From Desulfovibrio sp. ZJ369 (GTDB lineage: Bacteria > Desulfobacterota > Desulfovibrionia > Desulfovibrionales > Desulfovibrionaceae): 64,000 nt of DNA. This document shows positions 1 through 64,000 of the stretch, piece after piece (the first letter of the stretch is position 1; every line of letters begins with the position of its first letter). The notes beneath the pieces were generated by a model. That model searched no databases. It worked only from the letters and a program-made list of their open reading frames with translations, and was not told the origin of the DNA. A program made the position numbers and the translations under genes. Location: NCBI RefSeq assembly GCF_011039085.1, contig NZ_JAAKEI010000007.1:1-64000 (forward strand), read 5' to 3'.

Positions 1-144
1 ATTTTGCTTTTGAAATTATTCAATTTCAAAAGCGGCGCTGCCATCATTTCGCCTGAAAAGCGTGGTTTTCAGGCTCATTCGGCGCGGGCGTCCGCTCCCG
101 CGGCCGCCAGAGCGGTTGCTGTTTTCAACAGCAAACCGCTCTAG
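1..144. repeat. Mosaic palindromic repeat, copy 1 (cut by window edge)
   Basis: Three nested hairpins follow one another: arms CTTTTGAAAT/ATTTCAAAAG near the left edge, GCCTGAAAA/TTTTCAGGC at 51-75, and AGAGCGGTT/AACCGCTCT at about 110-143. The same order of modules recurs at 56679-56839. The right terminus CTCTAG supplies the TAG stop codon of the minus-strand acetyltransferase gene. Confidence 0.85.
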
Positions 145-707
145 CTTATGCGCCTGATGATTTTTGCCGGGACGCCGCCCGCAACGCAGGCGGCGTCGAC
201 ATCACTGCGAACCACAGCCCCGGCGGCCACCACAGCGCCGTCGCCGATGCGCACGCCGGGGAGCAGTATGGCGCCGGAGCCGATCCAGACATTTTTGCCG
301 ATGACGATGGGAGCCAGATGGTGCACGCCTCGTTCTTCGGGACGCAGGCCGTGATTGATGGTGGCCAGAGTGACGCGATGGCCGATGAGCGCGTTGTCTC
401 CCACGGTAATTCCACCCTGATCCTGAAAACAGCAGCAGGCATTGATAAAGACATTCCTGCCCAGACGGATATTCTTGCCGAAATCGGTGTAAAACGGCGG
501 AAACAGCCTGAACGCCGGATCTATTTCCCGCCCGGTGATGCGGGCCATGAAATCACGCACCGCGTCGGGCGTATGGTACGCGCCGTTCAGCTCGGCAGTG
601 AGCCGCATGGCCTCATGGCTATAACGCTCCATGCAGGCAAAAGCCTCTGTGCCCGCAATCAGGGGCTCACCATTGCCAATGTATTCCAAAAGTTCTGCAA
701 GGTTCAT
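141..707 (-). CDS. Sugar O-acetyltransferase (maltose/galactoside type, LbH)
   Basis: A 188-residue left-handed beta-helix acetyltransferase that transfers acetyl from acetyl-CoA to a sugar hydroxyl in the cytoplasm. The N-terminal helical region (about 1-60) matches the maltose-acetyltransferase leader domain. Hexapeptide repeats begin around residue 75 (GKNIRLGRNVFINACC) and run to GGVPAKIIRRI near the C-terminus, which is typical of the LacA/Maa/NodL group. The catalytic histidine lies in ATINHGL. Length is normal for the family (about 185). The stop codon TAG is formed by the terminus of the palindromic repeat at 1-144. The substrate cannot be inferred, as neighbours are unrelated and the next gene is divergent. 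Confidence 0.9.
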   Translation of the reverse strand: MNLAELLEYIGNGEPLIAGTEAFACMERYSHEAMRLTAELNGAYHTPDAVRDFMARITGREIDPAFRLFPPFYTDFGKNIRLGRNVFINACCCFQDQGGITVGDNALIGHRVTLATINHGLRPEERGVHHLAPIVIGKNVWIGSGAILLPGVRIGDGAVVAAGAVVRSDVDAACVAGGVPAKIIRRIS

Positions 708-766
708 CTGTCTATCCTTAGTTTACAAATACTTGAAGCGACATGCCATTATTGCTTGATTCGTCT

Positions 767-802
767 TTAGAGCACAGTGCTATTGAAACGCTCGCTCCGG
801 CC
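767..802. repeat. Partial mosaic repeat (TTAGAGCA...CGCTCCGG module)
   Basis: A short copy of the module seen inverted at 5631-5673 and 42212-42255, with the signature GCTCTA, CACTnTGC, then GCGAGC and CCGG. It lies between the divergent acetyltransferase and isomerase genes, so it cannot be a terminator for either. Confidence 0.6.
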
Positions 803-856
803 TGTTCGGCCCTGCGGCCGTTCCCTCAACCCCTCCCAAACGGAAGGAGACCCGCC

Positions 857-1651
857 ATGCCCCGTTTCGCCGCCAATCTGAGCATGATGTTCACGGAACG
901 CCCCTTTCTTGATCGCTTCAGCGCCGCAGCGGATCAGGGCTTCCAATGGGTGGAGTATCTTTTTCCCTATGACTTTGCGCCCGAGGAGCTGGCGCGCGCG
1001 CTGGAGCGCAACGCTCTCCGGCAGGCCCTGTTCAACATGCCGCCCGGCGACTGGGCCGCCGGCGAGCGCGGCCTGGCCTGCCTGCCGGGCAGGGAAAAGG
1101 AATTCGACGCCGCGCTGGAAAAGGCCGTGCTCTACGCCAAAGCCCTGAACTGCCCCCGCCTGCACGTCATGGCCGGCACAATTCCGGCCGGAACGCCCGC
1201 CACAGCCCTTCAGGCCGCATACCTGGGCAATATCCACAGGGCCGCGGAACGTCTGGCCGACGAGGGGCTGGAGCTCTGCCTGGAGCCCATCAACCGGTAC
1301 AGCATGCCGGGCTATTTTCTGCACGAGCAGGAGCAGGCCGCGGCCTATATCCAACGCCTGGACATGCCCAATGTGCGCCTGCAATTCGACTTTTTCCACT
1401 GCCAGAGGGAACAGGGCGACGTTTCCGGGCGCTTGCGGCGTTTTTTCCCGCTCATCGGGCATTGCCAGATCGCGGGCGTGCCGGACCGGCATGAACCGGA
1501 TCAGGGCGAGCTCCACTATCCGTATCTTCTGGGCCTGCTGGATGCACTGGGCTATCAGGGTCTGGTGGGCTGCGAATACACTCCGGCGGCCGGGACCGAG
1601 GAGGGGCTGGGCTGGATCCGCGCCTGCGGCGTGCGGCCGGGCCGTGGCTGA
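857..1651 (+). CDS. hyi: Hydroxypyruvate isomerase family TIM-barrel protein
   Basis: A 264-residue AP-endonuclease-like TIM barrel of the Hyi family, which interconverts hydroxypyruvate and tartronate semialdehyde (or a related ketose) using a divalent metal. The N-terminus FAANLSMMFTERPFLDRF is diagnostic. The two catalytic glutamates are in CLEPINRYSMPGYF and GCEYTPA, with DFFHCQR as a metal-site segment. The start at 857 is chosen because GGAAGGAGA precedes it at 842-850 and the homologous N-terminus begins there; the frame stays open upstream to 743. It is a single gene, convergent with the downstream GNAT. No glyoxylate carboligase or tartronate reductase gene is near, so the physiological pathway is uncertain. 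Confidence 0.88.
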   Translation: MPRFAANLSMMFTERPFLDRFSAAADQGFQWVEYLFPYDFAPEELARALERNALRQALFNMPPGDWAAGERGLACLPGREKEFDAALEKAVLYAKALNCPRLHVMAGTIPAGTPATALQAAYLGNIHRAAERLADEGLELCLEPINRYSMPGYFLHEQEQAAAYIQRLDMPNVRLQFDFFHCQREQGDVSGRLRRFFPLIGHCQIAGVPDRHEPDQGELHYPYLLGLLDALGYQGLVGCEYTPAAGTEEGLGWIRACGVRPGRG

Positions 1652-1721
1652 AGCCGGGGCAGGCCTTTTCGCACACGGCAAAGAAGGGGCGCAGGCCGCA
1701 ACGGGCTGCAATTTTCCGTTT

Positions 1722-2198
1722 TTACTCCCGCCAGGCCAGATGCAGCAAGGGATAGGGCCTGCCGCCCGTGTCCAGCGGGGAACGGCCCGTGATCGCAAAG
1801 CCTTGACGCCGGTAAAAAGCCAGGGCGCGGGCGTTCTGCTCGTTGACATCCAGGGTCAGCGTGCCGAAACGGGCGCGGGCATGCCGCAGCAGCGCGCTGC
1901 CCAGGCCCTGCCCGAACAGTTCCGGCTCCACAAAGAGCATCTCCACCTGTGATCCGTTACAGCCCATGAAGCCCCCCATGCGCCACCCCTGGCCGCCAGT
2001 CGTCTCGATCAGCCAGACTTCCCGCACGCCCGGCAGATAGAGAGCGGGCATCTGCCGGTAAATGAGCTCCAGATCCGCAGGATGCAAAAAGTCATGCGTG
2101 GCCTGCACGCTGCGCCGCCACAGCTCCACAAGCGCCGGGTATTCATGGCTCTCTGCCCTGCGGATGCGCGCTTCGCCTTTGTGTATTCCTGACGCCAT
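1722..2198 (-). CDS. GNAT family N-acetyltransferase
   Basis: A 158-residue GCN5-related acetyltransferase, close in length and motifs to the YjaB-like group. The acetyl-CoA pyrophosphate-binding loop is FGQGLGSALLRHA (about residues 94-106), followed by the beta5 segment TLDVNEQNARALAFYRRQGF, which is the canonical motif A/B arrangement. The acceptor (amine of a protein or small molecule) cannot be predicted. The start is supported by GGGAGAG upstream. The gene is convergent with hyi, about 70 bp away. Confidence 0.85.
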   Translation of the reverse strand: MASGIHKGEARIRRAESHEYPALVELWRRSVQATHDFLHPADLELIYRQMPALYLPGVREVWLIETTGGQGWRMGGFMGCNGSQVEMLFVEPELFGQGLGSALLRHARARFGTLTLDVNEQNARALAFYRRQGFAITGRSPLDTGGRPYPLLHLAWRE

Positions 2199-2227
2199 GC
2201 CCAGCTCTCCCTTTCATACATGACTTC

Positions 2228-2335
2228 TAGAGCATATTGCTTTTAGAGCATTTTCACTTTGAAAATGCTCTAGTAATTTCATTAGCAAAACGCTCTCAGT
2301 GCCGGAGCGAGCGGTTCAAAAGCACTATACTCCAA
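2228..2335. repeat. Mosaic palindromic repeat, copy 3
   Basis: Contains the short hairpin TAGAGCATTTTC/GAAAATGCTCTA, a partial GCTAATGAAATTAGC-type module ending AACGCTCT, and the module GCCGGAGCGAGCG...AGCACTATA. It lies upstream of the GNAT gene and downstream of the VKOR-like gene. Confidence 0.8.
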
Positions 2336-2414
2336 AGAGAAGCATGCCCGGTCGCTTTGCATCTGAAATTTCGCCATTGCCGTGAAAAACATGTATCCGG
2401 GCCGGGTACGCCTG

Positions 2415-3443
2415 TCAGGGGCAGGGCGTGGGACCGCCGCACTGGCCCGCCACCTGCGGCTCCAGAGGCAGGGTCGCGTCCGCGCCGGGCTGGGGCGGGA
2501 CTGCGGAAGGGCGATCCGGCATGGGCGGCTCGGCTGAAAACGGGGACGCCGGGGCCTGGGGCGGTGTCGCCTGGCTGCGGGGGGAGCTGTGTTTGCTCTG
2601 TTTGACAAGCATGGCGGGCAGGCCATGATATTCAAAGAAGGGCACCGTCTGCGCGTCGGAGGAAAAGACATGGGCTTTGTTGCGCAGCATCCTGAAGCGC
2701 AGCCACAGCAGATCCGGGCTCCAGGCCGCAAGGCCCGATGGACGCGCGACTTCCTGGGATTGGGCCAGGGCTTCGGCCAGATTCATGCCCGTGTCCAAAA
2801 GACGGCGCATGTTGGCTACTTTGTAGATATCGTTATCATTTTCCGCCAAGGGATAAAAAGCCACGTCCACATGGCCGGAGAGCAAAGCCACGCCTTCGCG
2901 GCAGCTCGGACAGGAGGGCGAGAAAAACATGCGCACCGAAGCTTCGTCGCCGTTTTCGGTGATGGGCCAGAGCGCGGCCTGGGACCGGGCCACTGCGCCC
3001 ACATTGACAATAAACAGCGCGGCCCAGACCCAGAGCAAAAGAGAACGCCGGGTCCGGGGCTCGCGGCCGCGTCCGGACCGGGCCTCGGCCTGCCGAAAAC
3101 TCAGATAGCTCAAGGCAAAAAGCACGGCTGCCACCAGGCAGCTCACGCAAGGCGCGGTGAGCGCCATGAGCAGAAGCAGGCAGGTGTCGCCCAGCAGCGC
3201 GAGCCCGGCAACCGCCCGGCCCAGGGTCGCCGCGCCCAGCAGGGCCGTCAGAGCCAGGAGGGCGAAGGTGACGCAGCCTGCCCACCAGAGGGAAATGCCG
3301 CCCAGGGTGAAGTCCTGGTACAGGGAACAGCCGGCAGTCACGCAAAAATTGACGTCGTTGCCGAACGCGCTCCAGATGCAGAAGGCCGCGCCCAGCAATG
3401 CGATGCACAAGGCGCCGGTAAATATGTCACGAGGTCGGTTCAT
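2415..3443 (-). CDS. VKOR-like membrane protein fused to a thioredoxin-fold domain
   Basis: A 342-residue inner-membrane protein with about five hydrophobic segments. The first half resembles vitamin K epoxide reductase: a periplasmic loop cysteine pair C34/C39 (CVTAGC) followed by a GGISLWWAG helix, and a membrane-embedded CVSC pair (C99/C102). After a single helix near residues 134-152 comes a thioredoxin-like region with SPSCPSC (C178/C181). The tail from about 285 is proline- and alanine-rich and probably disordered. Known VKOR-Trx fusions oxidise periplasmic thiols using quinone, so a DsbB/DsbA-like disulfide-forming role is likely but inferred. It is a single gene with its own promoter at 3553-3581. 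Similarity is motif-level only, so the family name is tentative. Confidence 0.65.
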   Translation of the reverse strand: MNRPRDIFTGALCIALLGAAFCIWSAFGNDVNFCVTAGCSLYQDFTLGGISLWWAGCVTFALLALTALLGAATLGRAVAGLALLGDTCLLLLMALTAPCVSCLVAAVLFALSYLSFRQAEARSGRGREPRTRRSLLLWVWAALFIVNVGAVARSQAALWPITENGDEASVRMFFSPSCPSCREGVALLSGHVDVAFYPLAENDNDIYKVANMRRLLDTGMNLAEALAQSQEVARPSGLAAWSPDLLWLRFRMLRNKAHVFSSDAQTVPFFEYHGLPAMLVKQSKHSSPRSQATPPQAPASPFSAEPPMPDRPSAVPPQPGADATLPLEPQVAGQCGGPTPCP

Positions 3444-3552
3444 GAGCCACCTGTAACCGGATTTCGGGCGCGTGCGCGCCCGGCAGCGGCCGCTGCGGGT
3501 CGCTTTTGTGAAAAAAAATTCCCGCGAGAAGCTCAGGCCAAAAAGTATGCAG

Positions 3553-3581
3553 TATATAGTCTCTTTTTTATGCTTCGTAAA
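3553..3581 (-). promoter_or_regulatory. Predicted sigma-70 promoter of the VKOR-like gene
   Basis: On the minus strand TTTACG and TATATA are separated by 17 bp, in an AT-rich stretch about 110 bp upstream of the start codon. Confidence 0.45.
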
Positions 3582-3619
3582 GCGCAGGGCTCAGGGCTGA
3601 TGCAGCTTATGCGGCAGCC

Positions 3620-3810
3620 CTGGCTTCGCCCTGCCAGAGCGTTGAGCTCATTTCATGAGCAAAACGCTCTAGAGTAGATTACCTTTGACTTTTTATGAAA
3701 GTCAAAGGTGGCATTCAGGCGAAAAACGCGGTTTTCGCCTGAATGTACGCCGCGTTGCGGCGGCTGCCGCTTTCGCGTCAGCAGAGCATTTTCAAAGAGA
3801 AAACGCTCTA
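3620..3810. repeat. Mosaic palindromic repeat, copy 4
   Basis: In order: a TGGCTTCGCCCTGCCAGAGCG module, the palindrome AGAGCGTTGAGCTC/GAGCAAAACGCTCT, then a long composite with three stems: CTTTGACTTT/AAAGTCAAAG, CATTCAGGCGAAAA/TTTTCGCCTGAATG and GAGCATTTTC/GAAAACGCTC. The composite recurs almost unchanged at 5371-5516 and inverted at 49763-49903. With the sat terminator it fills the 500-bp gap between the VKOR-like gene and sat. Confidence 0.9.
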
Positions 3811-3895
3811 ACGGCGCGCGAAGGCGCGGCGGGACCGCGTTCATTCCGAAGCTTGCCCGCTTGCCGCGCAAGTGGGCAAGTGGGCAAGCGGCCTA

Positions 3896-3929
3896 TGAAA
3901 AAGGACGCCCTTCAGGGCGTCCTTTTTCA
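3896..3929 (-). terminator. Rho-independent terminator of sat
   Basis: A perfect 15-bp stem (TGAAAAAGGACGCCC and its complement) with a 4-nt loop and a T-run on the minus strand, about 20 bp after the sat stop codon. The flanking A-run and T-run would allow function in both directions. Confidence 0.9.
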
Positions 3930-3950
3930 CAGGTCACAAGCAGGCCGCTG

Positions 3951-5222
3951 CTACATGGTGGAACCGGCGGCGGCGCGCTGCATCTTGATTTCAACCTTTT
4001 CGGTCAGGCCGGAATAGTACTCCCGCAGAATGGCGAGCACTTCGTCACGGCCGAAGTGATCCGGCACTTCCGCGCCTTCGGAGAGCATCTTGCGCAATTT
4101 GGTGCCCGAGAGGATCACGCGATCTTCCTTGCTGTGCGGGCAGGTGCGCATGGAGGCCATGCCGTCGCACTTTTTGCAATAGAAGGTCCAGTCGATATTC
4201 AGGGGCTGGCAGAGCAGGCGCTTGCCGTCGTCATCAGGCACGGGCATTTTGCGGAAGATCTCCTGGGCCTCAAACATGCCGTAGAAGTCGCCCACGCCCG
4301 CATGGTCGCGGCCCACCAGCAAATTATTGATGCCGTAGTTCTGGCGGAAGGTGGCGTGCAACAGGGCTTCACGCGGCCCGGCATAGCGCATGTCCAGAGG
4401 ATAGCCGGCCTGGATCACGAAGTCTTTGACAAAATATTTGTCCACCAGGGTGTCGATGCACTTGACGCGCACTTCGGCCGGGATGTCGCCGGGCTTGAGG
4501 GAACCCACCAGGGAGTGAATGACCACGCCGTCGCAGACTTCCACGCCGATCTTGGCCAGGTATTCATGCGAGCGGTGCATGGGGTTGCGCAGTTGCAGGG
4601 CGGCCACTTTCTGCCAGCCGCGCTCGTCCATTTTTGCGCGCAACTGAGCCGGGGTCATGTACACGCCGGGGAACTTTTCGGGGAATTCGCCCTGCGAGAG
4701 CACTTTCACCGGGCCGGCGAGATTGTATTCCTTCTGGGCGAGCACCATTTTGACGCCCGGATGATCTTCGGGAGCCACTTCCCAGAATTTTTCCGAGTCG
4801 GGCCCTTCGCCCTTGAAGACCAGCTCGCATTCCCACTTTTTGTCGGCTTCGGTCATTTCATAAACTTCTTCCACCTTCAGGGTGGCCATGATGTCGCCCT
4901 TGCGCACCAGGGCCACTTCCTGGCCGGCCTTGAGGTCTTTGGCGTCCTCGGCGGAGATGTCGAGCGTCACCGGCACAGGCCAGAAAGTGCCGTCGGTGAG
5001 CAGCATTTTTTCGCAGACGCTCTTCCAGTCGGCTTTGTTCATGAAGCCGTTCAGAGGCGAAAAACCGCCGATGCCCATCATGATCAGGTCGCCTTTGGCG
5101 CGGGAAGAAATCTCGATCTGCTTCAGGCCGGCTGCTTTTTTCTTTTCATCTTCCAGGGCCTTGCCTTCCAGCAGGCAACACACCAGACCCTTGCCGCCAT
5201 GCGGGGGTACCAGTTTGGACAT
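3951..5222 (-). CDS. sat: Sulfate adenylyltransferase (ATP sulfurylase)
   Basis: Cytoplasmic enzyme making adenosine 5'-phosphosulfate from ATP and sulfate, the activation step of dissimilatory sulfate reduction. The 423-residue protein is the single-subunit Sat type, not CysDN. Active-site motifs are [11 protein letters not shown] and [13 protein letters not shown] cysteine cluster FYCKKCDG...RTCPH (C-x2-C-x8-C-x2-H) matches the metal-binding site of Sat from sulfate reducers. AGAGGAG precedes the ATG. It is transcribed alone, with a terminator at 3896-3929 and a promoter region carrying a possible HcpR-type operator. A promoter separate from the dsr genes is usual for the genus. Confidence 0.97.
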
Positions 5223-5311
5223 CGCGAACTCCTCTGTTTTTGGTTATGGAAGTCTCGCCGCGCCCGGCGGAAATGGTGACGCCGTCGCAGGAGTAGAGCA
5301 ATTTCGACAGT

Positions 5312-5341
5312 TATCTTGTGAATAATCTAACAAAAAGTCAA
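5312..5341 (-). promoter_or_regulatory. Predicted sat promoter
   Basis: On the minus strand TTGACT (5336-5341) and AAGATA (5312-5317) are 18 bp apart, about 90 bp upstream of the sat start. The region is distinctly AT-rich compared with its surroundings. Confidence 0.5.
5316..5333. promoter_or_regulatory. Candidate HcpR/FNR-CRP family operator in the sat promoter
   Basis: TTGTGA-N6-TAACAA differs at one position from the TTGTGA-N6-TCACAA palindrome described for HcpR in Desulfovibrio, a regulator predicted to control sat and other energy genes. It sits between and overlapping the predicted -35 and -10 boxes, a position that would suit repression. Confidence 0.5.
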
Positions 5342-5370
5342 CTATCTTTCAGAATTTTTTACGGCTTCTT

Positions 5371-5673
5371 TAGAGCAGATTACTTTTGACTTTTTATGAA
5401 AGTCAAAGGTGGCATTCAGGCGAAAAACGCGGTTTTCGCCTGAATGTACGCCGCGTTGCGGCGGCTGCCGCTTTCGCGTCAGCAGAGCATTTTCAAAGAG
5501 AAAATGCTCTAGAGTGTTTTGCTAATGAAATTAGCTAAGCACTCTGGCAGGGCGAAACCATGCCAGAGCGCTTAGCCGTTGGCGGCTGTGCCGCCTTACG
5601 GCTGACGACAGCAGAGGAAATTGACTTGCGCCGTTACGCGCCGGAGCGAGCGTTTCAAAAGCACTCTGCTCTA
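5371..5673. repeat. Mosaic palindromic repeat, copy 5 (longest, about 300 bp)
   Basis: A concatenation of at least four modules: the composite seen at 3665-3810; AGTGTTTTGCTAATGAAATTAGC; a GGCAGGGCGAAACCATGCCAGAGCG module with GCCGCCTTACGGCTGACGAC; and GCCGGAGCGAGCG...CTGCTCTA. It fills the gap between ssb and the sat promoter. Its right terminus supplies the TAG stop codon of ssb. Confidence 0.9.
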
Positions 5674-6129
5674 AAAGGGCACTTCATCCATGTTTGCAGC
5701 CTCTGAGGGGAAGGCGGGGCCGAGATCCTGATCCTGGCCCTGGCGATTCGGGGTCTGGCGCGGCTGCGCCTGCCCGCCCTGACTGCGCGGGGCTTCCCGG
5801 TCGCTCTTGCGATCCAGAAACTGCACGCGCTGGGCCTTGATTTCCGTGGTGTAGCGATCCTGACCCTGCTGATCCTGCCACTTGCGCGTTTGCAGGCTGC
5901 CTTCCACATACACCAGGCTGCCCTTGGTCAGGTAGTTGGCGCAGGTTTCCGCCTGGCGCTGGAAGACCGAGACGCGGTGCCATTCAGTGCGTTCGACTTT
6001 GTTGCCGTCGCGATCCGTATAGGATTCGTCAGTGGCCACGCTCAGGCTGGCCACCGGCGCGCCGCTCTGGGTGTAACGCAATTCCGGGTCGCGGCCCAGG
6101 CGGCCGATGATCATGACTTTATTCAGCAT
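5671..6129 (-). CDS. ssb: Single-stranded DNA-binding protein
   Basis: A 152-residue SSB. The OB-fold occupies about residues 1-108, starting [20 protein letters not shown], with [20 protein letters not shown] glutamine/arginine-rich linker follows, then the acidic tip MDEVPF that binds replication and repair partners (compare DDDIPF of E. coli). Length and layout are normal. CGGAG precedes the start. The TAG stop immediately after the essential tip belongs to a palindromic repeat. The gene is the last of a leftward run that begins with the carboxylase genes, though an 86-bp gap with a GC hairpin (6174-6196) separates it from the next gene. Confidence 0.96.
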
Positions 6130-6215
6130 GGCAATGCTCCGGGATAAGATATATCAGGCAGTGGCCTGGAGGAGTTGCCGGGCCGGGCCCGGCAACCTCA
6201 AAAAACAAATGCGGT

Positions 6216-6554
6216 TCAGGCTGCAAAGGCTTGTTCCAGTTGATCCAGCACGTCTTCCAACTGATCGCTCAAGGCATTGGCCTCGCGCGGCTGCCAGTCG
6301 GCCAGGGCCGCTTCAAGCTCTTTCTTCAGGCTTGCCGCCTTGCGGATGCCCGGCCCCATCACGTCCTGGCGGTTCTTGGACCATTTCATGAACGTCAGGC
6401 CTTCGTCCAGAGCGCGGACCATTTCCAGCACCCCGCGCTTTTCATGTTGGATGGGCACGCTGAACGCCAATTCCGTGAGTTGCGGCCAGAGTTCTTCCAA
6501 CAAATCCTGATTCCAGGTCACGGCGCTGACCCGGATTTGCAGTGCTTTACCCAT
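6216..6554 (-). CDS. Conserved-looking hypothetical protein, helical
   Basis: A 112-residue soluble, mainly helical and acidic protein with no recognised domain. The start at 6554 (MGKALQIRV) is preferred over the longer frame to 6623 because GGGAGG precedes it by a few bases and the extension overlaps the upstream gene. The C-terminal third (LSDQLEDVLDQLEQAFAA) is a probable amphipathic helix or coiled coil. It follows the biotinyl-carrier-like gene by 50 bp and may be co-transcribed with it. Confidence 0.6.
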   Translation of the reverse strand: MGKALQIRVSAVTWNQDLLEELWPQLTELAFSVPIQHEKRGVLEMVRALDEGLTFMKWSKNRQDVMGPGIRKAASLKKELEAALADWQPREANALSDQLEDVLDQLEQAFAA

Positions 6555-6604
6555 ATTGCCTCCCGCTTCTGAAAAGATGCTTTCCAGAGCAGTGTATTTT
6601 CGTG

Positions 6605-7255
6605 TTATGTTTTTTCCGCCCATTCCGTCTGCACGCGCATAATGACCTCCTGAATGGCCGGGAGCTGATCCGGCGGGCAGACGCCGATCAGGGGCGCGCC
6701 CACATCCATATTGTCATTGTACTTGAAGTAAACGGCGTAGATCACGCCGTCCGGCCCCGTGTAGGAGAGGGGCACCTCGCGCTTCATGCGCGACATGATG
6801 AAAAGTTCCATGCCCTCGCGCACGACCATGGAATGCGTGTCCGAGGCGCGGATTTTTTTATCTGCCTCGGGCGTGAAATAGTATTTGGCCCGCTCCGGCG
6901 CCCGGAAGAGATACAGGGCCCTTTGCAGGATGATGTGCTGCACCTCGTCGCGGGTGAGCATGTGGCGCAGCACGGCCAGCGGCGTGCCCGCTTCCACAAA
7001 GCGTCCCTCCAGCTCGGTGTGCACAAGGCTGACCGCGCCTTTTTCCGGCGCGCAGATGGGCTTGGGATTGCGCTCACGCTCCAGGGTGGCGATCTGCGTG
7101 CCGGGCTTTTCCTTCCATTGGCCCTGGGGGCCCATGACCATCTCACCGGCCTTGACAGCGGCAAAGGTCACGCGCCCGGTGTGGGGCGTGCGGATGATGA
7201 TCTCACGGTAGGGCGAGGCCTTGATTTCGTCCAGCAAGGCGGAGATGTCGATCAT
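6605..7255 (-). CDS. Biotinyl/lipoyl-carrier-like protein of the carboxylase locus
   Basis: A 216-residue protein that I take as the carrier subunit of the acyl-CoA carboxylase encoded upstream. Two half-barrel signatures are visible. The N-terminal one contains RTPHTGRVTF...ICAPEKGAVSLVHTELEGRFVEAGTPLAVL. The C-terminal one contains FIMSRMKREVPL, then GPDGVIYAVYFKYNDNMDVGAPLIGV, which parallels the EAMKM...G-V...V..G.PL pattern of biotin carboxyl carriers. If so, K158 (RMKRE) would be the biotinylated residue, in a motif that lacks the usual A/V-M-K-M. The protein is larger than E. coli AccB and lacks its proline-rich linker. Biotinylation is an inference. Confidence 0.65.
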   Translation of the reverse strand: MIDISALLDEIKASPYREIIIRTPHTGRVTFAAVKAGEMVMGPQGQWKEKPGTQIATLERERNPKPICAPEKGAVSLVHTELEGRFVEAGTPLAVLRHMLTRDEVQHIILQRALYLFRAPERAKYYFTPEADKKIRASDTHSMVVREGMELFIMSRMKREVPLSYTGPDGVIYAVYFKYNDNMDVGAPLIGVCPPDQLPAIQEVIMRVQTEWAEKT

Positions 7256-7380
7256 GGTATATCCGTACTGTCTGTGCGCCGAGATCTTCAGGGCTTCTTG
7301 CGGGCTCTGAGCTGTCGGCGGCGTCAGTTGATGGTTTCGATACGGGCGTGCGCAAATTCGTTTGCGCTCGAAAGCACGAA

Positions 7381-7465
7381 GCTATTGCGCTGCCGATGCC
7401 CGGCAGAAGGCCGCCTGAGCCTGGCGGGGATCTGTCGTCGCTCCCGGATGCCCTCAATGCGGCAG
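7381..7465 (-). pseudogene. Decayed copy of the carboxyltransferase 3' end (copy C)
   Basis: Read on the minus strand this segment gives GIRERRQIPARLR, matching GIWDRRQIRANLK near the end of the adjacent carboxyltransferase. By eye, 25 of 31 bases agree between 7429-7459 and 7697-7727. There is no usable frame. Confidence 0.55.
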
Positions 7466-7528
7466 CCGTTGGCGGCAGTGATTCTTTGGGCCATCTCTCC
7501 GTGACGCGCAGGCTTTCCGGAGGGCGCG

Positions 7529-7600
7529 CCCCGATACTACAAATTTCTGCCGTCGCTGGTCAACAGAGCGGGGCAGCCCCTGGCCCGCAGGGGGGGCGCC
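7529..7600 (-). pseudogene. Decayed copy of the carboxyltransferase 3' end (copy B)
   Basis: The minus-strand reading ALLTSDGRNL, stop, YRG mirrors the true C-terminus ALLTIGGRNLYYR. By eye, 24 of 31 bases agree between 7531-7561 and 7640-7670 at a constant offset of 109 bp. Together with copy C it fills most of the 381-bp gap between the carboxyltransferase and carrier genes. I see nothing else in that gap. Confidence 0.6.
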
Positions 7601-7636
7601 AGCACCTGGCAACGGCGGCTGGAATCCATGATTTGC

Positions 7637-9886
7637 CTACCGGTAATACAGATTCCTGCCGCCGATGGTGAGCAGGGCCTGCTTGAGATTGGCCCTGATC
7701 TGCCTCCGGTCCCAGATGCCCTGAATGTGCCCGCGCGAGAGCGCGCGGTAGGAGCGGTGGTATTTGGGCGGAATGTCCATGCCCGTGGTTTCCTTGATCA
7801 CGCCCGGCCCGGCGAAACCGATGTTGGAGGAGCGCACCGCGAACTGATAGGGCGAACAGCCCAGAAAACTGGCCACCGGCCCGGCGAAAGAGTTCGTGTC
7901 GTAGAGCACCATGTACAGGCCGCCGGATTCGATGTAGCGGCGAACGGCCACGGTGCAGCGCGGCATCTGGATCACGCCGTGCGTGCCTTCCTGGATGCGG
8001 ATGCCCGCCGTGCCGTGCACATACGCCAGGAAGGGGTAGCGCTTCTTCGCGGCGCGCTGCGCGGCCTCCACGAATTTGTAGCCTTCGGCGGCGCCCACCG
8101 AGCCGCCACGGAAGGTGCCCATGAACATGGCCACCACCATCTTGATGTTGTCGATGCGGGCCTCAAAGGTCATGCAGCCGCTCTTGGCTCCGGTTTTTTT
8201 CTGGGCGTCGGCGATCCGTTCGGAAAAGCCGGGAAAGTCCAGAGGGTTGCCCGCTTCTATTTCGCTGTTGAATTCAAAGACCGAACCCGGATCAAAGACA
8301 TTTTTCACATACCATTCGGGTTCCATGGGGAAATGGTAGCCGCAGTGGCTGCACACGCCCGCGAACTCGGCAAAAAGGTCCGGCCCCCAGAGATCCAGGC
8401 AGCCGTAGGATTCGCTGTTGGGACAGGTCAGCGTGCGATCAATCTTGTAGCGCGGCGAGAGATAGTTCCAGCGACGCCTGCGGGAATCGTCCACCCAGGT
8501 GGAGAGGGCGGTGAGCTCTTTGGCTTTGTTGTCCGCGCGGCTGGGCAGATTGCGGGTAATCTTGCGCCAGGGCGAGAGCAGGCGTTTTTTGTACATCTCC
8601 CACTCATTGTCGATTTCTTCCATCAGCGTGCGGATCTGGCGTTGATGCTTGCGGTAGAAATCGTACTTGAAGCTGACAAAAGGTTTGGAAAACCAATCCC
8701 AGAAGGCGGCGGCCTTTTTGGTCAGGAACGGCCGCCGGTCGCGCGCGGCCTGACGCGAGAGACGCAGAAATTTTTGCTGGCGGCGTTCGCGCAGGCGATC
8801 CTTAGCCGCGGCGGAAAGGCCCCAGCGGATAAAGAGCTCGTCCAGATTGGCATCGGGGTTGCGATGGCGGGAAAGCGCAAGCCCCCGGAAGCCGGGCAGC
8901 TTGCGGGTGGAAATGACCACCTCGTCCGTGGCCCGGATAACTTCCTGCCGCAGAGAGCGGAAGAAGTCGAAGTGCCAGGGCCGCGCGCCCAGGGGCGGCT
9001 CCTGAACCACGCGATCGATGTAGCCGAAGCGCAGGTTGTCCTGAGCCGTGATTCTCAGGTTTCGGGCGCAGTGCTCAATAAGATCGGGCGTGGCGCGCTG
9101 CCCGGATTTGAGATGGCCTTCAATGGCCGCGGCCCCCTCCGGGGAAATGACGGAATAATAGCCGTGGGAGAGCATCAGACGCTTGTCCGCCAGGCCGATG
9201 GCCTCGGCCCCGCCGGAGCCGCCCTCGGAAATCACCGCCACCACGGGCACGCGCAGACCGGCCATGCCGTATATGTTGCGGGCGATCTGCTGGGCCGCGC
9301 CCGGATAATCCTCCAGAGGATAGGAGCCGGGCGTGAAAATATAGCAGTGGATCGGGATGCCTTCCGTTTCGGCCACGCGCATATACTGCAGGGCCTTGGC
9401 ATTGCCCCAGGGCTTGACCGAGCCGCCGTTGCGGAATTCCGCGCCGTGGCCCTTTTCCTGCCCGATGACCATCACCGACTGGGTGTATGTCTTCTTGCCC
9501 CGGCGGCGGGTGATCACCGCGCGGGCAATGAGCATGCTCGGATCCAGGCTGTGCTCGTCCTGGCCGCCCACTTCGGTGAAATTGTCGTAGACGTTTTCCA
9601 GGATGTCGCGCAGGCACACGCGTTGGGGATGGCGCACGATGCGCACCCGATCCATGGGCGTGATGCTGCTTTCCAGGCGGCGTTCCACATAGCTGAAGAG
9701 ATCTTCGATGGTGGCGAGATCCGCATAGGGGTCTTCCAGCTCCCCCGCGCGGGAGCGCGCGGCAAAGGCCGTGAGCTTTTCTTCCAGCAGCTCCGCGTTG
9801 TCCTTGTGCTTGCCCGCGAAAATATCGCGCAGGTAGGTCAGCCGCTCGCGCAGGCTTTGGATGCGTTTTTCGATATTGTTGTCCAT
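7637..9886 (-). CDS. Fused acetyl-CoA carboxylase carboxyltransferase (AccA-like then AccD-like)
   Basis: A 749-residue carboxyltransferase joining both crotonase-fold halves in one chain, which would move CO2 from carboxybiotin to an acyl-CoA. Residues 1-330 match AccA (SEGGSGGAEAIGLADKRLML at about 220, VISPEGAAAI). A basic linker of about 140 residues follows. Residues 480-749 match AccD (GSVGAAEGYKFVEAA, GTAGIRIQEG). The AccD-type zinc ribbon is present but altered: C488-x7-C496-x15-C512-x2-C515 instead of C-x2-C-x15-C-x2-C. The order is AccA first, AccD second. It follows the DUF1847 gene by 15 bp and biotin carboxylase before that, so one operon is likely. The substrate is presumably acetyl-CoA, but propionyl-CoA cannot be excluded. 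Confidence 0.88.
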   Translation of the reverse strand: MDNNIEKRIQSLRERLTYLRDIFAGKHKDNAELLEEKLTAFAARSRAGELEDPYADLATIEDLFSYVERRLESSITPMDRVRIVRHPQRVCLRDILENVYDNFTEVGGQDEHSLDPSMLIARAVITRRRGKKTYTQSVMVIGQEKGHGAEFRNGGSVKPWGNAKALQYMRVAETEGIPIHCYIFTPGSYPLEDYPGAAQQIARNIYGMAGLRVPVVAVISEGGSGGAEAIGLADKRLMLSHGYYSVISPEGAAAIEGHLKSGQRATPDLIEHCARNLRITAQDNLRFGYIDRVVQEPPLGARPWHFDFFRSLRQEVIRATDEVVISTRKLPGFRGLALSRHRNPDANLDELFIRWGLSAAAKDRLRERRQQKFLRLSRQAARDRRPFLTKKAAAFWDWFSKPFVSFKYDFYRKHQRQIRTLMEEIDNEWEMYKKRLLSPWRKITRNLPSRADNKAKELTALSTWVDDSRRRRWNYLSPRYKIDRTLTCPNSESYGCLDLWGPDLFAEFAGVCSHCGYHFPMEPEWYVKNVFDPGSVFEFNSEIEAGNPLDFPGFSERIADAQKKTGAKSGCMTFEARIDNIKMVVAMFMGTFRGGSVGAAEGYKFVEAAQRAAKKRYPFLAYVHGTAGIRIQEGTHGVIQMPRCTVAVRRYIESGGLYMVLYDTNSFAGPVASFLGCSPYQFAVRSSNIGFAGPGVIKETTGMDIPPKYHRSYRALSRGHIQGIWDRRQIRANLKQALLTIGGRNLYYR

Positions 9887-9901
9887 AGTTTGGCGCGCCT
9901 G

Positions 9902-10582
9902 CTAAACAGGCTTTGTGAGGTAATTGAAATAACTTGCGCTGCAATATACAGCGGCCAGGGGATTGTGACCGAGCATGCGGTCCTTGACGGCCAGCACCGT
10001 GGCCGGGGCTTCCAGATGGCGCAGGGCAAGGCTGTCATGACCCACGCAGAGGCCCAGAAGCACATTGAGCTCGACCCGTGCGTCGTTCATCAGCTTTGCC
10101 TGAAGGATGGGGTTGCACATGGTCTCCGGCTGCTCCGGGCAGAGCAGGTCCTCGCCGCACAAGCCCAACTCGCTCTTGGGCACACGGCCCACCTTGCAGC
10201 TCGCGGAAACTGTCTCAAGGCCCTGAGCCTGAAAAATTGCAGCCGTGGCCGCGGCCTCCCGGCGCAGGCCGATGCAGAAAACAAGACCCAGGCGGCGGTA
10301 GTGCATGCCTTTGGCAAAAGCCACAATTTCCAGGATGCGCGGTCGGTTCGGCATGCGGCCGCCTTGCGGCAGCAGGGTATAGCTTTTCCGTTCCACTATG
10401 GCGGCTTGCCTCGCCATCTGGCTGTTTTCAGGCTCGGCGCAGATCCTGCGGCTTTCCTCGATCAACTCCGGGCGGCAGGCTGTGGGGCAGTCCGGCGGAT
10501 GTTTGCCGTCCGGCGCGCAGCAGAGCCGTTCCTCGCGCTTGAAGTGGCACCGGGCGCAATGGGGCAGGGGGAACGTGGGCAT
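9902..10582 (-). CDS. DUF1847 cysteine-rich protein
   Basis: A 226-residue protein of the DUF1847 type, of unknown function. The N-terminus has CARCHFKREERLCC and a further cysteine pair near residues 32-36, suggesting a metal or Fe-S site. The body contains EIVAFAKGMHYRRLGLVFCIGL and ends with HNPLAAVYCSASYF. Cysteines are conserved-looking throughout (SCKVG, GLCGEDLLCPEQPETMCNP). AAGGAGA precedes the ATG. Its position 17 bp after biotin carboxylase and 15 bp before the carboxyltransferase suggests co-expression, yet it has no recognised role in a carboxylase. Confidence 0.75.
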   Translation of the reverse strand: MPTFPLPHCARCHFKREERLCCAPDGKHPPDCPTACRPELIEESRRICAEPENSQMARQAAIVERKSYTLLPQGGRMPNRPRILEIVAFAKGMHYRRLGLVFCIGLRREAAATAAIFQAQGLETVSASCKVGRVPKSELGLCGEDLLCPEQPETMCNPILQAKLMNDARVELNVLLGLCVGHDSLALRHLEAPATVLAVKDRMLGHNPLAAVYCSASYFNYLTKPV

Positions 10583-10599
10583 GGCGGTCTCCTTGGATG

Positions 10600-12039
10600 C
10601 TAGAACCGCAGAATACGTTCGGTATTGGCCTTCAGAAAGTCCACATTGGATTTAAGGCCTTCGCCCGCGCCGTTTTTGCCCTCCAGCCGCAGAGAATCAA
10701 GAAAGTCCAGGCCGCGCTGCCTGGCTTGCGCGAGATCCTTGCCCCAGACGATGGCCAGGGCCAGATTGGGATCGAATTCCGTGGGTATCTCGTAGGGCTC
10801 CTTGTGCGGCACATGGGTCAGCAGTGTCAGCCAGGGCGCGTCCTTCCACTGAAAACGCTCAATGCGGCCCACCCAGGGCGTGAAATTATTGTCGGGATCT
10901 TCGGCGATCAGCCGGTATTCCACGCCCACGCCGTCAAAGTCGATATCTTCCTGCGTGTAGCCAAGGGGCTGGCCCAGGCCGGTGCGGATCTGCTCGGCGA
11001 TCAGGTCAACGCCGTCCTTGCCCTTGATCCGGGAAATACGGGCCGAAACCCCGTTTTCCACCTGGATGCGGGTATTGACTTCCATGAGGAAGGGCTCGCC
11101 CTTGCGCGTGACGATCCATTCCCAGGTGCCCACATTGTCATAGCCCACCTTGCGGGCCATGGTCAGGGAATAATCCACGATGTCCGTGAGCACTTTGGCG
11201 GCGTCAAAGGTGTAGTCAAGCGTGTCGGGCGCAAAACCCGGCGCGACTTCAATGCGTTTTTGCAGGCCTGTGGACTGGATGGAGCAGTTGCGCGTGCCGA
11301 AATGCACGGGATTGCGGCCCGTGCGATCCGAGACGATCTGCACTTCCAGGTGATTGAAGTCCGTGATCCGCTGCTCGATGAGCACGCCTTCATCCTTGAA
11401 CTGGCGCAGGGCGTAATTGCGCACGCGCCGGTAGACCGAGCGGAACTGGTCCGGATCATAGACCTCCTCAATGCCCATGCCGCCCCCGCCAGCCGAGGCC
11501 TTGACCAGCACCAGCGGCCGTTTGATGCCCTGCTGGGTCTGAAACTCAAAGACGGTCTTGGCAATGCGCTCGGCTTCCAGCTCATCGTAAATGGGCCGAT
11601 CCGAGCCGGGCACCGTGGGCACGCCCAGGCCGCGGGCCAGACGCTTGGTATTGATCTTGTCGCCCAGCTCGCGGATGATTTTCCAGGAAGGGCCGATGAA
11701 GATCATCTTGCGATCGCGCTTGGTCACCCGGCGCGCAAAGCGGAAATCCTCGGCGAAAAAGCCATAGCCCGGATGCACGGCCGTGCAGCCCGCCTCGTCG
11801 GCCACGGCCATCAGCTCATTGGCGTCATGATACGAGGCCACGCGGAACAGGCTTTTTTCTCCGCCTTCCTCACGGGCCAGGCGCACATGGCCCGAAGCCG
11901 CGTCCTCGCTGGTGTACACCGCGGCAAAAGCCACGCCCAGCTTGCGGCAGGCCCGCATGATCCGCATGGCGATCTCGCCCCGGTTGGCCACCAGCACCTT
12001 ATGCTCTTGCAGGGGAATGTTGTCCTGAACGTTGTCCAA
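10600..12039 (-). CDS. accC: Biotin carboxylase (AccC-like ATP-grasp)
   Basis: A 479-residue biotin carboxylase that carboxylates carrier-bound biotin with ATP and bicarbonate. The N-terminal domain starts KVLVANRGEIAMRIMRACRKLG. The ATP-grasp glycine loop is KASAGGGGMGIEEV. Active-site segments are FNHLEVQIVSDRTG, RNCSIQSTGLQKRIEVAP and EVNTRIQVENGVS, which replaces the usual EMNTRIQVEH. The start codon is TTG with GGAGAG five bases upstream. It is the first gene of the operon with the DUF1847 gene, the fused carboxyltransferase and the carrier. It is slightly longer than E. coli AccC (449). Confidence 0.92.
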   Translation of the reverse strand: MDNVQDNIPLQEHKVLVANRGEIAMRIMRACRKLGVAFAAVYTSEDAASGHVRLAREEGGEKSLFRVASYHDANELMAVADEAGCTAVHPGYGFFAEDFRFARRVTKRDRKMIFIGPSWKIIRELGDKINTKRLARGLGVPTVPGSDRPIYDELEAERIAKTVFEFQTQQGIKRPLVLVKASAGGGGMGIEEVYDPDQFRSVYRRVRNYALRQFKDEGVLIEQRITDFNHLEVQIVSDRTGRNPVHFGTRNCSIQSTGLQKRIEVAPGFAPDTLDYTFDAAKVLTDIVDYSLTMARKVGYDNVGTWEWIVTRKGEPFLMEVNTRIQVENGVSARISRIKGKDGVDLIAEQIRTGLGQPLGYTQEDIDFDGVGVEYRLIAEDPDNNFTPWVGRIERFQWKDAPWLTLLTHVPHKEPYEIPTEFDPNLALAIVWGKDLAQARQRGLDFLDSLRLEGKNGAGEGLKSNVDFLKANTERILRF

Positions 12040-12086
12040 GCTTCTCTCCGTGATAAGCCGCGCCTGAATCGTTTTGTTACTAAAAG

Positions 12087-12175
12087 GAGCTCAACGCTCT
12101 GGCAGGGCGAAGTCATGCCCGCCCGCGCCAGCCGTTGCGATCATGCCGCTTTACGGATGACGACGGCAGCGCCAG
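12087..12175. repeat. Degenerate mosaic repeat, copy 6
   Basis: GAGCTCAACGCTCTGGCAGG followed by GCGAAGTCATGCCC and a ...GCCGCTTTACGGATGACGACGG tail resembles the central module of the 5371-5673 copy and, inverted, 3620-3650. The palindromic termini are missing, so it looks decayed. Confidence 0.65.
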
Positions 12176-12239
12176 GCATGAGCGCAATGCAGCCGCAACG
12201 CGCGCCGTTCGGCGGCGACGCGCAAAGCCTCCTCCGCCC

Positions 12240-12268
12240 TTGTGAGGCGGCAAGGCACGGGCTATACT
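12240..12268 (+). promoter_or_regulatory. Predicted promoter of the purine nucleoside phosphorylase gene
   Basis: TTGTGA and TATACT are separated by 17 bp, 55 bp upstream of the start codon. Confidence 0.55.
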
Positions 12269-12323
12269 GACGGCGTTCGGGCGCTTTTGCCAAAAAAATT
12301 ATTCAACGGCAAGAAGTACTGTT

Positions 12324-13196
12324 ATGCAAAACTCGCAAGAAGTCCAGCGTGTCGTCGAAGCCTTGCGCGCGGCCCTGCCCGGAGGGGCCTCTGAGAAGGC
12401 GCCGCTGGGCCTGATCCTGGGCACGGGCCTGTCCGGGCTGACGGCGCGGCTCACGGATGCCTGTTCCGTTCCCTATGCCGACCTGCCGGGTTTTCCGCTT
12501 TCAAGCGTGGATTCGCATCAGGGGGCCTTTGTCCGGGGCCGTCTGGGGCGGGGCGAGGCAGGCGTGCCGGTTCTGGCGCAGCAGGGGCGCTGCCATCTGT
12601 ATGAGGGCCGCAGCCCGGCGCAGGTCTGCATGGGCGTGCGGGTCATGGCCGGGCTGGGCGTCAGGACCCTGATCATCACCAATGCGGCCGGGGCCCTGAA
12701 TCCGCGCTTTGCAGCCGGCGATCTGATGTGCATGGCGGATCTGATCAATCACACGGGCGTGTCGCCGCTTACCGGCCCTAACTGCCAGGCCTGGGGCGAG
12801 CGTTTTCCGGACATGAGCGCGCCCTTTGATCCCCTTCTGCAGGCATTGGCCCTGCAAACCGCGCTCAAGCTGGGCATCCGCCTGGAGCGCGGGGTATATA
12901 TCGGGGTGCACGGGCCGGAAATGGAGAGCCCGGCGGAAACCCGCATGTACCGCCAATGGGGAGCCGACGCCGTGGGCATGAGCACGGTTCTGGAAGTTAT
13001 CGCCGCGCGCCATCTGGGCTTGCGCGTGCTTGGCATCTCCTGCCTTACCAACAAAAATCTGCCGGATTGCATGGCCCCGGTCCCGCTGGAGCAGGTTATT
13101 GCCGTGGCCTGCCGCGCCGGTGAAACTCTGGCCCGGCTGCTTGAGGAACTGGCCGGGGAACTGGCCGCCGCGTCCGGGCCGGGAGCGGACAACTGA
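12324..13196 (+). CDS. Purine nucleoside phosphorylase (trimeric, family 2)
   Basis: A 290-residue cytoplasmic enzyme that splits purine nucleosides with phosphate, feeding base salvage. Family-2 signatures: LILGTGLSGL near residue 31 (phosphate loop), QGRCHLYEGRSP, TNAAGALNPRFAAGDLM, and the nucleoside site ETRMYRQWGADAVGMSTVLE followed by SCLTNKN, whose asparagine contacts the base. Length is typical (270-290). It forms a single-gene unit, with no other salvage gene nearby. A promoter is visible at 12240-12268. Confidence 0.93.
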   Translation: MQNSQEVQRVVEALRAALPGGASEKAPLGLILGTGLSGLTARLTDACSVPYADLPGFPLSSVDSHQGAFVRGRLGRGEAGVPVLAQQGRCHLYEGRSPAQVCMGVRVMAGLGVRTLIITNAAGALNPRFAAGDLMCMADLINHTGVSPLTGPNCQAWGERFPDMSAPFDPLLQALALQTALKLGIRLERGVYIGVHGPEMESPAETRMYRQWGADAVGMSTVLEVIAARHLGLRVLGISCLTNKNLPDCMAPVPLEQVIAVACRAGETLARLLEELAGELAAASGPGADN

Positions 13197-13235
13197 AAGC
13201 CGTTGGCTGCGCGGGGCGGAGCGGCGCGTTTTTAC

Positions 13236-13264
13236 TTGAAAAAGCCGCTTTTTCAGTCTATGTT
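13236..13264 (+). promoter_or_regulatory. Predicted promoter of typA
   Basis: TTGAAA and TATGTT are separated by 17 bp, 27 bp before the ribosome-binding site of the small leader frame. Confidence 0.55.
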
Positions 13265-13290
13265 TAAAAATTCCCCTGAGGAGAGGTGAA

Positions 13291-13347
13291 ATGCTTCCGT
13301 CCCATTCCGACGTGATACTCAGCAAGGTTTATCATCATGCAGCATAA
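13291..13347 (+). CDS. Possible 18-residue leader peptide overlapping the typA start
   Basis: The strong ribosome-binding sequence GAGGAGAGG lies directly before this ATG and not before typA. The frame reads [18 protein letters not shown] and stops 11 bp inside typA in another frame. The arrangement would allow translational coupling of TypA synthesis to the leader. Too short for composition evidence, so it may be chance. Confidence 0.4.
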
Positions 13348-15172
13348 CGACTCTCTGCGCAACGTGGCGATCATCGCCCATGTCGATCACGGCAAAACCA
13401 CTCTGGTGGACGCCCTTTTCAAACAGAGCGGCGTGTTTCGCGCGGATCAGCATGTGGACGAGCGCGTCATGGACAATATGGATCTGGAGCGCGAGCGCGG
13501 CATCACCATTGCCGCCAAAAATTGCGCCGTGACCTGGAAGGGCGTGAAGATCAACATCATCGACACTCCGGGGCACGCGGATTTCGGCGGCGAGGTGGAA
13601 CGCTCCCTGTCCATGGCCAGCGGGGCCATCCTCCTGGTGGACGCCTCGGAAGGCCCGCTGCCGCAGACGCGTTTCGTGCTGCGCAAAACCCTGGAAGCCG
13701 GGCTGCCCGTGGTGGTGGTGATCAACAAGATCGACCGCAAGGACGCCCGGCCCCGGGAAGTGCTCAATGAAATTTATGATCTCTTTATTGATCTGGGCGC
13801 AAACGAGGAGCAGCTGGAATTTCCCGTGCTCTACGCCATAGGCCGTTCGGGCGTGGCCATGAACGCCCTGGAAGACGAGCGGAAGGATCTTTCCCCGCTG
13901 TTTGAGGCTATTTTGACCAAAATTCCGGGCCCGGCCCATGATCCCGCGCAACCCTTCCAAATGCTCGTGGCGGATCTGGATTATTCGGAGTATCTGGGCC
14001 GCCTGGCCGTGGGCCGGATTATGCACGGCACGGTTTTCGCCAGGGAATCCCTGGCCTGCGTGGGCGAGGACGGGGAAGCCAGACCCCTGCGCGCCACCAA
14101 ACTTCAGGTTTACGACGGCCTGCAACTCCGCGAGGTGGAAAAAGCCCAGCCCGGCGATATTGTGGTGCTGGCGGGCATTGAGGATGTGACCATCGGCGAC
14201 ACCATCTGCACCCGCGAGAAGCCCAAGGCCTTGCCGCGCATCCGGGTGGATGAGCCCACTGTGGCCATGCGCTTTGGCATCAATACTTCGCCCCTGGCCG
14301 GGCGCGAGGGCAAGATCGTCCAGAGCCGGGCCATTCAGGACAGACTGACCAGGGAGAGCCTGCGCAACGTGGCCATCCGCGTGGAAGACACGGCGGATCG
14401 CGACGCCTTTCTGGTCAAGGGCCGGGGCGAGTTTCAGATGGCGATTCTCATTGAAACCATGCGCCGCGAGGGTTTTGAACTCTCCGTGGGACGGCCGGAG
14501 GTAATCCTGAAAAAAGACGCCGACGGCAGAACCCTGGAGCCCATTGAGCATTTGTATGTGGATTGCGACGAAATCTTCATGGGCGTGGTCACGGACAAAC
14601 TGGCCCAGCGCAAGGGCCGCATGCTCAACTGCGCCAACAACGGCACGGGCCGGGTGCGGCTGGAATTTTCCGTGCCCTCGCGCGGGCTGATCGGCTACCG
14701 GGACGAATTCCTCACGGATACCAAGGGCACGGGGATCATGAACTCCTACCTTGAAGGCTATGAGGAATGGCGCGGCGACTTCCCCACCCGCTTTTCCGGC
14801 TCCATTGTGGCGGATCGGCCGGGCGCGGCCGTGGCCTATGCGCTCTTCAATCTGGAGCCGCGCGGCACGCTTTTTGTGGAGCCGGGGGATCCGGTCTACG
14901 AGGGCATGATCGTGGGCGAGCACAATCGCGACAACGATATTGACGTCAACGCCACCAAGGAAAAGAAGCTCACCAATCTGCGCGCCGCGGGCAAGGATGA
15001 AAACGTGATCCTCACCCCTGTGAAAAAAATGACCCTGGAGCGCGCCCTGCACTTTGTGCGCGAGGATGAGCTGGTGGAAGTCACGCCCCTTTCCCTGCGC
15101 CTGCGCAAGGTCGAGCTTTCGGCCCAGAAGCGCTACCAGATGGCGGGCAAGGCAGCCAAGAGCAAAAGCTGA
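13337..15172 (+). CDS. typA: Translational GTPase TypA/BipA
   Basis: A 611-residue ribosome-associated GTPase involved in stress adaptation and ribosome assembly. GTPase motifs: G1 [13 protein letters not shown]2 RERGITI, G3 [13 protein letters not shown]4 [10 protein letters not shown]. The EF-G-like domains and the TypA-specific C-terminal domain ([17 protein letters not shown], then [12 protein letters not shown]) are complete. The start at ATG 13337 matches the family N-terminus ([13 protein letters not shown]). Its own ribosome-binding site is weak, while a strong one lies 50 bp upstream before a small frame that overlaps the start. Confidence 0.97.
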
Positions 15173-15263
15173 GGCTTTTCCCCGCAGCCGGGCCTGAGCC
15201 CTTCGCCATATTTGCGCTGGAGGGCGGAAAGCGCAGGGCTGGCCCCCCGGCAGACAACAGCCT

Positions 15264-15340
15264 TAGAGCGTTTTGCTAATGAAATTAGCTAGAGCATTTT
15301 TTGATTGAAAATGAATATTTTCAATCAAAAAAATGCTCTA
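15264..15340. repeat. Mosaic palindromic repeat, copy 7
   Basis: TAGAGCGTTTTGCTAATGAA and an AATTAGC arm, then AGAGCATTTTTTGATTGAAA with the matching TTTCAATCA arm and terminus ATGCTCTA. The terminus supplies the TAG stop codon of the minus-strand DsrE-like gene. Confidence 0.9.
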
Positions 15341-15685
15341 CGGTTTGATGTAGGCAAAGCCCTCACGTTGCAGGCGCACCACTTCCACCAGACCCGCAGG
15401 CACAACCTCGCAGCCCTGCCAGAGCCGGGAGCGCTCAATTTTATTGTCCGCCAGGGCATTGGCGCACAGCCGGATTTCAAGGCCCTCTTGCATAAGCGGC
15501 ACGGCCTGCTCGCGCAGTTCCGTATGTTCGTCGGTAAAAAGCCTCACTGCCGGGCCATTGGCCACCACAACCAGGTGGAATGATTCGCCGGGCAGGGCTT
15601 TGCAGTAATTGGCCGCGTTTTTCAGAACCAGTTGCAGCGTGGCCGGCTCGCTGCTGTCGATATGCAGGCAAAGATCATAGTTCAT
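15338..15685 (-). CDS. DsrE/DsrF-like family protein
   Basis: A 115-residue protein of the DsrE/F fold. Recognisable features are the early NAANYCKALPGESFHLVVVA segment, ANGPAVRLF, a single central cysteine in IRLCANAL, and the C-terminal VPAGLVEVVRLQREGFAYIKP that defines the small soluble DsrE-like group. Family members bind or transfer sulfur through a cysteine in sulfur-metabolising bacteria. The role here is not established; it could act as a persulfide carrier. It has its own promoter at 15740-15768, GGAG precedes the ATG, and the stop is the TAG of a palindromic repeat. Confidence 0.85.
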   Translation of the reverse strand: MNYDLCLHIDSSEPATLQLVLKNAANYCKALPGESFHLVVVANGPAVRLFTDEHTELREQAVPLMQEGLEIRLCANALADNKIERSRLWQGCEVVPAGLVEVVRLQREGFAYIKP

Positions 15686-15739
15686 GCTTTTTCTCCAGGA
15701 CGTTTATACCAGCCCGCGCCAGAGAGCGCGGCAGGAATC

Positions 15740-15768
15740 ATGCTAGCAAAGCCCGCCTTCTTTGCCAA
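15740..15768 (-). promoter_or_regulatory. Predicted promoter of the DsrE-like gene
   Basis: TTGGCA and TAGCAT on the minus strand are separated by 17 bp, about 55 bp upstream of the start codon. Confidence 0.55.
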
Positions 15769-15913
15769 GCCGGACCGGGCCACGAGAAAAAGCAATTGTC
15801 GCAGCGCCGTTCTGTCCGGAGGCATAAAAGAGCGGCGCGGAGGAGATTTTGAGCCGTGTTGTTTGGCCAGGCTCGCGCATTGCGGCGCATTATAGCCGTA
15901 AAAGAGGCATCCT

Positions 15914-18010
15914 GTGAGAAGCAACGCGACTTTCCGCCTTGCGGATAAAGACGCTCCGGCATATATTGATTACACTATGCGTCACGCATTTTTCTCAGTT
16001 CAGACCTTGTGGGCGCGGAAGCAGCCTGCGGGAAGGCATATAAGCCCTGCATGGCCGGCCTTGCAGGGGTTTTGCGTGGTCTATGCGCTTCTGGCCTGTC
16101 TGCTGCTGAGCGGCTGCGGACTGTTGACCACGACCGCCGCGGACTCTGCCGGGGACATGGTCGCAGCCGAGCCGGAACTGGATCCGGCCTGGCAGGGCAC
16201 GCCCATCCCCTATGCCCTGCGTATTGAGGTGCGCGACGGTCCGGCCTCTCTGGCGGATAAGATGAAAGCCGCCAGCCAGCTCGCGCAGCTTGCCAAGGAA
16301 CCGCCGGACAGTATGCTGGGCCTGGAGCGCCGGGCCCGCGCCGACACGGAAACCGCAGTCAGGCTGCTCCATTCCCAGGGATATTACGACGGCAAGGCCG
16401 CCTTCAGTCTGGATGCATCCGCGTCCCCGTTGCGCGTGACCCTTGTGCTCACGCCCGGTTCCCGCTATGTGCTGGGCAGGGCCGCGGTGCGTTATGTGCC
16501 CGCGCCCGCGGTGCCGGACGCCTTTAAGGATCGGGTCAGGGTTACGGGCTTTTGGGGGCTTGAGCGGGAAAATCTGCCGCCGCCCTCCTTTCCCGACAAG
16601 CTGCCGGGCGTGGAGATCGGCAAGCCGGTCACGGCCGACGCCATGCTGGCGGCCGTGGAAGCCCTGCCGGAACAATTGCGCCGCGAAGGCTATCCCCTGG
16701 CCAAAGTGGCGGACGCGCGCTACAGCCTGAACCGCGAGGCCCGCCAGCTCAATGCGGACATTGTGCTGGACCCCGGACCGCCCGCGCTCATGGGGCAGAT
16801 ACGGGTACAGGGCGCCAAAGAGGTCAATGCCGAGTATTTGCAGCGCCTTGCGCCCTGGACGCCGGGCGAGCAGCCCTGGGACAGCGCCCTGCTGGATGCG
16901 TATGCCGACACCTTGCGCGGGCTGGGGCTGTTCGCTTCCGTTGAGGCCAAACCTGGCGTGAAGGTGCCCGACAGGGCCGGGCGCGACGACGGCGTGGCCG
17001 TGCTGCCCGCGGATATTTCCGTGACTGAAGCGGCCTTCCGCTCCATCAGCGGCAGCGCCCGCTATGATACGGATACGGGCCTGGGCGTGGAAGGCGTCTG
17101 GGAGCACCGCAATCTCTTCCATAATGGCGAAAAGCTCACGCTCACCGCGCCCATTGCCACGGAAATGCAGGGGCTGAAGGCGGCTTTTGAAAAACCGGCC
17201 TTTCTGGAGCGCGAGCAGCGTTTGCTGGCCTCGGCCTCGGCCCTGCGCGAGGACACCAGCGCCTATCTCAAGACCGCGGCCGGCGCTTCGGCGGGCATTG
17301 ACCGCCGCCTTGCCCGGCAGTGGTGGGGCGGCCTCAGCCTGTTCGGGGAGGGCGGCTCCCTGAAGGACAACGAGCATGAGACCAAAGCCTACGGCGTCTT
17401 CAGCCCGCGCGCGCATCTGCGGCGGGACAGCCGCAACAATGTGCTCAATCCCGGCAGCGGCTCGGAAATCGAGATCAAACTCCAGCCCTTTACCGGGTAT
17501 TACGAAGAAGGCTTCAATGTCCTGGCGGGCACTGTGGAGGCCAGCTTTTATTATGCGCCCTTCAGGAAAAAGAACCAGCCCGACGATACGCTGATTCTGG
17601 CCGCGCGCGTGGAAGGCGGGGCCATGAGCGGAGCGCCGCTGCGCGCCATTCCGTCCAGTATGCGCTATTACGCGGGCGGCGCGGGCTCGGTGCGCGGCTA
17701 TGCCTATCAGGCCCTGGGCCCCCGCGACAGCGAAGATGATCCCCTGGGCGGTCGATCCTACCAGATCGTCAATCTGGAGGCGCGCTTCAAGGTGTCGGAA
17801 CATATCGGCATTGTGCCCTTTCTGGACGGCGGCATGGTCTACAAGGACGAGTTTCCGAGAATCATCGGGGACATGGATTGGGGCGCGGGCCTGGGCCTGC
17901 GCTATTACACGCCCATCGGCCCGGTGCGTCTGGATGTGGCAGCGCCCCTGCGGCGGATTGCGGGCGATCCGCCGCTGCAAGTGTATATCAGCATAGGACA
18001 GTCCTTCTGA
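15914..18010 (+). CDS. tamA: TamA-like Omp85-family outer-membrane protein
   Basis: An outer-membrane barrel protein that with TamB moves proteins or phospholipids to the outer membrane. The 698-residue frame has an N-terminal hydrophobic segment ending in a lipobox-like LLLSGC, about three POTRA-type domains (to about residue 370), and a C-terminal Omp85 barrel with the RGY loop motif GGAGSVRGYAYQ and the strand VPFLDGGMVY. The GTG at 15914 has AAAGAGG upstream. An in-frame ATG at 15977 gives a shorter N-terminus and is an alternative. The stop overlaps the tamB start (TGATG), so the two are translationally coupled. A lipidated N-terminus would be unusual for TamA. Confidence 0.88.
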   Translation: MRSNATFRLADKDAPAYIDYTMRHAFFSVQTLWARKQPAGRHISPAWPALQGFCVVYALLACLLLSGCGLLTTTAADSAGDMVAAEPELDPAWQGTPIPYALRIEVRDGPASLADKMKAASQLAQLAKEPPDSMLGLERRARADTETAVRLLHSQGYYDGKAAFSLDASASPLRVTLVLTPGSRYVLGRAAVRYVPAPAVPDAFKDRVRVTGFWGLERENLPPPSFPDKLPGVEIGKPVTADAMLAAVEALPEQLRREGYPLAKVADARYSLNREARQLNADIVLDPGPPALMGQIRVQGAKEVNAEYLQRLAPWTPGEQPWDSALLDAYADTLRGLGLFASVEAKPGVKVPDRAGRDDGVAVLPADISVTEAAFRSISGSARYDTDTGLGVEGVWEHRNLFHNGEKLTLTAPIATEMQGLKAAFEKPAFLEREQRLLASASALREDTSAYLKTAAGASAGIDRRLARQWWGGLSLFGEGGSLKDNEHETKAYGVFSPRAHLRRDSRNNVLNPGSGSEIEIKLQPFTGYYEEGFNVLAGTVEASFYYAPFRKKNQPDDTLILAARVEGGAMSGAPLRAIPSSMRYYAGGAGSVRGYAYQALGPRDSEDDPLGGRSYQIVNLEARFKVSEHIGIVPFLDGGMVYKDEFPRIIGDMDWGAGLGLRYYTPIGPVRLDVAAPLRRIAGDPPLQVYISIGQSF

Positions 18011-21000
18011 TGAGCGCGCAGAACAACGCGGCCGCGCCGCCGCAATCCTCCCCGCCTTCGCCGCAGCCCGGCGCGCGCCGCTCTTTTCGCCGGGCGCGTC
18101 TTGTGTCGGGCCTTTTGGCCGCGCTGCTTCTTTTGCTGGTGCTGGCAACGGCGGTCGTGATTTTTCTCCTGCGCAGCGACGCCGGGCAGGCCTGGCTGAC
18201 CGAAAAGCTCAACACGGCTCTGGAAAGTTCCCTGGCTGCAAGCGGGCTGCGGATCAAGATCACGCATCTCTCCGGAGCTCTGCCCTTTACCGTGAACTTT
18301 GGGATCACGGCGGCCGACGCGCACGGGATTTGGCTCAATGCGCCGGAAAACAGCTTTGTCTGGGACTGGCGCGCCCTGCCCCAAAGCGTGCGCATTGCCC
18401 TGCTGCAAAGCCGCAATGCTGTTGTTTCGCGCCTGCCGGATCTGCCTCCCGGCCCGGAAGAGCCGCCCAGGCCCCCCCTGAGCGAGCAGGAATTGCGTCT
18501 GGCTCTGGCGGACGCGGCCCGGACCTGGACTGATCTGCCGGGCTTGCTGCCTGCCCTGCGCCTGGAAAAATTCTCCCTGGAAAACCTTGCCCTGCCCCCG
18601 GACATTCTGGGCGGCGCTGCGCCGGGCCGGCCTGACGGAGCCCTGCTCGGCAATCTGGAGGCCGGGTTCGCGGCCGGGGCGGCGGGCGCGCGCCTGCAAC
18701 TGGAGGCCCGGCTGGCCGGTGCGCAGGGCAGGCCGCTGGCTTTGCCCGGCCTGAGCAGCGAGGCCCTGCAAGCCACGGTTACGATCCGGGCGCGGCCCGA
18801 AAAAAACAGCCCTGAGGGGACATCCGACGAGCGGACACGCCTGAATCTGGAGGCCCATGCGGAGGCGCGCGCGGCGCGGCCTGTGCTGCGCGACGCGGCT
18901 TTGCCCGAAACCCTGCTCGGCACGGAAGCCCGCCTGACGCTCGCGCTCACGGCCGGACTGGAGGCCGGAGCCACGGGCCCGGCGACTGACGCGCGTCTGG
19001 GCCTGGACTCTCTGGAGCTTGCCGCCGGCCGGCTCGCCATGAGCGGGCGGGGTGTCTGGCAGGGGGGCTCGGAAAGCTGGCTGGACGGGAAAGTGGACAG
19101 CGCGTTGCATGTCCGCCTGAATCCCGCGCTCCACAGCGCCGTGATTGCGTCCGCTCCCTCGTCCGGAGGCACTACAGACGCGGCGGCCATGTCCGCCTCT
19201 GACCCGGCAAAGGCCGGGCCGCGGGATCCGTTTTCCGCCCTGCGCGCGCCATTGAGCCTTGATCTTGTGGCGCGCGGATCGCTCGGCGCGCCTGATGTCC
19301 GGCTGACGCTGGCCTGCGCGGCCCTGGCCTCCGGCGGGCATGAGCTGGAGGATCTGAGCCTGGTGCTTGCAGCCGCGCCCCTGGCCTGGAAAAAGGCGCT
19401 GGAACAGGGCGAAACCGGCGCGGATCTGGCCCTGCGCGCCCGTTTGGATCAACAGCCCGTGAGCCTTGAGACCCGTCTTTTTGCGGGGCGCGGCCTGCAC
19501 GGCGCGGACGACGCCCTGAGCGCCGGTCTGCGCCGCTTGCATCTGAGCGCCGCGGGCCTGACGGCCGAGGGCCAGGTTACGGCCCTGCTTGTGCCTGAAA
19601 AAATGCCCGGCCTGGACGGCAGCCTGCGCCTCCGGGTCACGGACTGGCGGGCGTTGTCCGCCTTTGTGCCGGGCAACAGGCTGGACGGAGAAGCGGCCCT
19701 GGAACTGACGCTGCGCTCTGCCTCGCAGCAGGGGCAAAACGGGCAGGAGGTCCTGCTCGGCTTTTCCGTGCCCCGCTTCAGCCTCACGCCGGGGCAGGGC
19801 GAGGCTCTGCGCCTGCGCGGGCTGACGGGCGAGGCACGGCTTACGGATGCCTTTGGCCAGGCCAATCTTGCGGCGCGTCTTGCCCTGGCCGGACTCAAGC
19901 AGGGGCAATGGGCCCTGGGAGCCGAGGCCACGGCGCAAGGGCCCCTGCAAGGCCCGCTGGAGGCGCAGATCAAAACCACGGGCGGCGTGCGTTCCCATGT
20001 GCAGGCGCAATGGCGGCCCGGCCGATGTGAGGTGCGGACTCTGGATCTGCGCGTGCCCGGGCGAAAACTGGGCCTGCGCGCCAGACGCGCTCTTGAAGTG
20101 CGCTACGGCGACGCGGGGCTTGCGGTGTCCGGTCTGGATCTGGCGCTTGCGCCGTCGGGCGCGGTGCGGGCGCAAGGCGTGCTGAGTCCGGACAAGCTTG
20201 ATTTTTCCGTCAACGTGGATCATCTGGCCCTGGAGCCCTGGCGCGCGCTTGTGCCCGGCCTGCCCACGGGCCTGGTGGAGGCCCGCCTGCGCCTGAGCGG
20301 CAGCCCGGCCGCGCCCGGCGGGGACTTCCGGGTACGCGTGCATAAGCTGCGCGTGCCGGGCAGCCCGCTGGCGCCCCTGGATTTGGCGCTGGCAGGCGGC
20401 ATCGAGCGTTCCGCCGCGGGCAATGCGCTGGCCGCCCGCCTGGAATTGAACCCGGAAAGCGTGAAGGCTCTGGGCGGCAGTCAGGCGCGTCTGCGCGTGC
20501 GCCTGCCCCTTGTGTTCGGGGCCGACGGCCTGCCCCGGCCCGCGCCGCGGGGGCCCTTGCGCGGGCAGGTGCGCTGGACGGGCGCGGTGGGTCCCCTCTG
20601 GACCCTCTTGCCCCTGGCGGATCGGCGTCTGGACGGGCAGGTGGCCCTGGCCCTGGATCTGGGCGGCACCCTGGCTGATCCGCGCGTGCGCGGCAGCCTG
20701 CGCGTGGACAAGGCCCGCTACGAGGATTTGCTGCTGGGCGTGCTGCTCACGGACATCAATCTGCGCCTGGATCTGGCAGAGCGCGGGAAAAAACCGGGCT
20801 CCCAAAGCCCGGTGGGCGGCATATTGGCCGGGAGCGGCCTGCGCCTGGAGCTCACGGCCGCCGACGGCCTGGGCGGCAGCCTGCGCCTGGCGGGCACGGG
20901 CGACGCGGACGGCCGCAATCTCAGTATTCAGGGCAGCCTCAACCATTTGCGGCCCTTGCGCCGCAGGGATCTGCGCATCGATCTCTCCGGCGGGGCCCAG

Positions 21001-21927
21001 GTCACGGGCAGCGCCTTTGCGCCGCAGGTGCGCGGCGAGATCGTGATCAATCAGGGCGCGCTGCTGCTCAACAAGCTGGCGCGCGGCGGCGGCATCGCCA
21101 CCCTGCCTGTGCAGGACGCCGGCGAAGCGCCCGCGCCTCCGGCCAGGGCCCGGCGTCAGGCCGCGCCCGCCGCGGCATCTCCGGCCGAAGGAGGTAGCGG
21201 CCTTCTTGATATGCGGATTCGCGCGCCCGGGCGCTTTATGGTCCAGGGCCACGGCCTGACCAGCGAGTGGCAGGCCGATCTGCTGGTGCGCGGCTCGTTG
21301 GCGGACCCGCTGATCACCGGCGAGCTGCGGGCCATATGCGGCAATTTCAATTTTCTGACCAAGGATTTCAAGCTCACGCGCGGGGTGATCACCTTTGGCG
21401 GGGGCGCGTTGTCCAATCCTCTGCTGGATATTGTGCTGACCTGCGAAACCCCGGATATCACGGCCCATGTGAATATCAGCGGCACGGTGAGCACAATGAA
21501 GCTCAGCCTGAGCAGCGATCCTTCCCTGCCCCAGGAGGAGATCATCTCGCGCATTCTGTTCGGCCGCAGCACTGACGAGCTGGGACAGCTGGAGGCCCTG
21601 CGCCTGGCCGGGGCCGTGGCCCAACTGGCCGGTTTCGGATCGGGCGGGGCCGGGATCTTCGACTTTACCCGGAAAACCCTGGGCGTGGACGTGCTGCGCA
21701 TCAATTCGGCCTCCGGAGGGCCGGCCGATGATCCGGACGCCGCGGGCCCCAGCCTGGAAATGGGCAAATACATCAGCGATCAAATCTATGTGGGCGTGGA
21801 GCAAGGCATGAAGCAGGACAGCACGGCCTTTCTCATTGATCTGGAACTGACGCCCCGCACCAAGCTTGAGCTGCGCACCGAGCAGGAGAACACCTGGGGC
21901 GGCATCCGCTGGAAGTACAATTATTAG
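18010..21927 (+). CDS. tamB: TamB-like translocation/assembly protein (DUF490)
   Basis: A 1305-residue protein anchored in the inner membrane by a helix at about residues 35-58 (after a proline-rich, basic N-terminus) and spanning the periplasm as a long beta-taco that partners TamA. The body has weakly repeating beta structure. The C-terminal DUF490 region contains ILFGRSTDELGQLEALRLAG, FDFTRKTLGVDVLRI and LEMGKYISDQIYVGVEQG, ending WGGIRWKYNY with the aromatic last residue typical of outer-membrane partners. The length fits TamB (about 1260 in E. coli). The start overlaps the tamA stop. The TAG stop is the first triplet of a TAGAGC repeat terminus. Confidence 0.93.
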   Translation: MSAQNNAAAPPQSSPPSPQPGARRSFRRARLVSGLLAALLLLLVLATAVVIFLLRSDAGQAWLTEKLNTALESSLAASGLRIKITHLSGALPFTVNFGITAADAHGIWLNAPENSFVWDWRALPQSVRIALLQSRNAVVSRLPDLPPGPEEPPRPPLSEQELRLALADAARTWTDLPGLLPALRLEKFSLENLALPPDILGGAAPGRPDGALLGNLEAGFAAGAAGARLQLEARLAGAQGRPLALPGLSSEALQATVTIRARPEKNSPEGTSDERTRLNLEAHAEARAARPVLRDAALPETLLGTEARLTLALTAGLEAGATGPATDARLGLDSLELAAGRLAMSGRGVWQGGSESWLDGKVDSALHVRLNPALHSAVIASAPSSGGTTDAAAMSASDPAKAGPRDPFSALRAPLSLDLVARGSLGAPDVRLTLACAALASGGHELEDLSLVLAAAPLAWKKALEQGETGADLALRARLDQQPVSLETRLFAGRGLHGADDALSAGLRRLHLSAAGLTAEGQVTALLVPEKMPGLDGSLRLRVTDWRALSAFVPGNRLDGEAALELTLRSASQQGQNGQEVLLGFSVPRFSLTPGQGEALRLRGLTGEARLTDAFGQANLAARLALAGLKQGQWALGAEATAQGPLQGPLEAQIKTTGGVRSHVQAQWRPGRCEVRTLDLRVPGRKLGLRARRALEVRYGDAGLAVSGLDLALAPSGAVRAQGVLSPDKLDFSVNVDHLALEPWRALVPGLPTGLVEARLRLSGSPAAPGGDFRVRVHKLRVPGSPLAPLDLALAGGIERSAAGNALAARLELNPESVKALGGSQARLRVRLPLVFGADGLPRPAPRGPLRGQVRWTGAVGPLWTLLPLADRRLDGQVALALDLGGTLADPRVRGSLRVDKARYEDLLLGVLLTDINLRLDLAERGKKPGSQSPVGGILAGSGLRLELTAADGLGGSLRLAGTGDADGRNLSIQGSLNHLRPLRRRDLRIDLSGGAQVTGSAFAPQVRGEIVINQGALLLNKLARGGGIATLPVQDAGEAPAPPARARRQAAPAAASPAEGGSGLLDMRIRAPGRFMVQGHGLTSEWQADLLVRGSLADPLITGELRAICGNFNFLTKDFKLTRGVITFGGGALSNPLLDIVLTCETPDITAHVNISGTVSTMKLSLSSDPSLPQEEIISRILFGRSTDELGQLEALRLAGAVAQLAGFGSGGAGIFDFTRKTLGVDVLRINSASGGPADDPDAAGPSLEMGKYISDQIYVGVEQGMKQDSTAFLIDLELTPRTKLELRTEQENTWGGIRWKYNY

Positions 21928-22146
21928 AGCGTCTTGCTCATGAAATTAGCTAAACGCCCTACTAGAGCATTTTTTGATTGAAAATATCCATTTTCAATCA
22001 CTTCGCTGCCATCATTTCGCGTCCAGGCTTCAGCCGTTGCGACGAAGGAAGCTACGGATGGAGACAGCAATTAGTTACCACAAAAAACATGCAACGAAAC
22101 CGCTGTCGCCAGAGCGTTTAGCTAATTTCATGAGCAAAACGCTCTA
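21925..22146. repeat. Mosaic palindromic repeat, copy 8
   Basis: Starts at the tamB stop (TAGAGCG), then a GCTCATGAAATTAGC module, a TTGATTGAAAATATCCATTT hairpin with its TTTCAATCA arm, and a CTTCGCTGCCATCATTTCGC segment shared with 1-144, 53393-53543 and 56679-56839. It ends with AGAGCGTTTAGC...GCTCTA. It fills nearly all of the tamB to RsbRD gap. Confidence 0.9.
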
Positions 22147-22185
22147 ATTAAATGCGTCTGCCCTGGCGTAAATGCGGGGGAGGGC

Positions 22186-22214
22186 TTGACGCATTTCCTC
22201 CTTCTCCCTTATAT
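22186..22214 (+). promoter_or_regulatory. Predicted promoter of the RsbRD-dsrMKJOP unit
   Basis: TTGACG and TTATAT are separated by 17 bp, about 35 bp upstream of the start. A 7-bp inverted repeat CCTTCTC/GAGAAGG (22200-22221) overlaps the -10 box and could be an operator. Confidence 0.6.
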
Positions 22215-22249
22215 GAGAAGGTCATCTTTACACCCCCTCCGTGGTACGC

Positions 22250-22798
22250 ATGAACGCACTGGAACTTTTTCGCAGCCATAGACAGGAAGTGGCACGCCTC
22301 TGGACAGAGGCGGTCTATTCGACATATCCATTTGAAACAAAAGGGTTTCTTCGCACACGAGAGGATCCTTTCGGCAATCCCGTGGCGCACATGACCAGGG
22401 AGGCGGCGGCGGCGGTTTACGATGCCGTGGCCGGCGAAGACGTGGACATGGAAACAGTGAAGGGCGCGCTGGAGCGTTTCGTCAAACTGCGCGCCGTGCA
22501 GCAATACCTGCCCAGTCAGGGGCTCGGCGTGTTTTATCTCATGAAGCCCATTTTGCGGCAGCGCCTTTTGCCTCTGTGTGCCGCTCAAGGGGAGCTTGAC
22601 GCCTATCTGGAGGCGGAATCGCGCCTGGACAGCCTGACGCTGCTGGCGTTTGACATCTATGTTGCGGCGCGTGAAACCCTCGCGGAGTCACGCATCAAGG
22701 AAATACGCAACCAGCACGCGCAGCTGGCGCGCTGGGCGCAGCAATTGGAGAACGGCCCGTCCGATCCGCCCGGCTCATCCGGCACGGAGGGGCACTGA
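22250..22798 (+). CDS. RsbRD N-terminal-domain protein heading the dsr operon
   Basis: A 182-residue soluble protein matching the RsbRD_N domain, the sensor-like helical domain found on RsbR-type stress regulators. Diagnostic stretches: RQEVARLWTEAVYSTYP, EDPFGNPVAHM, then FVKLRAVQQYLPSQGLGVF. There is no STAS, kinase or DNA-binding domain, so it is a stand-alone sensor domain. ATG 22250 is used; a GTG nine bases upstream is possible. It lies between the predicted promoter and dsrM, 102 bp from dsrM, with a perfect hairpin in that gap. A role in sensing or protein interaction for DsrMKJOP is inferred from position only. Confidence 0.8.
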   Translation: MNALELFRSHRQEVARLWTEAVYSTYPFETKGFLRTREDPFGNPVAHMTREAAAAVYDAVAGEDVDMETVKGALERFVKLRAVQQYLPSQGLGVFYLMKPILRQRLLPLCAAQGELDAYLEAESRLDSLTLLAFDIYVAARETLAESRIKEIRNQHAQLARWAQQLENGPSDPPGSSGTEGH

Positions 22799-22846
22799 CG
22801 CCGCCAGGGCATGGCGCGGTGCAAGACGCCTGGAATGACTGTTCTT

Positions 22847-22873
22847 CTCAAAAGCCCGCTGGGGGCTTTTGAG
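22847..22873 (+). other. Perfect hairpin between the RsbRD gene and dsrM
   Basis: CTCAAAAGCCC and GGGCTTTTGAG form an 11-bp stem with a 5-nt loop, 27 bp before the dsrM start. There is no T-run, so it is not a canonical terminator. It could stabilise or process the dsrMKJOP transcript. Confidence 0.6.
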
Positions 22874-22900
22874 ACAACTTTAGTGGAAGTGAGGTAGGGA

Positions 22901-23920
22901 ATGTTTTCATCATTACTGCTGGTGCTGCTCACAGGAGCCGTCGCCTGGGCGGGAGCGGCCGCGGGGTTCGCCACCCTGTTCGGCGTGGCGCTGCCGTATG
23001 TGGCGGCGGTCGTCTTTATTGTCGGCATGGTCTGGCGCATGGTCTACTGGGCCAAATCGCCGGTGCCCTTCCGCATTCCCACCACCGGCGGGCAGGAACA
23101 GTCGCTTGATTTCATCAGGCAGAACAAGATCGACTGTCCCAGCACGACCTGGGGCGTGGTGAAGCGCATGTTTCTGGAAGTCTTTTTCTTCCGCTCCCTG
23201 TTCCGCAATACCGTGGCCGACGTGCGCGAAAACGATCCCGTGAGCAACGGGCCGCGCAACATCTATTACTCTTCCCTGTGGCTGTGGTTTTTCGCCCTGC
23301 TCTTCCACTACTGCTTCCTGCTGATCTTCATCCGCCATTTCCGCTTCTTCGTGGAGCCGGTGCCCGCGGCCGTCACTTTTCTGGAATCCATTGACGGGAT
23401 CATGCAGGTGGGCTCGCCGCGCTTTTACTGGACCGGCGGCCTGGTGCTCGTGGCCCTGCTCTTTCTTCTGGGGCGGCGGCTTTTCAATCGCCGCCTGCGC
23501 TACCTCTCCCTGCTCAATGACTATTTCCCGCTCTGGCTGCTGATCGGCATCGCGGGCACGGGTCTCTGCCTGCGCTACTTCGACAAGACCGAAATCGCCC
23601 AGGTCAAGGTGTTCATCATGGGGTTGGTGCGCTTTGCGCCCGTAGCGCCCGATGGCATCAATGCCATGTTCTTCGTGCACCTTACCCTGGTCAGCGTGCT
23701 GCTGATTTACTTCCCCTTCTCCAAGCTCGCGCATATGCCGGGCGTGTTCTTCAGCCCCACCCGCAACATGGCCAACAATTCGCGGCGGGTGCGGCACATC
23801 AATCCCTGGAATCCGCCCAAGCAGTACTTCACCTACGCCGAATACGAGGATGCCTACCGCGACGCCATGGCCGAAGCAGGCCTGCCGCTGGAAAAGCAAC
23901 CCGACAAGGCCGCCGAGTAA
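22901..23920 (+). CDS. dsrM: DsrM, cytochrome b subunit of DsrMKJOP
   Basis: A 339-residue integral membrane protein of the NarI/HdrE-like cytochrome b family, the quinone-side subunit of the DsrMKJOP complex that delivers electrons for dissimilatory sulfite reduction. Two N-terminal helices precede a loop; then YYSSLWLWFFALLFHYCFLLIFIRHF carries heme-ligand histidines, and further helices follow at about 185-205, 215-235 and 255-275 (AMFFVHLTLVSVLLIYFPF). The basic cytoplasmic tail contains NMANNSRRVRHINPWNPP, characteristic of DsrM. GAGG precedes the ATG, and dsrK starts 12 bp after the stop. Confidence 0.96.
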   Translation: MFSSLLLVLLTGAVAWAGAAAGFATLFGVALPYVAAVVFIVGMVWRMVYWAKSPVPFRIPTTGGQEQSLDFIRQNKIDCPSTTWGVVKRMFLEVFFFRSLFRNTVADVRENDPVSNGPRNIYYSSLWLWFFALLFHYCFLLIFIRHFRFFVEPVPAAVTFLESIDGIMQVGSPRFYWTGGLVLVALLFLLGRRLFNRRLRYLSLLNDYFPLWLLIGIAGTGLCLRYFDKTEIAQVKVFIMGLVRFAPVAPDGINAMFFVHLTLVSVLLIYFPFSKLAHMPGVFFSPTRNMANNSRRVRHINPWNPPKQYFTYAEYEDAYRDAMAEAGLPLEKQPDKAAE

Positions 23921-23932
23921 GGAGTCGTAATC

Positions 23933-25594
23933 ATGGCAAAGTTACCTACGCCGCAAATGCTTGTGGCCAGCCGTCCGGCTTTTCCGGAAAAAAGCTGGCT
24001 CGACACCAAGCCGGAATTCACGCCGGGCAGTTTCTGCTACCCGGCCAAGAAGGAAACCATGGAACTTCTGCATATGCCCAATCCCCACGAGTGGGATCCG
24101 GCCGCGGAAGACTGGAATCTGCCCGAAAACTGGGAAAAAATCCTCTGCGACGCTTTTGCCGAGCGGCTGGAAAAACACCGCTCGCTGAAGCTCTTCATGG
24201 ACATCTGCGTGCGCTGCGGGGCCTGTGCGGACAAGTGTCATTTTTTCCTGGGCACCAATGACCCCAAAAACATGCCGGTGCTGCGCGCCGAACTGCTGCG
24301 CTCGCTGTACCGCCGCGACCATACCATGCTCGGCAAAATTCTGGGCAAAAAAGCAGGCGCGCGCAGCTGGGACATGAGCGTGGTCAAGGAGCTCTTCTAC
24401 TACGCCTACCAGTGTACGGAATGCCGCCGCTGCTCCCTGTACTGCCCGTACGGCATCGACACTGCCGAAATCACCATGATCGTGCGCGAACTGCTGCATG
24501 AGGTGGGCCTGGGCATTCACTGGATCATGGATCCGGTCAAAAATTGCAGTTTCACGGGCAACCATCTGGGCATCCAGCCTCACTCCTTTGTGGAAATCGT
24601 GGAAATGCTGGCCGACGACTGCGAAACCGTGACCGGCATCCGGCCCAAGACGCCCTTCAACAAAAAGAATGCCGAAATCCTCTTCATTACGCCATCGGGC
24701 GACGTGTTCGCGGATCCGGGCATCTATACCTTCATGGGCTATCTGCTGCTCTTCCACGAGCTGGATCTGGACTACACCTTTTCCACCTATGCCTCGGAAG
24801 GCGGCAACTTCGGTTCCTTCACCTCGTTCAACATGGCCAAGAAGCTCAACGCCAAGATGTACGCCGAAGCCGCCCGCCTGAACGTCAAATGGATCCTGGG
24901 CGGCGAGTGCGGGCACATGTGGCGCGTGATCAATCAGTACATGGATACCTACAACGGCCCTGCTCCGTCCAACATGGAAATTCCGGTCTCGCCCGTCACG
25001 GGCACGGTGTTCAGCAATGCCGCATCCACCAAGATGGTCCACATTGCCGAGTTCACGGCCGATCTGATCCACCACAACAAGCTCAAGCTGGATCCGAGCC
25101 GCAACGATTATCTGGTCACCACCTTCCACGACTCCTGCAACCCTGCGCGCGGCATGGGCCTGCTTGAGGAGCCCCGCTATGTGCTCAAGGCCGTCTGCAA
25201 CAACTTCGTGGAAATGCCCGAAAACACCATCCGCGAGCAGACCTTCTGCTGCGGCGCGGGTTCGGGCCTGAACACCGAGGAAATCATGGAACTGCGCATG
25301 CGCGCGGGCATGCCACGCGGCAACGCCCTGCGCTATGTGCAGCAGAAATACGGCGTCAATCACATGGCCTGCGTCTGCGCCATCGACCGCGCCACCCTGC
25401 CGCCGCTGGCCGATTACTGGGCGCCTGGGGTTTCGGTGAGCGGCTTGCATGAGCTCGTCGGCAACGCCCTGGTCATGAAGGGCGAGAGCAAGCGCACCAT
25501 GAATCTGCGCCAGGAAGACCTGCCCGGCGTGGCGGAGGACGAGCCGGAGGAAAGCCCGGCGGATGCGCCCCGGGCGCAGGGGGAGGGCCAATAA
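23933..25594 (+). CDS. dsrK: DsrK, HdrD-like iron-sulfur subunit
   Basis: A 553-residue cytoplasmic-face subunit related to heterodisulfide reductase HdrD, which passes electrons to DsrC persulfide/trisulfide. Two [4Fe-4S] ferredoxin motifs are CVRCGACADKCHFF (around residue 94) and CTECRRCSLYCPYGI. The catalytic cysteine-rich (CCG) part has GGECGHMWR, FHDSCNPARG, CCGAGSGLN and CVCAID. Length fits DsrK. AAGGAG precedes the ATG. The stop codon is directly followed by the dsrJ ATG, indicating tight coupling. Confidence 0.97.
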   Translation: MAKLPTPQMLVASRPAFPEKSWLDTKPEFTPGSFCYPAKKETMELLHMPNPHEWDPAAEDWNLPENWEKILCDAFAERLEKHRSLKLFMDICVRCGACADKCHFFLGTNDPKNMPVLRAELLRSLYRRDHTMLGKILGKKAGARSWDMSVVKELFYYAYQCTECRRCSLYCPYGIDTAEITMIVRELLHEVGLGIHWIMDPVKNCSFTGNHLGIQPHSFVEIVEMLADDCETVTGIRPKTPFNKKNAEILFITPSGDVFADPGIYTFMGYLLLFHELDLDYTFSTYASEGGNFGSFTSFNMAKKLNAKMYAEAARLNVKWILGGECGHMWRVINQYMDTYNGPAPSNMEIPVSPVTGTVFSNAASTKMVHIAEFTADLIHHNKLKLDPSRNDYLVTTFHDSCNPARGMGLLEEPRYVLKAVCNNFVEMPENTIREQTFCCGAGSGLNTEEIMELRMRAGMPRGNALRYVQQKYGVNHMACVCAIDRATLPPLADYWAPGVSVSGLHELVGNALVMKGESKRTMNLRQEDLPGVAEDEPEESPADAPRAQGEGQ

Positions 25595-25978
25595 ATGTAT
25601 AACGCCAAAGCTGTCATTATCGGGATCGTCATCTTTGTGATCCTGTTCACCTCTCCGTTCTGGATGAGCTTTCTGGGGCAATCCTACACCAATCCCGGCG
25701 TGGTGCTGCCCAAGGACGAAAAGAACTGCATTGAGGATGTGGAATTCATGCGCGCCCAGCATATGCGCCTGCTCGACGAGTGGCGCGATCAGGCCCTGCG
25801 CAAGGAAAATCGCGTCTATGTCTCCGCCAGGGACGGCAGGAAGTGGACCATCAGCCTGCAGAACACCTGCATGAAGTGCCACACCAACTACAAGGAATTC
25901 TGCGAGAAGTGCCACGTGGCCAACAGCGTCTATCCCTATTGCTGGACTTGCCACATTATTCCCACGGAGGGCAAGTGA
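25595..25978 (+). CDS. dsrJ: DsrJ, triheme cytochrome c
   Basis: A 127-residue periplasmic triheme cytochrome anchored by an uncleaved N-terminal helix (residues about 6-24). Three CXXCH heme sites are visible: CMKCH, CEKCH and CWTCH, all in the C-terminal third. DsrJ hemes are known for unusual ligation including His/Cys. The stop overlaps the dsrO start (TGATG). Confidence 0.96.
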   Translation: MYNAKAVIIGIVIFVILFTSPFWMSFLGQSYTNPGVVLPKDEKNCIEDVEFMRAQHMRLLDEWRDQALRKENRVYVSARDGRKWTISLQNTCMKCHTNYKEFCEKCHVANSVYPYCWTCHIIPTEGK

Positions 25979-26769
25979 TGAACAGGAGCAGAAGAAGCTT
26001 TTTGAAAGTGGCGGGGCTTTCGGCCTTTGCCCTGAGCAGCGGGATGGCGGCCCTCACCGGCCTTGCGGGCACGGCCCAGGCCCAGATTGCGCCCGGGCGC
26101 TATGTGCGGAATGAAAAATCCCTGACCGCCAAACGCTGGGCCATGGTCATCGACACGCGCCAGTTCCGGGGCCCGCAAGACTACGAACCGCTGATCGAGG
26201 CCTGCCACACGGCCCACAACGTGCCGCACATTCCCGGCAATCAGAACATCAAATGGCTCTGGCTGGACAGTTACCCCCATGCCTTCCCGGACGACATGAA
26301 CGCGCACATCAACGACAGAACGCGCCAGGCCAGTTATCCGCTGCTCTGCAATCACTGCAGCAACCCGCCCTGCGTGCGGGTCTGCCCCACGCAGGCCACC
26401 TACAAGATGGAAGACGGCATTGTGGCCATGGACTATCACCGCTGCATCGGCTGCCGTTTCTGCATGGCGGGTTGCCCCTACGGCGCGCGTTCCTTCAACT
26501 TCAAGGATCCGCGCCAGTTCCTGCCCGATCCCGTGCCCAACCCGGCCTTTCCCACGCGCATGATCGGCGTGGTGGAAAAATGCAACTTCTGCGTGGAGCG
26601 CCTGGCCGAAGGCAAGATGCCCGCCTGCGTGGAGGCCTCGCGGGGCAAGCTGCTCTTCGGGGATCTGGAAGATGCCAACTCAACGGTGCGTCAGGCCCTG
26701 GCCGCCAATTACAGTATACGCCGCAAACCCAACCTGGGCACGCAACCCGGCGTCTACTACCTTATCTAG
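25978..26769 (+). CDS. dsrO: DsrO, periplasmic ferredoxin-like subunit
   Basis: A 263-residue iron-sulfur protein exported by the Tat system: the N-terminus has RRSFLKVAG and a hydrophobic core ending TAQAQ. Cysteine clusters CNHCSNPPCVRVCPTQATY, CIGCRFCMAGCPYGARSF and CNFCVERLAEGKMPACV are the pattern of DmsB/HybA-type multi-[4Fe-4S] subunits. It relays electrons between DsrJ and DsrP on the periplasmic side. The start at 25978 overlaps the dsrJ stop; the open frame extends upstream inside dsrJ but the Tat signal fixes the start. Confidence 0.96.
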   Translation: MNRSRRSFLKVAGLSAFALSSGMAALTGLAGTAQAQIAPGRYVRNEKSLTAKRWAMVIDTRQFRGPQDYEPLIEACHTAHNVPHIPGNQNIKWLWLDSYPHAFPDDMNAHINDRTRQASYPLLCNHCSNPPCVRVCPTQATYKMEDGIVAMDYHRCIGCRFCMAGCPYGARSFNFKDPRQFLPDPVPNPAFPTRMIGVVEKCNFCVERLAEGKMPACVEASRGKLLFGDLEDANSTVRQALAANYSIRRKPNLGTQPGVYYLI

Positions 26770-26781
26770 GGAGAACAGGCC

Positions 26782-27948
26782 ATGCTTGAAAAACTGCTCA
26801 CCGGTCCCAAGACCTACTATGTGTGGCTGCTCTTTCTGCTCTGCGTCATCGCGGGCTGCGGCCTTGTCTACTGGCAGCAATTGCAGACGGGCCTGACCAT
26901 CACCGGCATGAACCGTGATGTGTCCTGGGGTCTGTACATTTCGCAGTTCACCTACTTCGTGGGCGTGGCGGCCTCGGCCGTGATGCTGGTGCTGCCCGCC
27001 TATTTCCACCACTACAAGAAATTCAAGCGCATAATCATCTTCGGCGAGTTCATGGCCGTGGCGGCCGTGGTCATATGCGCCCTGTTCATCGTGGTGGATT
27101 TGGGGCAGCCCCAGCGCATGCTCAATGTCATGCTCTACCCCACGCCCAATTCGGTCATGTTTTATGACATGATCGTGCTGATCGGCTATCTCTGCCTGAA
27201 TATCGTCATCGGCTGGGTCACTCTGGAGGCCGAACTGCGGGACGTGGAACCGCCCAAATGGGTGAAGCCGCTGGTTTACCTTTCCATTCTCTGGGCCTTT
27301 TCCATCCACACGGTCACGGCCTTCCTCTATGCGGGCGTTCCCGGCCGTCACTACTGGCTGACGGCGATCATGGCCGCACGCTTTTTGTCCTCGGCGTTTT
27401 GCTCCGGTCCGGCCATCCTCCTGCTGCTCATGCTGCTGCTGCGGCGGCTGACCGGCTTCGAGCCGGGCAAGGAAGCCATCAGGACTCTGGCCACGATCAT
27501 TGTCTACGCCATGTGCGTGAACGTCTTCTTCTATCTGCTTGAGCTCTTCACCGCCTTTTACAGCCAGATTCCGGGCCACATGGAGCCCATGCTCTTCCTG
27601 TTCGCCGGGCACGGCGGGCATCTGGCCTGGGTGAGCTACTGGATGTGGGCCGCGGTCATCATGGCCTTTGCCTCTTTGGCCCTCCTGATTCCGCCGCAAT
27701 GGCGCACCGGCCCGCTGATGCCCGTGGCGCTGATCATGCTGGTGGCCGCCACCTGGATCGACAAGGGTCTGGGCCTGCTTATCGGCGGCTTCACGCCCAA
27801 TATGTTTGAAGCCATCACGCCATATATGCCCACGCTCAAGGAAATTGTGGTGGCGCTCGGCGTTTATGCCGTGGGCGCGCTGGTGCTTTCCCTGCTCTGG
27901 AAGATCGCCCTGGCGGTCAAGAAAGAAAGCGGGCATTTCGGAGATTGA
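26782..27948 (+). CDS. dsrP: DsrP, NrfD-like quinone-interacting membrane subunit
   Basis: A 388-residue polytopic membrane protein of the NrfD/PsrC family with about ten helices, the second quinone-reactive module of DsrMKJOP. Family signatures are the start LTGPKTYYVWLLFLL, NRDVSWGLYISQFTYFVG, and acidic and histidine residues in SIHTVTAFLYAGVPGR and FAGHGGHLAWVSYWMW. GGGAGA lies upstream of the ATG, 12 bp after the dsrO stop. It is the last gene, followed by a strong terminator. Confidence 0.96.
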   Translation: MLEKLLTGPKTYYVWLLFLLCVIAGCGLVYWQQLQTGLTITGMNRDVSWGLYISQFTYFVGVAASAVMLVLPAYFHHYKKFKRIIIFGEFMAVAAVVICALFIVVDLGQPQRMLNVMLYPTPNSVMFYDMIVLIGYLCLNIVIGWVTLEAELRDVEPPKWVKPLVYLSILWAFSIHTVTAFLYAGVPGRHYWLTAIMAARFLSSAFCSGPAILLLLMLLLRRLTGFEPGKEAIRTLATIIVYAMCVNVFFYLLELFTAFYSQIPGHMEPMLFLFAGHGGHLAWVSYWMWAAVIMAFASLALLIPPQWRTGPLMPVALIMLVAATWIDKGLGLLIGGFTPNMFEAITPYMPTLKEIVVALGVYAVGALVLSLLWKIALAVKKESGHFGD

Positions 27949-27973
27949 CGATTCCTGCCGCATGAACTTCCAC

Positions 27974-28006
27974 AACGCCCCGCGCCCAAAAGCGCGGGGC
28001 GTTTTT
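27974..28006 (+). terminator. Rho-independent terminator of the dsrMKJOP operon
   Basis: Stem AACGCCCCGCGC with its exact complement, 6-nt loop and a TTTTT tail, 25 bp after the dsrP stop. Confidence 0.92.
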
Positions 28007-28162
28007 GCTGCCCCGGCCCGTTTGCCCTCTGTGAAGAGCTGCGCCAAAAGTTCCCGGCATCCGCTCCCCTGCGCCGGGGGATTCGCTGCCAACAATGCGA
28101 CATGCTTGACTTTCAGGCCCCGGCCTGTGCATACTGAGCCATCTCGTCTTTCCTTTTTCGCC

Positions 28163-28316
28163 AGAGCATTTTCACCTTTACCATGCTCTCGGCCGGATTA
28201 CCTTTGAAATTTTACAAATTTCAAAGATGTCGTTCCGGGGAACGATTTTTCCCGGAAGCAACGCCGCATGGCGGCGCGCTGTACCCTGTGCAGCGTTTTA
28301 AAGGCAATATGTTCTA
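28163..28316. repeat. Mosaic repeat, copy 9 (divergent)
   Basis: A diverged member: AGAGCATTTTC...ATGCTCT, GGATTACCTTTGAAATTTT with the AAATTTCAAAG arm, a GTTCCGGGGAAC hairpin and a GTTCTAG terminus. The terminal CTAGGAG also provides the ribosome-binding site of the following gene. The sequence between the dsr terminator and this repeat (28007-28162) holds nothing I recognise. Confidence 0.6.
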
Positions 28317-28323
28317 GGAGCCC

Positions 28324-29658
28324 ATGATGCAGAACGCGCTGAAGGAAGCTATCATCATCTGCAAAACCCTGCTGCGCAATGGTTATGACGCGCATGTGAT
28401 CAACGCCCCCCTGCAGGAAGCTTTGCTGCAAAAAGCCGCGCAACCGGCTGTTGACATCGGCTGCGAGCCGGATATGGATACCTTGATCAAGCTCTTTCCC
28501 AAGGCGCGCATGGAGCCCGAAAAACGCGCCATGGCCGAGATGGAGGAAAACGGGATACTTTTCCGCTTCTACCCCCTGGAAGTAGCGGATGCCGGCCACC
28601 CCGAACTTTCCCTGCTGCGCATCACGCCCAGCATGGCGGCCATGCTGGAACCCGGAGAACGGCGGCAACTGCGCATGACCGGCTTCGGCAGCCCCGCGCC
28701 CAGCGGCGACGCGTATGAGGGTTTTGCGGACGTGAAGGGCGGAACCATCCGCCTTGCCGGTCTGCCTGACGAAACCCTGCGCCACAACTATCTTCTGGCT
28801 ATCAGGGCCTTGCGTTTTGCGGCCAATTACGACATCCCCATCGAGCCCAATACCTGGCTGGCCATTGTGCGGGCTTCGACGCGCGTGCTGGATTATGTGC
28901 CGGCCACGGACATTATGGACGAATGGCGCAAGGTGGCTGCGGAGTCCATGTACCGTTTCGTACGCCTCTTGTATGACGCGCACATCCTGCAAGGTCTGAT
29001 TCCTGAAGTGGCGGCGCTTTCCTGCATCCGCCAGCAACGCAACAAGAACGGCGAGGAGGAGACGGTTTTCGAGCACACCCTGAAATGTATGCAGTATTAC
29101 CCGGAGGAAGGCTTTCATTATGACTGGCTGGGCACAATGGCCATGCTCTTTCATGACGTGGGCAAGCTCTATACCGGCGAATACTTCGACGGCCAGTGGA
29201 CGTTCTACCAGCACCACCGGGTCGGGGCCAAGGTCACGCGCAAGATACTCCGCCGCCTGCACTTCGCGCCGGAAGACATTGACCTGCTCTGCCATCTGGT
29301 CAACCACCACATGCGTTTTCACTTTATGATGACGGACAGGGGCATACGCCGCTTCAAGGCCCTGGACGAATATCCCCGGCTTATCGCCATGTCCCGCGCC
29401 GACATTCAGGCCCGCGACGGCAGCTACACCTCCTTCAATCACAATATGAAATACCTGGATCGGGCCGAAACGCCGGAGCAGATGCTGGAACCGCTTCTGA
29501 ACGGCAATGAGATTATGAGCGAAACCCGCCTGACCCCCGGCCCTCTGGTCGGCGTGATCCGCGACGCGCTTTTGCAGGCCCAGATCGCGGGCGAGGTCAC
29601 GGATCTGGAATCCGCCGTGGATTTTGTGCGGGCCTATGCGCGCAAGTCCGTGGGCTGA
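28324..29658 (+). CDS. CCA-adding-enzyme relative with degenerate nucleotidyltransferase and intact HD domain
   Basis: A 444-residue protein with the layout of class II tRNA nucleotidyltransferases/poly(A) polymerases. The region 40-75 (AVDIGCEPDMDTLIKLFP) aligns with the catalytic strand but lacks the GG..RD loop and the DxD metal pair (DIG in place of DID). The head/neck helix segment LRHNYLLAIRALRFAANYD and the RNA-binding region follow. An HD phosphohydrolase domain with HTLKCMQ, LFHDVGK, HHRVGAK and HLVNHHMRFH is intact. It is probably a metal-dependent phosphohydrolase acting on nucleotides or RNA ends, not a CCA enzyme. AGGAG precedes the ATG. No partner gene is evident. Confidence 0.75.
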   Translation: MMQNALKEAIIICKTLLRNGYDAHVINAPLQEALLQKAAQPAVDIGCEPDMDTLIKLFPKARMEPEKRAMAEMEENGILFRFYPLEVADAGHPELSLLRITPSMAAMLEPGERRQLRMTGFGSPAPSGDAYEGFADVKGGTIRLAGLPDETLRHNYLLAIRALRFAANYDIPIEPNTWLAIVRASTRVLDYVPATDIMDEWRKVAAESMYRFVRLLYDAHILQGLIPEVAALSCIRQQRNKNGEEETVFEHTLKCMQYYPEEGFHYDWLGTMAMLFHDVGKLYTGEYFDGQWTFYQHHRVGAKVTRKILRRLHFAPEDIDLLCHLVNHHMRFHFMMTDRGIRRFKALDEYPRLIAMSRADIQARDGSYTSFNHNMKYLDRAETPEQMLEPLLNGNEIMSETRLTPGPLVGVIRDALLQAQIAGEVTDLESAVDFVRAYARKSVG

Positions 29659-29785
29659 CCCGCAGGCGTGCTGAGGGCACCCTGACATCTTTGAACTTTC
29701 TCCCGGACAGCCTGATTCTGTTCCACAGAGATAGCCGCTTCCGGGGTTCCGCGGTTTGGGCCGCACACGGCGGGCAGGACCAAGC

Positions 29786-30859
29786 ATGATCAATCTTCTC
29801 AATTTCACCCTGCCCGAACTCACGGCCTGGATGCAGAACGAGCTGGGCGAGCCCAAATTCCGGGCCGTGCAGGTCTGGCAGTGGATCTGGCAAAAAATGG
29901 CCCGCGACTTTGCGGACATGAGCGATGTTTCCAAGGCCTGCCGTGCCCGCCTTGCCGCGGCGGCGCGCATTTCCTGGCCCGATGTCGCCGGTTTGGAAGA
30001 AAGCCGGGACGGCACCACCAAGTTTCTGCTCCGCCTGGAGGACGGCGCGCTGGTGGAGACGGTGCTGATTCCCTCGGATTCGCGCGAGGGCGTCCGGCGC
30101 TGGACCCAGTGCCTTTCCTCCCAGGTGGGTTGCGCCATGGGCTGCACCTTTTGCGCCACAGGCCGGATGGGCTTTGAGCGCAATATGAACATGGGCGAGA
30201 TCCTCGGTCAGATTCTGGTGGCCCGCGAGCATCTGGGCGACAAGCGGCCGGACTGGCCCATACTGCGCAATCTGGTCTTCATGGGCATGGGCGAGCCCCT
30301 GCTCAATCTCACGGAAGTCATGCGCGCCCTGCGCAGCCTGAACAATGACAAGGGGCTCAATTTCTCGCCGCGCCGGATCACGGTCTCCACCTGCGGCATT
30401 GAAAAAGGGCTGGCGGAGCTGGGCGAGAGCGGTCTGGCCTATCTGGCCGTGTCCCTGCATGCGCCCACGCAGGAGCTGCGGGCCCGTATCATGCCCAAGG
30501 CGGCGCGCTGGCCTTTGGAGCAACTTCTGGCCGCGCTCGACTCCTACCCGCTGAAGACGCGGGAACGGATCACCTTTGAATATCTGCTGCTTGGCGGCAT
30601 CAATGACGGGCCGGAACAGGCCAGGGAGCTGGCCCGGCTGATCCACGGCATGGGCAGGGGCAAAGGCAAGCTCAACCTTATTGTCTATAACCCGGCTGAA
30701 GGCGCGCCCTACGCCGCTCCGGACGAAGCGCGGGTTCTGGCTTTTGAGCAATATCTCTGGAAACGACAGATAACGGCCATCATCCGCAAAAGCAAAGGGC
30801 AGGACATCAAGGCCGCCTGCGGGCAGCTCAAAGCGGCCCGGCATACCGACCCGGCCTGA
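29786..30859 (+). CDS. rlmN: 23S rRNA (A2503-C2)/tRNA (A37-C2) methyltransferase RlmN
   Basis: A 357-residue radical-SAM methyltransferase. The [4Fe-4S] motif is CAMGCTFC in the context SSQVGCAMGCTFCATGRMGF. SAM-binding VFMGMGEPLLN and the resolving segment VSLHAPTQELRARIMP are present. The catalytic cysteine expected near the C-terminus is in KGQDIKAACGQLKA, and the other in VSTCGIEKG. The start at ATG 29786 (INLLNFTLPELTAWM) matches the family. It is convergent with the small cytochrome gene, 25 bp away. Confidence 0.97.
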   Translation: MINLLNFTLPELTAWMQNELGEPKFRAVQVWQWIWQKMARDFADMSDVSKACRARLAAAARISWPDVAGLEESRDGTTKFLLRLEDGALVETVLIPSDSREGVRRWTQCLSSQVGCAMGCTFCATGRMGFERNMNMGEILGQILVAREHLGDKRPDWPILRNLVFMGMGEPLLNLTEVMRALRSLNNDKGLNFSPRRITVSTCGIEKGLAELGESGLAYLAVSLHAPTQELRARIMPKAARWPLEQLLAALDSYPLKTRERITFEYLLLGGINDGPEQARELARLIHGMGRGKGKLNLIVYNPAEGAPYAAPDEARVLAFEQYLWKRQITAIIRKSKGQDIKAACGQLKAARHTDPA

Positions 30860-30884
30860 AAGAACAGCGGCCGCGGCCCCGCTT

Positions 30885-31367
30885 TCAGGGGCGGGCCCGG
30901 CGTTTGCGGCGGGGTTCTGCCGCGCTCCGGGATCTGAACCACTGCCCGCGCAGGAGCAGACGCATACATACCAGGGGGAAGAGCGCAAGAACGCAGAACA
31001 GGTGCCCCAGCTTGATCAGGGCATAGGTGGAGCCGTACACGGAAAAACCCGGCAGGTTATGCAGGATCAGGACTATACCGCTGATCCCCAAAAATCCCAG
31101 CAAGATGACCCGGACCAGGCCGAAACGGGTCAGGGCGTATTCCCGGCGTCCCAGACGCCACCAGACCACGGCAGCGTATGCGCCCAGCAGCAGGAGCGCG
31201 GCCGCGGACCAATAATGCGCCACTGTGGGCGACGAGCGCCAGGCAGGCATGATGCCGCAGCGATAGGCCACAGGCAGATGCGCCAGGCCGCTCAGGACGG
31301 CCGCCAGCACGGCGGCGAACCACAGCAGAGTGAAAAAAGAGGAGAAAAGCCTGGGGCGTTGCGTCAT
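30885..31367 (-). CDS. Four-helix cytochrome b-like membrane protein
   Basis: A 160-residue membrane protein with four predicted helices (about 8-28, 48-68, 82-102, 112-135). Histidines in GLAHLP, VAHYW, LILHN and KLGH are spaced like heme b ligands of small formate-dehydrogenase or hydrogenase cytochrome b subunits. The C-terminus is very basic. The start overlaps the stop of the upstream Fe-S gene (ATGA), so the two are coupled and probably form a membrane electron-transfer pair. The exact family is uncertain. Confidence 0.65.
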   Translation of the reverse strand: MTQRPRLFSSFFTLLWFAAVLAAVLSGLAHLPVAYRCGIMPAWRSSPTVAHYWSAAALLLLGAYAAVVWWRLGRREYALTRFGLVRVILLGFLGISGIVLILHNLPGFSVYGSTYALIKLGHLFCVLALFPLVCMRLLLRGQWFRSRSAAEPRRKRRARP

Positions 31368-32332
31368 ACGTTGCGCTTTTTCTGTTTTTCCCGCCAGGCG
31401 CGCACCCAAGCCAGGCCCGCTCCGGCCAGCGGAGCCAGCAACACTGTGCCCAGCAAACGGTTTTCGCGCTCCATGCTGGCGCCCGCCGGGCGCATGCTGG
31501 GCCGTCCGGGTCCGATCTGTTCCTCACGCAGCAGAGCCGCCTCTATATCCCGGAAAAGCAGGGAGGAGACATACAAGGCATTGGTTCCGCCGTTTTCCCT
31601 GAGGCCGAAAATATCGCCGCCGCGCTCCTGCGCCAGGGCTTGAGCTTTTTCCACCATTGTTGCGCGGGGCCCGATGCTTTGCGCCTTATGGGGGCAGGCC
31701 GCCACGCAGGCAGGCGGCTTGCCCTGGGCCAGCAATTCCCGGCAGTAATCGCATTTGAACATCTGGCCGTTGCCCAGATACCGCGGCGCAAGCGCAAGGT
31801 AGACCCCAACCCCTGATTGGCGCCTGGGAATCAGCCAGGGGCAGGCGCGGTCGCACTGGCCGTCCCCCATGCACACGGAATGATCGATATAGACCGCGCC
31901 GTTCCGGTTTTGGCGGGCCGCGCCGGTGGGGCAGAGATTGACGCAGGGGGGATTTGTGCAATGCATGCAGCGCCGGGGCAGAAAAACCCTGCGCTCGCCC
32001 TGCTCCGTCCGCACTGTGCAGGACTGGATGTACAGCCAGTTATAGGGCGTCAGGCGATCGATGGTGTCGCGCCGCTCAGACCAGTCGCTCACGCGCACCC
32101 ATTGCGGCGAGGGTTGCGGAATGGGTTTCACCGGCAAAGGAATCCGCTCAAGATTGCGGCTGCGGCAGGCCTGCACGCATTGACCGCAGCCCACGCAGGC
32201 ATCCACGTCAATGAGGGTGACCAGATCCTTGCCGGCTGCCTGGGCTTTGCCCGGAGCGAGCGGCAAAGCCCCGCCAAGGGCCAGACCCGCGACGCACTTC
32301 AAAAAGCGGCGTCGATGCCCACGACTGTCCAT
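31364..32332 (-). CDS. Tat-exported 4Fe-4S protein with C-terminal anchor (HybA/FdnH-like)
   Basis: A 322-residue periplasmic polyferredoxin. The twin-arginine signal HRRRFLKCVAGL is followed by CVGCGQCVQACRSRN, CMHCTNPPCVNLCPTGAA, CMGDGQCDRACP and CDYCRELLAQGKPPACVAACP, enough for about four [4Fe-4S] clusters. A C-terminal hydrophobic segment (around 292-308, LGTVLLAPLAGAGLAWV) is a membrane anchor, as in HybA and FdnH. Such subunits normally sit between a molybdopterin or NiFe catalytic subunit and cytochrome b. The cytochrome is present (overlapping gene), but no catalytic subunit gene is near. AAGGAT precedes the start. Confidence 0.85.
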   Translation of the reverse strand: MDSRGHRRRFLKCVAGLALGGALPLAPGKAQAAGKDLVTLIDVDACVGCGQCVQACRSRNLERIPLPVKPIPQPSPQWVRVSDWSERRDTIDRLTPYNWLYIQSCTVRTEQGERRVFLPRRCMHCTNPPCVNLCPTGAARQNRNGAVYIDHSVCMGDGQCDRACPWLIPRRQSGVGVYLALAPRYLGNGQMFKCDYCRELLAQGKPPACVAACPHKAQSIGPRATMVEKAQALAQERGGDIFGLRENGGTNALYVSSLLFRDIEAALLREEQIGPGRPSMRPAGASMERENRLLGTVLLAPLAGAGLAWVRAWREKQKKRNV

Positions 32333-32659
32333 AACCGATCTATCCTTCCATTGCGGCCGCAGTCACAAAGCGTGATCAATGTTCAAACAGGTTCTGGCCG
32401 GGCAGTGAAAAAACATACCGTGCAAATTTCAGGAACAGAACAGCGTGGCGTGTGCCGCTTGCCGGCAAGGCATATTCATTGTGCCGCATGCGGCAAGTTC
32501 ACGACGCCAATGCTTCGGAAAAGCCGCGTACAACGATCCGACACTTCCGCCTTCAATCATATTGCCGAAAATGTAAAGCAGACGAGGCAAGGCGTCAATG
32601 CCGCGCGGCGCGCCATCGCCACCAGGGATCGCGCATACGATGCGTCTGCCCCGGCACAC
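32333..32659. other. 327-bp gap without a gene
   Basis: No coding frame is supported. It holds two short palindromes near 32460-32500 (CTTGCCGGCAAG and TGCCGCATGCGGCA) and presumably the Fe-S gene promoter, which I could not place with confidence. Confidence 0.5.
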
Positions 32660-34078
32660 TCACGCCGCTTGCGGCTCGGCCTCCTCTTCAAAGGGCGGCG
32701 GCGGCCGCCAACGCCAGAACAAGGCCAGAAGAGGCAGCAGACCGGCCAGCTCCGCGGCTTCACGCGGCAGCGCAAGGCCGACGCCCCACCATAAAGCCAG
32801 GCTTGCGCCCGCCGCGCCCAGCATCAGCGCCCACTGCCCCAGGCTCATGGGTCTGGCCGCCCACTGAAAAAAACTGACTGTGAGAATGGCCACCCAAACC
32901 TTGGTGACGGTCAGGGAGAGCGCGGCGCCTTCAAGGGGCATGGAAGGAATGAGCGTTATGCAGCAGATGAGGTTCACGGCCAGGCCGCTGAGATAAAAAC
33001 AGAGCAGAAGTTTTTGCCGACGCATGCCAATCATGGCGTAGGCGGCCAGATTGTGCAAAAAAGCCGTGGCAAGGCAGGGCGTGAGCAACTGTTGGGCCGT
33101 GACCGCGCTTGCGTAATTGGGCCCGTAAATCAACGGCAGAAAGCGATCGCTCTCCACGCAGATCAAAAAAATGATCGGCAGGGAGGCGGCCCACAGCGAT
33201 CGGGCCGTCTGCCCGGCCAGACGGCGGAAGATTTCGCGATCCTGTTGCCAGAACCGGGCCAGCAGGGGAAAGATGACCTTGCCGAGCAGGGCGCTGGAAA
33301 CAAGCACCGAGAGGCCTTCCACGGTTTCCCAGGCCACGCTGTAGCCGCCCACGGCGGCATCCCCGCCGTATTGCTTCAGAAAAAAGACGTTGAGTTTGTT
33401 GTAAAACATGGCGCAGGCGGCCATGCAGGTAAAGATCAGGCCGCTTTTCATCTGCCGCGCCAGATCGAGCATGCCCGCAAGCCCTATGCCCGCAAGGGGG
33501 TTGCGCCTCAGAGCGGCGAGGGCAAGGATGATGCACAGCAAGGATTCCACGGGCTTGTACAAGGCAATAAAAATGGGCGGGGCGTTGAGCAGGACGCAGA
33601 CAATGCCGTAGCCGATGCCGATCAGCGAGGACGGCACGCGGATGCGCATTTCCACATCCTGGCGGCCTCTGGCCTGGCAAAGCGCGAAAAAGGAATCGCT
33701 GACCCCGTCAAGACCCAGGCCCGCGGCAATGCAGAGCACGATCAGGCGCAGCTCTGGCGTATAGCCCTGCCAGCCGGTGATCAGCCAGGTGACGCCGAGC
33801 GCAGTCAGCAAAATGGCCAGCTTGAGCCAGGTCACTTCCCCGAGCAGCGCGCGCGGGCGGCTCTCGCGCCGGGCAAAGGTGGAGAGCAGAAAATCGTTAA
33901 GGCCCACATCGGCAATGGTTTTTACCAGATACCCGTACGACAGGGCCAGCATGATCTGGCCCAGCATGTCTTTGCTGTGGCGGGCCAGCAGAATGGTGAA
34001 GATGGTCCAGGAAAGATCGCGCGTCCACTGTGCGCCCAGCACATAGCCCAGCCGCCGGGGAATGCTTTTCAGCTTCAT
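32660..34078 (-). CDS. Wzx-like polysaccharide/lipid-linked oligosaccharide flippase
   Basis: A 472-residue polytopic protein (about 12-14 helices) of the MOP superfamily. The N-terminus (LGYVLGAQWTRDLSWTIFTILLARH), the long hydrophobic repeats, FYNKLNVFFLKQYGGDAAVGGYSVAWETVEG and FLPLIYGPNYASA are typical of O-antigen/polysaccharide flippases, which move undecaprenyl- or lipid-linked glycans to the periplasmic face. The C-terminus is proline/glutamate-rich. It is the last gene of a four-gene leftward operon, starting 9 bp after the adaptor gene. Its company of glycosyltransferases across the divergent promoter suggests that the cargo is their product. Confidence 0.88.
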   Translation of the reverse strand: MKLKSIPRRLGYVLGAQWTRDLSWTIFTILLARHSKDMLGQIMLALSYGYLVKTIADVGLNDFLLSTFARRESRPRALLGEVTWLKLAILLTALGVTWLITGWQGYTPELRLIVLCIAAGLGLDGVSDSFFALCQARGRQDVEMRIRVPSSLIGIGYGIVCVLLNAPPIFIALYKPVESLLCIILALAALRRNPLAGIGLAGMLDLARQMKSGLIFTCMAACAMFYNKLNVFFLKQYGGDAAVGGYSVAWETVEGLSVLVSSALLGKVIFPLLARFWQQDREIFRRLAGQTARSLWAASLPIIFLICVESDRFLPLIYGPNYASAVTAQQLLTPCLATAFLHNLAAYAMIGMRRQKLLLCFYLSGLAVNLICCITLIPSMPLEGAALSLTVTKVWVAILTVSFFQWAARPMSLGQWALMLGAAGASLALWWGVGLALPREAAELAGLLPLLALFWRWRPPPPFEEEAEPQAA

Positions 34079-34087
34079 GGAGGCGGC

Positions 34088-35017
34088 TTACCTGCTCCCG
34101 CCAAACCGCACCACAGCCTTGAAACCGGGCTTCAGCTCAAGATCGGGATTCGGCACAGTCAGCTCCACAGTATAATAGGAGGGATTGGCCACGTTCATAT
34201 CCGTGGAGACCCAGGAGATCTCAGCAACTGTGGCCGTAAATTTCTTGTTCTGCAGGGAGGGGATTTCCACCTCGGCAGTGTCGCCCACTTTGATGCCGCT
34301 GACTTCGGCCTCATAGACCGGCACCTGGATCAGCACAGGATTGAGCTGGCCCACACGGATGGGCATGCTGCCCGCGGCCAGCGTGGCGCCCGCGTTCAAG
34401 GTGGCGTCCAGGGAAAGCACATAGCCCTTGATCGGCGAGGTCAGCACCAGCGTCGGCGGCAGTTGCTCGCCCTCAACGATTGTGACGCCGTAGTACCTTT
34501 CCAGTTCCTTAAGCCGCGCGGCGAAATTGCTTTCCGTCTTCCGGATGGTGATCCGCTGCAGCTCAATGCGCTGCTTCAGGGAAGCCACATCCTCTTCCAG
34601 GCGGGCCAGGGCCTGTCTGGAGCCCAGGCCGGAGGCGACCAGCTGGCGGGCCTTGTTGCGCTGGGCCGTGGTTTCGGCCAGACGCCGCTCAAAATCCAGC
34701 ACCTGTCCTTTGAGTTGCTCGGTGCCCGCGCCGGTGGTCACTTCGCGCTGCAGCACGCGCTCGGCTTCTTCCTGCAAATGGTAGCGCAGCAGGGGCGAAC
34801 CCTGCTCCACCGCGTCGCCGGCCCTGACCAGCACCTCGTCCACCACGGCATTAAAGGGAATGGGCACCGCGCGGGTGACGGTGGTGACCACCTTGCCGGT
34901 AAGAATCGTGGATGTGCCTTCAGCGGCGGCCGCAGGGCCTGAAAGCTGAAGCAGCAAAGCAAGACAAAGTGCCGTCCGGAAGACGGCGGAGAGGGAAAAC
35001 GCGGGGGCGGACCACAT
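34088..35017 (-). CDS. HlyD/RND-type periplasmic adaptor protein
   Basis: A 309-residue membrane-fusion protein with an N-terminal signal (LALLLQLSGPAAAAEG). The barrel-sandwich start VVTTVTRAVPIPFNAVVDEVLVRAGDAVEQGSPL is the lipoyl half. A coiled-coil hairpin spans about residues 90-180 (RRLAETTAQRNKARQL..., RLEEDVASLKQRIEL). The second half-barrel and beta-barrel follow (SPIKGYVLSLDATLNAGATL, KVGDTAEVEIP). Such adaptors bridge an inner-membrane transporter to a TolC channel. The start at 35017 overlaps the stop of the TolC-like gene (TGATG). No ABC, RND or MFS pump gene is adjacent; the only transporter in the operon is the flippase. Confidence 0.88.
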   Translation of the reverse strand: MWSAPAFSLSAVFRTALCLALLLQLSGPAAAAEGTSTILTGKVVTTVTRAVPIPFNAVVDEVLVRAGDAVEQGSPLLRYHLQEEAERVLQREVTTGAGTEQLKGQVLDFERRLAETTAQRNKARQLVASGLGSRQALARLEEDVASLKQRIELQRITIRKTESNFAARLKELERYYGVTIVEGEQLPPTLVLTSPIKGYVLSLDATLNAGATLAAGSMPIRVGQLNPVLIQVPVYEAEVSGIKVGDTAEVEIPSLQNKKFTATVAEISWVSTDMNVANPSYYTVELTVPNPDLELKPGFKAVVRFGGSR

Positions 35018-36483
35018 CACATGAACTCCTTGGCGGGCAACCCGAGGAAGCGCTCCTGCAAGAGATTGGCGACGTACATCCATTCCAGATTCGCGAGTTT
35101 GTATTCCATTTCCGCCTCAATATAGGCAATCCTGGCTTTGACCATTTCTTCCTGGCGGCTGGCCAGCACCGGCAGTTGCTCCGTGCCCTCGGTAAAGGCG
35201 ATATGGGCTTCCTTGTACTGGAGCTCTGCGGTATCGAAGCGGGTCCTGGCCAGCTTGAGCTGGTTTTCGGCCAGGGCCACACGCTGCTCGGCCTGCAGCC
35301 AGGTGTTGGAGTAGGCGCTGCGCTTGCGGGCCATTTCATGAAAAGCCTGGGCCTTTTGCATGCGCGCGGTCTGCACGCCGCGGTAGCGACGGCCCCAATC
35401 CAGCAGCGGAAAATCAAAATTCAGATGCAAAAACGTGTCTTCGCTGCCGCTGACCGGCTGATACTGCCCGGCCGGGGGATTATTATTGATCTGGATGGAC
35501 ATGTCGGGAATATACTGGGCCCAGGCCACCATAATATTAAAGTCCCCGAGCTTGATCTGGGCGCGCAGCAGAAGTTCGTCCTCGCCTGTGGGCCAGCGTT
35601 CCTCCCAGCGCAGCTTATGGCCGTCAAAGCCGGTCAGGATGCCATCCGCGCTGGCCGTATCCACATTCAGGCGCTGCTGGGGCTCCACCCCGGCCAGAAT
35701 TTTCAGCTGCGTGCGCTGCATCACTTCTTCCATGCCGGTTTTTTCCACCATAAGCTTTATTTCGCGCTCGTGCTGACTGGCCAGATTCAGCGAAACACCC
35801 TGGCGGCCTTCCACGGATTCCACCTGCTTCCAGTACTGCACCAGTTCCTTGCCCACAGGCAAAAGCTCTTTCTGGGCCGCTACGATTTTTTGCTGGGCCT
35901 GGAGCTTGAGATAGGCCTGGGCGATTTTGTAAATGGCCTCGCCTACGGCTTTGCGGTGCGCGGCAATGGCCAGGTTGACCATGATTTTCTGCACCTGATG
36001 TTCAAAATAGGTGGCCACGGGATTGGGGAAGGCCGCGTAAAAACCCACACGGAGCTTGGTCCGGCCGTAATCGCCCGGGGTATCCTTATTATCCATGTTA
36101 TAGACAGTAAGGTTGTTGGATACCTGGAGGCTCATGCGGGGCTCGGGCAGATACTTCCAAATCGCGTCGGTCAGGGCCAGGCGTTTGATTTCCAGATCCA
36201 CGGCGCTGTTGACCAGCAGGGGCGATTGCTGGATGGTCAGAAAGACGCAATCCTCATAGCTGAAGCTTTTGTCCGGATCATAGAGATTGGGCACAGCGGC
36301 TTCCAGTTTGGCCTTATTTTCCACGGGAATGCCGGGCGCTTCTTCCAGCCAGTGTTTGGCCGGAAGTTCGGGCGATTTGAGACCGGCTTTATTGGAAGCA
36401 CAGGCGGAAAAGAAAAAAGTCAGAAAAATCAGCGCCAGAAAAAGCGGACGCGCGGAAAGCGCGATTCGTGCAAAATGCGGCAT
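35017..36483 (-). CDS. TolC-family outer-membrane efflux lipoprotein
   Basis: A 488-residue protein with a signal peptide and lipobox FFSAC (cysteine near residue 28), then the long alpha-helical repeats of the OEP/TolC family: the pair around YEDCVFLTIQQSPLLVNS and KAVGEAIYKIAQAYLKLQAQQK in the first half, and FDFPLLDWGRRYRGVQTARMQKAQAF plus QAEQRVALAENQLKLARTRFDTAELQY in the second. It would form the outer-membrane tunnel of the export system with the adaptor. It starts 51 bp after the large synthase gene, implying one transcript. Confidence 0.88.
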   Translation of the reverse strand: MPHFARIALSARPLFLALIFLTFFFSACASNKAGLKSPELPAKHWLEEAPGIPVENKAKLEAAVPNLYDPDKSFSYEDCVFLTIQQSPLLVNSAVDLEIKRLALTDAIWKYLPEPRMSLQVSNNLTVYNMDNKDTPGDYGRTKLRVGFYAAFPNPVATYFEHQVQKIMVNLAIAAHRKAVGEAIYKIAQAYLKLQAQQKIVAAQKELLPVGKELVQYWKQVESVEGRQGVSLNLASQHEREIKLMVEKTGMEEVMQRTQLKILAGVEPQQRLNVDTASADGILTGFDGHKLRWEERWPTGEDELLLRAQIKLGDFNIMVAWAQYIPDMSIQINNNPPAGQYQPVSGSEDTFLHLNFDFPLLDWGRRYRGVQTARMQKAQAFHEMARKRSAYSNTWLQAEQRVALAENQLKLARTRFDTAELQYKEAHIAFTEGTEQLPVLASRQEEMVKARIAYIEAEMEYKLANLEWMYVANLLQERFLGLPAKEFM

Positions 36484-36534
36484 CTGTCGACCCTTTGGAC
36501 TCGCGCCAGGCGGCTGCGCATTGTCAAGGTTGCT

Positions 36535-39500
36535 TTACTGCTGCTCGTCTGCGCCCGTTGGGGGCGCCGCCTCCTGCCGATCAAATTCCAGATGATGCAA
36601 AGTTACAAGGACGCGGCCACGGGCATCCTCCGCCTGAGCGTCGAAGCGCAGCAATTTGCCGTCAGCCCACGACCGCCGCAATTGCAGACGACAGGGCCCC
36701 TGCCCGCCGCGCTCCGCGCCAAAGCGGATAAAACCCGCCGCGTTCAACCGCCAATGGCGCAACGCCTCAGCCGGGCTTGCGGCACTGCCCTCCAGGGCAA
36801 TGGCCAGCGACGCTGCCTGCACCAGGCCCTCCACCATTTGCAGAACCTTAGTATAGCTCCAATTGCTTTCGGGGGCAATGGGCTGTTCCGGCGCGGACAA
36901 GGTCGCAAGGTATATGCCGCCGGGCAAAGCCGAAAAACCTGAAAGAATCCGCCAAGGCTCGCCCATGCCCAGCGCGTCGTAGACAGTGTTTATCCTTTCA
37001 ACGCCCTGCCCGGAACAATCCATTTTCGATGCGGGCCAAAGCGGCGGCACCTCGCCGGGAGCCGCGGCCAGCAAAACCATGCCTGAGCTTACCGCCGCAT
37101 ACTGCCCGGTATGGCGGCCGTTGGCCGTCAAACGGCGTACGGAAAGATCCGCCCGGCACATGCGGGTCATGACCTGATCCTGCGCAAGCCAGGGGAGCGC
37201 CTCCACGATCAGGCGACATTCACGGGTCACCCCCGGCGGCAGGAGCGGGAGTTCATGAAAGCGCACATCGGAAAGGCCTGTGACTGCCAACCAGGGCACG
37301 AGCAGCCGGGAACCCTCCACCAGTGCCTGAAGAGCACGGCTCACCGGCAGCCGGGGCAGGGAACCGCCGCCCGTTTTTCCGCCTCGGCCGCCATGCGCCG
37401 CAAGGGCGGGATCCGCAAAGCGGGAGAACTGGCAGGCTCCCTGAAACAGCGTTGCCGTGGGCCTGAACCGGGGCTGAGGGTCAGGAAACACCAGGGGAGA
37501 AAATTCCGGGCGTTCCAGCATGAGCTGGGCCCGCGGCGGCCGATCCGGGCAAAAATCGCTTTCGCGCGCCCAGATCACCCGTTCGGCCGAACCGCGCAGC
37601 ACTTCACGCGCCAGCATGTCGCCGAGTTCATTGAGTCCCGCAGGCAGGCCGCCATCCAGAAGGCGAATGGCGCGGGCGGCAAAGCCGCCTTCCAGGGCCA
37701 GGCTCGCGAGGCGCTTTTCCAGCGGCCCGTCGCAGGCAAAGGCAGCCTGATCGGGCGCCTGCACGCTGAGAACGCAGGCATAGCGCAGGCCATGCGCCGT
37801 GGCGGCCCGCAGGCAGTCTTCCAGCAAAAGCGCGGCGCTCTGCGGCGCATCCGCGTTGTGGGGCACGAACAGCACGCCGTCCACGCGCCCCTCCTGCCCG
37901 GCCAGAGTCTGCACGATCGCGCGCAGGCTTTCGGCATCAGGCCTGCTCTCAATGCCGCAAGAGAGCGGCGCCAGGCGCGCCCCGGCCCTGGCCAGAGGCG
38001 CGCAGGCATCCAGCAGCCCCTGAGGAACGGCCAGCGTGCAGCCCAGGGGGGCAATCCCGCTCAGCAAGCCCGGCAGCAGGGTCGGATGGAACACAAAAAG
38101 CGCCAGCACGTCCCCGCGCCGGAGGGGCAGGCCCTGGCCGCACGGATCCAGCGCAAGCGGACGCAGAGAGGCGCAAAAATCCCGCTCAGCTTCCGGGCAG
38201 CCGCCCTGGGGCACGCCTTCGCCGCCGGGGACAGGCGCAAAGCGGCACAGGGGCGAAGACGCGCGGGCCCGGACAGGGCGCGCCGGGCTGGCGGCGGTCG
38301 CGCGCTTTTTGCCCTGGGCCGGGCTGCGTTCCGCTGATCCAAGAATGCGTGTCAGATCCCCGACAGTCGCCACCTGGAGCAGATCTTCAAAATTGATCGC
38401 CAAACCAAGGCGTTGTTCCACTTCCTGAATAATCAAGGGGAAACGGCTGGAACGCAAGGCCAGGTCATACCGCAAATCCATTTCCGGGCGGAGCTCTTCA
38501 GCCGGGCGACCGCTGGCCTGGGCCAGCACGTCCAGCACAATGCGCAAATGCGGCGGAGCGGCGCCTGTGTCGGAAGAGGCAGCGGGCGCAGCCTGAGCCG
38601 CGCCTTCCGCTGGCCTTGCTTCGTTGCGGCAGGACGTGTCGGCCGGGTCGAGCGGCTCTTCGTCCAGAGGCCGGAGACCGCCATACGGCGCAACCGGCGC
38701 GGCATGGCCCCCAGCGGACGCCTCCCCCGGCTGCGGCGTGCGCAAATGCGCCCGCAGAGCCGCGCGCGGCAGGTGGCCCAGAGCGTACAAACGGGCGCAA
38801 GACCGGCGCAGGCCTTCGGTTTCCCTGCCCTTGCGCCCGGCGGAGAGGCAAAGCCCGCGCGGCTCAATATCGTTCACCAGGCCGCAGAGCGTGTCCTGGG
38901 GGCCCAGTTCCAGGAAATGGCGGATGCCGTGCCGATCCCACATGGCGCGCACGCATTCCGTCCAGCGCACGGAATTTTCATCCAGATCCGCGATATAGCG
39001 GCAGATGGAGGGCTGATCGTCGGGGTAAAAGCCGGTGGTAATATTGCTGAGCAGGGGCAGACGCGGCGCGTGCATCTCCAGCGCGTTCAGCCGCCGCAGG
39101 GAAAGATCGCGCAGAACCCGCATGCTCGGATGGTGAAACGCCAGGCTGACATTGAGCATGATGGCCGGAATACGCCGCTTGCGCAGGCTTTTGCGGGCTT
39201 CCAGCAGCGCCTCGCGAGGACCGCTGAGGATAAACTGGCTGGGCGTATTGTAATTGGAAACATAGAGCGCGGGCCAGGACGCGCGTATTGCATCAATGAT
39301 CCCGGCATCGGCGTGCACGGCCATCATGCCGGTCTCGCGCGTGGCTTTGGCCTCCAGCTCACCCACATGCACGGCGCGGGTGTCCAGAATATACCAGGCC
39401 ACTTCCGGCTCGTATACGCCGGCAAAGCACAGCGCGATCAGCTCGCCCAGGCTGTGCCCGCTCATCAGGGCAGGCTTGAGCCCCAGGGAGACAAACTGGC

Positions 39501-40554
39501 TCCACTGGGCGTATTCCAGCAGAAAGACATAGGGCGACTGCCAGCGGGAGAGGCTGATTTTTTCCAGATCAGTCTCATCCATGAGCGCCAGCACATCCCA
39601 GTCGGCCACGGCGGCGATGCGATCCATGGCGGCCCTGGCCGCGGGAAAATTGTCGTACAATTCCCGGCCCATGCCCGGCCAGACCGCGCCCATCCCGGAG
39701 CACATGACTGCCAGCGGCGGCGCGGCCGCAGCCGGAGCGAGCCATATCCCCCGATCCTCAAGATCGCGAACCGCATCCTGAGCCGGCGTGGCCGGAAGCG
39801 CAAGGAGTTCCTGCCGCCACAGCGGATTGACGCTTGCCAGCCGCCATTCCAGCCCTGCCTGACGCAATTGCGCGTACCGTACGCCGTCGGCAACGAGCTC
39901 TTCCCGGTCCTGGCCGTCTTCCTCATACCTGGAGGCGTCCACGGCGCACGACAAGGCCGCGGATTCCCGCCCGGCACACGCGGCGGGCGCGCAAGCGGCC
40001 CGGTCCGGTTGGTCCGGTTGGTCCGCCTGGTCCGGGGCCGGGCGCAGGCGCAGAAATTCGCATATCAGCCCGGCCGCGGCGGCAGGCGCGCCCGCGGCGG
40101 CAAAGGCGCGGCGGCAGACCAGCAGCGCCACCACGGCGCAACGTCGCGCGGCGAGCTCGCGGGCCGCTGCCCCCAGCAAGGCGGGGCTGAACCGCGCCGC
40201 AATCACGCGCGGGACGGCGCAAAGGCCGGAGGCCGCCTCGCACGCCAGCTCCCGCGCCAGCATGTGCCCCAGTTCCCGGGCCTGTTGCCCCACGGGCCGA
40301 CCTGAAAATTCGGGAACAAAGCATGACAAGGCCTCGCGCTCCACGCACAGCCAGAGGGCCGTCGGCTGCGCCGTGCCGGCCATGCCCCCGGCGTCGGCCG
40401 CACAGGCCTGCCGTTCGCGCAGCCATTCCCGCCACTGCGCCGCAAGAACGGCTGCCGATGCCTGCGCGGCAGGCAAAGAGGCACGGCGGAAGACTTCCAC
40501 CGTGCATGCGGCAAGGAGGCCGGACGCAGAGCCGGATGTGTCGTAGTTGGACAT
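36535..40554 (-). CDS. Polyketide-synthase-like multidomain protein (AT, ACP, degenerate KR-like, DH-like; no evident KS)
   Basis: A 1339-residue protein. Residues 1-270 are alanine-rich and unassigned; a decayed ketosynthase-like region as in PfaB is possible. Residues 280-580 are an acyltransferase: MCSGMGAVWPGMGREL, catalytic S368 in SGHSLGE, and the histidine in AFHHPSM. An acyl-carrier-like domain lies at about 668-740 (LRYDLALRSSRFPLI, likely phosphopantetheine Ser702). Residues 785-1000 resemble a reductase fold without a clear NADP motif. The last third (from PVSRALQALVEGSRLLVPWL) resembles a double-hotdog dehydratase. No ketosynthase CHH triad or thioesterase is visible. It probably loads and tailors an acyl chain for the divergent alpha-oxoamine synthase. 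It has its own promoter at 40630-40658 and leads the operon with the TolC, HlyD and flippase genes. Confidence 0.75.
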   Translation of the reverse strand: MSNYDTSGSASGLLAACTVEVFRRASLPAAQASAAVLAAQWREWLRERQACAADAGGMAGTAQPTALWLCVEREALSCFVPEFSGRPVGQQARELGHMLARELACEAASGLCAVPRVIAARFSPALLGAAARELAARRCAVVALLVCRRAFAAAGAPAAAAGLICEFLRLRPAPDQADQPDQPDRAACAPAACAGRESAALSCAVDASRYEEDGQDREELVADGVRYAQLRQAGLEWRLASVNPLWRQELLALPATPAQDAVRDLEDRGIWLAPAAAAPPLAVMCSGMGAVWPGMGRELYDNFPAARAAMDRIAAVADWDVLALMDETDLEKISLSRWQSPYVFLLEYAQWSQFVSLGLKPALMSGHSLGELIALCFAGVYEPEVAWYILDTRAVHVGELEAKATRETGMMAVHADAGIIDAIRASWPALYVSNYNTPSQFILSGPREALLEARKSLRKRRIPAIMLNVSLAFHHPSMRVLRDLSLRRLNALEMHAPRLPLLSNITTGFYPDDQPSICRYIADLDENSVRWTECVRAMWDRHGIRHFLELGPQDTLCGLVNDIEPRGLCLSAGRKGRETEGLRRSCARLYALGHLPRAALRAHLRTPQPGEASAGGHAAPVAPYGGLRPLDEEPLDPADTSCRNEARPAEGAAQAAPAASSDTGAAPPHLRIVLDVLAQASGRPAEELRPEMDLRYDLALRSSRFPLIIQEVEQRLGLAINFEDLLQVATVGDLTRILGSAERSPAQGKKRATAASPARPVRARASSPLCRFAPVPGGEGVPQGGCPEAERDFCASLRPLALDPCGQGLPLRRGDVLALFVFHPTLLPGLLSGIAPLGCTLAVPQGLLDACAPLARAGARLAPLSCGIESRPDAESLRAIVQTLAGQEGRVDGVLFVPHNADAPQSAALLLEDCLRAATAHGLRYACVLSVQAPDQAAFACDGPLEKRLASLALEGGFAARAIRLLDGGLPAGLNELGDMLAREVLRGSAERVIWARESDFCPDRPPRAQLMLERPEFSPLVFPDPQPRFRPTATLFQGACQFSRFADPALAAHGGRGGKTGGGSLPRLPVSRALQALVEGSRLLVPWLAVTGLSDVRFHELPLLPPGVTRECRLIVEALPWLAQDQVMTRMCRADLSVRRLTANGRHTGQYAAVSSGMVLLAAAPGEVPPLWPASKMDCSGQGVERINTVYDALGMGEPWRILSGFSALPGGIYLATLSAPEQPIAPESNWSYTKVLQMVEGLVQAASLAIALEGSAASPAEALRHWRLNAAGFIRFGAERGGQGPCRLQLRRSWADGKLLRFDAQAEDARGRVLVTLHHLEFDRQEAAPPTGADEQQ
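40002..40037. repeat. Four tandem 9-bp units inside the synthase gene
   Basis: GGTCCGGTT twice, then GGTCCGCCT and GGTCCGGGG. They encode the in-frame D-Q-P / D-Q-A tract near residue 175. Because the unit is a multiple of three, slippage would change length without a frameshift. Confidence 0.8.
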
Positions 40555-40629
40555 AAATCGCTTGTTGCCTGCGCGCGACGCCGCGCCCGGACGACCCCGA
40601 CGCGGCGGATGCGGCTTGATTGGGCAAAA

Positions 40630-40658
40630 ATGCTAGGGCATATCCAGGGCATTGTCCA
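40630..40658 (-). promoter_or_regulatory. Predicted promoter of the synthase-export operon
   Basis: TGGACA and TAGCAT on the minus strand are 17 bp apart, about 76 bp upstream of the synthase start. It lies back to back with the plus-strand promoter 30 bp away. Confidence 0.55.
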
Positions 40659-40688
40659 GCCATAACAGCGCGGGCGCGCATTCCGGAC

Positions 40689-40717
40689 TTGCCATGCAAC
40701 CCGGCTTTGGCTATGCT
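40689..40717 (+). promoter_or_regulatory. Predicted promoter of the alpha-oxoamine synthase operon
   Basis: TTGCCA and TATGCT are separated by 17 bp, about 92 bp upstream of the start. The two divergent promoters suggest shared control. Confidence 0.6.
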
Positions 40718-40809
40718 GAATCGTTACAAAGCTGTGACCGGAATACTCGGCGTCCCTACACGCCGCTCAGAGCGGCGGCAGATCCAGGATAACCCCGTGA
40801 GGATAAGGC

Positions 40810-42150
40810 ATGAAGAACAACCATTCCTGTCAGGCCGGCCCCGCGGCGGCGGAACAATCCGCCGTTGCGCATGAAAGCTGCGCTTCCGGCTTTACCCGTA
40901 TGCGTTCCAAGCTCTCCTTTGATCGGCTGGTGGAAATGGGCGCCAAAATGGGGCTGGAAAACCCGCTTTTTGTTTGCCACGATCGGGCCGCCAAGGCTAC
41001 GACTCTGGTCAGTGGCAAAGAATACCTCAATTTTTCCACCTATGACTATCTTGGCATCAACGCCCACCCGGAGATTACCGAAGCCGTGACCAAAGCGGCG
41101 AGCGTGTTCGGCACCTCGGCGGGCGCAAGCCGCCTGGTGGGGGGCGAGCGCCCGCCTCATCGCGAGCTGGAACAGGCCATGGCCGATCTGTACGAGGTGG
41201 AAGACTGCATCGCCTATGTCAGCGGGCATGCCACCAATGTTTCCACCCTGGGCTTTTTATTCGGCCCGCGCGACGCCATCTTTCATGACGGCCTGGCCCA
41301 CAACTCTCTGGTGCAGGGTTCGCGGCTTTCGGGAGCCGCCCGGTATTCCTACGCGCACAACGATTGCGACGCCCTGGAAGAGATGCTCAAAACCCGCAGA
41401 AGCGAGCACAAGCGGGCAGTGATCGTCACCGAAGGGCTGTTCAGCATGGACGGGAACATCCCGGATCTGCCCAGAATTATCGAACTCAAGAAAAAATACG
41501 ACTGCATGCTGCTGGTCGATGAAGCCCATTCCCTCGGCGTGCTGGGCAAGACCGGGCGCGGCGTGCGCGAGTATTACGGCATCAAACCCACAGACGTGGA
41601 TATGTGGATGAGCACGCTCTCCAAGGCCATGTGCGGTTGTGGCGGTTTTATTGCCGGCAGCCGCGAGCTGGTGGAATTTCTCAAGTACGGCTCGCCGGGC
41701 TTTGTGTTCAGCGTTGGCATGCCGCCGGTTATTGCCGCGGCCTGCAGCAAGGCCCTGGAAATCATGCTGCGCGAACCGCAGCGCGTGCATAAGCTCCAGC
41801 AAATTACCCGTTTCTTTCTTGAGTACGCCAAAAGTAAAGGCCTGGACACAGGCGCGGCCCAAGGCTACGCCATTGTGCCCGTCATGGTCGGGGATTCGAT
41901 GGTTGCGGGCTTTTTGTCCGCGGCTTTGTTCAAGCGCGGCATCTATGTCATGCCCGTCACCTTCCCGGCGGTCAAGGAAGGCACGGCGCGGCTGCGTTTC
42001 TTCCTTTCCGCGGCCCATCAGGAAGAGCACATCCGCAAGACCCTGGACGCCGTAGCGGAAGAACTTCCAAAAGCCCAGGCCATTGTGGAAAAATATCAGC
42101 GTGAGCATCAGGACGAGGCCCAGACAGACGAGAAGTCATGCATGAAATGA
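40810..42150 (+). CDS. Alpha-oxoamine synthase family PLP enzyme (AONS/SPT/KBL type)
   Basis: A 446-residue PLP-dependent enzyme that would condense an acyl thioester with an amino acid under decarboxylation. Motifs: FSTYDYLGINAHP, GTSAGASRLVGGERPPHRELE, VDEAHSLGVLG (Asp237 to PLP nitrogen), and the Schiff-base lysine K272 in MSTLSKAMCGCGGF. An N-terminal extension of about 30 residues and a polar C-terminal tail exceed BioF and KBL, closer to serine palmitoyltransferase-like and CqsA-like members. AGGATAAGG precedes the ATG. Divergent from the AT-ACP synthase, which could hand over its acyl-ACP. BioF or glycine C-acetyltransferase is the main alternative, but no biotin or threonine genes are nearby. 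Confidence 0.85.
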   Translation: MKNNHSCQAGPAAAEQSAVAHESCASGFTRMRSKLSFDRLVEMGAKMGLENPLFVCHDRAAKATTLVSGKEYLNFSTYDYLGINAHPEITEAVTKAASVFGTSAGASRLVGGERPPHRELEQAMADLYEVEDCIAYVSGHATNVSTLGFLFGPRDAIFHDGLAHNSLVQGSRLSGAARYSYAHNDCDALEEMLKTRRSEHKRAVIVTEGLFSMDGNIPDLPRIIELKKKYDCMLLVDEAHSLGVLGKTGRGVREYYGIKPTDVDMWMSTLSKAMCGCGGFIAGSRELVEFLKYGSPGFVFSVGMPPVIAAACSKALEIMLREPQRVHKLQQITRFFLEYAKSKGLDTGAAQGYAIVPVMVGDSMVAGFLSAALFKRGIYVMPVTFPAVKEGTARLRFFLSAAHQEEHIRKTLDAVAEELPKAQAIVEKYQREHQDEAQTDEKSCMK

Positions 42151-42155
42151 CTTCC

Positions 42156-42255
42156 AGCGCATAGTACTTGTGCAACGCCCGCTCCGGCGCGTAACGGCGC
42201 AAGGAAATTTTGCCGTTACGCGCCGGAGCGAGCGTTTTAAAAGCACTATGCTCTA
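42156..42255. repeat. Large inverted repeat with mosaic-repeat termini, copy 10
   Basis: CGCTCCGGCGCGTAACGGC (42180-42198) pairs perfectly with 42212-42230. The outer part, AGCGCATAGTACTTG against AAAGCACTATGCTCT, pairs imperfectly. The right half equals the module ending the 5371-5673 copy. It separates the oxoamine synthase from the glycosyltransferase genes and might act as a partial terminator between them. Confidence 0.85.
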
Positions 42256-42396
42256 GTGCAGACCGCCCTGAGACATCAGGCACGCGGCAGATCTGTTTTT
42301 CTCGCGGCAGCGCGCGCCCGGCTGTCGCCGTTGCCGTCTGTTTCAGCCGGATCGCTTTGTCTGTCCGGCTTTTTTTCTTTTGTGCCGGAGAATGCC

Positions 42397-43773
42397 ATGT
42401 CCTTTCCCGATACGGCCCCAGCGAGGCCTTCCTCTCTTTCCGGGCCCCGGAACGATCCTGCGGGCGCGTGCCGCCCCATGCCCTCCATCGCCTATGTGCT
42501 TCTTTGGTTCCCCCTCGCCTCCGAGACGTTCATATTCCGCGAAGTCGTCCAGCTGCTGCGCCTGGGGCTCTCCATTCGTGTTTATACCTTATACGGCAAA
42601 GCCCTGAAAGGATGCAGCCGGGAAATGCAGGCTTTTCCCGGCCCGGTGCGGCGCATGGGCGTGCGGGCCTTTTTCAGGCTCTGGGGCGCTTTTTTCCGGG
42701 CACTGCGCCACGATCCCGGCACGGTTCTGCAACTCATGCGCGAGGGCTTTTTCCGGCGCATGCGCAATCTGGAATCCCTGGGCGAGAACCTCTGGTGCTT
42801 CCTGGCCGGTTTTTTGCTGGCCGAGCAATGCCAGGCCGACGGCATCACGCTGATCCACGCCGCCTGGGCCAACGGCCCGGCCACCGCGGCCTGGGTAGCC
42901 TCGCGCCTCACAGGCATTCCCTTTGCCTTTACGGGCCGCGCCGGCGACATTTATCCTCAGGACGGCATTCTGCGCGAAAAATCGCGCGACGCGCTCTTCA
43001 TCCGAACCAACAATCTGGCCAATGTGCGCTGGCTGCAAAGCTTTTGCGCGCCGGATCAGCGCCATAAAGTGCGGCATATCTACAACTGCCTGACGTTCTC
43101 CCAAAGCGGGAAATGCAGGCTCAACATGCAAAAGCCCTACCGCCTGCTGGCCGTGGGCCGTTTTGCCCGCACCAAAGGCTTTCCGGAGTTGCTGACGGCC
43201 ATGGCCCGGCTGCAGCGCGAACAGGTTCCCGTGCGCCTCACCCTGGTGGGCGACGGGCATTGGCGGCGCAAGCTCACCGCCTTGCGCAAACGCCTGCGCC
43301 TGACGGAAGTGGTGGATATGCCGGGTTTCGTGCCCCACGATCAGTTGCGCGGCTTCATGCAAAATCATGACGTGCTGATCGTGCCCAGCGTGGTGCATCG
43401 GAACGGCGATCGCGACGGCATTCCCAATGTGATCATGGAGGCTCTCTCTCACTGCATGCCGGTGGTGGCCACGGACGTTTGCGGCATTTCGGAAGTGATC
43501 AGGGACGGCGAAACCGGCCTGCTTGTGCCGCAACGGGATCCGCGGGCGCTTGCCCTGGCCGTGCGCCGCATTCTGGAAGACAGGGAGCAGGCCCGGCGCA
43601 TGGCCGAAGCCGGGCATGCGCTGGTGCAGCAGATGTTTGACGCCAGGACCAATATCACGGCCTTGCGCGATCTCTACGCCTCGCAAATGCGGCGCTGGCA
43701 GGCCGAACAAGCGGGAGCAACGGCGGAACCCGCCAAAATGGACGCAGTGCCGGCCGCGGAAGAAAGCCCATGA
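42397..43773 (+). CDS. Glycosyltransferase family 4 (first of two paralogues)
   Basis: A 458-residue GT-B retaining glycosyltransferase. The N-terminal acceptor domain begins IAYVLLWFPLASETFIFREV. The C-terminal nucleotide-sugar domain contains LLAVGRFARTKGFPELLTAM, LTLVGDGHWRRKL, PGFVPHDQL and the E-x7-E region NVIMEALSHCMPVVATDVCG. A start at 42397 with GGAG six bases upstream is preferred over a longer open frame. It overlaps the deacetylase gene by 4 bp (ATGA). It resembles the second glycosyltransferase at 44875 along its length. The sugar donor is unknown. Confidence 0.88.
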   Translation: MSFPDTAPARPSSLSGPRNDPAGACRPMPSIAYVLLWFPLASETFIFREVVQLLRLGLSIRVYTLYGKALKGCSREMQAFPGPVRRMGVRAFFRLWGAFFRALRHDPGTVLQLMREGFFRRMRNLESLGENLWCFLAGFLLAEQCQADGITLIHAAWANGPATAAWVASRLTGIPFAFTGRAGDIYPQDGILREKSRDALFIRTNNLANVRWLQSFCAPDQRHKVRHIYNCLTFSQSGKCRLNMQKPYRLLAVGRFARTKGFPELLTAMARLQREQVPVRLTLVGDGHWRRKLTALRKRLRLTEVVDMPGFVPHDQLRGFMQNHDVLIVPSVVHRNGDRDGIPNVIMEALSHCMPVVATDVCGISEVIRDGETGLLVPQRDPRALALAVRRILEDREQARRMAEAGHALVQQMFDARTNITALRDLYASQMRRWQAEQAGATAEPAKMDAVPAAEESP

Positions 43774-44888
43774 GCACTCCCAGGCCTGAACTCCTGCTGG
43801 CCGCCAGCCTGGACGTGGAAGAAGAAGGGCTCTTCGGGGGCCGCTATAGCCGCCGCAGGCCCAGCGTGACCAACACGGCCCGGCTGGCGCAACTGGAGCC
43901 TTTGTGCGCCGAGGGCCTGCGCCCCACGCTTTTTTGCGCGCACAGCGTGCTGACGGATCCGGCCTCATGCGCGACGCTGGCCCGCCTGCGGGACAGATTC
44001 GGCGCGGAAATCGGCGCGCACCTGCACCATTGGAATACCCCGCCGCTCACCTTGGAAAACCCTGCGCGCAGTGACGCCAGGGCCGGCGCCGCCTGTGCCG
44101 TGGCTGCGCCGCCAGATCCGGCGAAAAACGCCGATGTTGCGGACAAGGTGCCTGCCGCGGGCGTGTCGCTGCCGCTCATGGCGGCCAAGCTCGCCCGACT
44201 GTTCAAAGCGGGCCGGGATTTTCAGAGCGCGCCGCTGACCAGCTTCCGCATGGGTCGCTGGGATCTGCACCGCGCGCACTGGCCGCTGCTGGCTCAGGCG
44301 GGGGTGCTGTGCGATGCCTCGGTGCGGCCCCTGCATTGCGCGGCGCGGCCCCTGCAGGGGCCGGATCATTTCGGCGCGCCGTGTGAGCCGTACTGGGTGC
44401 CCACAGGGGGGAAAAATATTTTTGAAGTGCCGCTGACCGTCACGCCGCTTGTCCGCCCCTTACCGCCCCTGTTGCGGGCCATGCCGGGCAAGGCGGGATC
44501 GGCGGCGCGGGCGGGCCTGAAAACATGGGGAGCTCTGGCCTTGTTGCCGGTCTATCATCCCTTGTGGGCCATGCAGGCCGTGACCCGGCTCTTTGTGGCC
44601 CGCGGCGGCCGCGTGCTTTCGCTGACCTGGCATTCCTCGGAGATGATGCCCGGCGGCGCGCCGCATATCCCCGATGAAGCCGCCGTAACACGGCTGCTGA
44701 CGAAAATCCGGGCCTGGATGACATGGTTGCGCGGCCGCTGGCCTGTGCGCAGCCTGAGCATGCAGGAGCTGCGGCTCGAACTGGGCCCCGGGGCCGCCTG
44801 TCCGCAATCTGAAAAACCCTGCGACTGGACCATCGACACAAAAACAAGGGAAGCGCAAATACAGGAGAATCCGCATGACAGAGCGTAG
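43770..44888 (+). CDS. Polysaccharide deacetylase-like protein
   Basis: A 372-residue NodB-fold protein likely to remove N-acetyl groups from a sugar, or a relative. The catalytic-base strand is AASLDVEEEGLFGG, the metal-histidine segment GAEIGAHLHHWNTPPL, then SFRMGRWDLH and the closing LSLTWHSSEMMPGG. A low-complexity alanine-rich insertion lies around residues 105-130. The pattern is like deacetylases of exopolysaccharide loci. It overlaps both flanking glycosyltransferase genes (4 and 14 bp), indicating a coupled operon. Confidence 0.75.
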   Translation: MSTPRPELLLAASLDVEEEGLFGGRYSRRRPSVTNTARLAQLEPLCAEGLRPTLFCAHSVLTDPASCATLARLRDRFGAEIGAHLHHWNTPPLTLENPARSDARAGAACAVAAPPDPAKNADVADKVPAAGVSLPLMAAKLARLFKAGRDFQSAPLTSFRMGRWDLHRAHWPLLAQAGVLCDASVRPLHCAARPLQGPDHFGAPCEPYWVPTGGKNIFEVPLTVTPLVRPLPPLLRAMPGKAGSAARAGLKTWGALALLPVYHPLWAMQAVTRLFVARGGRVLSLTWHSSEMMPGGAPHIPDEAAVTRLLTKIRAWMTWLRGRWPVRSLSMQELRLELGPGAACPQSEKPCDWTIDTKTREAQIQENPHDRA

Positions 44889-46191
44889 CGTCCCGGCTGC
44901 TTCCACGCCGCTGCCTCCGGGCCTGCCGCATGTGGCCTATGTGCTTTTATGGTACCCGCTGTTCACGCAACCCTTTATCTTCCGCGAGGTCGAAGGCCTC
45001 AAGGCGCGACTGCCCCTGACCGTCTACAGCCTCTATGCCCGCAATTTGCGCCACTGCTCCACGGAAATGCGCGCTGCCGCGCCCGCGGTGCGCGCATTCG
45101 GCAGCAAAGCCTGGCCCCGTTTCACCCTGGAGCTGCTGCGCCAGTTGCTGACCCATCCTGTACGGCTGGGCAGGCTTTTTCGGCGCTGCATGGTGCGGCG
45201 CTGGCGCAGCCTGGAAACCTTCGGCGAAAATCTCTGGGCCTTTTCTGCGGGCGTCTACCTGGGCCGCCTGTGCCGGGAGGACGGCATCGACATGATCCAT
45301 GCCCCGTGGCCGCGCGGCACGGCCACTGCCGCCTGGGTGGCCGCAAGCATCGCGGGCATCCCCTTTTCCACGTCGGCGCGCGGCGACAACCTGGAGCCCG
45401 CGGACCCGGATCTGGGCGACAAACTCCGCGCGGCCCTGTTTGTGCGCGCCAACAACGCCGCGGATCAGGCCCGTATTGAGCACTTTGATCAGGGGCAGGC
45501 AAAAAACAAAACCTATCTTGTTTACAACAGCCTGACGCTGCCCCCGCCGCCTTCCCCTGATAACGAGACCCTGCTGCAACGCCGCCCGGTGCGCCTGCTG
45601 GCTGTGGGGCGCTTTGACGTGACCAAGGGCTTTGACGTCTTGCTCAAGGCCTGCGCCATACTGCGGGAGCGCGGCCTGGACTTCACCCTGACGCTGGCCG
45701 GAGGCGGCGGCACAGCCATGGGCCTCGGTCCGCTGGAAGCCGCTCTGCTCAAGCTGCGCAAGGATCTCGGACTGGAAGAGCGCGTCCGGATGCCCGGACT
45801 TGTTTCGCACAATGAATTGCCGCGCATGCTGCAAGAGCACGATATTTTTGTGGCGCCCTGCGTGGTGCACGCTTCCGGCCGTCGCGACGGCATCCCCAAT
45901 ACCGTGATTGAAGCCCTGGCCTATGGCCTGCCGGTTGTCAGCACCACGGTCAACGCCTTGCCCGAAGTGGTGCGCGACGGCCGGACGGGCCTGACCGTGC
46001 CGCCCAATGATCCCTCGGCTCTGGCCGATGCCGTCATCCGGCTCGCGGAGCATCCCGGCGAGGCGCGCGTCATGGGGCGCAACGGCCATTGTCTGGCCTC
46101 GGAAATGTTCGATCACCAGACCAACAACCAGCGGCTGGCCGAACTCTTCATCAGCCAGTACGCCCGCTGGAGAAAATCATGTGCGGCATAG
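44875..46191 (+). CDS. Glycosyltransferase family 4 (second paralogue)
   Basis: A 438-residue GT-B enzyme with the same architecture as the gene at 42397: VAYVLLWYPLFTQPFIFREVEGL at the N-terminus, then RLLAVGRFDVTKGFDVLL, PGLVSHNELPRML and NTVIEALAYGLPVVSTTVNALPEVV. It differs in the donor-site loop (AGGGGTAMGLG), so it may use another sugar. It overlaps the deacetylase upstream by 14 bp and the amidotransferase downstream by 13 bp. Confidence 0.88.
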   Translation: MTERSVPAASTPLPPGLPHVAYVLLWYPLFTQPFIFREVEGLKARLPLTVYSLYARNLRHCSTEMRAAAPAVRAFGSKAWPRFTLELLRQLLTHPVRLGRLFRRCMVRRWRSLETFGENLWAFSAGVYLGRLCREDGIDMIHAPWPRGTATAAWVAASIAGIPFSTSARGDNLEPADPDLGDKLRAALFVRANNAADQARIEHFDQGQAKNKTYLVYNSLTLPPPPSPDNETLLQRRPVRLLAVGRFDVTKGFDVLLKACAILRERGLDFTLTLAGGGGTAMGLGPLEAALLKLRKDLGLEERVRMPGLVSHNELPRMLQEHDIFVAPCVVHASGRRDGIPNTVIEALAYGLPVVSTTVNALPEVVRDGRTGLTVPPNDPSALADAVIRLAEHPGEARVMGRNGHCLASEMFDHQTNNQRLAELFISQYARWRKSCAA

Positions 46192-48107
46192 CGGGCATCT
46201 GCCGTCTGGACGGGGAGGCGCTGCCCCCGCAGGCCGGCGCATGGGTCAGGGCCATGACCGATTGCCTGACGCACCGGGGCCCGGACGGCGAAGGGCTGTG
46301 GCAGGCCGGCGCGGTCTGCCTTGGGCACCGGCGTCTTTCGATCATTGATCTGGCGGGCGGAGCCCAGCCCATGCAGGATGCCGATAATACCCTGAGCGTG
46401 ACCTACAACGGCGAAATCTACAATTTCGCCGAACTCAGGGCCGAGCTTCAGAAACTGGGCGCGCGTTTCCGCACGGGCTCCGACACGGAAATCATTCTGG
46501 AAGGCTATCGCATCTGGGGGCCGGAGTGCCTGACGCGCTTTGACGGCATGTTCGCCTTTGCCCTCTGGGATGCGCGGCGTCGGCGTCTGTTCTGCGCGCG
46601 CGACCGCTTCGGCAAAAAACCTTTTTTTTACAGCCTGCAACACGGCCGCCTGCACTTCGCCTCCGAGCTCACGGCCTTGCGCCGCGTGCCGGAACTGACC
46701 TTCAGCGTGGATCCGCAGGCCGTGATGCGCTATCTGGCATATGAGTATGTGCCCACCCCCAACACGATGTACAGCGAGGTTCAAAGCCTGCCGCCCGCGC
46801 ATCTGCTCCTGCTGGAAAAAGGACAGGTTCGCCTGGAACGCTATTGGGACATGCCCGTGCCGGACGAAAGCGACCCCAGAGACGAGCGGGAGCTCTGTGA
46901 GGAACTGAACAGGCTGCTTTCCAGATCTGTGCAACGGCGGATGATCAGCGACGTGCCTCTGGGGGTTTTTCTGTCCGGCGGCATTGATTCCTCCATTGTG
47001 GCCGGGCTCATGGCCCGGCAGTCCGCCACGCCCGTCAAGACCTTTTCCATCGGCTTCACCGAGGCGAGCTACGATGAATCCCGCTTTGCGCGCCTTGCGG
47101 CAAAAGCCTTCGGCACGGATCACCACGAGCGCGTGCTTTCGGCCGGGGAATGCGCGGATGAGCTGCCCGGCATTGTCAGCCGCATGGACGTGCCCATGGC
47201 CGACGCCTCGGTGGCCCCCACCTGGCTGCTTTCGGGCGTGGCCCGCGAGCACGTCACCGTTGCCCTGGGCGGGGACGGCGCGGACGAGCTCTGGGCCGGG
47301 TACGAGCATTACATCGCTTTCAAGACGGCTGAATGGTACAACGCCCTGCCCGCCTTGGCCCGGCGCGGGATCATCGAACCCCTGGCCCGGCATCTGCCCG
47401 CATCGGCCGGATACATTAATCCGCGCCTGGCCGTGGCCACCTTTTTGCGGGGGGCTCACGCTCCGGCCTGGCAGCGGGTGCAAACCATGCTCACGGCCTT
47501 TACCCCGGAGATGCAGCGTGACATCCTTGCGCCGGAATGGCTTGCGGCCGCGGCTGAAGGCGCGGATTTTCTCCGGTCCGAGCGCCTTTTTGCCCCCACC
47601 CGGAAGCAATACGAGCACTGGCAGCCGGAAAGCGCCGCGTCCCCGCTGGCCCGCGCCTTCCACGTCTATGTGCGCCAATTCATGCTGGACGACATTCTGG
47701 TCAAGGTGGATCGCTGCTCCATGCTGCATTCTCTGGAAGTGCGCGCCCCCTTTCTGGACAAGGACGTGGCGGAATTTGTCGCGCGCCTGCCGCTGCGCTG
47801 CAAGTTGCGGGGATTCAAACGCAAATGGCTGCTCAAAAAGGCTTTTGCCGATCTCTTGCCGCCGGGGATCCTGCACCGCAACAAACGCGGCTTTCAGATT
47901 CCCGTGGCTCAATGGCTGCGCGGCCGCCTGCGCCCGCTCATGGAAGATCTGCTCAGCGCCGAACATCTGCGCAGGCAGGGCATCTTTCATCCTCAAGCCG
48001 TGCGCGCGCTCATGGACGCGCATATCTCAGGCCGGGCGGATCTGCGCAAGCCGCTGTGGACATTGCTGGTTTTTCAGCTCTGGCAGCAGGCAAGAAAGAA
48101 TGCCTGA
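46179..48107 (+). CDS. asnB: Asparagine synthetase B-type glutamine amidotransferase
   Basis: A 642-residue protein with an N-terminal class II glutaminase (nucleophile Cys2 in MCGIAGI; RRLSIIDLAGGAQPM, YNGEIYNF) and a C-terminal ATP-pyrophosphatase synthetase domain (LSGGIDSSIVAGLMA, ALGGDGADELWAGYEHY). Both active sites are intact. The start at 46179 is fixed by the need for Cys2. In exopolysaccharide and exosortase loci, proteins of this type amidate sugar carboxylates instead of making asparagine. Overlap with the glycosyltransferase gene favours that role here. It is the last gene of the plus-strand operon. Confidence 0.9.
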   Translation: MCGIAGICRLDGEALPPQAGAWVRAMTDCLTHRGPDGEGLWQAGAVCLGHRRLSIIDLAGGAQPMQDADNTLSVTYNGEIYNFAELRAELQKLGARFRTGSDTEIILEGYRIWGPECLTRFDGMFAFALWDARRRRLFCARDRFGKKPFFYSLQHGRLHFASELTALRRVPELTFSVDPQAVMRYLAYEYVPTPNTMYSEVQSLPPAHLLLLEKGQVRLERYWDMPVPDESDPRDERELCEELNRLLSRSVQRRMISDVPLGVFLSGGIDSSIVAGLMARQSATPVKTFSIGFTEASYDESRFARLAAKAFGTDHHERVLSAGECADELPGIVSRMDVPMADASVAPTWLLSGVAREHVTVALGGDGADELWAGYEHYIAFKTAEWYNALPALARRGIIEPLARHLPASAGYINPRLAVATFLRGAHAPAWQRVQTMLTAFTPEMQRDILAPEWLAAAAEGADFLRSERLFAPTRKQYEHWQPESAASPLARAFHVYVRQFMLDDILVKVDRCSMLHSLEVRAPFLDKDVAEFVARLPLRCKLRGFKRKWLLKKAFADLLPPGILHRNKRGFQIPVAQWLRGRLRPLMEDLLSAEHLRRQGIFHPQAVRALMDAHISGRADLRKPLWTLLVFQLWQQARKNA

Positions 48108-48257
48108 CGCCCTGCACTCCGGGATCGCAGCACTCCCGCCATGCGGATTTTCCGAAAATCCGCAGCGGCTCTTGCGAGCAGAGGCCTTATGCTTATATCT
48201 TGCAATTGACACAGCGCAAAAAACATCTCACAGCGTGCTGAAGACAAGGAGATTCTC

Positions 48258-49115
48258 ATGACCAGCCAGATAAAAACCGTTTTGCTGCTGGCTCTGCTTT
48301 CCGGGCTCATCATCGTGCTGGGCGGCATGTTGGGCGGCCGCGCCGGCGTGATCATCGCCTTTGGCCTGGCCCTGGTAATGAATGTGGGCAGCTACTGGTA
48401 TTCGGACAAGCTTGTGCTGTCCATGTACCATGCCAGAGAGCTGGCCCCGGAGGAAGCGCCCTATCTGCATCAGATCGTGGAAGAGCTGGCGCGCAATGCG
48501 GGCATCCCCAAGCCGCGCGTCTGCGTGGTGCCTGAAGAAGCCCCCAATGCCTTTGCCACGGGCCGCGACCCGCAACACGCCGTGGTGGCCGTGACCGAGG
48601 GGCTGATGCGTCTGCTCTCTCCCCAGGAGCTTCGCGGCGTGGTCGCCCATGAAGTCGGCCATATTGTGAACCGCGACATTTTGATCCAGACTGTGGCCGC
48701 AGTGCTGGCCTCGGCTGTTATAACCCTGGCCAATATTTTTCAGTTCACCGCCATTTTCGGCGGCAACCGCGACGGCGAGGGCGGCGGCAATCCCATCGGC
48801 GCTCTGGTTCTGGCCCTGCTGGCGCCCATTGCCGCGGGCCTGATTCAGATGGCCATTTCGCGCTCGCGCGAGTATCTGGCCGACGACACGGGCGCGGAAC
48901 TCTGCGGCCAGCCTCTGGCCCTGGCCGGAGCTTTGGCCAGGCTGGGCGAGGCCAGCGGACGCATTTCCATGCAGAAGGGCAACCCCACCACCGCGGACAT
49001 GTTCATTGTGGCTCCCATGTTCAGTATGGGCGGCAGCATGGCTAACCTGTTCAGCACGCATCCGCCCCTGGAAGAACGCATCCAGCGGCTTCAGGCCATG
49101 GCAGCCCGGCGCTGA
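48258..49115 (+). CDS. htpX: Membrane zinc metalloprotease HtpX
   Basis: A 285-residue inner-membrane protease for misfolded membrane proteins. Two N-terminal helices (about 6-24 and 30-50) are followed by the zinc motif HEVGH and the third ligand in EYLADDTGAELCG; a hydrophobic hairpin lies between them. The C-terminal FSTHPPLEERIQRLQ is the family hallmark. AAGGAG precedes the ATG. It is a single-gene unit. Confidence 0.95.
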   Translation: MTSQIKTVLLLALLSGLIIVLGGMLGGRAGVIIAFGLALVMNVGSYWYSDKLVLSMYHARELAPEEAPYLHQIVEELARNAGIPKPRVCVVPEEAPNAFATGRDPQHAVVAVTEGLMRLLSPQELRGVVAHEVGHIVNRDILIQTVAAVLASAVITLANIFQFTAIFGGNRDGEGGGNPIGALVLALLAPIAAGLIQMAISRSREYLADDTGAELCGQPLALAGALARLGEASGRISMQKGNPTTADMFIVAPMFSMGGSMANLFSTHPPLEERIQRLQAMAARR

Positions 49116-49120
49116 GCTTC

Positions 49121-49241
49121 AGAGCAGCGTACCCTGGAGCAGATTACCTTTGACTTTTTATGAAAGTCAAAGGTGGCCGCTTTCGCGTCAGCAGAGCATT
49201 TGTTGATTGAAAATGGATATTTTCAATCAAAAATGTTCTGG
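49121..49241. repeat. Mosaic palindromic repeat, copy 11
   Basis: A recombined copy: AGAGCAG...CCTTTGACTTTTTATGAA with its AAAGTCAAAG arm is joined directly to GGCCGCTTTCGCGTCAGCAG, skipping the CATTCAGG stem, and then to a TTGATTGAAAATGG hairpin. It begins five bases after the htpX stop. Confidence 0.85.
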
Positions 49242-49372
49242 AATCGCTGCGCTTTTTCAACGGCTCCATCCAAAAAAGCTGCTTGTGCCTGCTGTCGTCA
49301 GCAGCAAGGCGGCGTTTGAGCATGTGACAGTCGCCATGCTCTCAAGACACGGGCCGGGCCCGAGGAGTGAAG

Positions 49373-49765
49373 ATGAAAGCACGTTTGCTGTCCGGGATCC
49401 TGCTTGCAGCGCTGCTTGCGGCGTGCGGCGGGAAAAAGGCTGTGCAAGCCGACGCGGCGGCGGCCGTGGCCGCGCCCTGCCCCTTTGTCTATGTGTACGC
49501 GCCGGGCAACTACATTATTGATATTGCCGGCGGTTCGGAAGTGGTGCTTGACCCGGCCGCCCAGGAATTCGAGTTGTTCTGCTCGCCGGGAGAGGCCCGC
49601 GCAGCCCTCAAAGCAGCAGTGGCCGTGGGCAGTCTCCCTGCCGGAGACTGGCGCGTCTACCGCCTCGACGGCGGCCTGGACGATCTGGCCCAGAAATCCG
49701 CGGCGAACCGCTATACGCTCAAGCGCATGGCGCAGGTGGTGGATTGGGTGACGGAAAACAGTTAG
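49373..49765 (+). CDS. Small lipoprotein of unknown function
   Basis: A 130-residue predicted lipoprotein with lipobox LLAAC (cysteine at residue 18). The mature part is short, with CPFVYVYAPGNYIIDIAGG and FCSPGEARAALKAAVAVG, and no recognised domain. GAGGAG lies five bases before the ATG. The TAG stop is the first triplet of a TAGAGCATTTTC repeat. Confidence 0.75.
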   Translation: MKARLLSGILLAALLAACGGKKAVQADAAAAVAAPCPFVYVYAPGNYIIDIAGGSEVVLDPAAQEFELFCSPGEARAALKAAVAVGSLPAGDWRVYRLDGGLDDLAQKSAANRYTLKRMAQVVDWVTENS

Positions 49766-49903
49766 AGCATTTTCTCTTTGAAAATGCTCTGCTGACGCGA
49801 AAGCGGCAGCCGCCGCAACGCGGCGTACATTCAGGCGAAAACCGCGTTTTTCGCCTGAATGCCACCTTTGACTTTCATAAAAAGTCAAAGGTAATCTGCT
49901 CTA
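49763..49903. repeat. Mosaic palindromic repeat, copy 12 (inverted composite)
   Basis: The same long composite as at 3665-3810 and 5371-5516 but in the opposite orientation: the TAGAGCATTTTC hairpin first, then GCGGCAGCCGCCGCAACGCG, the CATTCAGGCGAAAA stem and the CTTTGACTTT stem, ending CTGCTCTA. It starts at the stop codon of the lipoprotein gene. Confidence 0.9.
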
Positions 49904-49969
49904 GGGTCAGCCCTGTGGCTGTCCCCTTGGCATCTTGCCTTCATGTGCAGGCAATGGCATACTTGCAGA

Positions 49970-50638
49970 ATGAATAACTTTCATGCCGTATGCCCCGACG
50001 GCCGCGAGCCTGCCTGTCGCCCTTTCGCCCGGCTGCCGGAGCCTCGCGCGCTGGGGCTGGGCCTTGCCTCTTCCGCGCCCGTGCCTGGTGATCAGGCCTG
50101 TTTTGCCTTATGGAAAAAATACGCCATGCTGCCCAATATTCAGCGCCATTCGCTGCTGGTGGCCCGGATAGCCACGGAACTGGCGCGCCGCGCCGCGGAA
50201 AAGGGTTTTGCGGTCAATGTCTCCCAGGTACGCGCCAGCGCGTTGCTGCACGATATCGCCAAGTCCTATTGCGTGCGTCACGGCGGCAGCCATGCGCAAT
50301 TGGGGGGCGGCTGGGTTGTGGCGGAAACGCGCAATTACGCTGTGGCCCAGGGAGTAATGCTGCATGTGCACTGGCCCTGGCCGCTTCCTGAGGGCGCAGG
50401 CATCTGCGCGCTGCCGTTTTTCGTGATCTATGCCGACAAACGGGTCCGGCACGACAGTTGCGTTTCGCTGGCCGAGCGCTATGAGGATTTGCTTGAGCGT
50501 TACGGGCACAGCGAAGCGGCGCGGCAAGGCATTCGGGCTTCCTATGAGCAAGGCAGGAACATTGAGCGCGCCTTGTCGGCGCAGTTAGGATGGGCGTTGC
50601 ATGAAGATTCTTTTGATTGCGGGCGGCTGGTCCAGTGA
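49970..50638 (+). CDS. HD-domain phosphohydrolase
   Basis: A 222-residue HD-superfamily protein. Metal ligands: the histidine in IQRHSLLVARIATELA, the doublet in ALLHDIAKSYCVRHGG, and further histidines in HVHWP; YADKRVRHDSCVSL is the distal segment. It could hydrolyse a nucleotide phosphate, as in YqeK-type proteins, but the substrate is unknown. Start is ATG 49970, though an ATG nine codons upstream is also in frame and neither has a strong ribosome-binding site. The 3' end overlaps ddl by 38 bp. Confidence 0.75.
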   Translation: MNNFHAVCPDGREPACRPFARLPEPRALGLGLASSAPVPGDQACFALWKKYAMLPNIQRHSLLVARIATELARRAAEKGFAVNVSQVRASALLHDIAKSYCVRHGGSHAQLGGGWVVAETRNYAVAQGVMLHVHWPWPLPEGAGICALPFFVIYADKRVRHDSCVSLAERYEDLLERYGHSEAARQGIRASYEQGRNIERALSAQLGWALHEDSFDCGRLVQ

Positions 50639-51512
50639 GCGTGAAGTTTCGTTGAACGGCGGCCGCGGCATGGCCGAGGCCCTGCGGGCGCGCGGCCACA
50701 GCGTGACTTTTTTCGATCTGCTGACGGACTTCGGGCAGCTGCTGGACCAGGCGCGGCAGCATGATTTCGCGCTGATCAACCTGCACGGCGCGCCGGGCGA
50801 GGACGGCCTGGTGCAGGCCCTGCTGGAGCGCGTGGGCTGCCCCTATCAGGGCTCCGGCCCGGCGGGTTCTTTTCTGGCCTTGCACAAGGCCGCGGCCAAG
50901 CAGGTGTTTCGTCACGCCGGTCTTCCCACGGCCGATTGGGAATTTCTGCCCGCCCCTCCCCCGCAAGACTGGCAGCCGCGCCTGAGCTATCCCCTGTTCG
51001 TCAAGAGCAATACCGGCGGTTCATCCCTGCGTCTGGGCCGGGCCCGCAACCGGGCCGAGCTTGACGCCGTGCTGGCGGAAATCTTCGCTGCCGGGGAGGA
51101 AGCGCTGATCGAGTCTGAACTCAGCGGCCGCGAGGTCACCTGCGGCATTCTGGGCGAGGAAGCCTTGCCGCCTGTTCTCATTGAGCCGGTGGCCGGGGAT
51201 TTTTTTGACTATGAGAGCAAATATGCCAGGGGCGGCGCGCGGGAGATCTGCCCTGCGCCCCTTTCGCCGGAGCTGACGGCGCAAGTGCAGAAACTGGCCC
51301 TGGCCGCGCACAGGGCCCTGGGCCTCACGGGTTACAGCCGTGCGGATTTCATAGTGGGCAAGGATCAAAGTCTGACCCTGCTGGAGGTCAACACGCTGCC
51401 GGGCATGACAGCCACAAGCCTGGTGCCACAGGAGGCCCAGGTTATCGGCCTGGATTTCGGGCAACTCCTGGAACGGCTCATGGAGCTCGGTCTGCAACGG
51501 CACAAAGGCTGA
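50601..51512 (+). CDS. ddl: D-alanine--D-alanine ligase
   Basis: A 303-residue ATP-grasp ligase that makes the D-Ala-D-Ala dipeptide of peptidoglycan. Motifs: LIAGGWSSEREVSLNGG, LHGAPGEDGLVQALLE, KSNTGGSSLRL (ATP loop), TGYSRADFIV and LLEVNTLPGMTATSLVPQ. Size matches DdlB (about 306). It overlaps the HD gene and stands away from the division/murein cluster where ddlB often lies. Confidence 0.95.
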   Translation: MKILLIAGGWSSEREVSLNGGRGMAEALRARGHSVTFFDLLTDFGQLLDQARQHDFALINLHGAPGEDGLVQALLERVGCPYQGSGPAGSFLALHKAAAKQVFRHAGLPTADWEFLPAPPPQDWQPRLSYPLFVKSNTGGSSLRLGRARNRAELDAVLAEIFAAGEEALIESELSGREVTCGILGEEALPPVLIEPVAGDFFDYESKYARGGAREICPAPLSPELTAQVQKLALAAHRALGLTGYSRADFIVGKDQSLTLLEVNTLPGMTATSLVPQEAQVIGLDFGQLLERLMELGLQRHKG

Positions 51513-51559
51513 ATCATGACGGGGAACGGCGCTCCGCGGCCCGCCGCGCAGCACATGAT

Positions 51560-51608
51560 TAGGGCATTTTTTGATTGAAAATATCCATTTTCAATCAAAG
51601 AATGCCCT
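51560..51608. repeat. Mosaic repeat, copy 13 (single hairpin)
   Basis: TAGGGCATTTTTTGATTGAA with TTTCAATCAAAGAATGCCCT, a nearly perfect hairpin of the TTGATTGAAAAT module with compensating GGGC/GCCC termini. It lies between convergent ddl and the RmlC-like gene and encodes the last residues and TGA stop of the latter. Confidence 0.9.
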
Positions 51609-52134
51609 CGTTGCGCACATGCTGCGGCCAGGCGTAGGGAATGCCCGGATCATCAACGGGCAAACGCTCGCTTTCAGCCGGATCATGGGGGATATCCGCG
51701 CAGTTGCAGATCAGCGCCGGGGCCTTGCCCAACGCCGTGAAGCCGTACCAGACGCCCACCGGAATGCGCAGCAGGCCGTAGCAGTCAGGTCTGCCCAGGT
51801 TCAGTTCGCACAGCCTGCCCTGTGTGATTGAGGCGGGCCGGTCGTCGTAGAGCACGATTTTGAGCAGGCCGCAGGGCACGGCAAAATGCTGCGTCTGGCG
51901 GCTGTGTCGCTTCCAGGCCTTTATTGCGCCGGGCAGCACTTCCGAAAAATAAATCTCGCCAAAGCCCGCGTGAAAATCCGGAAGCAGGGGCGAATCCGGC
52001 CGCAGCATGTGCAGCACAGGGCCGCCGTGAGCGGGAATTACCTTCAGGGGCTGAAAGAGCGCGCCCGCCACGCCCACGTCCCGCGCCGCCATATCCGATG
52101 CCGGATCCCTGCCGTATGCACGCGTACCGCCCAT
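51595..52134 (-). CDS. RmlC-like cupin, sugar nucleotide 3,5-epimerase family
   Basis: A 179-residue cupin of the dTDP-4-dehydrorhamnose 3,5-epimerase family. Motifs FGEIYFSEVLPGAIKAWKRH, QTQHFAVPCGLLKIVLYDD and RIPVGVWYGFTALG match RmlC. Linkage to CDP-glucose dehydratase suggests that it epimerises CDP-4-keto-6-deoxyglucose and not the dTDP sugar. The start overlaps the dehydratase stop (TGATG). The last codons (NEGIL and TGA) lie inside the palindromic repeat, so the native C-terminus may have been changed by it. Confidence 0.82.
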   Translation of the reverse strand: MGGTRAYGRDPASDMAARDVGVAGALFQPLKVIPAHGGPVLHMLRPDSPLLPDFHAGFGEIYFSEVLPGAIKAWKRHSRQTQHFAVPCGLLKIVLYDDRPASITQGRLCELNLGRPDCYGLLRIPVGVWYGFTALGKAPALICNCADIPHDPAESERLPVDDPGIPYAWPQHVRNEGIL

Positions 52135-53252
52135 CAGCGCACCCAGACCTGGCCGCGCTGTTCCGCGGCGTTGACGTAGGCCGCGATCTGGCCCTGGCTG
52201 AAATCCAGCATGCCCTGCTTGTCCCCTTGGCCTTGATAGAAACGATGATACCACTCCGCCGTGTAGCGGATGGTTTCCTCAAAGGTGAGGGTAGCCTTCC
52301 AGCCAAGATGCGCCAGGGCTTTGTCGCAGCAAAGCTTGAGCAGCGTGCATTCTTTCATCTCCGCCTGCCCGGCCGTGTTCATGCGGCTCTCAAAGCCCGG
52401 CCAGTGACGGGCCAGGGCTTCCGCCACTTCGGCTACGGTATTGTTCACATCCGCCGCCGGGCCAAAATTATACGCCTGGCCCCGCGGATCAAAGGCGCAG
52501 CCGCGCGGCGGCTCGCCTTTGCCCAGCAGACGCGCGCCCAGCCAGAGATAGCCTGAAAGCGGCTCCAGCACGAGCTGCCAGGGCCGCGTGGCCCAGGGGC
52601 TGCGAATATGGGCGGCCTGCCCGGCGGCCCAGGCCCGCGCGCAGTCGGGCACGATCCGATCCTGCGCCCAGTCTCCGCCGCCGATCACATTGCCCGCGCG
52701 CACCGTGGCGCAGGCCGGTCCGTCCTTGAAAAAGCTTTGAAAATAGGAGTGGGCGATAATTTCCGCGCAGGCCTTGGAGGCGGAATAGGGATCCGCGCCG
52801 CCCAGATGGTCTGTTTCGCGGTAGCCCCAGACCCATTCGTCGTTGCGGTAGCATTTGTCCGAGGTGATCATGACCACGGCCCGCGTCGTGGGGCAGCCGC
52901 GCACGGCTTCCAGCACGTTCATGCTGCCGAGCATGTTGGTTTCAAACGTATCCGCAGGGTTCGCGTAGGAGCGGCGCACCAGAGCCTGCGCCGCCAGGTG
53001 GAAGACCACATCGGGCCTGAATTCCCGCATGGCGCGGATGAGGCTTTCGCGGTCGCGGATGTCGCCGCGCAGATCCCGCAGGTGATCGGCCAGACGCATG
53101 GCCGCGAAGTGCGAAGGTTCGGTGGGAATGCCGTTGGAAAAACCGGCCACCGTGGCCCCCAGCCGGATCAGCCAGGCCGCCAGCCAGGAACCCTTGAAAC
53201 CCGTATGGCCGGTGATGAAAACCCGGCGACCTTGATATGCATTGGCAAACAT
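52134..53252 (-). CDS. rfbG: CDP-glucose 4,6-dehydratase
   Basis: A 372-residue extended SDR that converts CDP-glucose to CDP-4-keto-6-deoxyglucose. NAD-binding ITGHTGFKGSWLAAWL at the N-terminus, TSDKCYRN, the YSASK catalytic motif (DPYSASKACAEII) and AGNVIGGGDWAQDRIVPD are diagnostic of RfbG. A start at 53252 with AAGGAA upstream is preferred; the frame is open 24 codons further. It acts after RfbF and before the RmlC-like epimerase. Confidence 0.95.
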   Translation of the reverse strand: MFANAYQGRRVFITGHTGFKGSWLAAWLIRLGATVAGFSNGIPTEPSHFAAMRLADHLRDLRGDIRDRESLIRAMREFRPDVVFHLAAQALVRRSYANPADTFETNMLGSMNVLEAVRGCPTTRAVVMITSDKCYRNDEWVWGYRETDHLGGADPYSASKACAEIIAHSYFQSFFKDGPACATVRAGNVIGGGDWAQDRIVPDCARAWAAGQAAHIRSPWATRPWQLVLEPLSGYLWLGARLLGKGEPPRGCAFDPRGQAYNFGPAADVNNTVAEVAEALARHWPGFESRMNTAGQAEMKECTLLKLCCDKALAHLGWKATLTFEETIRYTAEWYHRFYQGQGDKQGMLDFSQGQIAAYVNAAEQRGQVWVR

Positions 53253-53392
53253 GGCTATTCCTTCTTGTGGAAAGGAGAGGATGCTGTTTTTTCTTGTTCC
53301 GGCGATGAAGGCGGTTGCTTTCACTGGGCCGGAGCGGCGCGCGTACCGCGCTGCCTGCTGTTTCTCGTGAGGATTCTCACTGACACGGCTCT

Positions 53393-53543
53393 TAAAGCAT
53401 TTTTTGATTGAAAATATTCATTTTCAATCACTTCGCTGCCATCATTTCGCGGCCAGAACGCGGTCTGGACGCTCATTCGGCGCGAGCGCCAGCTAACGCT
53501 GTCGCCAGAGCGGTTTAGCTGATTTCATTAGCAAACCGCTCTA
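53393..53543. repeat. Mosaic palindromic repeat, copy 14
   Basis: TAAAGCATTTTTTGATTGAA hairpin, CTTCGCTGCCATCATTTCGC, CCAGAACGCGGTCTGG stem, GCGCGAGCGCCAGCTAACGC, then AGAGCGGTTTAGC...CCGCTCTA. Nearly the same composite is at 59144-59280. It splits the rfbF-rfbG gap; the remainder (53253-53392 and 53544-53700) shows nothing recognisable. Confidence 0.9.
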
Positions 53544-53700
53544 TTGTCCGCACCGCGCTTTGGCTCTGCGGGCACGGCTTCGCCCCGCTTCGGCTCTTCC
53601 GCCAGAGCAGAGAGGCCCGGGCGAAAGGGGCCATGCAATGACTGCGGTCAGGAACAAGGCTGGCGCGTGCCAAGGGCGAAAAGACGCTGCCATTCAGCGC

Positions 53701-54465
53701 CTACGCCCAGAAGGCCTGGCCCGATTCCCAGAGTTCGTTCAGCTTGAGGGAATCACGCAACGTATCCATACACTGCCACTGGCCGGGATGCGGATACATG
53801 GCCAGCCGCCCCTCGGCGGCCAGTTGCTGCAAGGGTTCTTTCTCCAGATCACAATTTTCATCTTCGCTCAGATAGTCCAGAAAACGCCGCTCAAAGACGA
53901 AAAAGCCGCAGTTGATGTATTCGTCGAGCACCGGCTTTTCCTCCCAGGAAAGGATCTTGCCGCCCGCGCCCGTGCGCACTGTGCCGAAACGTGAGGGCAT
54001 GCGCACGCCGGTAAAGGTGCCGATGGCTCCGGACCGGGTGTGGAATGCCAGCAGTTTGTTCAGATCAATATCCGCCACGCCGTCGCCATAGGTGACCATG
54101 AAACGCTCGCCGTCAATATATTTGGCCACGCGCTTGAGGCGGCCGCCCTTGAGGGTCTCCTGCCCGGTGTCGCAGAGCGTCACGCGCCAGTCCTCAAGAT
54201 GGCCGGCGTGGGCAGTAAGCGCGCCGGTTTTGAGCTCCACGGTGAAATCCGTGTGGCGCATATTGTAGTCATGGAAGTACTGCTTGATCACCTCGCCCTT
54301 GTAGCCCAGCGGCAGGATGAAATCCTTGAAGCCGAAGCGGGCGTAAATGGACATGATGTGCCAGAGCACCGGCCGCCCGCCGATTTCCACCATGGGCTTG
54401 GGTTTGATCGAGGTTTCTTCGCGCAGGCGCGTGCCTTTGCCGCCGCACATGATGATCGTTTTCAT
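53701..54465 (-). CDS. rfbF: Glucose-1-phosphate cytidylyltransferase
   Basis: A 254-residue nucleotidyltransferase making CDP-glucose from CTP and glucose-1-phosphate. The N-terminal signature IIMCGGKGTRLREETSIKPK, IGGRPVLWHIM and the metal site in YGDGVADIDL are characteristic of RfbF. Start at 54465 with GGAGGG upstream. It is the first gene of the CDP-6-deoxyhexose set, separated from rfbG by 448 bp that include a repeat. Confidence 0.95.
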   Translation of the reverse strand: MKTIIMCGGKGTRLREETSIKPKPMVEIGGRPVLWHIMSIYARFGFKDFILPLGYKGEVIKQYFHDYNMRHTDFTVELKTGALTAHAGHLEDWRVTLCDTGQETLKGGRLKRVAKYIDGERFMVTYGDGVADIDLNKLLAFHTRSGAIGTFTGVRMPSRFGTVRTGAGGKILSWEEKPVLDEYINCGFFVFERRFLDYLSEDENCDLEKEPLQQLAAEGRLAMYPHPGQWQCMDTLRDSLKLNELWESGQAFWA

Positions 54466-54567
54466 AGGCCCTCCCGGTGTCGCTTTGAAACCTGCCCCGC
54501 AGGACTCGGCTACCTGTAGCAGAAGCCGGGGCGGAAAAAAAGCCCCGGCGCCCCCCGGCAACGGGCT

Positions 54568-54596
54568 TTGCAATATGCGGCCTGTTGCGCTATAGT
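54568..54596 (+). promoter_or_regulatory. Predicted promoter of the lipoprotein gene at 54647
   Basis: TTGCAA and TATAGT are separated by 17 bp, about 50 bp upstream of the start codon; one of the best matches in the window. Confidence 0.65.
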
Positions 54597-54618
54597 ATTT
54601 CCGTTACAGTGATACTAT
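54592..54618. promoter_or_regulatory. Inverted repeat overlapping the -10 box
   Basis: ATAGTAT and ATACTAT, exact complements 13 bp apart, straddle the expected transcription start. This position fits an operator, with no regulator assigned. Confidence 0.4.
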
Positions 54619-54646
54619 CGCGCCCTGGCGCGCAAACGAGGTAGTT

Positions 54647-55306
54647 ATGAATATTCTGCGCAGGCCGTCCCCCTTTCTGCTGGCGGCGGCTTTACTGGTG
54701 GCCCTGCTCGCGGCCTGCTTTGCTTCCGGCCCGCAAAAAACCCTGAACAAGCTGGCTGAGGCCCTGAACAAGAACGACAGCGCGGCTTTTCTTTCCCAAT
54801 TGGATATAAAAATGTTTGCGGCCAATCAGATCAAAAATCTCACCCGCGAGGATCAAGCCCTGAGTTCGCTCGACTCCCTGGGCCGTATGCTGGGCCTTGG
54901 CGGCATGGATGACCTTTTGGGCAGCGTGATGGACATGGAGAGGCGTCTGCAAAAGCAGTATGTGCGCGGCGTGAGCAGCGGCGAACTGATGGCCCGGTGC
55001 CGCGAAGCGCAAAGCCCGGATTGCCCCTGGACGCCGGAAGCGCTGCAGAATGCCGAGATTACCCAACTGAGCGACACGGCCGCCGTGGCCAAAGTCACAA
55101 CCCCGGCCCGGATGACCAGTTGGCTGGCCCTGCAAAAGAGAGGCGACAATTGGCTGGTGGTGGGACAGGCGGTTCTGGAAAGCACGGCCAGGGACTATGC
55201 GCAGGGCAAGACGCCGCCTGCGGCCGCAGGCGCGCCGCTGCGCAAAGACAGGCCCGACGCGGAACCCGCGGATAAGCCCGCCAGCGAGGGCGTCATGACT
55301 ATTTAG
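54647..55306 (+). CDS. Lipoprotein of unknown function
   Basis: A 219-residue predicted lipoprotein: N-terminal hydrophobic segment with lipobox LLAAC (residue about 24). The mature part starts TLNKLAEALNKNDSAAFLSQLD, which resembles the small alpha+beta domain of DUF2939-like proteins, and contains ALQKRGDNWLVVGQAVL. The C-terminal 35 residues are charged and proline-rich. Function unknown. The TAG stop is the start of the perfect palindrome at 55304-55340. Confidence 0.75.
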   Translation: MNILRRPSPFLLAAALLVALLAACFASGPQKTLNKLAEALNKNDSAAFLSQLDIKMFAANQIKNLTREDQALSSLDSLGRMLGLGGMDDLLGSVMDMERRLQKQYVRGVSSGELMARCREAQSPDCPWTPEALQNAEITQLSDTAAVAKVTTPARMTSWLALQKRGDNWLVVGQAVLESTARDYAQGKTPPAAAGAPLRKDRPDAEPADKPASEGVMTI

Positions 55307-55340
55307 AGCGTTTTGCTCATTTCATGAGCAAAACGCTCTA
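55304..55340. repeat. Perfect 37-bp palindromic repeat, copy 15
   Basis: TAGAGCGTTTTGCTCAT and ATGAGCAAAACGCTCTA around a TTC centre: the simplest complete unit of the family. It lies between convergent genes and starts at the lipoprotein stop codon. Confidence 0.95.
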
Positions 55341-55418
55341 CGCAGAAAGGTCATGGGCAAGGTGAGCCTGCGGGAAAAAGCATATCCTGTTGACAACGCT
55401 TTTCCCCGGTATTCTGCC

Positions 55419-56606
55419 TCAGGATCTGTAATCCGAATTCAGCGTGACGTATTCATGCCCCAGATCCGAGGCCTGCAAAACATATGTGCCCGGCCCGTCG
55501 CCCAGGCTGATGTCCACCGTCACATCCCTGGCCTTGAGCAGTTCGGCCAGCTTTTCCTCCTGATCGTCATTCACGGGCCGGCCCTTGCAAAAGCGCTCCA
55601 CCCCGCAGAGCCGCAAGCCCACCTGGGCCGGGTCGAAGCGCGCGCCGCTGTAGCCCACGGCCGTGACGATACGCCCCCAGTTGGCGTCCCCGCCGTAGAT
55701 GGCCGTCTTGACCAGCTGGGAATGCCCCACGCTGCGCGCCACGCGCGCGGCGTCCGCGTCGTCCGCCGCGCCGGTCACGCTGATATGGATCACCTTCTTC
55801 GCCCCTTCGCCATCCATGACCAGCATATGCGCAACCGTGCCCAGAATGGCGGTGAGCGCCTCTTCCAGGAGGGTCAGATCAGCTGTGTTGCGGGCGGCAA
55901 CGCCGGACGCGCCGTTGGCCAGGCCCAGAATGGTGTCGTTGGTCGAGGTGTCGCCGTCCACACTGACCCGATTGAAGGTTTTTTCCACGGCCCGGCCGAA
56001 CATGGCCTGCCAGGGGGCACGCGCAACGCTCGCGTCCGTGAGGGCCACGCAGAGCATGGTAGCCATGTTCGGGCAGATCATGCCCGCGCCCTTGGCCATG
56101 ACCGTCAGCCGCACCGTGCCCCCGGAAAGCGCCAGCTCGCGCGCGGCAAACTTGGGAAAAGCGTCCGTGGTCATGAAGGCGCGGGTAAAGCCCTCGGCGT
56201 CGCGGCTGCCCAGGCTTTGCGCCAGAGCAGGGACGGCCGCGCGCCAGAGATCCATTTTGAGCGGCGCGCCCACCACGCCCGTGGAGAGGGGCAATATTTC
56301 ATGCGGGGCAAGCCCGATGGCCTCGGCCGCCATTGCCTGCGTGGCGCGGCAGTCGGCAAGGCCCTGTTCGCCGGTGCAGGCGTTGGCCTGGCCGGAATTG
56401 GCCAGCACCGCGCGGGCCGTGCCGTATCGGGCCAGAATTTCCTGGCAGACCAGCACGGGCGCGGCCTTGAAGACATTTTGGGTAAACATGCCGGCCAGCA
56501 CGCAAGGCCGGTCGGATACAATCAGCCCCAAATCGTCGCGGCCCGGCTTCTTGAAACTGGCTGCCGCGGCTCCGGCCCTGAACCCTTTGGGAAGATCGTC
56601 GATCAT
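55419..56606 (-). CDS. argJ: Bifunctional ornithine acetyltransferase / N-acetylglutamate synthase
   Basis: A 395-residue enzyme of the cyclic arginine pathway that transfers acetyl from N-acetylornithine to glutamate. The self-cleavage threonine is in MICPNMATMLC, the family site where the precursor splits into alpha and beta chains. N-terminal FRAGAAAASFKKPGRDDLGL and C-terminal LGHEYVTLNSDYRS are characteristic, and length is normal. GAGG lies upstream of the ATG. No other arg gene is adjacent. Confidence 0.96.
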   Translation of the reverse strand: MIDDLPKGFRAGAAAASFKKPGRDDLGLIVSDRPCVLAGMFTQNVFKAAPVLVCQEILARYGTARAVLANSGQANACTGEQGLADCRATQAMAAEAIGLAPHEILPLSTGVVGAPLKMDLWRAAVPALAQSLGSRDAEGFTRAFMTTDAFPKFAARELALSGGTVRLTVMAKGAGMICPNMATMLCVALTDASVARAPWQAMFGRAVEKTFNRVSVDGDTSTNDTILGLANGASGVAARNTADLTLLEEALTAILGTVAHMLVMDGEGAKKVIHISVTGAADDADAARVARSVGHSQLVKTAIYGGDANWGRIVTAVGYSGARFDPAQVGLRLCGVERFCKGRPVNDDQEEKLAELLKARDVTVDISLGDGPGTYVLQASDLGHEYVTLNSDYRS

Positions 56607-56678
56607 TTTGCAACCTCACTCAGGCGATGCTCTGATGTTTTACACGCTTGCATCCTGCCCGGCCACGCGCAATGATCC

Positions 56679-56839
56679 TAAGAGCATTTTGCTTTTGAAA
56701 TTATTCAATTTCAAAAGCGGCGCTGCCATCATTTCCCCGCAAGCGGGACAAGCGCCTGAAAAGCGTGGTTTTCAGGCGCATTCGGCGCGGGCGTCCGCTC
56801 CCGCGGCCGCCAGAGCATTTTCAAAGAGAAAATGCTCTA
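56679..56839. repeat. Mosaic palindromic repeat, copy 16
   Basis: Near-identical in order to 1-144: CTTTTGAAATTATTC hairpin, GGCGCTGCCATCATTTC, GCCTGAAAAGCGTGGTTTTC stem, CGGCGCGGGCGTCCGCTCCC, then the AGAGCATTTTC/GAAAATGCTCT hairpin. It carries an extra CCCCGCAAGCGGGACAAGC. A further half-module (TAGAGCTTTTTGCTCATGAA) lies at 56900-56933. Together they fill the gap between argJ and fusA. Confidence 0.9.
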
Positions 56840-56965
56840 ATGGACCAGGGCGTATGCAACTCGCGGGAATTTCGCACTATCTGCAAAATTCCCGCGAGTA
56901 GAGCTTTTTGCTCATGAAAGCAGCTCAACGCCGTTTGCCGCGGCCTGCGGCAAAAAGGCCCGCAG

Positions 56966-59044
<2,079 letters not shown>

Positions 59045-59143
59045 GGTATTCCTCCATACTGCGGAAGCGGTGGTATACAACCGACGCCGCTTCCTTGCGG
59101 ACGCGGCGTCGGAAGATGTTGGCGGATGCGGCCGGCGGCCTCT

Positions 59144-59280
59144 TAGAGCATTTTTTGATTGAAAATATCCATTTTCAATCATTTCGCGTCCAGAACGCGG
59201 TCTGGACGCTCATTCGGCGCGGGCGCCAGCTAACGCTGTCGCCAGAGCGTTTAGCTCATTTCATGAGCAAAACGCTCTTA
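59144..59280. repeat. Mosaic palindromic repeat, copy 17
   Basis: TAGAGCATTTTTTGATTGAA hairpin, then ATTTCGCGTCCAGAACGCGG, CGCTCATTCGGCGCGGGCGC and a terminal AGAGCGTTTAGC...AACGCTCTTA hairpin. It sits within the str operon between rpsG and fusA, and its right end supplies the TAA stop of rpsG. Confidence 0.9.
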
Positions 59281-59748
59281 CCAGCGATAGTGGGCAAAGG
59301 CCTTGTTGGCGTCGGCCATGCGGTGCGTGTCTTCGCGCTTCTTCACCGCGCCGCCGCGACCGTTGTAGGCATCCAGCAGTTCGGCGGAAAGTTTGGACGT
59401 CATGCCCTTTTCGCCGCGCGAACGGGCATAATTGATCAGCCAGCGGATGGACAGGGAGACCTGGCGTTCCGGGCGCACTTCCATGGGCACCTGATAGGTG
59501 GCGCCGCCCACGCGGCGGGCCTTGACTTCCATATGCGGCTTGACGTTGTCCAAGGCCTTTTCAAAAGCGCGCATGGGATCTTCGCCGGTTTTTTCAGCCA
59601 GGGTTTCCAGAGAGCTGTAAAAAATTTTTTCGGCCGCGCCCTTTTTGCCGTCGTACATCAGCCGGTTCACGAATTTGGTGACCAGGCGGCTGGAATAAAG
59701 CGGATCGGGCAGCACTTCCCTCTTGGGAACAGGACCTTTACGGGGCAT
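59278..59748 (-). CDS. rpsG: Ribosomal protein S7
   Basis: The 156-residue S7 protein of the 30S head, matching the family length. Recognisable stretches: [38 protein letters not shown] and [23 protein letters not shown] lies upstream. Second gene of the str operon. Its stop TAA belongs to the terminus of a palindromic repeat that separates it from fusA. Confidence 0.98.
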
Positions 59749-59904
59749 GGGGTTTCTCCTTTACAAAGCGCATTGCGGCGTCACCAACCCCGCCCCGCGC
59801 CCGGATATGCCGCAACAGCCGCCACACGCGGCCCCTTGGCAGTCTATTCCGGTGCGGGACATGGCGCACGCCGGACAAAGGAAAACAATTCGCCGAATCT
59901 GCGT

Positions 59905-60276
59905 CTACTTGGGCCGCTTGGCGCCGTATTTGGAACGGCTCTTGCGACGATCAGCCACGCCGGAGGTATCCAGCGTGCCGCGCACAATGTGATAACGCAC
60001 GCCGGGAAGGTCCTTGACGCGGCCGCCGCGGATGATCACCACGGAGTGCTCTTGCAGGTTATGGCCTTCGCCGGGAATGTAGGCCGTCACCTCGATGCCG
60101 TTGGTCAGGCGCACGCGGGCCACCTTGCGCAAGGCCGAGTTGGGCTTTTTGGGCGTGGTGGTATACACGCGGGTGCAAACGCCGCGGCGCTGCGGGCAGG
60201 CCTGCAGGGCCGGGGTTTTTTTGCGCTTTACCGACGCCTTCCGCTCAATGCGGATAAGCTGGTTGATCGTGGGCAT
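59905..60276 (-). CDS. rpsL: Ribosomal protein S12
   Basis: The 123-residue S12 decoding-centre protein. The start at 60276 is set by [19 protein letters not shown] with GGAGG upstream. [17 protein letters not shown] and [17 protein letters not shown] carry the lysines whose substitution gives streptomycin resistance; both are wild-type. First gene of the str operon, followed 156 bp later by rpsG. Confidence 0.98.
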
Positions 60277-60329
60277 TATATTCCTCCATAATGCGCAACA
60301 GTTGAACCGACAAAACTCCAAGAGGGTTG

Positions 60330-60359
60330 GACATAGCCCACCGGGGCATACTCTGTCAA
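60330..60359 (-). promoter_or_regulatory. Predicted promoter of the rpsL-rpsG-fusA operon
   Basis: TTGACA and TATGTC on the minus strand are separated by 18 bp, about 54 bp upstream of the rpsL start. The -35 box is a perfect consensus match. Confidence 0.65.
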
Positions 60360-60456
60360 GGGCGCGGGCGGGGCCGATGCCTTTGCCCCCGGCCGTGTCG
60401 CCGGCAACCGCCCTTTCTCCGCAATCGGCGTCAGATGAAGCGGGCCGAAGGTAGTC

Positions 60457-61305
60457 CTATGGGCACGGCGTGAGAAACGAGGCCCGCTCTTCCCGCACTA
60501 TCCCCAGAATTTCTTCCATATGGGCCAGGGTCGGACGCCCCTTGTTGCTTGTCAGCAGATGCAAAAGGCGGTCCACAGCCTCGCGGCGGGTGGCGGTGAA
60601 GCGGCTGTCACCAAGCAGATTTCTGCGTCCCAGCAGGGCCAGGATTTTTCCCTGACGGGCCACAAGGCCCGCATGCACCTTGTACAGGGGCTCAAGCGTG
60701 TCGCTCTCGGCCGCGGCCAGGACCATGATCGAAGTCGTATACAGGCGCTCCAGAAACAGGCCGTACAAATGCGCGCCCAAAAGACGCAGATGGGCTTCGC
60801 TTTCCGACGCTGCCTTGAGCATGGCTGTGAGCTGCGCCTCAATGCGCCGGACAATGATTTCACGCCCGGCCGCTCCTGTCGGATCCTTGCGCAGCACGGC
60901 CCGTTCCGTTGCGGTCAGGCCGGGCAGGTGTATGCCGGGATTCAGTTTTTGCAGCAGCCTGTTCTCCTGCACGGCCTCCTCGGGTTTGCCGAAAAACAAC
61001 GCATAGGTCCGATCCGAAGCCACCATGCCACTGAGCACCGCCGTCTGATCCCAATCGCCGGGCTGGGGGCAGATGTCTTTGGGCACGGTCAACCCGATCT
61101 GATACGCAAAGCCTGCTTCCTTGAGCAGCCCGATTTCATCCAGACCCTGCCGCAGGGCCCGGAGATCCAGCAGCGGGCGCATGGCCGCCACCACCGCGGC
61201 CGGGCTCTCGCTGCCGCCCGCGGCCGCCAGAGGGGAGCGCGGCATAAAAATCAGGCACAGGCAGACCAGGCAAGTGACGAGAAAGGACATGTTTGCGCGC
61301 GGCAT
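60457..61305 (-). CDS. Exported protein of unknown function
   Basis: A 282-residue protein with a signal peptide (FLVTCLVCLCLIFMPRSPLAAAGG). The mature chain is helical: LLDLRALRQGLDEIGLLKEAG, VPKDICPQPGDWDQTAVLSG and RIEAQLTAMLKAASESEAHLR. I recognise no catalytic motif. GGAGG precedes the ATG. It lies between valS upstream and rpsL downstream on the same strand, 93 bp after valS, and may be transcribed from the valS promoter. Confidence 0.7.
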   Translation of the reverse strand: MPRANMSFLVTCLVCLCLIFMPRSPLAAAGGSESPAAVVAAMRPLLDLRALRQGLDEIGLLKEAGFAYQIGLTVPKDICPQPGDWDQTAVLSGMVASDRTYALFFGKPEEAVQENRLLQKLNPGIHLPGLTATERAVLRKDPTGAAGREIIVRRIEAQLTAMLKAASESEAHLRLLGAHLYGLFLERLYTTSIMVLAAAESDTLEPLYKVHAGLVARQGKILALLGRRNLLGDSRFTATRREAVDRLLHLLTSNKGRPTLAHMEEILGIVREERASFLTPCP

Positions 61306-61398
61306 ACTGCCTCCGCTTTTTCCGGCTCACTGTGGCGGGGAAATGGCTCCCTTGCGGGGCAAAAGCCCGCACAGGCCCGTGGCGCGTTGATTGCTCGC

Positions 61399-64000
61399 TT
61401 ATTCTTCGGCAAGGGCCTCCGCAAAGCGGGCCCGCAGTGCCTGCAACTTGGCTTTGGCGTCCAAAAGCTGCGTGGCGCGTTCCTTTTCGCGGGCCACCAC
61501 TTCGGCCGGGGCGCGGCTTACAAAGCTCTCGTTGCTCAACTTCTTGTTCACGCCTGTCACGTCCTTTTCCAACCTGGCCAGTTCCTTGTCCAGACGCGCC
61601 AGCTCGCTGCTCAGATCCACGGCGCCGCGCAGGGGCACAATGACCTGGCAGCCCTGCACCACGGCCGAGGCCGAAGCTTTGGGCGCATGCACGTCGGCCC
61701 CCAGCGTCAGAGATTCCAGGCGGGCCAGGGTCAGCATCAGGCCCCGGTTTTCTTCGAGCAGCGCGGCCTGGGCCTGATCCACGGGATGCAGGAGCAAGCC
61801 CACCTTCTGGCCGGGGTTGATGCCCAGCTCGGCCTTGATGGTGCGCACGGCCACAATCACGCCCTGGATCAGCTCCATGCGGCAGGCTTCGGCCTCGCGC
61901 ACACAGCCGGGCCGCAGGGGCGGATAGGGCTCCAGCGCGATATCCGTGGCTTTTTCCCCGGCCGCCACGGGCAGGGCCTGCCAGATTTCGGCGGTCACAA
62001 AGGGCATGATCGGATGCAGCAAAACCAGAAGCTCCCGCAGCACAAGCCAGAGCACATACTGGGCCGTCTCTTTGCGCGCAACGCCCTCCGCGCTTTCAGC
62101 GGCCTGCATGCCGGGCCCCATATCCGGCTTGATCAATTCCAGATACCAGTCGCAAAACTCATTCCAGAGGAATTTGTAGCCGAGCTGGGCCGCGTCGTTG
62201 AAGCGGTATTCGGCAAGCGCCCGATCCATGTCCAGCTTGATCATTTCCAGGCGGTGCAGAATCCACTGATGATGCAGGCCCTGCACGCTTTCCAGACTCA
62301 CCGCCCGCGGCGCGTGCTCCGGCAGGTTCATCAGGGCGAAGCGCGCGGCGTTCCAGAGCTTGTTCACAAAATGGCGGTAGCCCTCAATGCGATCTTCGGA
62401 GAGGCGGATGTCCCGGCCCATGGCCGCAAAGGCCGTGAGCGTGAAGCGCAGGGCGTCGCAGCCGTATTTGTCGATCATGGACAGGGGATCAATGACGTTG
62501 CCCGTGGACTTGGACATCTTGCGGCCCGTGGCGTCGCGCACCAGGGCGTGCAGATAGACGTCCCGGAAAGGCGCCTGCTTCATGAAATGCAGGCCCATCA
62601 TCATCATCCGGGCCACCCAGAAAAAGAGGATATCAAAGCCCGTGACCAGCACCGCGGTGGGATACCAGCGGGCCAGCTCCCTGGTCCGTTCCGGCCAGCC
62701 CAGGATCGAGAACGGCCAGAGCGCGGAGGAGAACCAGGTATCCAGCACATCCTCGTCCTGGGCCAGATCGGCCGAGCCGCAGGCCGGGCAGGCAGCCGGA
62801 GCTTCCTCGGCCACGATCAGCCTGCCGCAAGCCTTGCAGGTCCAGGCCGGAATGCGATGCCCCCACCAGATCTGACGGCTGATGCACCAGTCGCGGATAT
62901 TGTCCAGCCAATGATAATACGTCTTGAGCCAGGATTCCGGCAGAATCCGGGTCAGCTCGGGCACGGCCGCGCGCGCGGCCGGGGCCATTCTGGTGGCGGC
63001 CACGAACCATTGGGTTGAAACATGCGGCTCCACCACCGTATGGCAGCGGTAGCAATGCCCCACGGCGTGCTCCAGATCATCCACGCCCGCCAGGTCTCCG
63101 GCGGCCTCCAGATCGGCCGTGATGCGCTCGCGGCACTCCTGCTTGGAAAGCCCGGCGTACGGCCCAGCGGCAGCGGTCATCACGCCGTTTTCGTCAATGA
63201 CCTGCACAAATTCCAGATTGTGTTTCTTGCCCAGCGTCCAGTCGTTGTGGTCATGGCAGGGCGTCACCTTCAGCGCGCCGGTGCCGAACTCCCGATCCAC
63301 ATACTTGTCCGCGATAATCGGCACTTCGCGGCCCAGCACCGGCACGCGCGCGGTTTTGCCCACCAGATGCCGGTAGCGCTCATCCTCAGGATGCACGCAC
63401 ACGGCCGTGTCGCCGGGGATGGTTTCCGGCCTGGTGGTGGCCACCACAAGGGCGCCCGAACCGTCCGCAAGATGGTAGCGCACGCGCCAGAGCTTGCCGC
63501 GCGTCTGCTCGTGCTCCACCTCGTCGTCGGCCAAAGCCGTGTGACAGCGCGAGCACCAGTTGATGATATAGTCGCCCTTGTAGATCAGGCCTTGATCATA
63601 GAGCTGCACAAAAACCTTGCGCACCGCGGCCGAGAGGCCTTCATCCATGGTGAAGCGCAGCCGCGTCCAGTCCACGGACGCGCCGAGAGCGCCGATCTGA
63701 TCCAGGATGCGGTGCCCGTACTCCGCGCGCCAGGACCAGACCTTTTCCACAAAGGCCTCGCGGCCCACGTCCTGGCGGGTCTTGCCTTCCCTGGCCAGAG
63801 CGCGCTCCACCACATTCTGGGTGGCAATGCCCGCGTGATCCGTGCCCGGCGCCCAAAGGACGTTTTTACCCTTCTGCCGGGCATGGCGGCAGAGCACGTC
63901 GATCAGGGTGAGGTTCAGGGCGTGGCCCATGTGCAGGGCCCCGGTGACGTTGGGCGGCGGGATGACAATGGAATAGGGCTCGCCGGGCGCGTCCGGGTCG
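61399..64000 (-). CDS. valS: Valyl-tRNA synthetase (5' end beyond the window)
   Basis: A class Ia synthetase charging tRNA-Val. The visible part is about 866 residues, and the frame runs off the right edge, so only roughly the first few tens of residues are missing. The HIGH-type motif is PPPNVTGALHMGHALNLT at the edge. The connective/editing domain follows (TTRPETIPGDTAV). The KMSKS loop is GRKMSKSTGNVIDP. A zinc-ribbon-like TCKACGRL...CPACGSADL is in the central part. The C-terminal coiled-coil arm is LARLDKELARLEKDVTGVNK. Confidence 0.97.
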   Translation of the reverse strand, partial: DPDAPGEPYSIVIPPPNVTGALHMGHALNLTLIDVLCRHARQKGKNVLWAPGTDHAGIATQNVVERALAREGKTRQDVGREAFVEKVWSWRAEYGHRILDQIGALGASVDWTRLRFTMDEGLSAAVRKVFVQLYDQGLIYKGDYIINWCSRCHTALADDEVEHEQTRGKLWRVRYHLADGSGALVVATTRPETIPGDTAVCVHPEDERYRHLVGKTARVPVLGREVPIIADKYVDREFGTGALKVTPCHDHNDWTLGKKHNLEFVQVIDENGVMTAAAGPYAGLSKQECRERITADLEAAGDLAGVDDLEHAVGHCYRCHTVVEPHVSTQWFVAATRMAPAARAAVPELTRILPESWLKTYYHWLDNIRDWCISRQIWWGHRIPAWTCKACGRLIVAEEAPAACPACGSADLAQDEDVLDTWFSSALWPFSILGWPERTRELARWYPTAVLVTGFDILFFWVARMMMMGLHFMKQAPFRDVYLHALVRDATGRKMSKSTGNVIDPLSMIDKYGCDALRFTLTAFAAMGRDIRLSEDRIEGYRHFVNKLWNAARFALMNLPEHAPRAVSLESVQGLHHQWILHRLEMIKLDMDRALAEYRFNDAAQLGYKFLWNEFCDWYLELIKPDMGPGMQAAESAEGVARKETAQYVLWLVLRELLVLLHPIMPFVTAEIWQALPVAAGEKATDIALEPYPPLRPGCVREAEACRMELIQGVIVAVRTIKAELGINPGQKVGLLLHPVDQAQAALLEENRGLMLTLARLESLTLGADVHAPKASASAVVQGCQVIVPLRGAVDLSSELARLDKELARLEKDVTGVNKKLSNESFVSRAPAEVVAREKERATQLLDAKAKLQALRARFAEALAEE

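Follow-up and report, generated by a model that had tools for sequence, protein, structure and literature searches.

Organization of the locus and the remnant synthase

What is made by a locus that sets a polyketide synthase (PKS)-like protein next to an alpha-oxoamine synthase (AOS), together with sugar and export genes? The question is raised by nine genes at 32660..48107 of the window, which here means the whole 64,000-nucleotide stretch of Desulfovibrio sp. ZJ369 DNA that was analysed. The genes run in the order Wzx, HlyD, TolC, AT-ACP protein, AOS, GT4, NodB-fold deacetylase, GT4 and AsnB-type amidotransferase, the first four on the reverse strand and the other five on the forward strand, and both the gene positions and the family matches confirmed this order and these strands as given in the initial annotation. 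The gene positions leave a divergent intergenic region of 255 bp (40555..40809) between the two half-operons, which is presumed to be regulatory. Sequence comparison indicates that the nine reading frames are not chance ones because they are conserved as proteins in about 70 genomes of the genus.

The AT-ACP protein (36535..40554, reverse strand) has 1339 aa and matched Pfam Acyl_transf_1 and PP-binding. In its AT domain (residues 284–552; 38899..39705), Ser368 of the GHSLGE motif, Arg393 and His474 were invariant in 29 homologues. In the ACP domain (residues 673–736; 38347..38538), the phosphopantetheine Ser702 lies within the signature DLRxDLxLRSSxFP and was likewise invariant across 29 sequences. 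The protein had no Pfam match to KS, KR or DH, and family searches found no ketosynthase (KS) in it or elsewhere in the locus, in line with its first description as ketosynthase-less. A KR remnant (approximately residues 795–1001; 37552..38172) and a DH-like double hotdog (approximately residues 1036–1326; 36577..37449) were visible by profile and fold only. The former is Rossmann-like, has lost the NADPH and catalytic motifs in the alignment and is missing in one sub-clade (L053, L056 and L059). The AlphaFold model of the latter (pLDDT 85) matched PKS dehydratases in Foldseek, for example GphF DH1 (1.5e-14); the catalytic His of its N-terminal hotdog was not conserved in the alignments, which ruled out an active DH. 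The protein had been put forward as an AT-ACP-DH synthase; with these motifs lost, it is no active synthase but a KS-less, KR-dead and DH-dead derivative.

The relatives of this protein in other Desulfobacterota genera are enoyl reductase (ER)-KS-AT-ACP-KR-DH synthases of about 2,600 aa, with which it is collinear (hhalign E 2.4e-98 over 1011 columns), and its own N-terminal 200 or so residues are not conserved. By these alignments it is an N-terminally truncated relative of a Pfa-like synthase from which ER and KS are gone. The Pfa-like “secondary lipid” synthases (Shulse and Allen 2011, PMC3098273) share the AT-ACP-KR-DH order and, in the complete relatives, the ER (NMO/FabK-like) domain and a PPTase-like neighbour, whereas the window family has lost KS and ER and carries KR and DH without catalytic motifs. 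A scan for the AT-ACP protein in the contigs of other genomes returned solely a weak ACP match in Saprospiraceae.

The alpha-oxoamine synthase and the CerS/CerR pair

The AOS (40810..42150, forward strand) matched the NCBIfam AOS families, all below cut-off, and the active-site alignment showed the PLP Lys, the Asp and the stacking His, which together bear out its assignment as an alpha-oxoamine synthase. Grouping with BioF or KBL, named at the outset as a finding that would speak against the proposed pathway, was not seen; the AOS nested in the RkpG clade with support of 100/100 in a tree from which Spt itself was left out. BioF and KBL were ruled out by the tree and the NCBIfam cut-offs, and CqsA by score only. 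Identity was 48–64% to RkpG-type AOS against 31–33% to the AOS of cerS loci, and 46.5% to the S. meliloti homologue. The Spt NCBIfam scores were far below cut-off, and by identities, clade and NCBIfam, with Spt outside the tree, the enzyme is not of the Spt type of the ceramide pathway. The RkpG clade comprises rhizobial capsule lipid-carrier enzymes, and a role in making the lipid carrier for secretion of the capsule has been proposed for the rkp-1 products (PMC4881576). The locus resembles rkp-1/wcb (RkpA/WcbR PKS and RkpG AOS, RkpH, RkpJ) in its AOS clade, in a PKS-type protein beside the AOS and in the cell-surface glycan context, but it has no full-length RkpA/WcbR-type PKS, RkpH, RkpJ or KpsMTE, and its PKS-like protein comes from the different, Pfa-like family. 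The same genome also has an RkpA/RkpG-type locus at a separate site (L070), and its BioF-like gene forms a long fusion frame of its own (L137).

Outside the window, the same genome encodes adjacent homologues of ceramide synthase CerS (G000:C97:40257-41366) and reductase CerR, which match cerS-locus proteins over their full length (E 1e-25 to 1e-69). The CerR homologue is the SDR adjoining CerS, with 29–33% identity to CerR of cerS loci. A CerS-like gene was present in 71 of 72 genomes of the genus, and the close CerS subgroup accompanied the AT-ACP family in 22/22 family genomes, against 4/177 of those lacking that family, related genomes being counted here that are not independent samples. 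CerS and CerR stood together in the genus, g39 and g16 regions read; the CerS of the L166 region was missed by the ORF caller. In the KS-containing relatives the pair lies directly downstream of the PKS (in G589, one gene on either side), with GT1, Wzx and deacetylase genes near the PKS and AsnB also in some. Elsewhere, CerS homologues in Pseudomonas and Klebsiella plasmids belong to loci with the published aasR-cerR-acpR-spt-cerS content (PMC11324152, PMC11087976), that of Rubrobacter lies in an AOS-CerS-CerR run, and in 19 other family genomes the CerS homologue was at a constant 4.6–4.8 kb from an AOS. In the genus, CerS-CerR is unlinked to the window locus and could serve another product.

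The AT-ACP family was found in 71 of the 72 genus genomes and an AOS orthologue (at least 68% identity) in 70. Both halves of the locus co-occurred in about 70 of the 72, including reduced genomes of 1.4–1.6 Mb, and every absence of the AT-ACP, AOS or CerS-like gene fell in a genome estimated to be 63–89% complete. The halves were physically apart in at least 13 genus genomes, and half 2, where it lay away from half 1, was nonetheless retained, in most cases as an AOS-GT-deacetylase-GT-AsnB cluster (L109, L111, L114, L116-L121). On whether the halves occur independently, which the initial annotation named as a refuting outcome, the result is thus divided: they are separable in position, yet both are kept in all but incomplete genomes. 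Functionally independent halves were ruled out because of this genome-level co-occurrence.

Glycan and export genes

The first GT4 glycosyltransferase (GT1, EpsE/WcaL-like; 42256..43773, forward strand) matched PF00534 (1.8e-37) and probably starts near 42397 rather than at 42256; the second (44875..46191, forward strand) matched PF13692 (6e-35). The divergent deacetylase between them (43770..44888, forward strand) had no Pfam match even at E=10 and no NCBIfam match. Its AlphaFold model (pLDDT 76), however, matched polysaccharide deacetylases (3rxz, 7e-8; HP0310; ArnD), and its Asp/His/Arg/His motifs were invariant in 12 homologues, so that the fold and the Asp/His metal-site motifs of NodB/CE4 deacetylases are both present. 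The AsnB-type glutamine amidotransferase (Asn_synthase and GATase_7; 46179..48107, forward strand) had its start revised from 46089 to 46179, where MCGIAG supplies the N-terminal Cys nucleophile. The four enzymes had been assigned to these families before, and the assignments stood. The amidotransferase is nearest to the XrtA/PEP-CTERM exopolysaccharide amidotransferase TIGR03108, scoring 607 bits, under the cut-off of 817; XrtA/PEP-CTERM clusters likewise combine such an enzyme with a deacetylase and GT4s, but the window protein falls below the family cut-off. The resemblance of the GT, deacetylase and amidotransferase genes to exopolysaccharide genes was counted against a ceramide-type reading.

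On the reverse strand, the Wzx-type MOP-family flippase (32660..34078) matched PF13440 (Polysacc_synt_3, 1.1e-15), the HlyD/RND-type periplasmic adaptor with a signal peptide (34088..35017) matched PF16576 (HlyD_D23, 2.4e-16) and the TolC-like outer-membrane channel with an N-terminal lipobox FFSAC (35017..36483) matched PF02321 (OEP/TolC, 1e-22), all as originally named. The HlyD start is probably at 35017, an ATG overlapping the TolC stop, revised from 35083. Wzx was 67–88% identical across the genus and near relatives, which is high for a Wzx. In a tripartite efflux pump an inner-membrane pump adjoins HlyD-TolC; no RND, ABC or MFS pump was found beside them at this locus, where Wzx is the sole neighbour. 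We know of no precedent for Wzx working together with HlyD-TolC. A widespread Wzx-HlyD-TolC triad was unsupported, the Wzx homologues read outside the family not being beside HlyD/TolC; the genes near these homologues are different ones and include glycan genes such as GT1 in some cases. The Wzx/Wzy polysaccharide pathway needs Wzy, Wzz and an initiating phosphoglycosyl transferase, and family searches of the locus genes found none of the three; Kps export genes were not found in the locus either. Because these three are lacking in the locus and Wzx is very conserved, a single constant glycolipid is a likelier product than a polymer of variable structure.

A candidate ceramide-type pathway and its alternatives

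Caulobacter crescentus makes ceramide by an AasR-AcpR-Spt-CerS-CerR pathway (PMC11324152, PMC11087976), in which an ACP-linked acyl donor, an AOS, the N-acyltransferase CerS and the NAD-epimerase-type reductase CerR are followed by headgroup and transport genes. The AOS catalytic residues and the CerS and CerR homologues of this pathway are present in the genome studied here. In contrast, family searches found no AasR and no free-standing AcpR in the locus, whose ACP instead shares one polypeptide, the PKS remnant, with an AT; the AOS belongs to the RkpG clade; two GT4s, a deacetylase and an amidotransferase are present; Wzx-HlyD-TolC takes the place of LptC2/F2/G2; and the genes are split over separate loci. 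The best reading would have AT-ACP standing in for AasR and AcpR, and the RkpG-type AOS for Spt, in a rewired ceramide-type pathway. We consider it fairly probable, from the gene content, that the locus encodes the larger part of such a pathway, split into up to three chromosomal pieces in the genus, and that the product is a glycosylated amino-lipid, whose chain length, amino acid and sugars we infer. The initial interpretation, in which one gene set both makes and exports an amino-lipid glycoconjugate, is partly supported: the CerS/CerR pair in the same genomes strengthens the amino-lipid, whereas two enzymes lie elsewhere and the locus is incomplete. Its further statement that no described pathway has this set was too strong because parts of it have close precedents in the RkpA/RkpG capsule-lipid systems and the AasR-AcpR-Spt-CerS-CerR pathway.

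In the proposed pathway, the AT would load an acyl unit on the ACP, doing the job of AasR and AcpR, and the AOS would condense the acyl-ACP with an amino acid, with loss of CO2, giving an alpha-amino ketone as Spt does in the known pathway. CerS would then add the N-linked acyl chain and CerR reduce the ketone, the two GT4s would add a short glycan to be modified by the deacetylase and amidotransferase, and Wzx would flip the glycolipid, which HlyD-TolC would carry to the cell surface. The probable origin of such a system is an ancestral Pfa-like PKS-CerS-CerR system from which the KS was lost and which acquired an AOS from a capsule-lipid (RkpA/RkpG) system. It is a tentative and rather doubtful proposal that all this forms a new sphingolipid-like route, in which the KS-less AT-ACP passes its acyl unit, which may be malonyl, straight to the RkpG-type AOS, CerS/CerR finish the lipid and the flippase may stand in for the customary pump within a Wzx-HlyD-TolC exporter. 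In the open-access literature, screened by title and abstract, we found no report of such a Desulfovibrio lipid, its gene set or its product, nor any lipid data for these bacteria.

Sphingolipids of bacteria shape the immunity of hosts as well as the bacterial envelope, and most work on them concerns Bacteroidetes and Alphaproteobacteria; Desulfovibrio are common gut sulfate reducers. If the ceramide-type pathway is correct, Desulfovibrio would make a class of glycosylated ceramide-like lipid of its own, the genes for which persist even in 1.4-Mb genomes, a decayed polyketide synthase having been swapped in for the usual acyl-ACP synthetase and carrier. It would also explain the orphan-looking CerS/CerR pair in Desulfovibrio genomes, offer a direct genetic handle for lipid discovery and raise the question whether a TolC-type exporter can function with a flippase.

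An exopolysaccharide or LPS-modification locus appears unlikely. The GT4s, deacetylase, AsnB and Wzx would then build a polysaccharide or core sugar, and AT-ACP and AOS a small amino-acyl decoration or lipid carrier, as proposed for rkp-1. The EpsE-, WcaL- and XrtA-type best matches, the RkpG clade of the AOS, the exopolysaccharide-type genes around the ancestral relatives and the capsule-secretion lipid carrier attributed to rkp-1 products (PMC4881576) agree with this, but the Wzy, Wzz, phosphoglycosyl transferase and Kps genes are missing from the locus and the co-occurrence of CerS-CerR would be left unexplained. Furthermore, conservation of the genes across the genus is strong, which is not typical of capsule genes, and they are kept in a 1.4-Mb genome; if this is Ca. 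D. trichonymphae, several LPS genes have been lost there (PMC7608387).

The other alternatives concern the acyl unit. In FabD/MAT enzymes the AT Arg binds malonyl, and since the window AT keeps this residue, it may load malonyl rather than a long chain, a point against the ceramide-type reading; in that case the base would be a short one unless another KS carried out the elongation. PigH condenses malonyl-ACP decarboxylatively with an amino acid. A variant in which the AT loads malonyl-CoA, the AOS similarly makes a short amino ketone and CerS N-acylates it to a single-chain lipid is quite unlikely. Arg393 being invariant in the 29 homologues, the absence of KS and the presence of a CerS homologue speak for it; against it, the multi-domain PKSs that supply the RkpG-clade relatives are expected to yield longer chains, and sequence does not fix AT specificity. 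That the AT-ACP protein is decaying or a mere scaffold, with the AOS using acyl-CoA or FAS acyl-ACP by itself, seems very improbable. Its inactive KR and DH and the loss of the KR remnant from one sub-clade speak for this, but the AT Ser/His/Arg and the ACP Ser are unchanged in all 29 sequences and the gene is retained in a 1.4-Mb genome.

Gene content and conservation of the locus

All nine genes that the initial annotation placed at 32660–48107 were present, in the order and on the strands it gave. The AT-ACP protein (36535–40554) is followed leftward by TolC, HlyD and Wzx, and the alpha-oxoamine synthase (AOS) is followed rightward by a GT4 glycosyltransferase (GT1), a deacetylase, a second GT4 and AsnB. 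The start codons of HlyD and AsnB are to be revised, and probably that of GT1 too. The deacetylase had no match in Pfam or NCBIfam; its predicted structure matched polysaccharide deacetylases, and its metal-site and catalytic motifs were invariant across 12 homologues. Genes for a CDP-glucose dehydratase-like protein (52134–53324) and a sugar nucleotidyltransferase (53701–54573) lie near the locus; homologues of both adjoin a detached AOS half in one of the loci read (L114), and a dehydratase homologue lies beside such a half in another (L113).

Synteny across relatives held in part: at almost every locus examined, TolC-HlyD-Wzx adjoin the AT-ACP gene, whereas in 13 or more genomes the AOS half has a separate location, mostly still as one cluster. 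An extra gene of unknown type was seen between Wzx and HlyD in a genome of genus g16 (G063, L134:2737–3714), and in the window's own genus, genome G006 (L043, L057) has both the AT-ACP gene and the AOS half in duplicate. Among 72 distinct same-genus genomes, the AT-ACP family was found in 71, the AOS orthologue in 70 and a CerS-like gene in 71, and those with a missing gene were G316 (89% complete), G026 (80%) and G003 (63%). The complete 1.41-Mb genome G257 carries all nine genes together with CerS-CerR, the ceramide synthase and reductase homologues outside the window, and most of this set was also found in the 1.6-Mb genome G035. Several LPS genes have been lost in Trichonympha symbionts (PMC7608387). 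The locus is a real, genus-wide and non-random system.

The AT-ACP protein and its longer relatives

In the AT-ACP protein, which had been read as an AT-ACP-DH synthase, Pfam recognises AT and ACP and nothing else. A profile of 29 homologues from the genus and near-genus matched proteins of 2,431–2,616 aa in other genera (g33, g42 and g17) in the AT-ACP region (1e-97 to 1e-112), and a relative from another family of the same phylum (G589, L152) was 43% identical to one of these. The domain order in the three long relatives scanned was NMO/FabK-like enoyl reductase, KS, AT, ACP, KR and DH; in L133, a PPTase-like gene follows the KS-containing synthase. The window family aligned collinearly by hhalign with the C-terminal part of the long relatives (1,011 columns, E 2.4e-98), and both have the unusual ACP signature DLRxDLxxRSSRxP. 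The C-terminal part of the AT-ACP protein was confidently predicted to form a Rossmann-like domain and a PKS-dehydratase double hotdog. The window family has lost the DH His and, from its KR, both the catalytic and the NADPH motifs, and in one sub-clade the KR remnant has been deleted. By contrast, all 29 homologues retain the AT Ser/Arg/His and the ACP Ser without change. Therefore, the protein is most likely a loading-and-carrier protein and not a chain builder, which is the main correction to the earlier synthase reading. Because the AT retains the malonyl-binding Arg, the acyl unit loaded may be malonyl. The N-terminal extension (residues 1–205) is alignable in near relatives only and had no family match.

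Affiliation of the oxoamine synthase and the putative ceramide-type genes

Outside the window clade, the closest AOS relatives show 49–64% identity, and in nearly every locus read the gene comes immediately after one for a type I PKS of ~2,500 aa; several of these loci also have capsule-export-type genes close by. Named homologues came from an rkp-1-like locus of S. meliloti, Pseudomonas, Caballeronia and a PKS fusion of Planktothrix. The presumed product of the rkp-1 region is a lipid carrier that serves in capsule secretion (PMC4881576; PMC3908369). The grouping with BioF or KBL that would have spoken against the initial annotation was not seen: in a maximum-likelihood tree, the window AOS clade (100/100) was nested within the RkpG clade, with E. 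coli BioF and KBL, and likewise the BioF-like fusion of this genome, outside it. The outgroups have long branches and the tree contains no Spt, so the claim made from it stops at membership of the RkpG clade as opposed to BioF/KBL. The genome's BioF-like domain (L137, C10:68229–69335) is part of a 669-aa frame that is extended at the N-terminus and is apparently a fusion of BioW and BioF. The same genome has a second locus of RkpA/RkpG type (L070, C22:12000–31900) with a PKS of 2,476 aa (KS-AT-DH-MT-ER-KR-ACP), an AOS 50% identical to that of the window, a polysaccharide-export gene and ABC-transporter-like genes.

Downstream of the PKS, the KS-containing relatives encode a ~373-aa CerS-like protein and an NAD-epimerase-type reductase; in G589 the CerS-like protein precedes the PKS instead. 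It matched no Pfam or NCBIfam family (checked on the L133 homologue). Among its plasmid homologues, those of Pseudomonas and Klebsiella are surrounded by genes for a fatty acyl-AMP ligase, an NAD-epimerase, an ACP and an AOS, and that of Rubrobacter lies in an AOS-CerS-CerR run; the Pseudomonas and Klebsiella loci have the same gene content as published for bacterial ceramide synthesis, namely aasR, cerR, acpR, spt and cerS (PMC11324152; PMC11087976). The CerS-like and CerR-like genes of the window's genome lie side by side (C97:40257–42469; L160:9207–11470), and their proteins matched the CerS/CerR of those plasmid loci at full length. The names are putative, given on gene context and homology. 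Members of the close CerS subgroup, defined by at least 38% identity, occurred in 22 of 22 family genomes with the AT-ACP family and 4 of 177 without it (Fisher 1e-25, a figure that ignores kinship, with the genomes spread over five genera). A more distant CerS lies at a constant 4.6–4.8 kb from an AOS in 19 genomes of other genera, which suggests ordinary sphingolipid operons in the family as well.

A proposed route to an exported glycolipid

In the known ceramide pathway, AasR loads AcpR, Spt joins acyl-AcpR and serine, CerS N-acylates and CerR reduces the product (PMC11324152; PMC11087976). Here, each of these roles has a candidate: most likely, the AT would act in the role of AasR, the fused ACP in that of AcpR and the RkpG-type AOS in that of Spt, and the CerS and CerR homologues would carry out N-acylation and then reduction as in the known pathway. 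The GT4s, deacetylase and amidotransferase would assemble a short glycan, and the conserved gene run suggests that Wzx and HlyD-TolC would export the glycolipid. Because Wzy, Wzz and an initiating transferase are absent from the locus and Wzx is highly conserved in the alignment, we favour one constant glycolipid as the product. The open-access literature searched yielded no lipid or phenotype data. The system is a variation on the known bacterial ceramide pathway and the rkp/wcb lipid-carrier systems, and the carrier protein and gene combination are undescribed as far as our searches reach.

The lipid-glycan link looks old, as in other genera the KS-containing synthase already has relatives of GT1, Wzx, the deacetylase and AsnB around it. 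Beside one such synthase relative (G080), an ABC transporter with TolC and HlyD is found in place of Wzx with HlyD-TolC. In L152 (G589) and L153/L155 (G284, G263), a KS-containing synthase has CerS, CerR, the deacetylase, GT1 and Wzx in its neighbourhood; this set, which extends to a further family of the phylum, is apparently an undescribed PKS-ceramide-glycan system.
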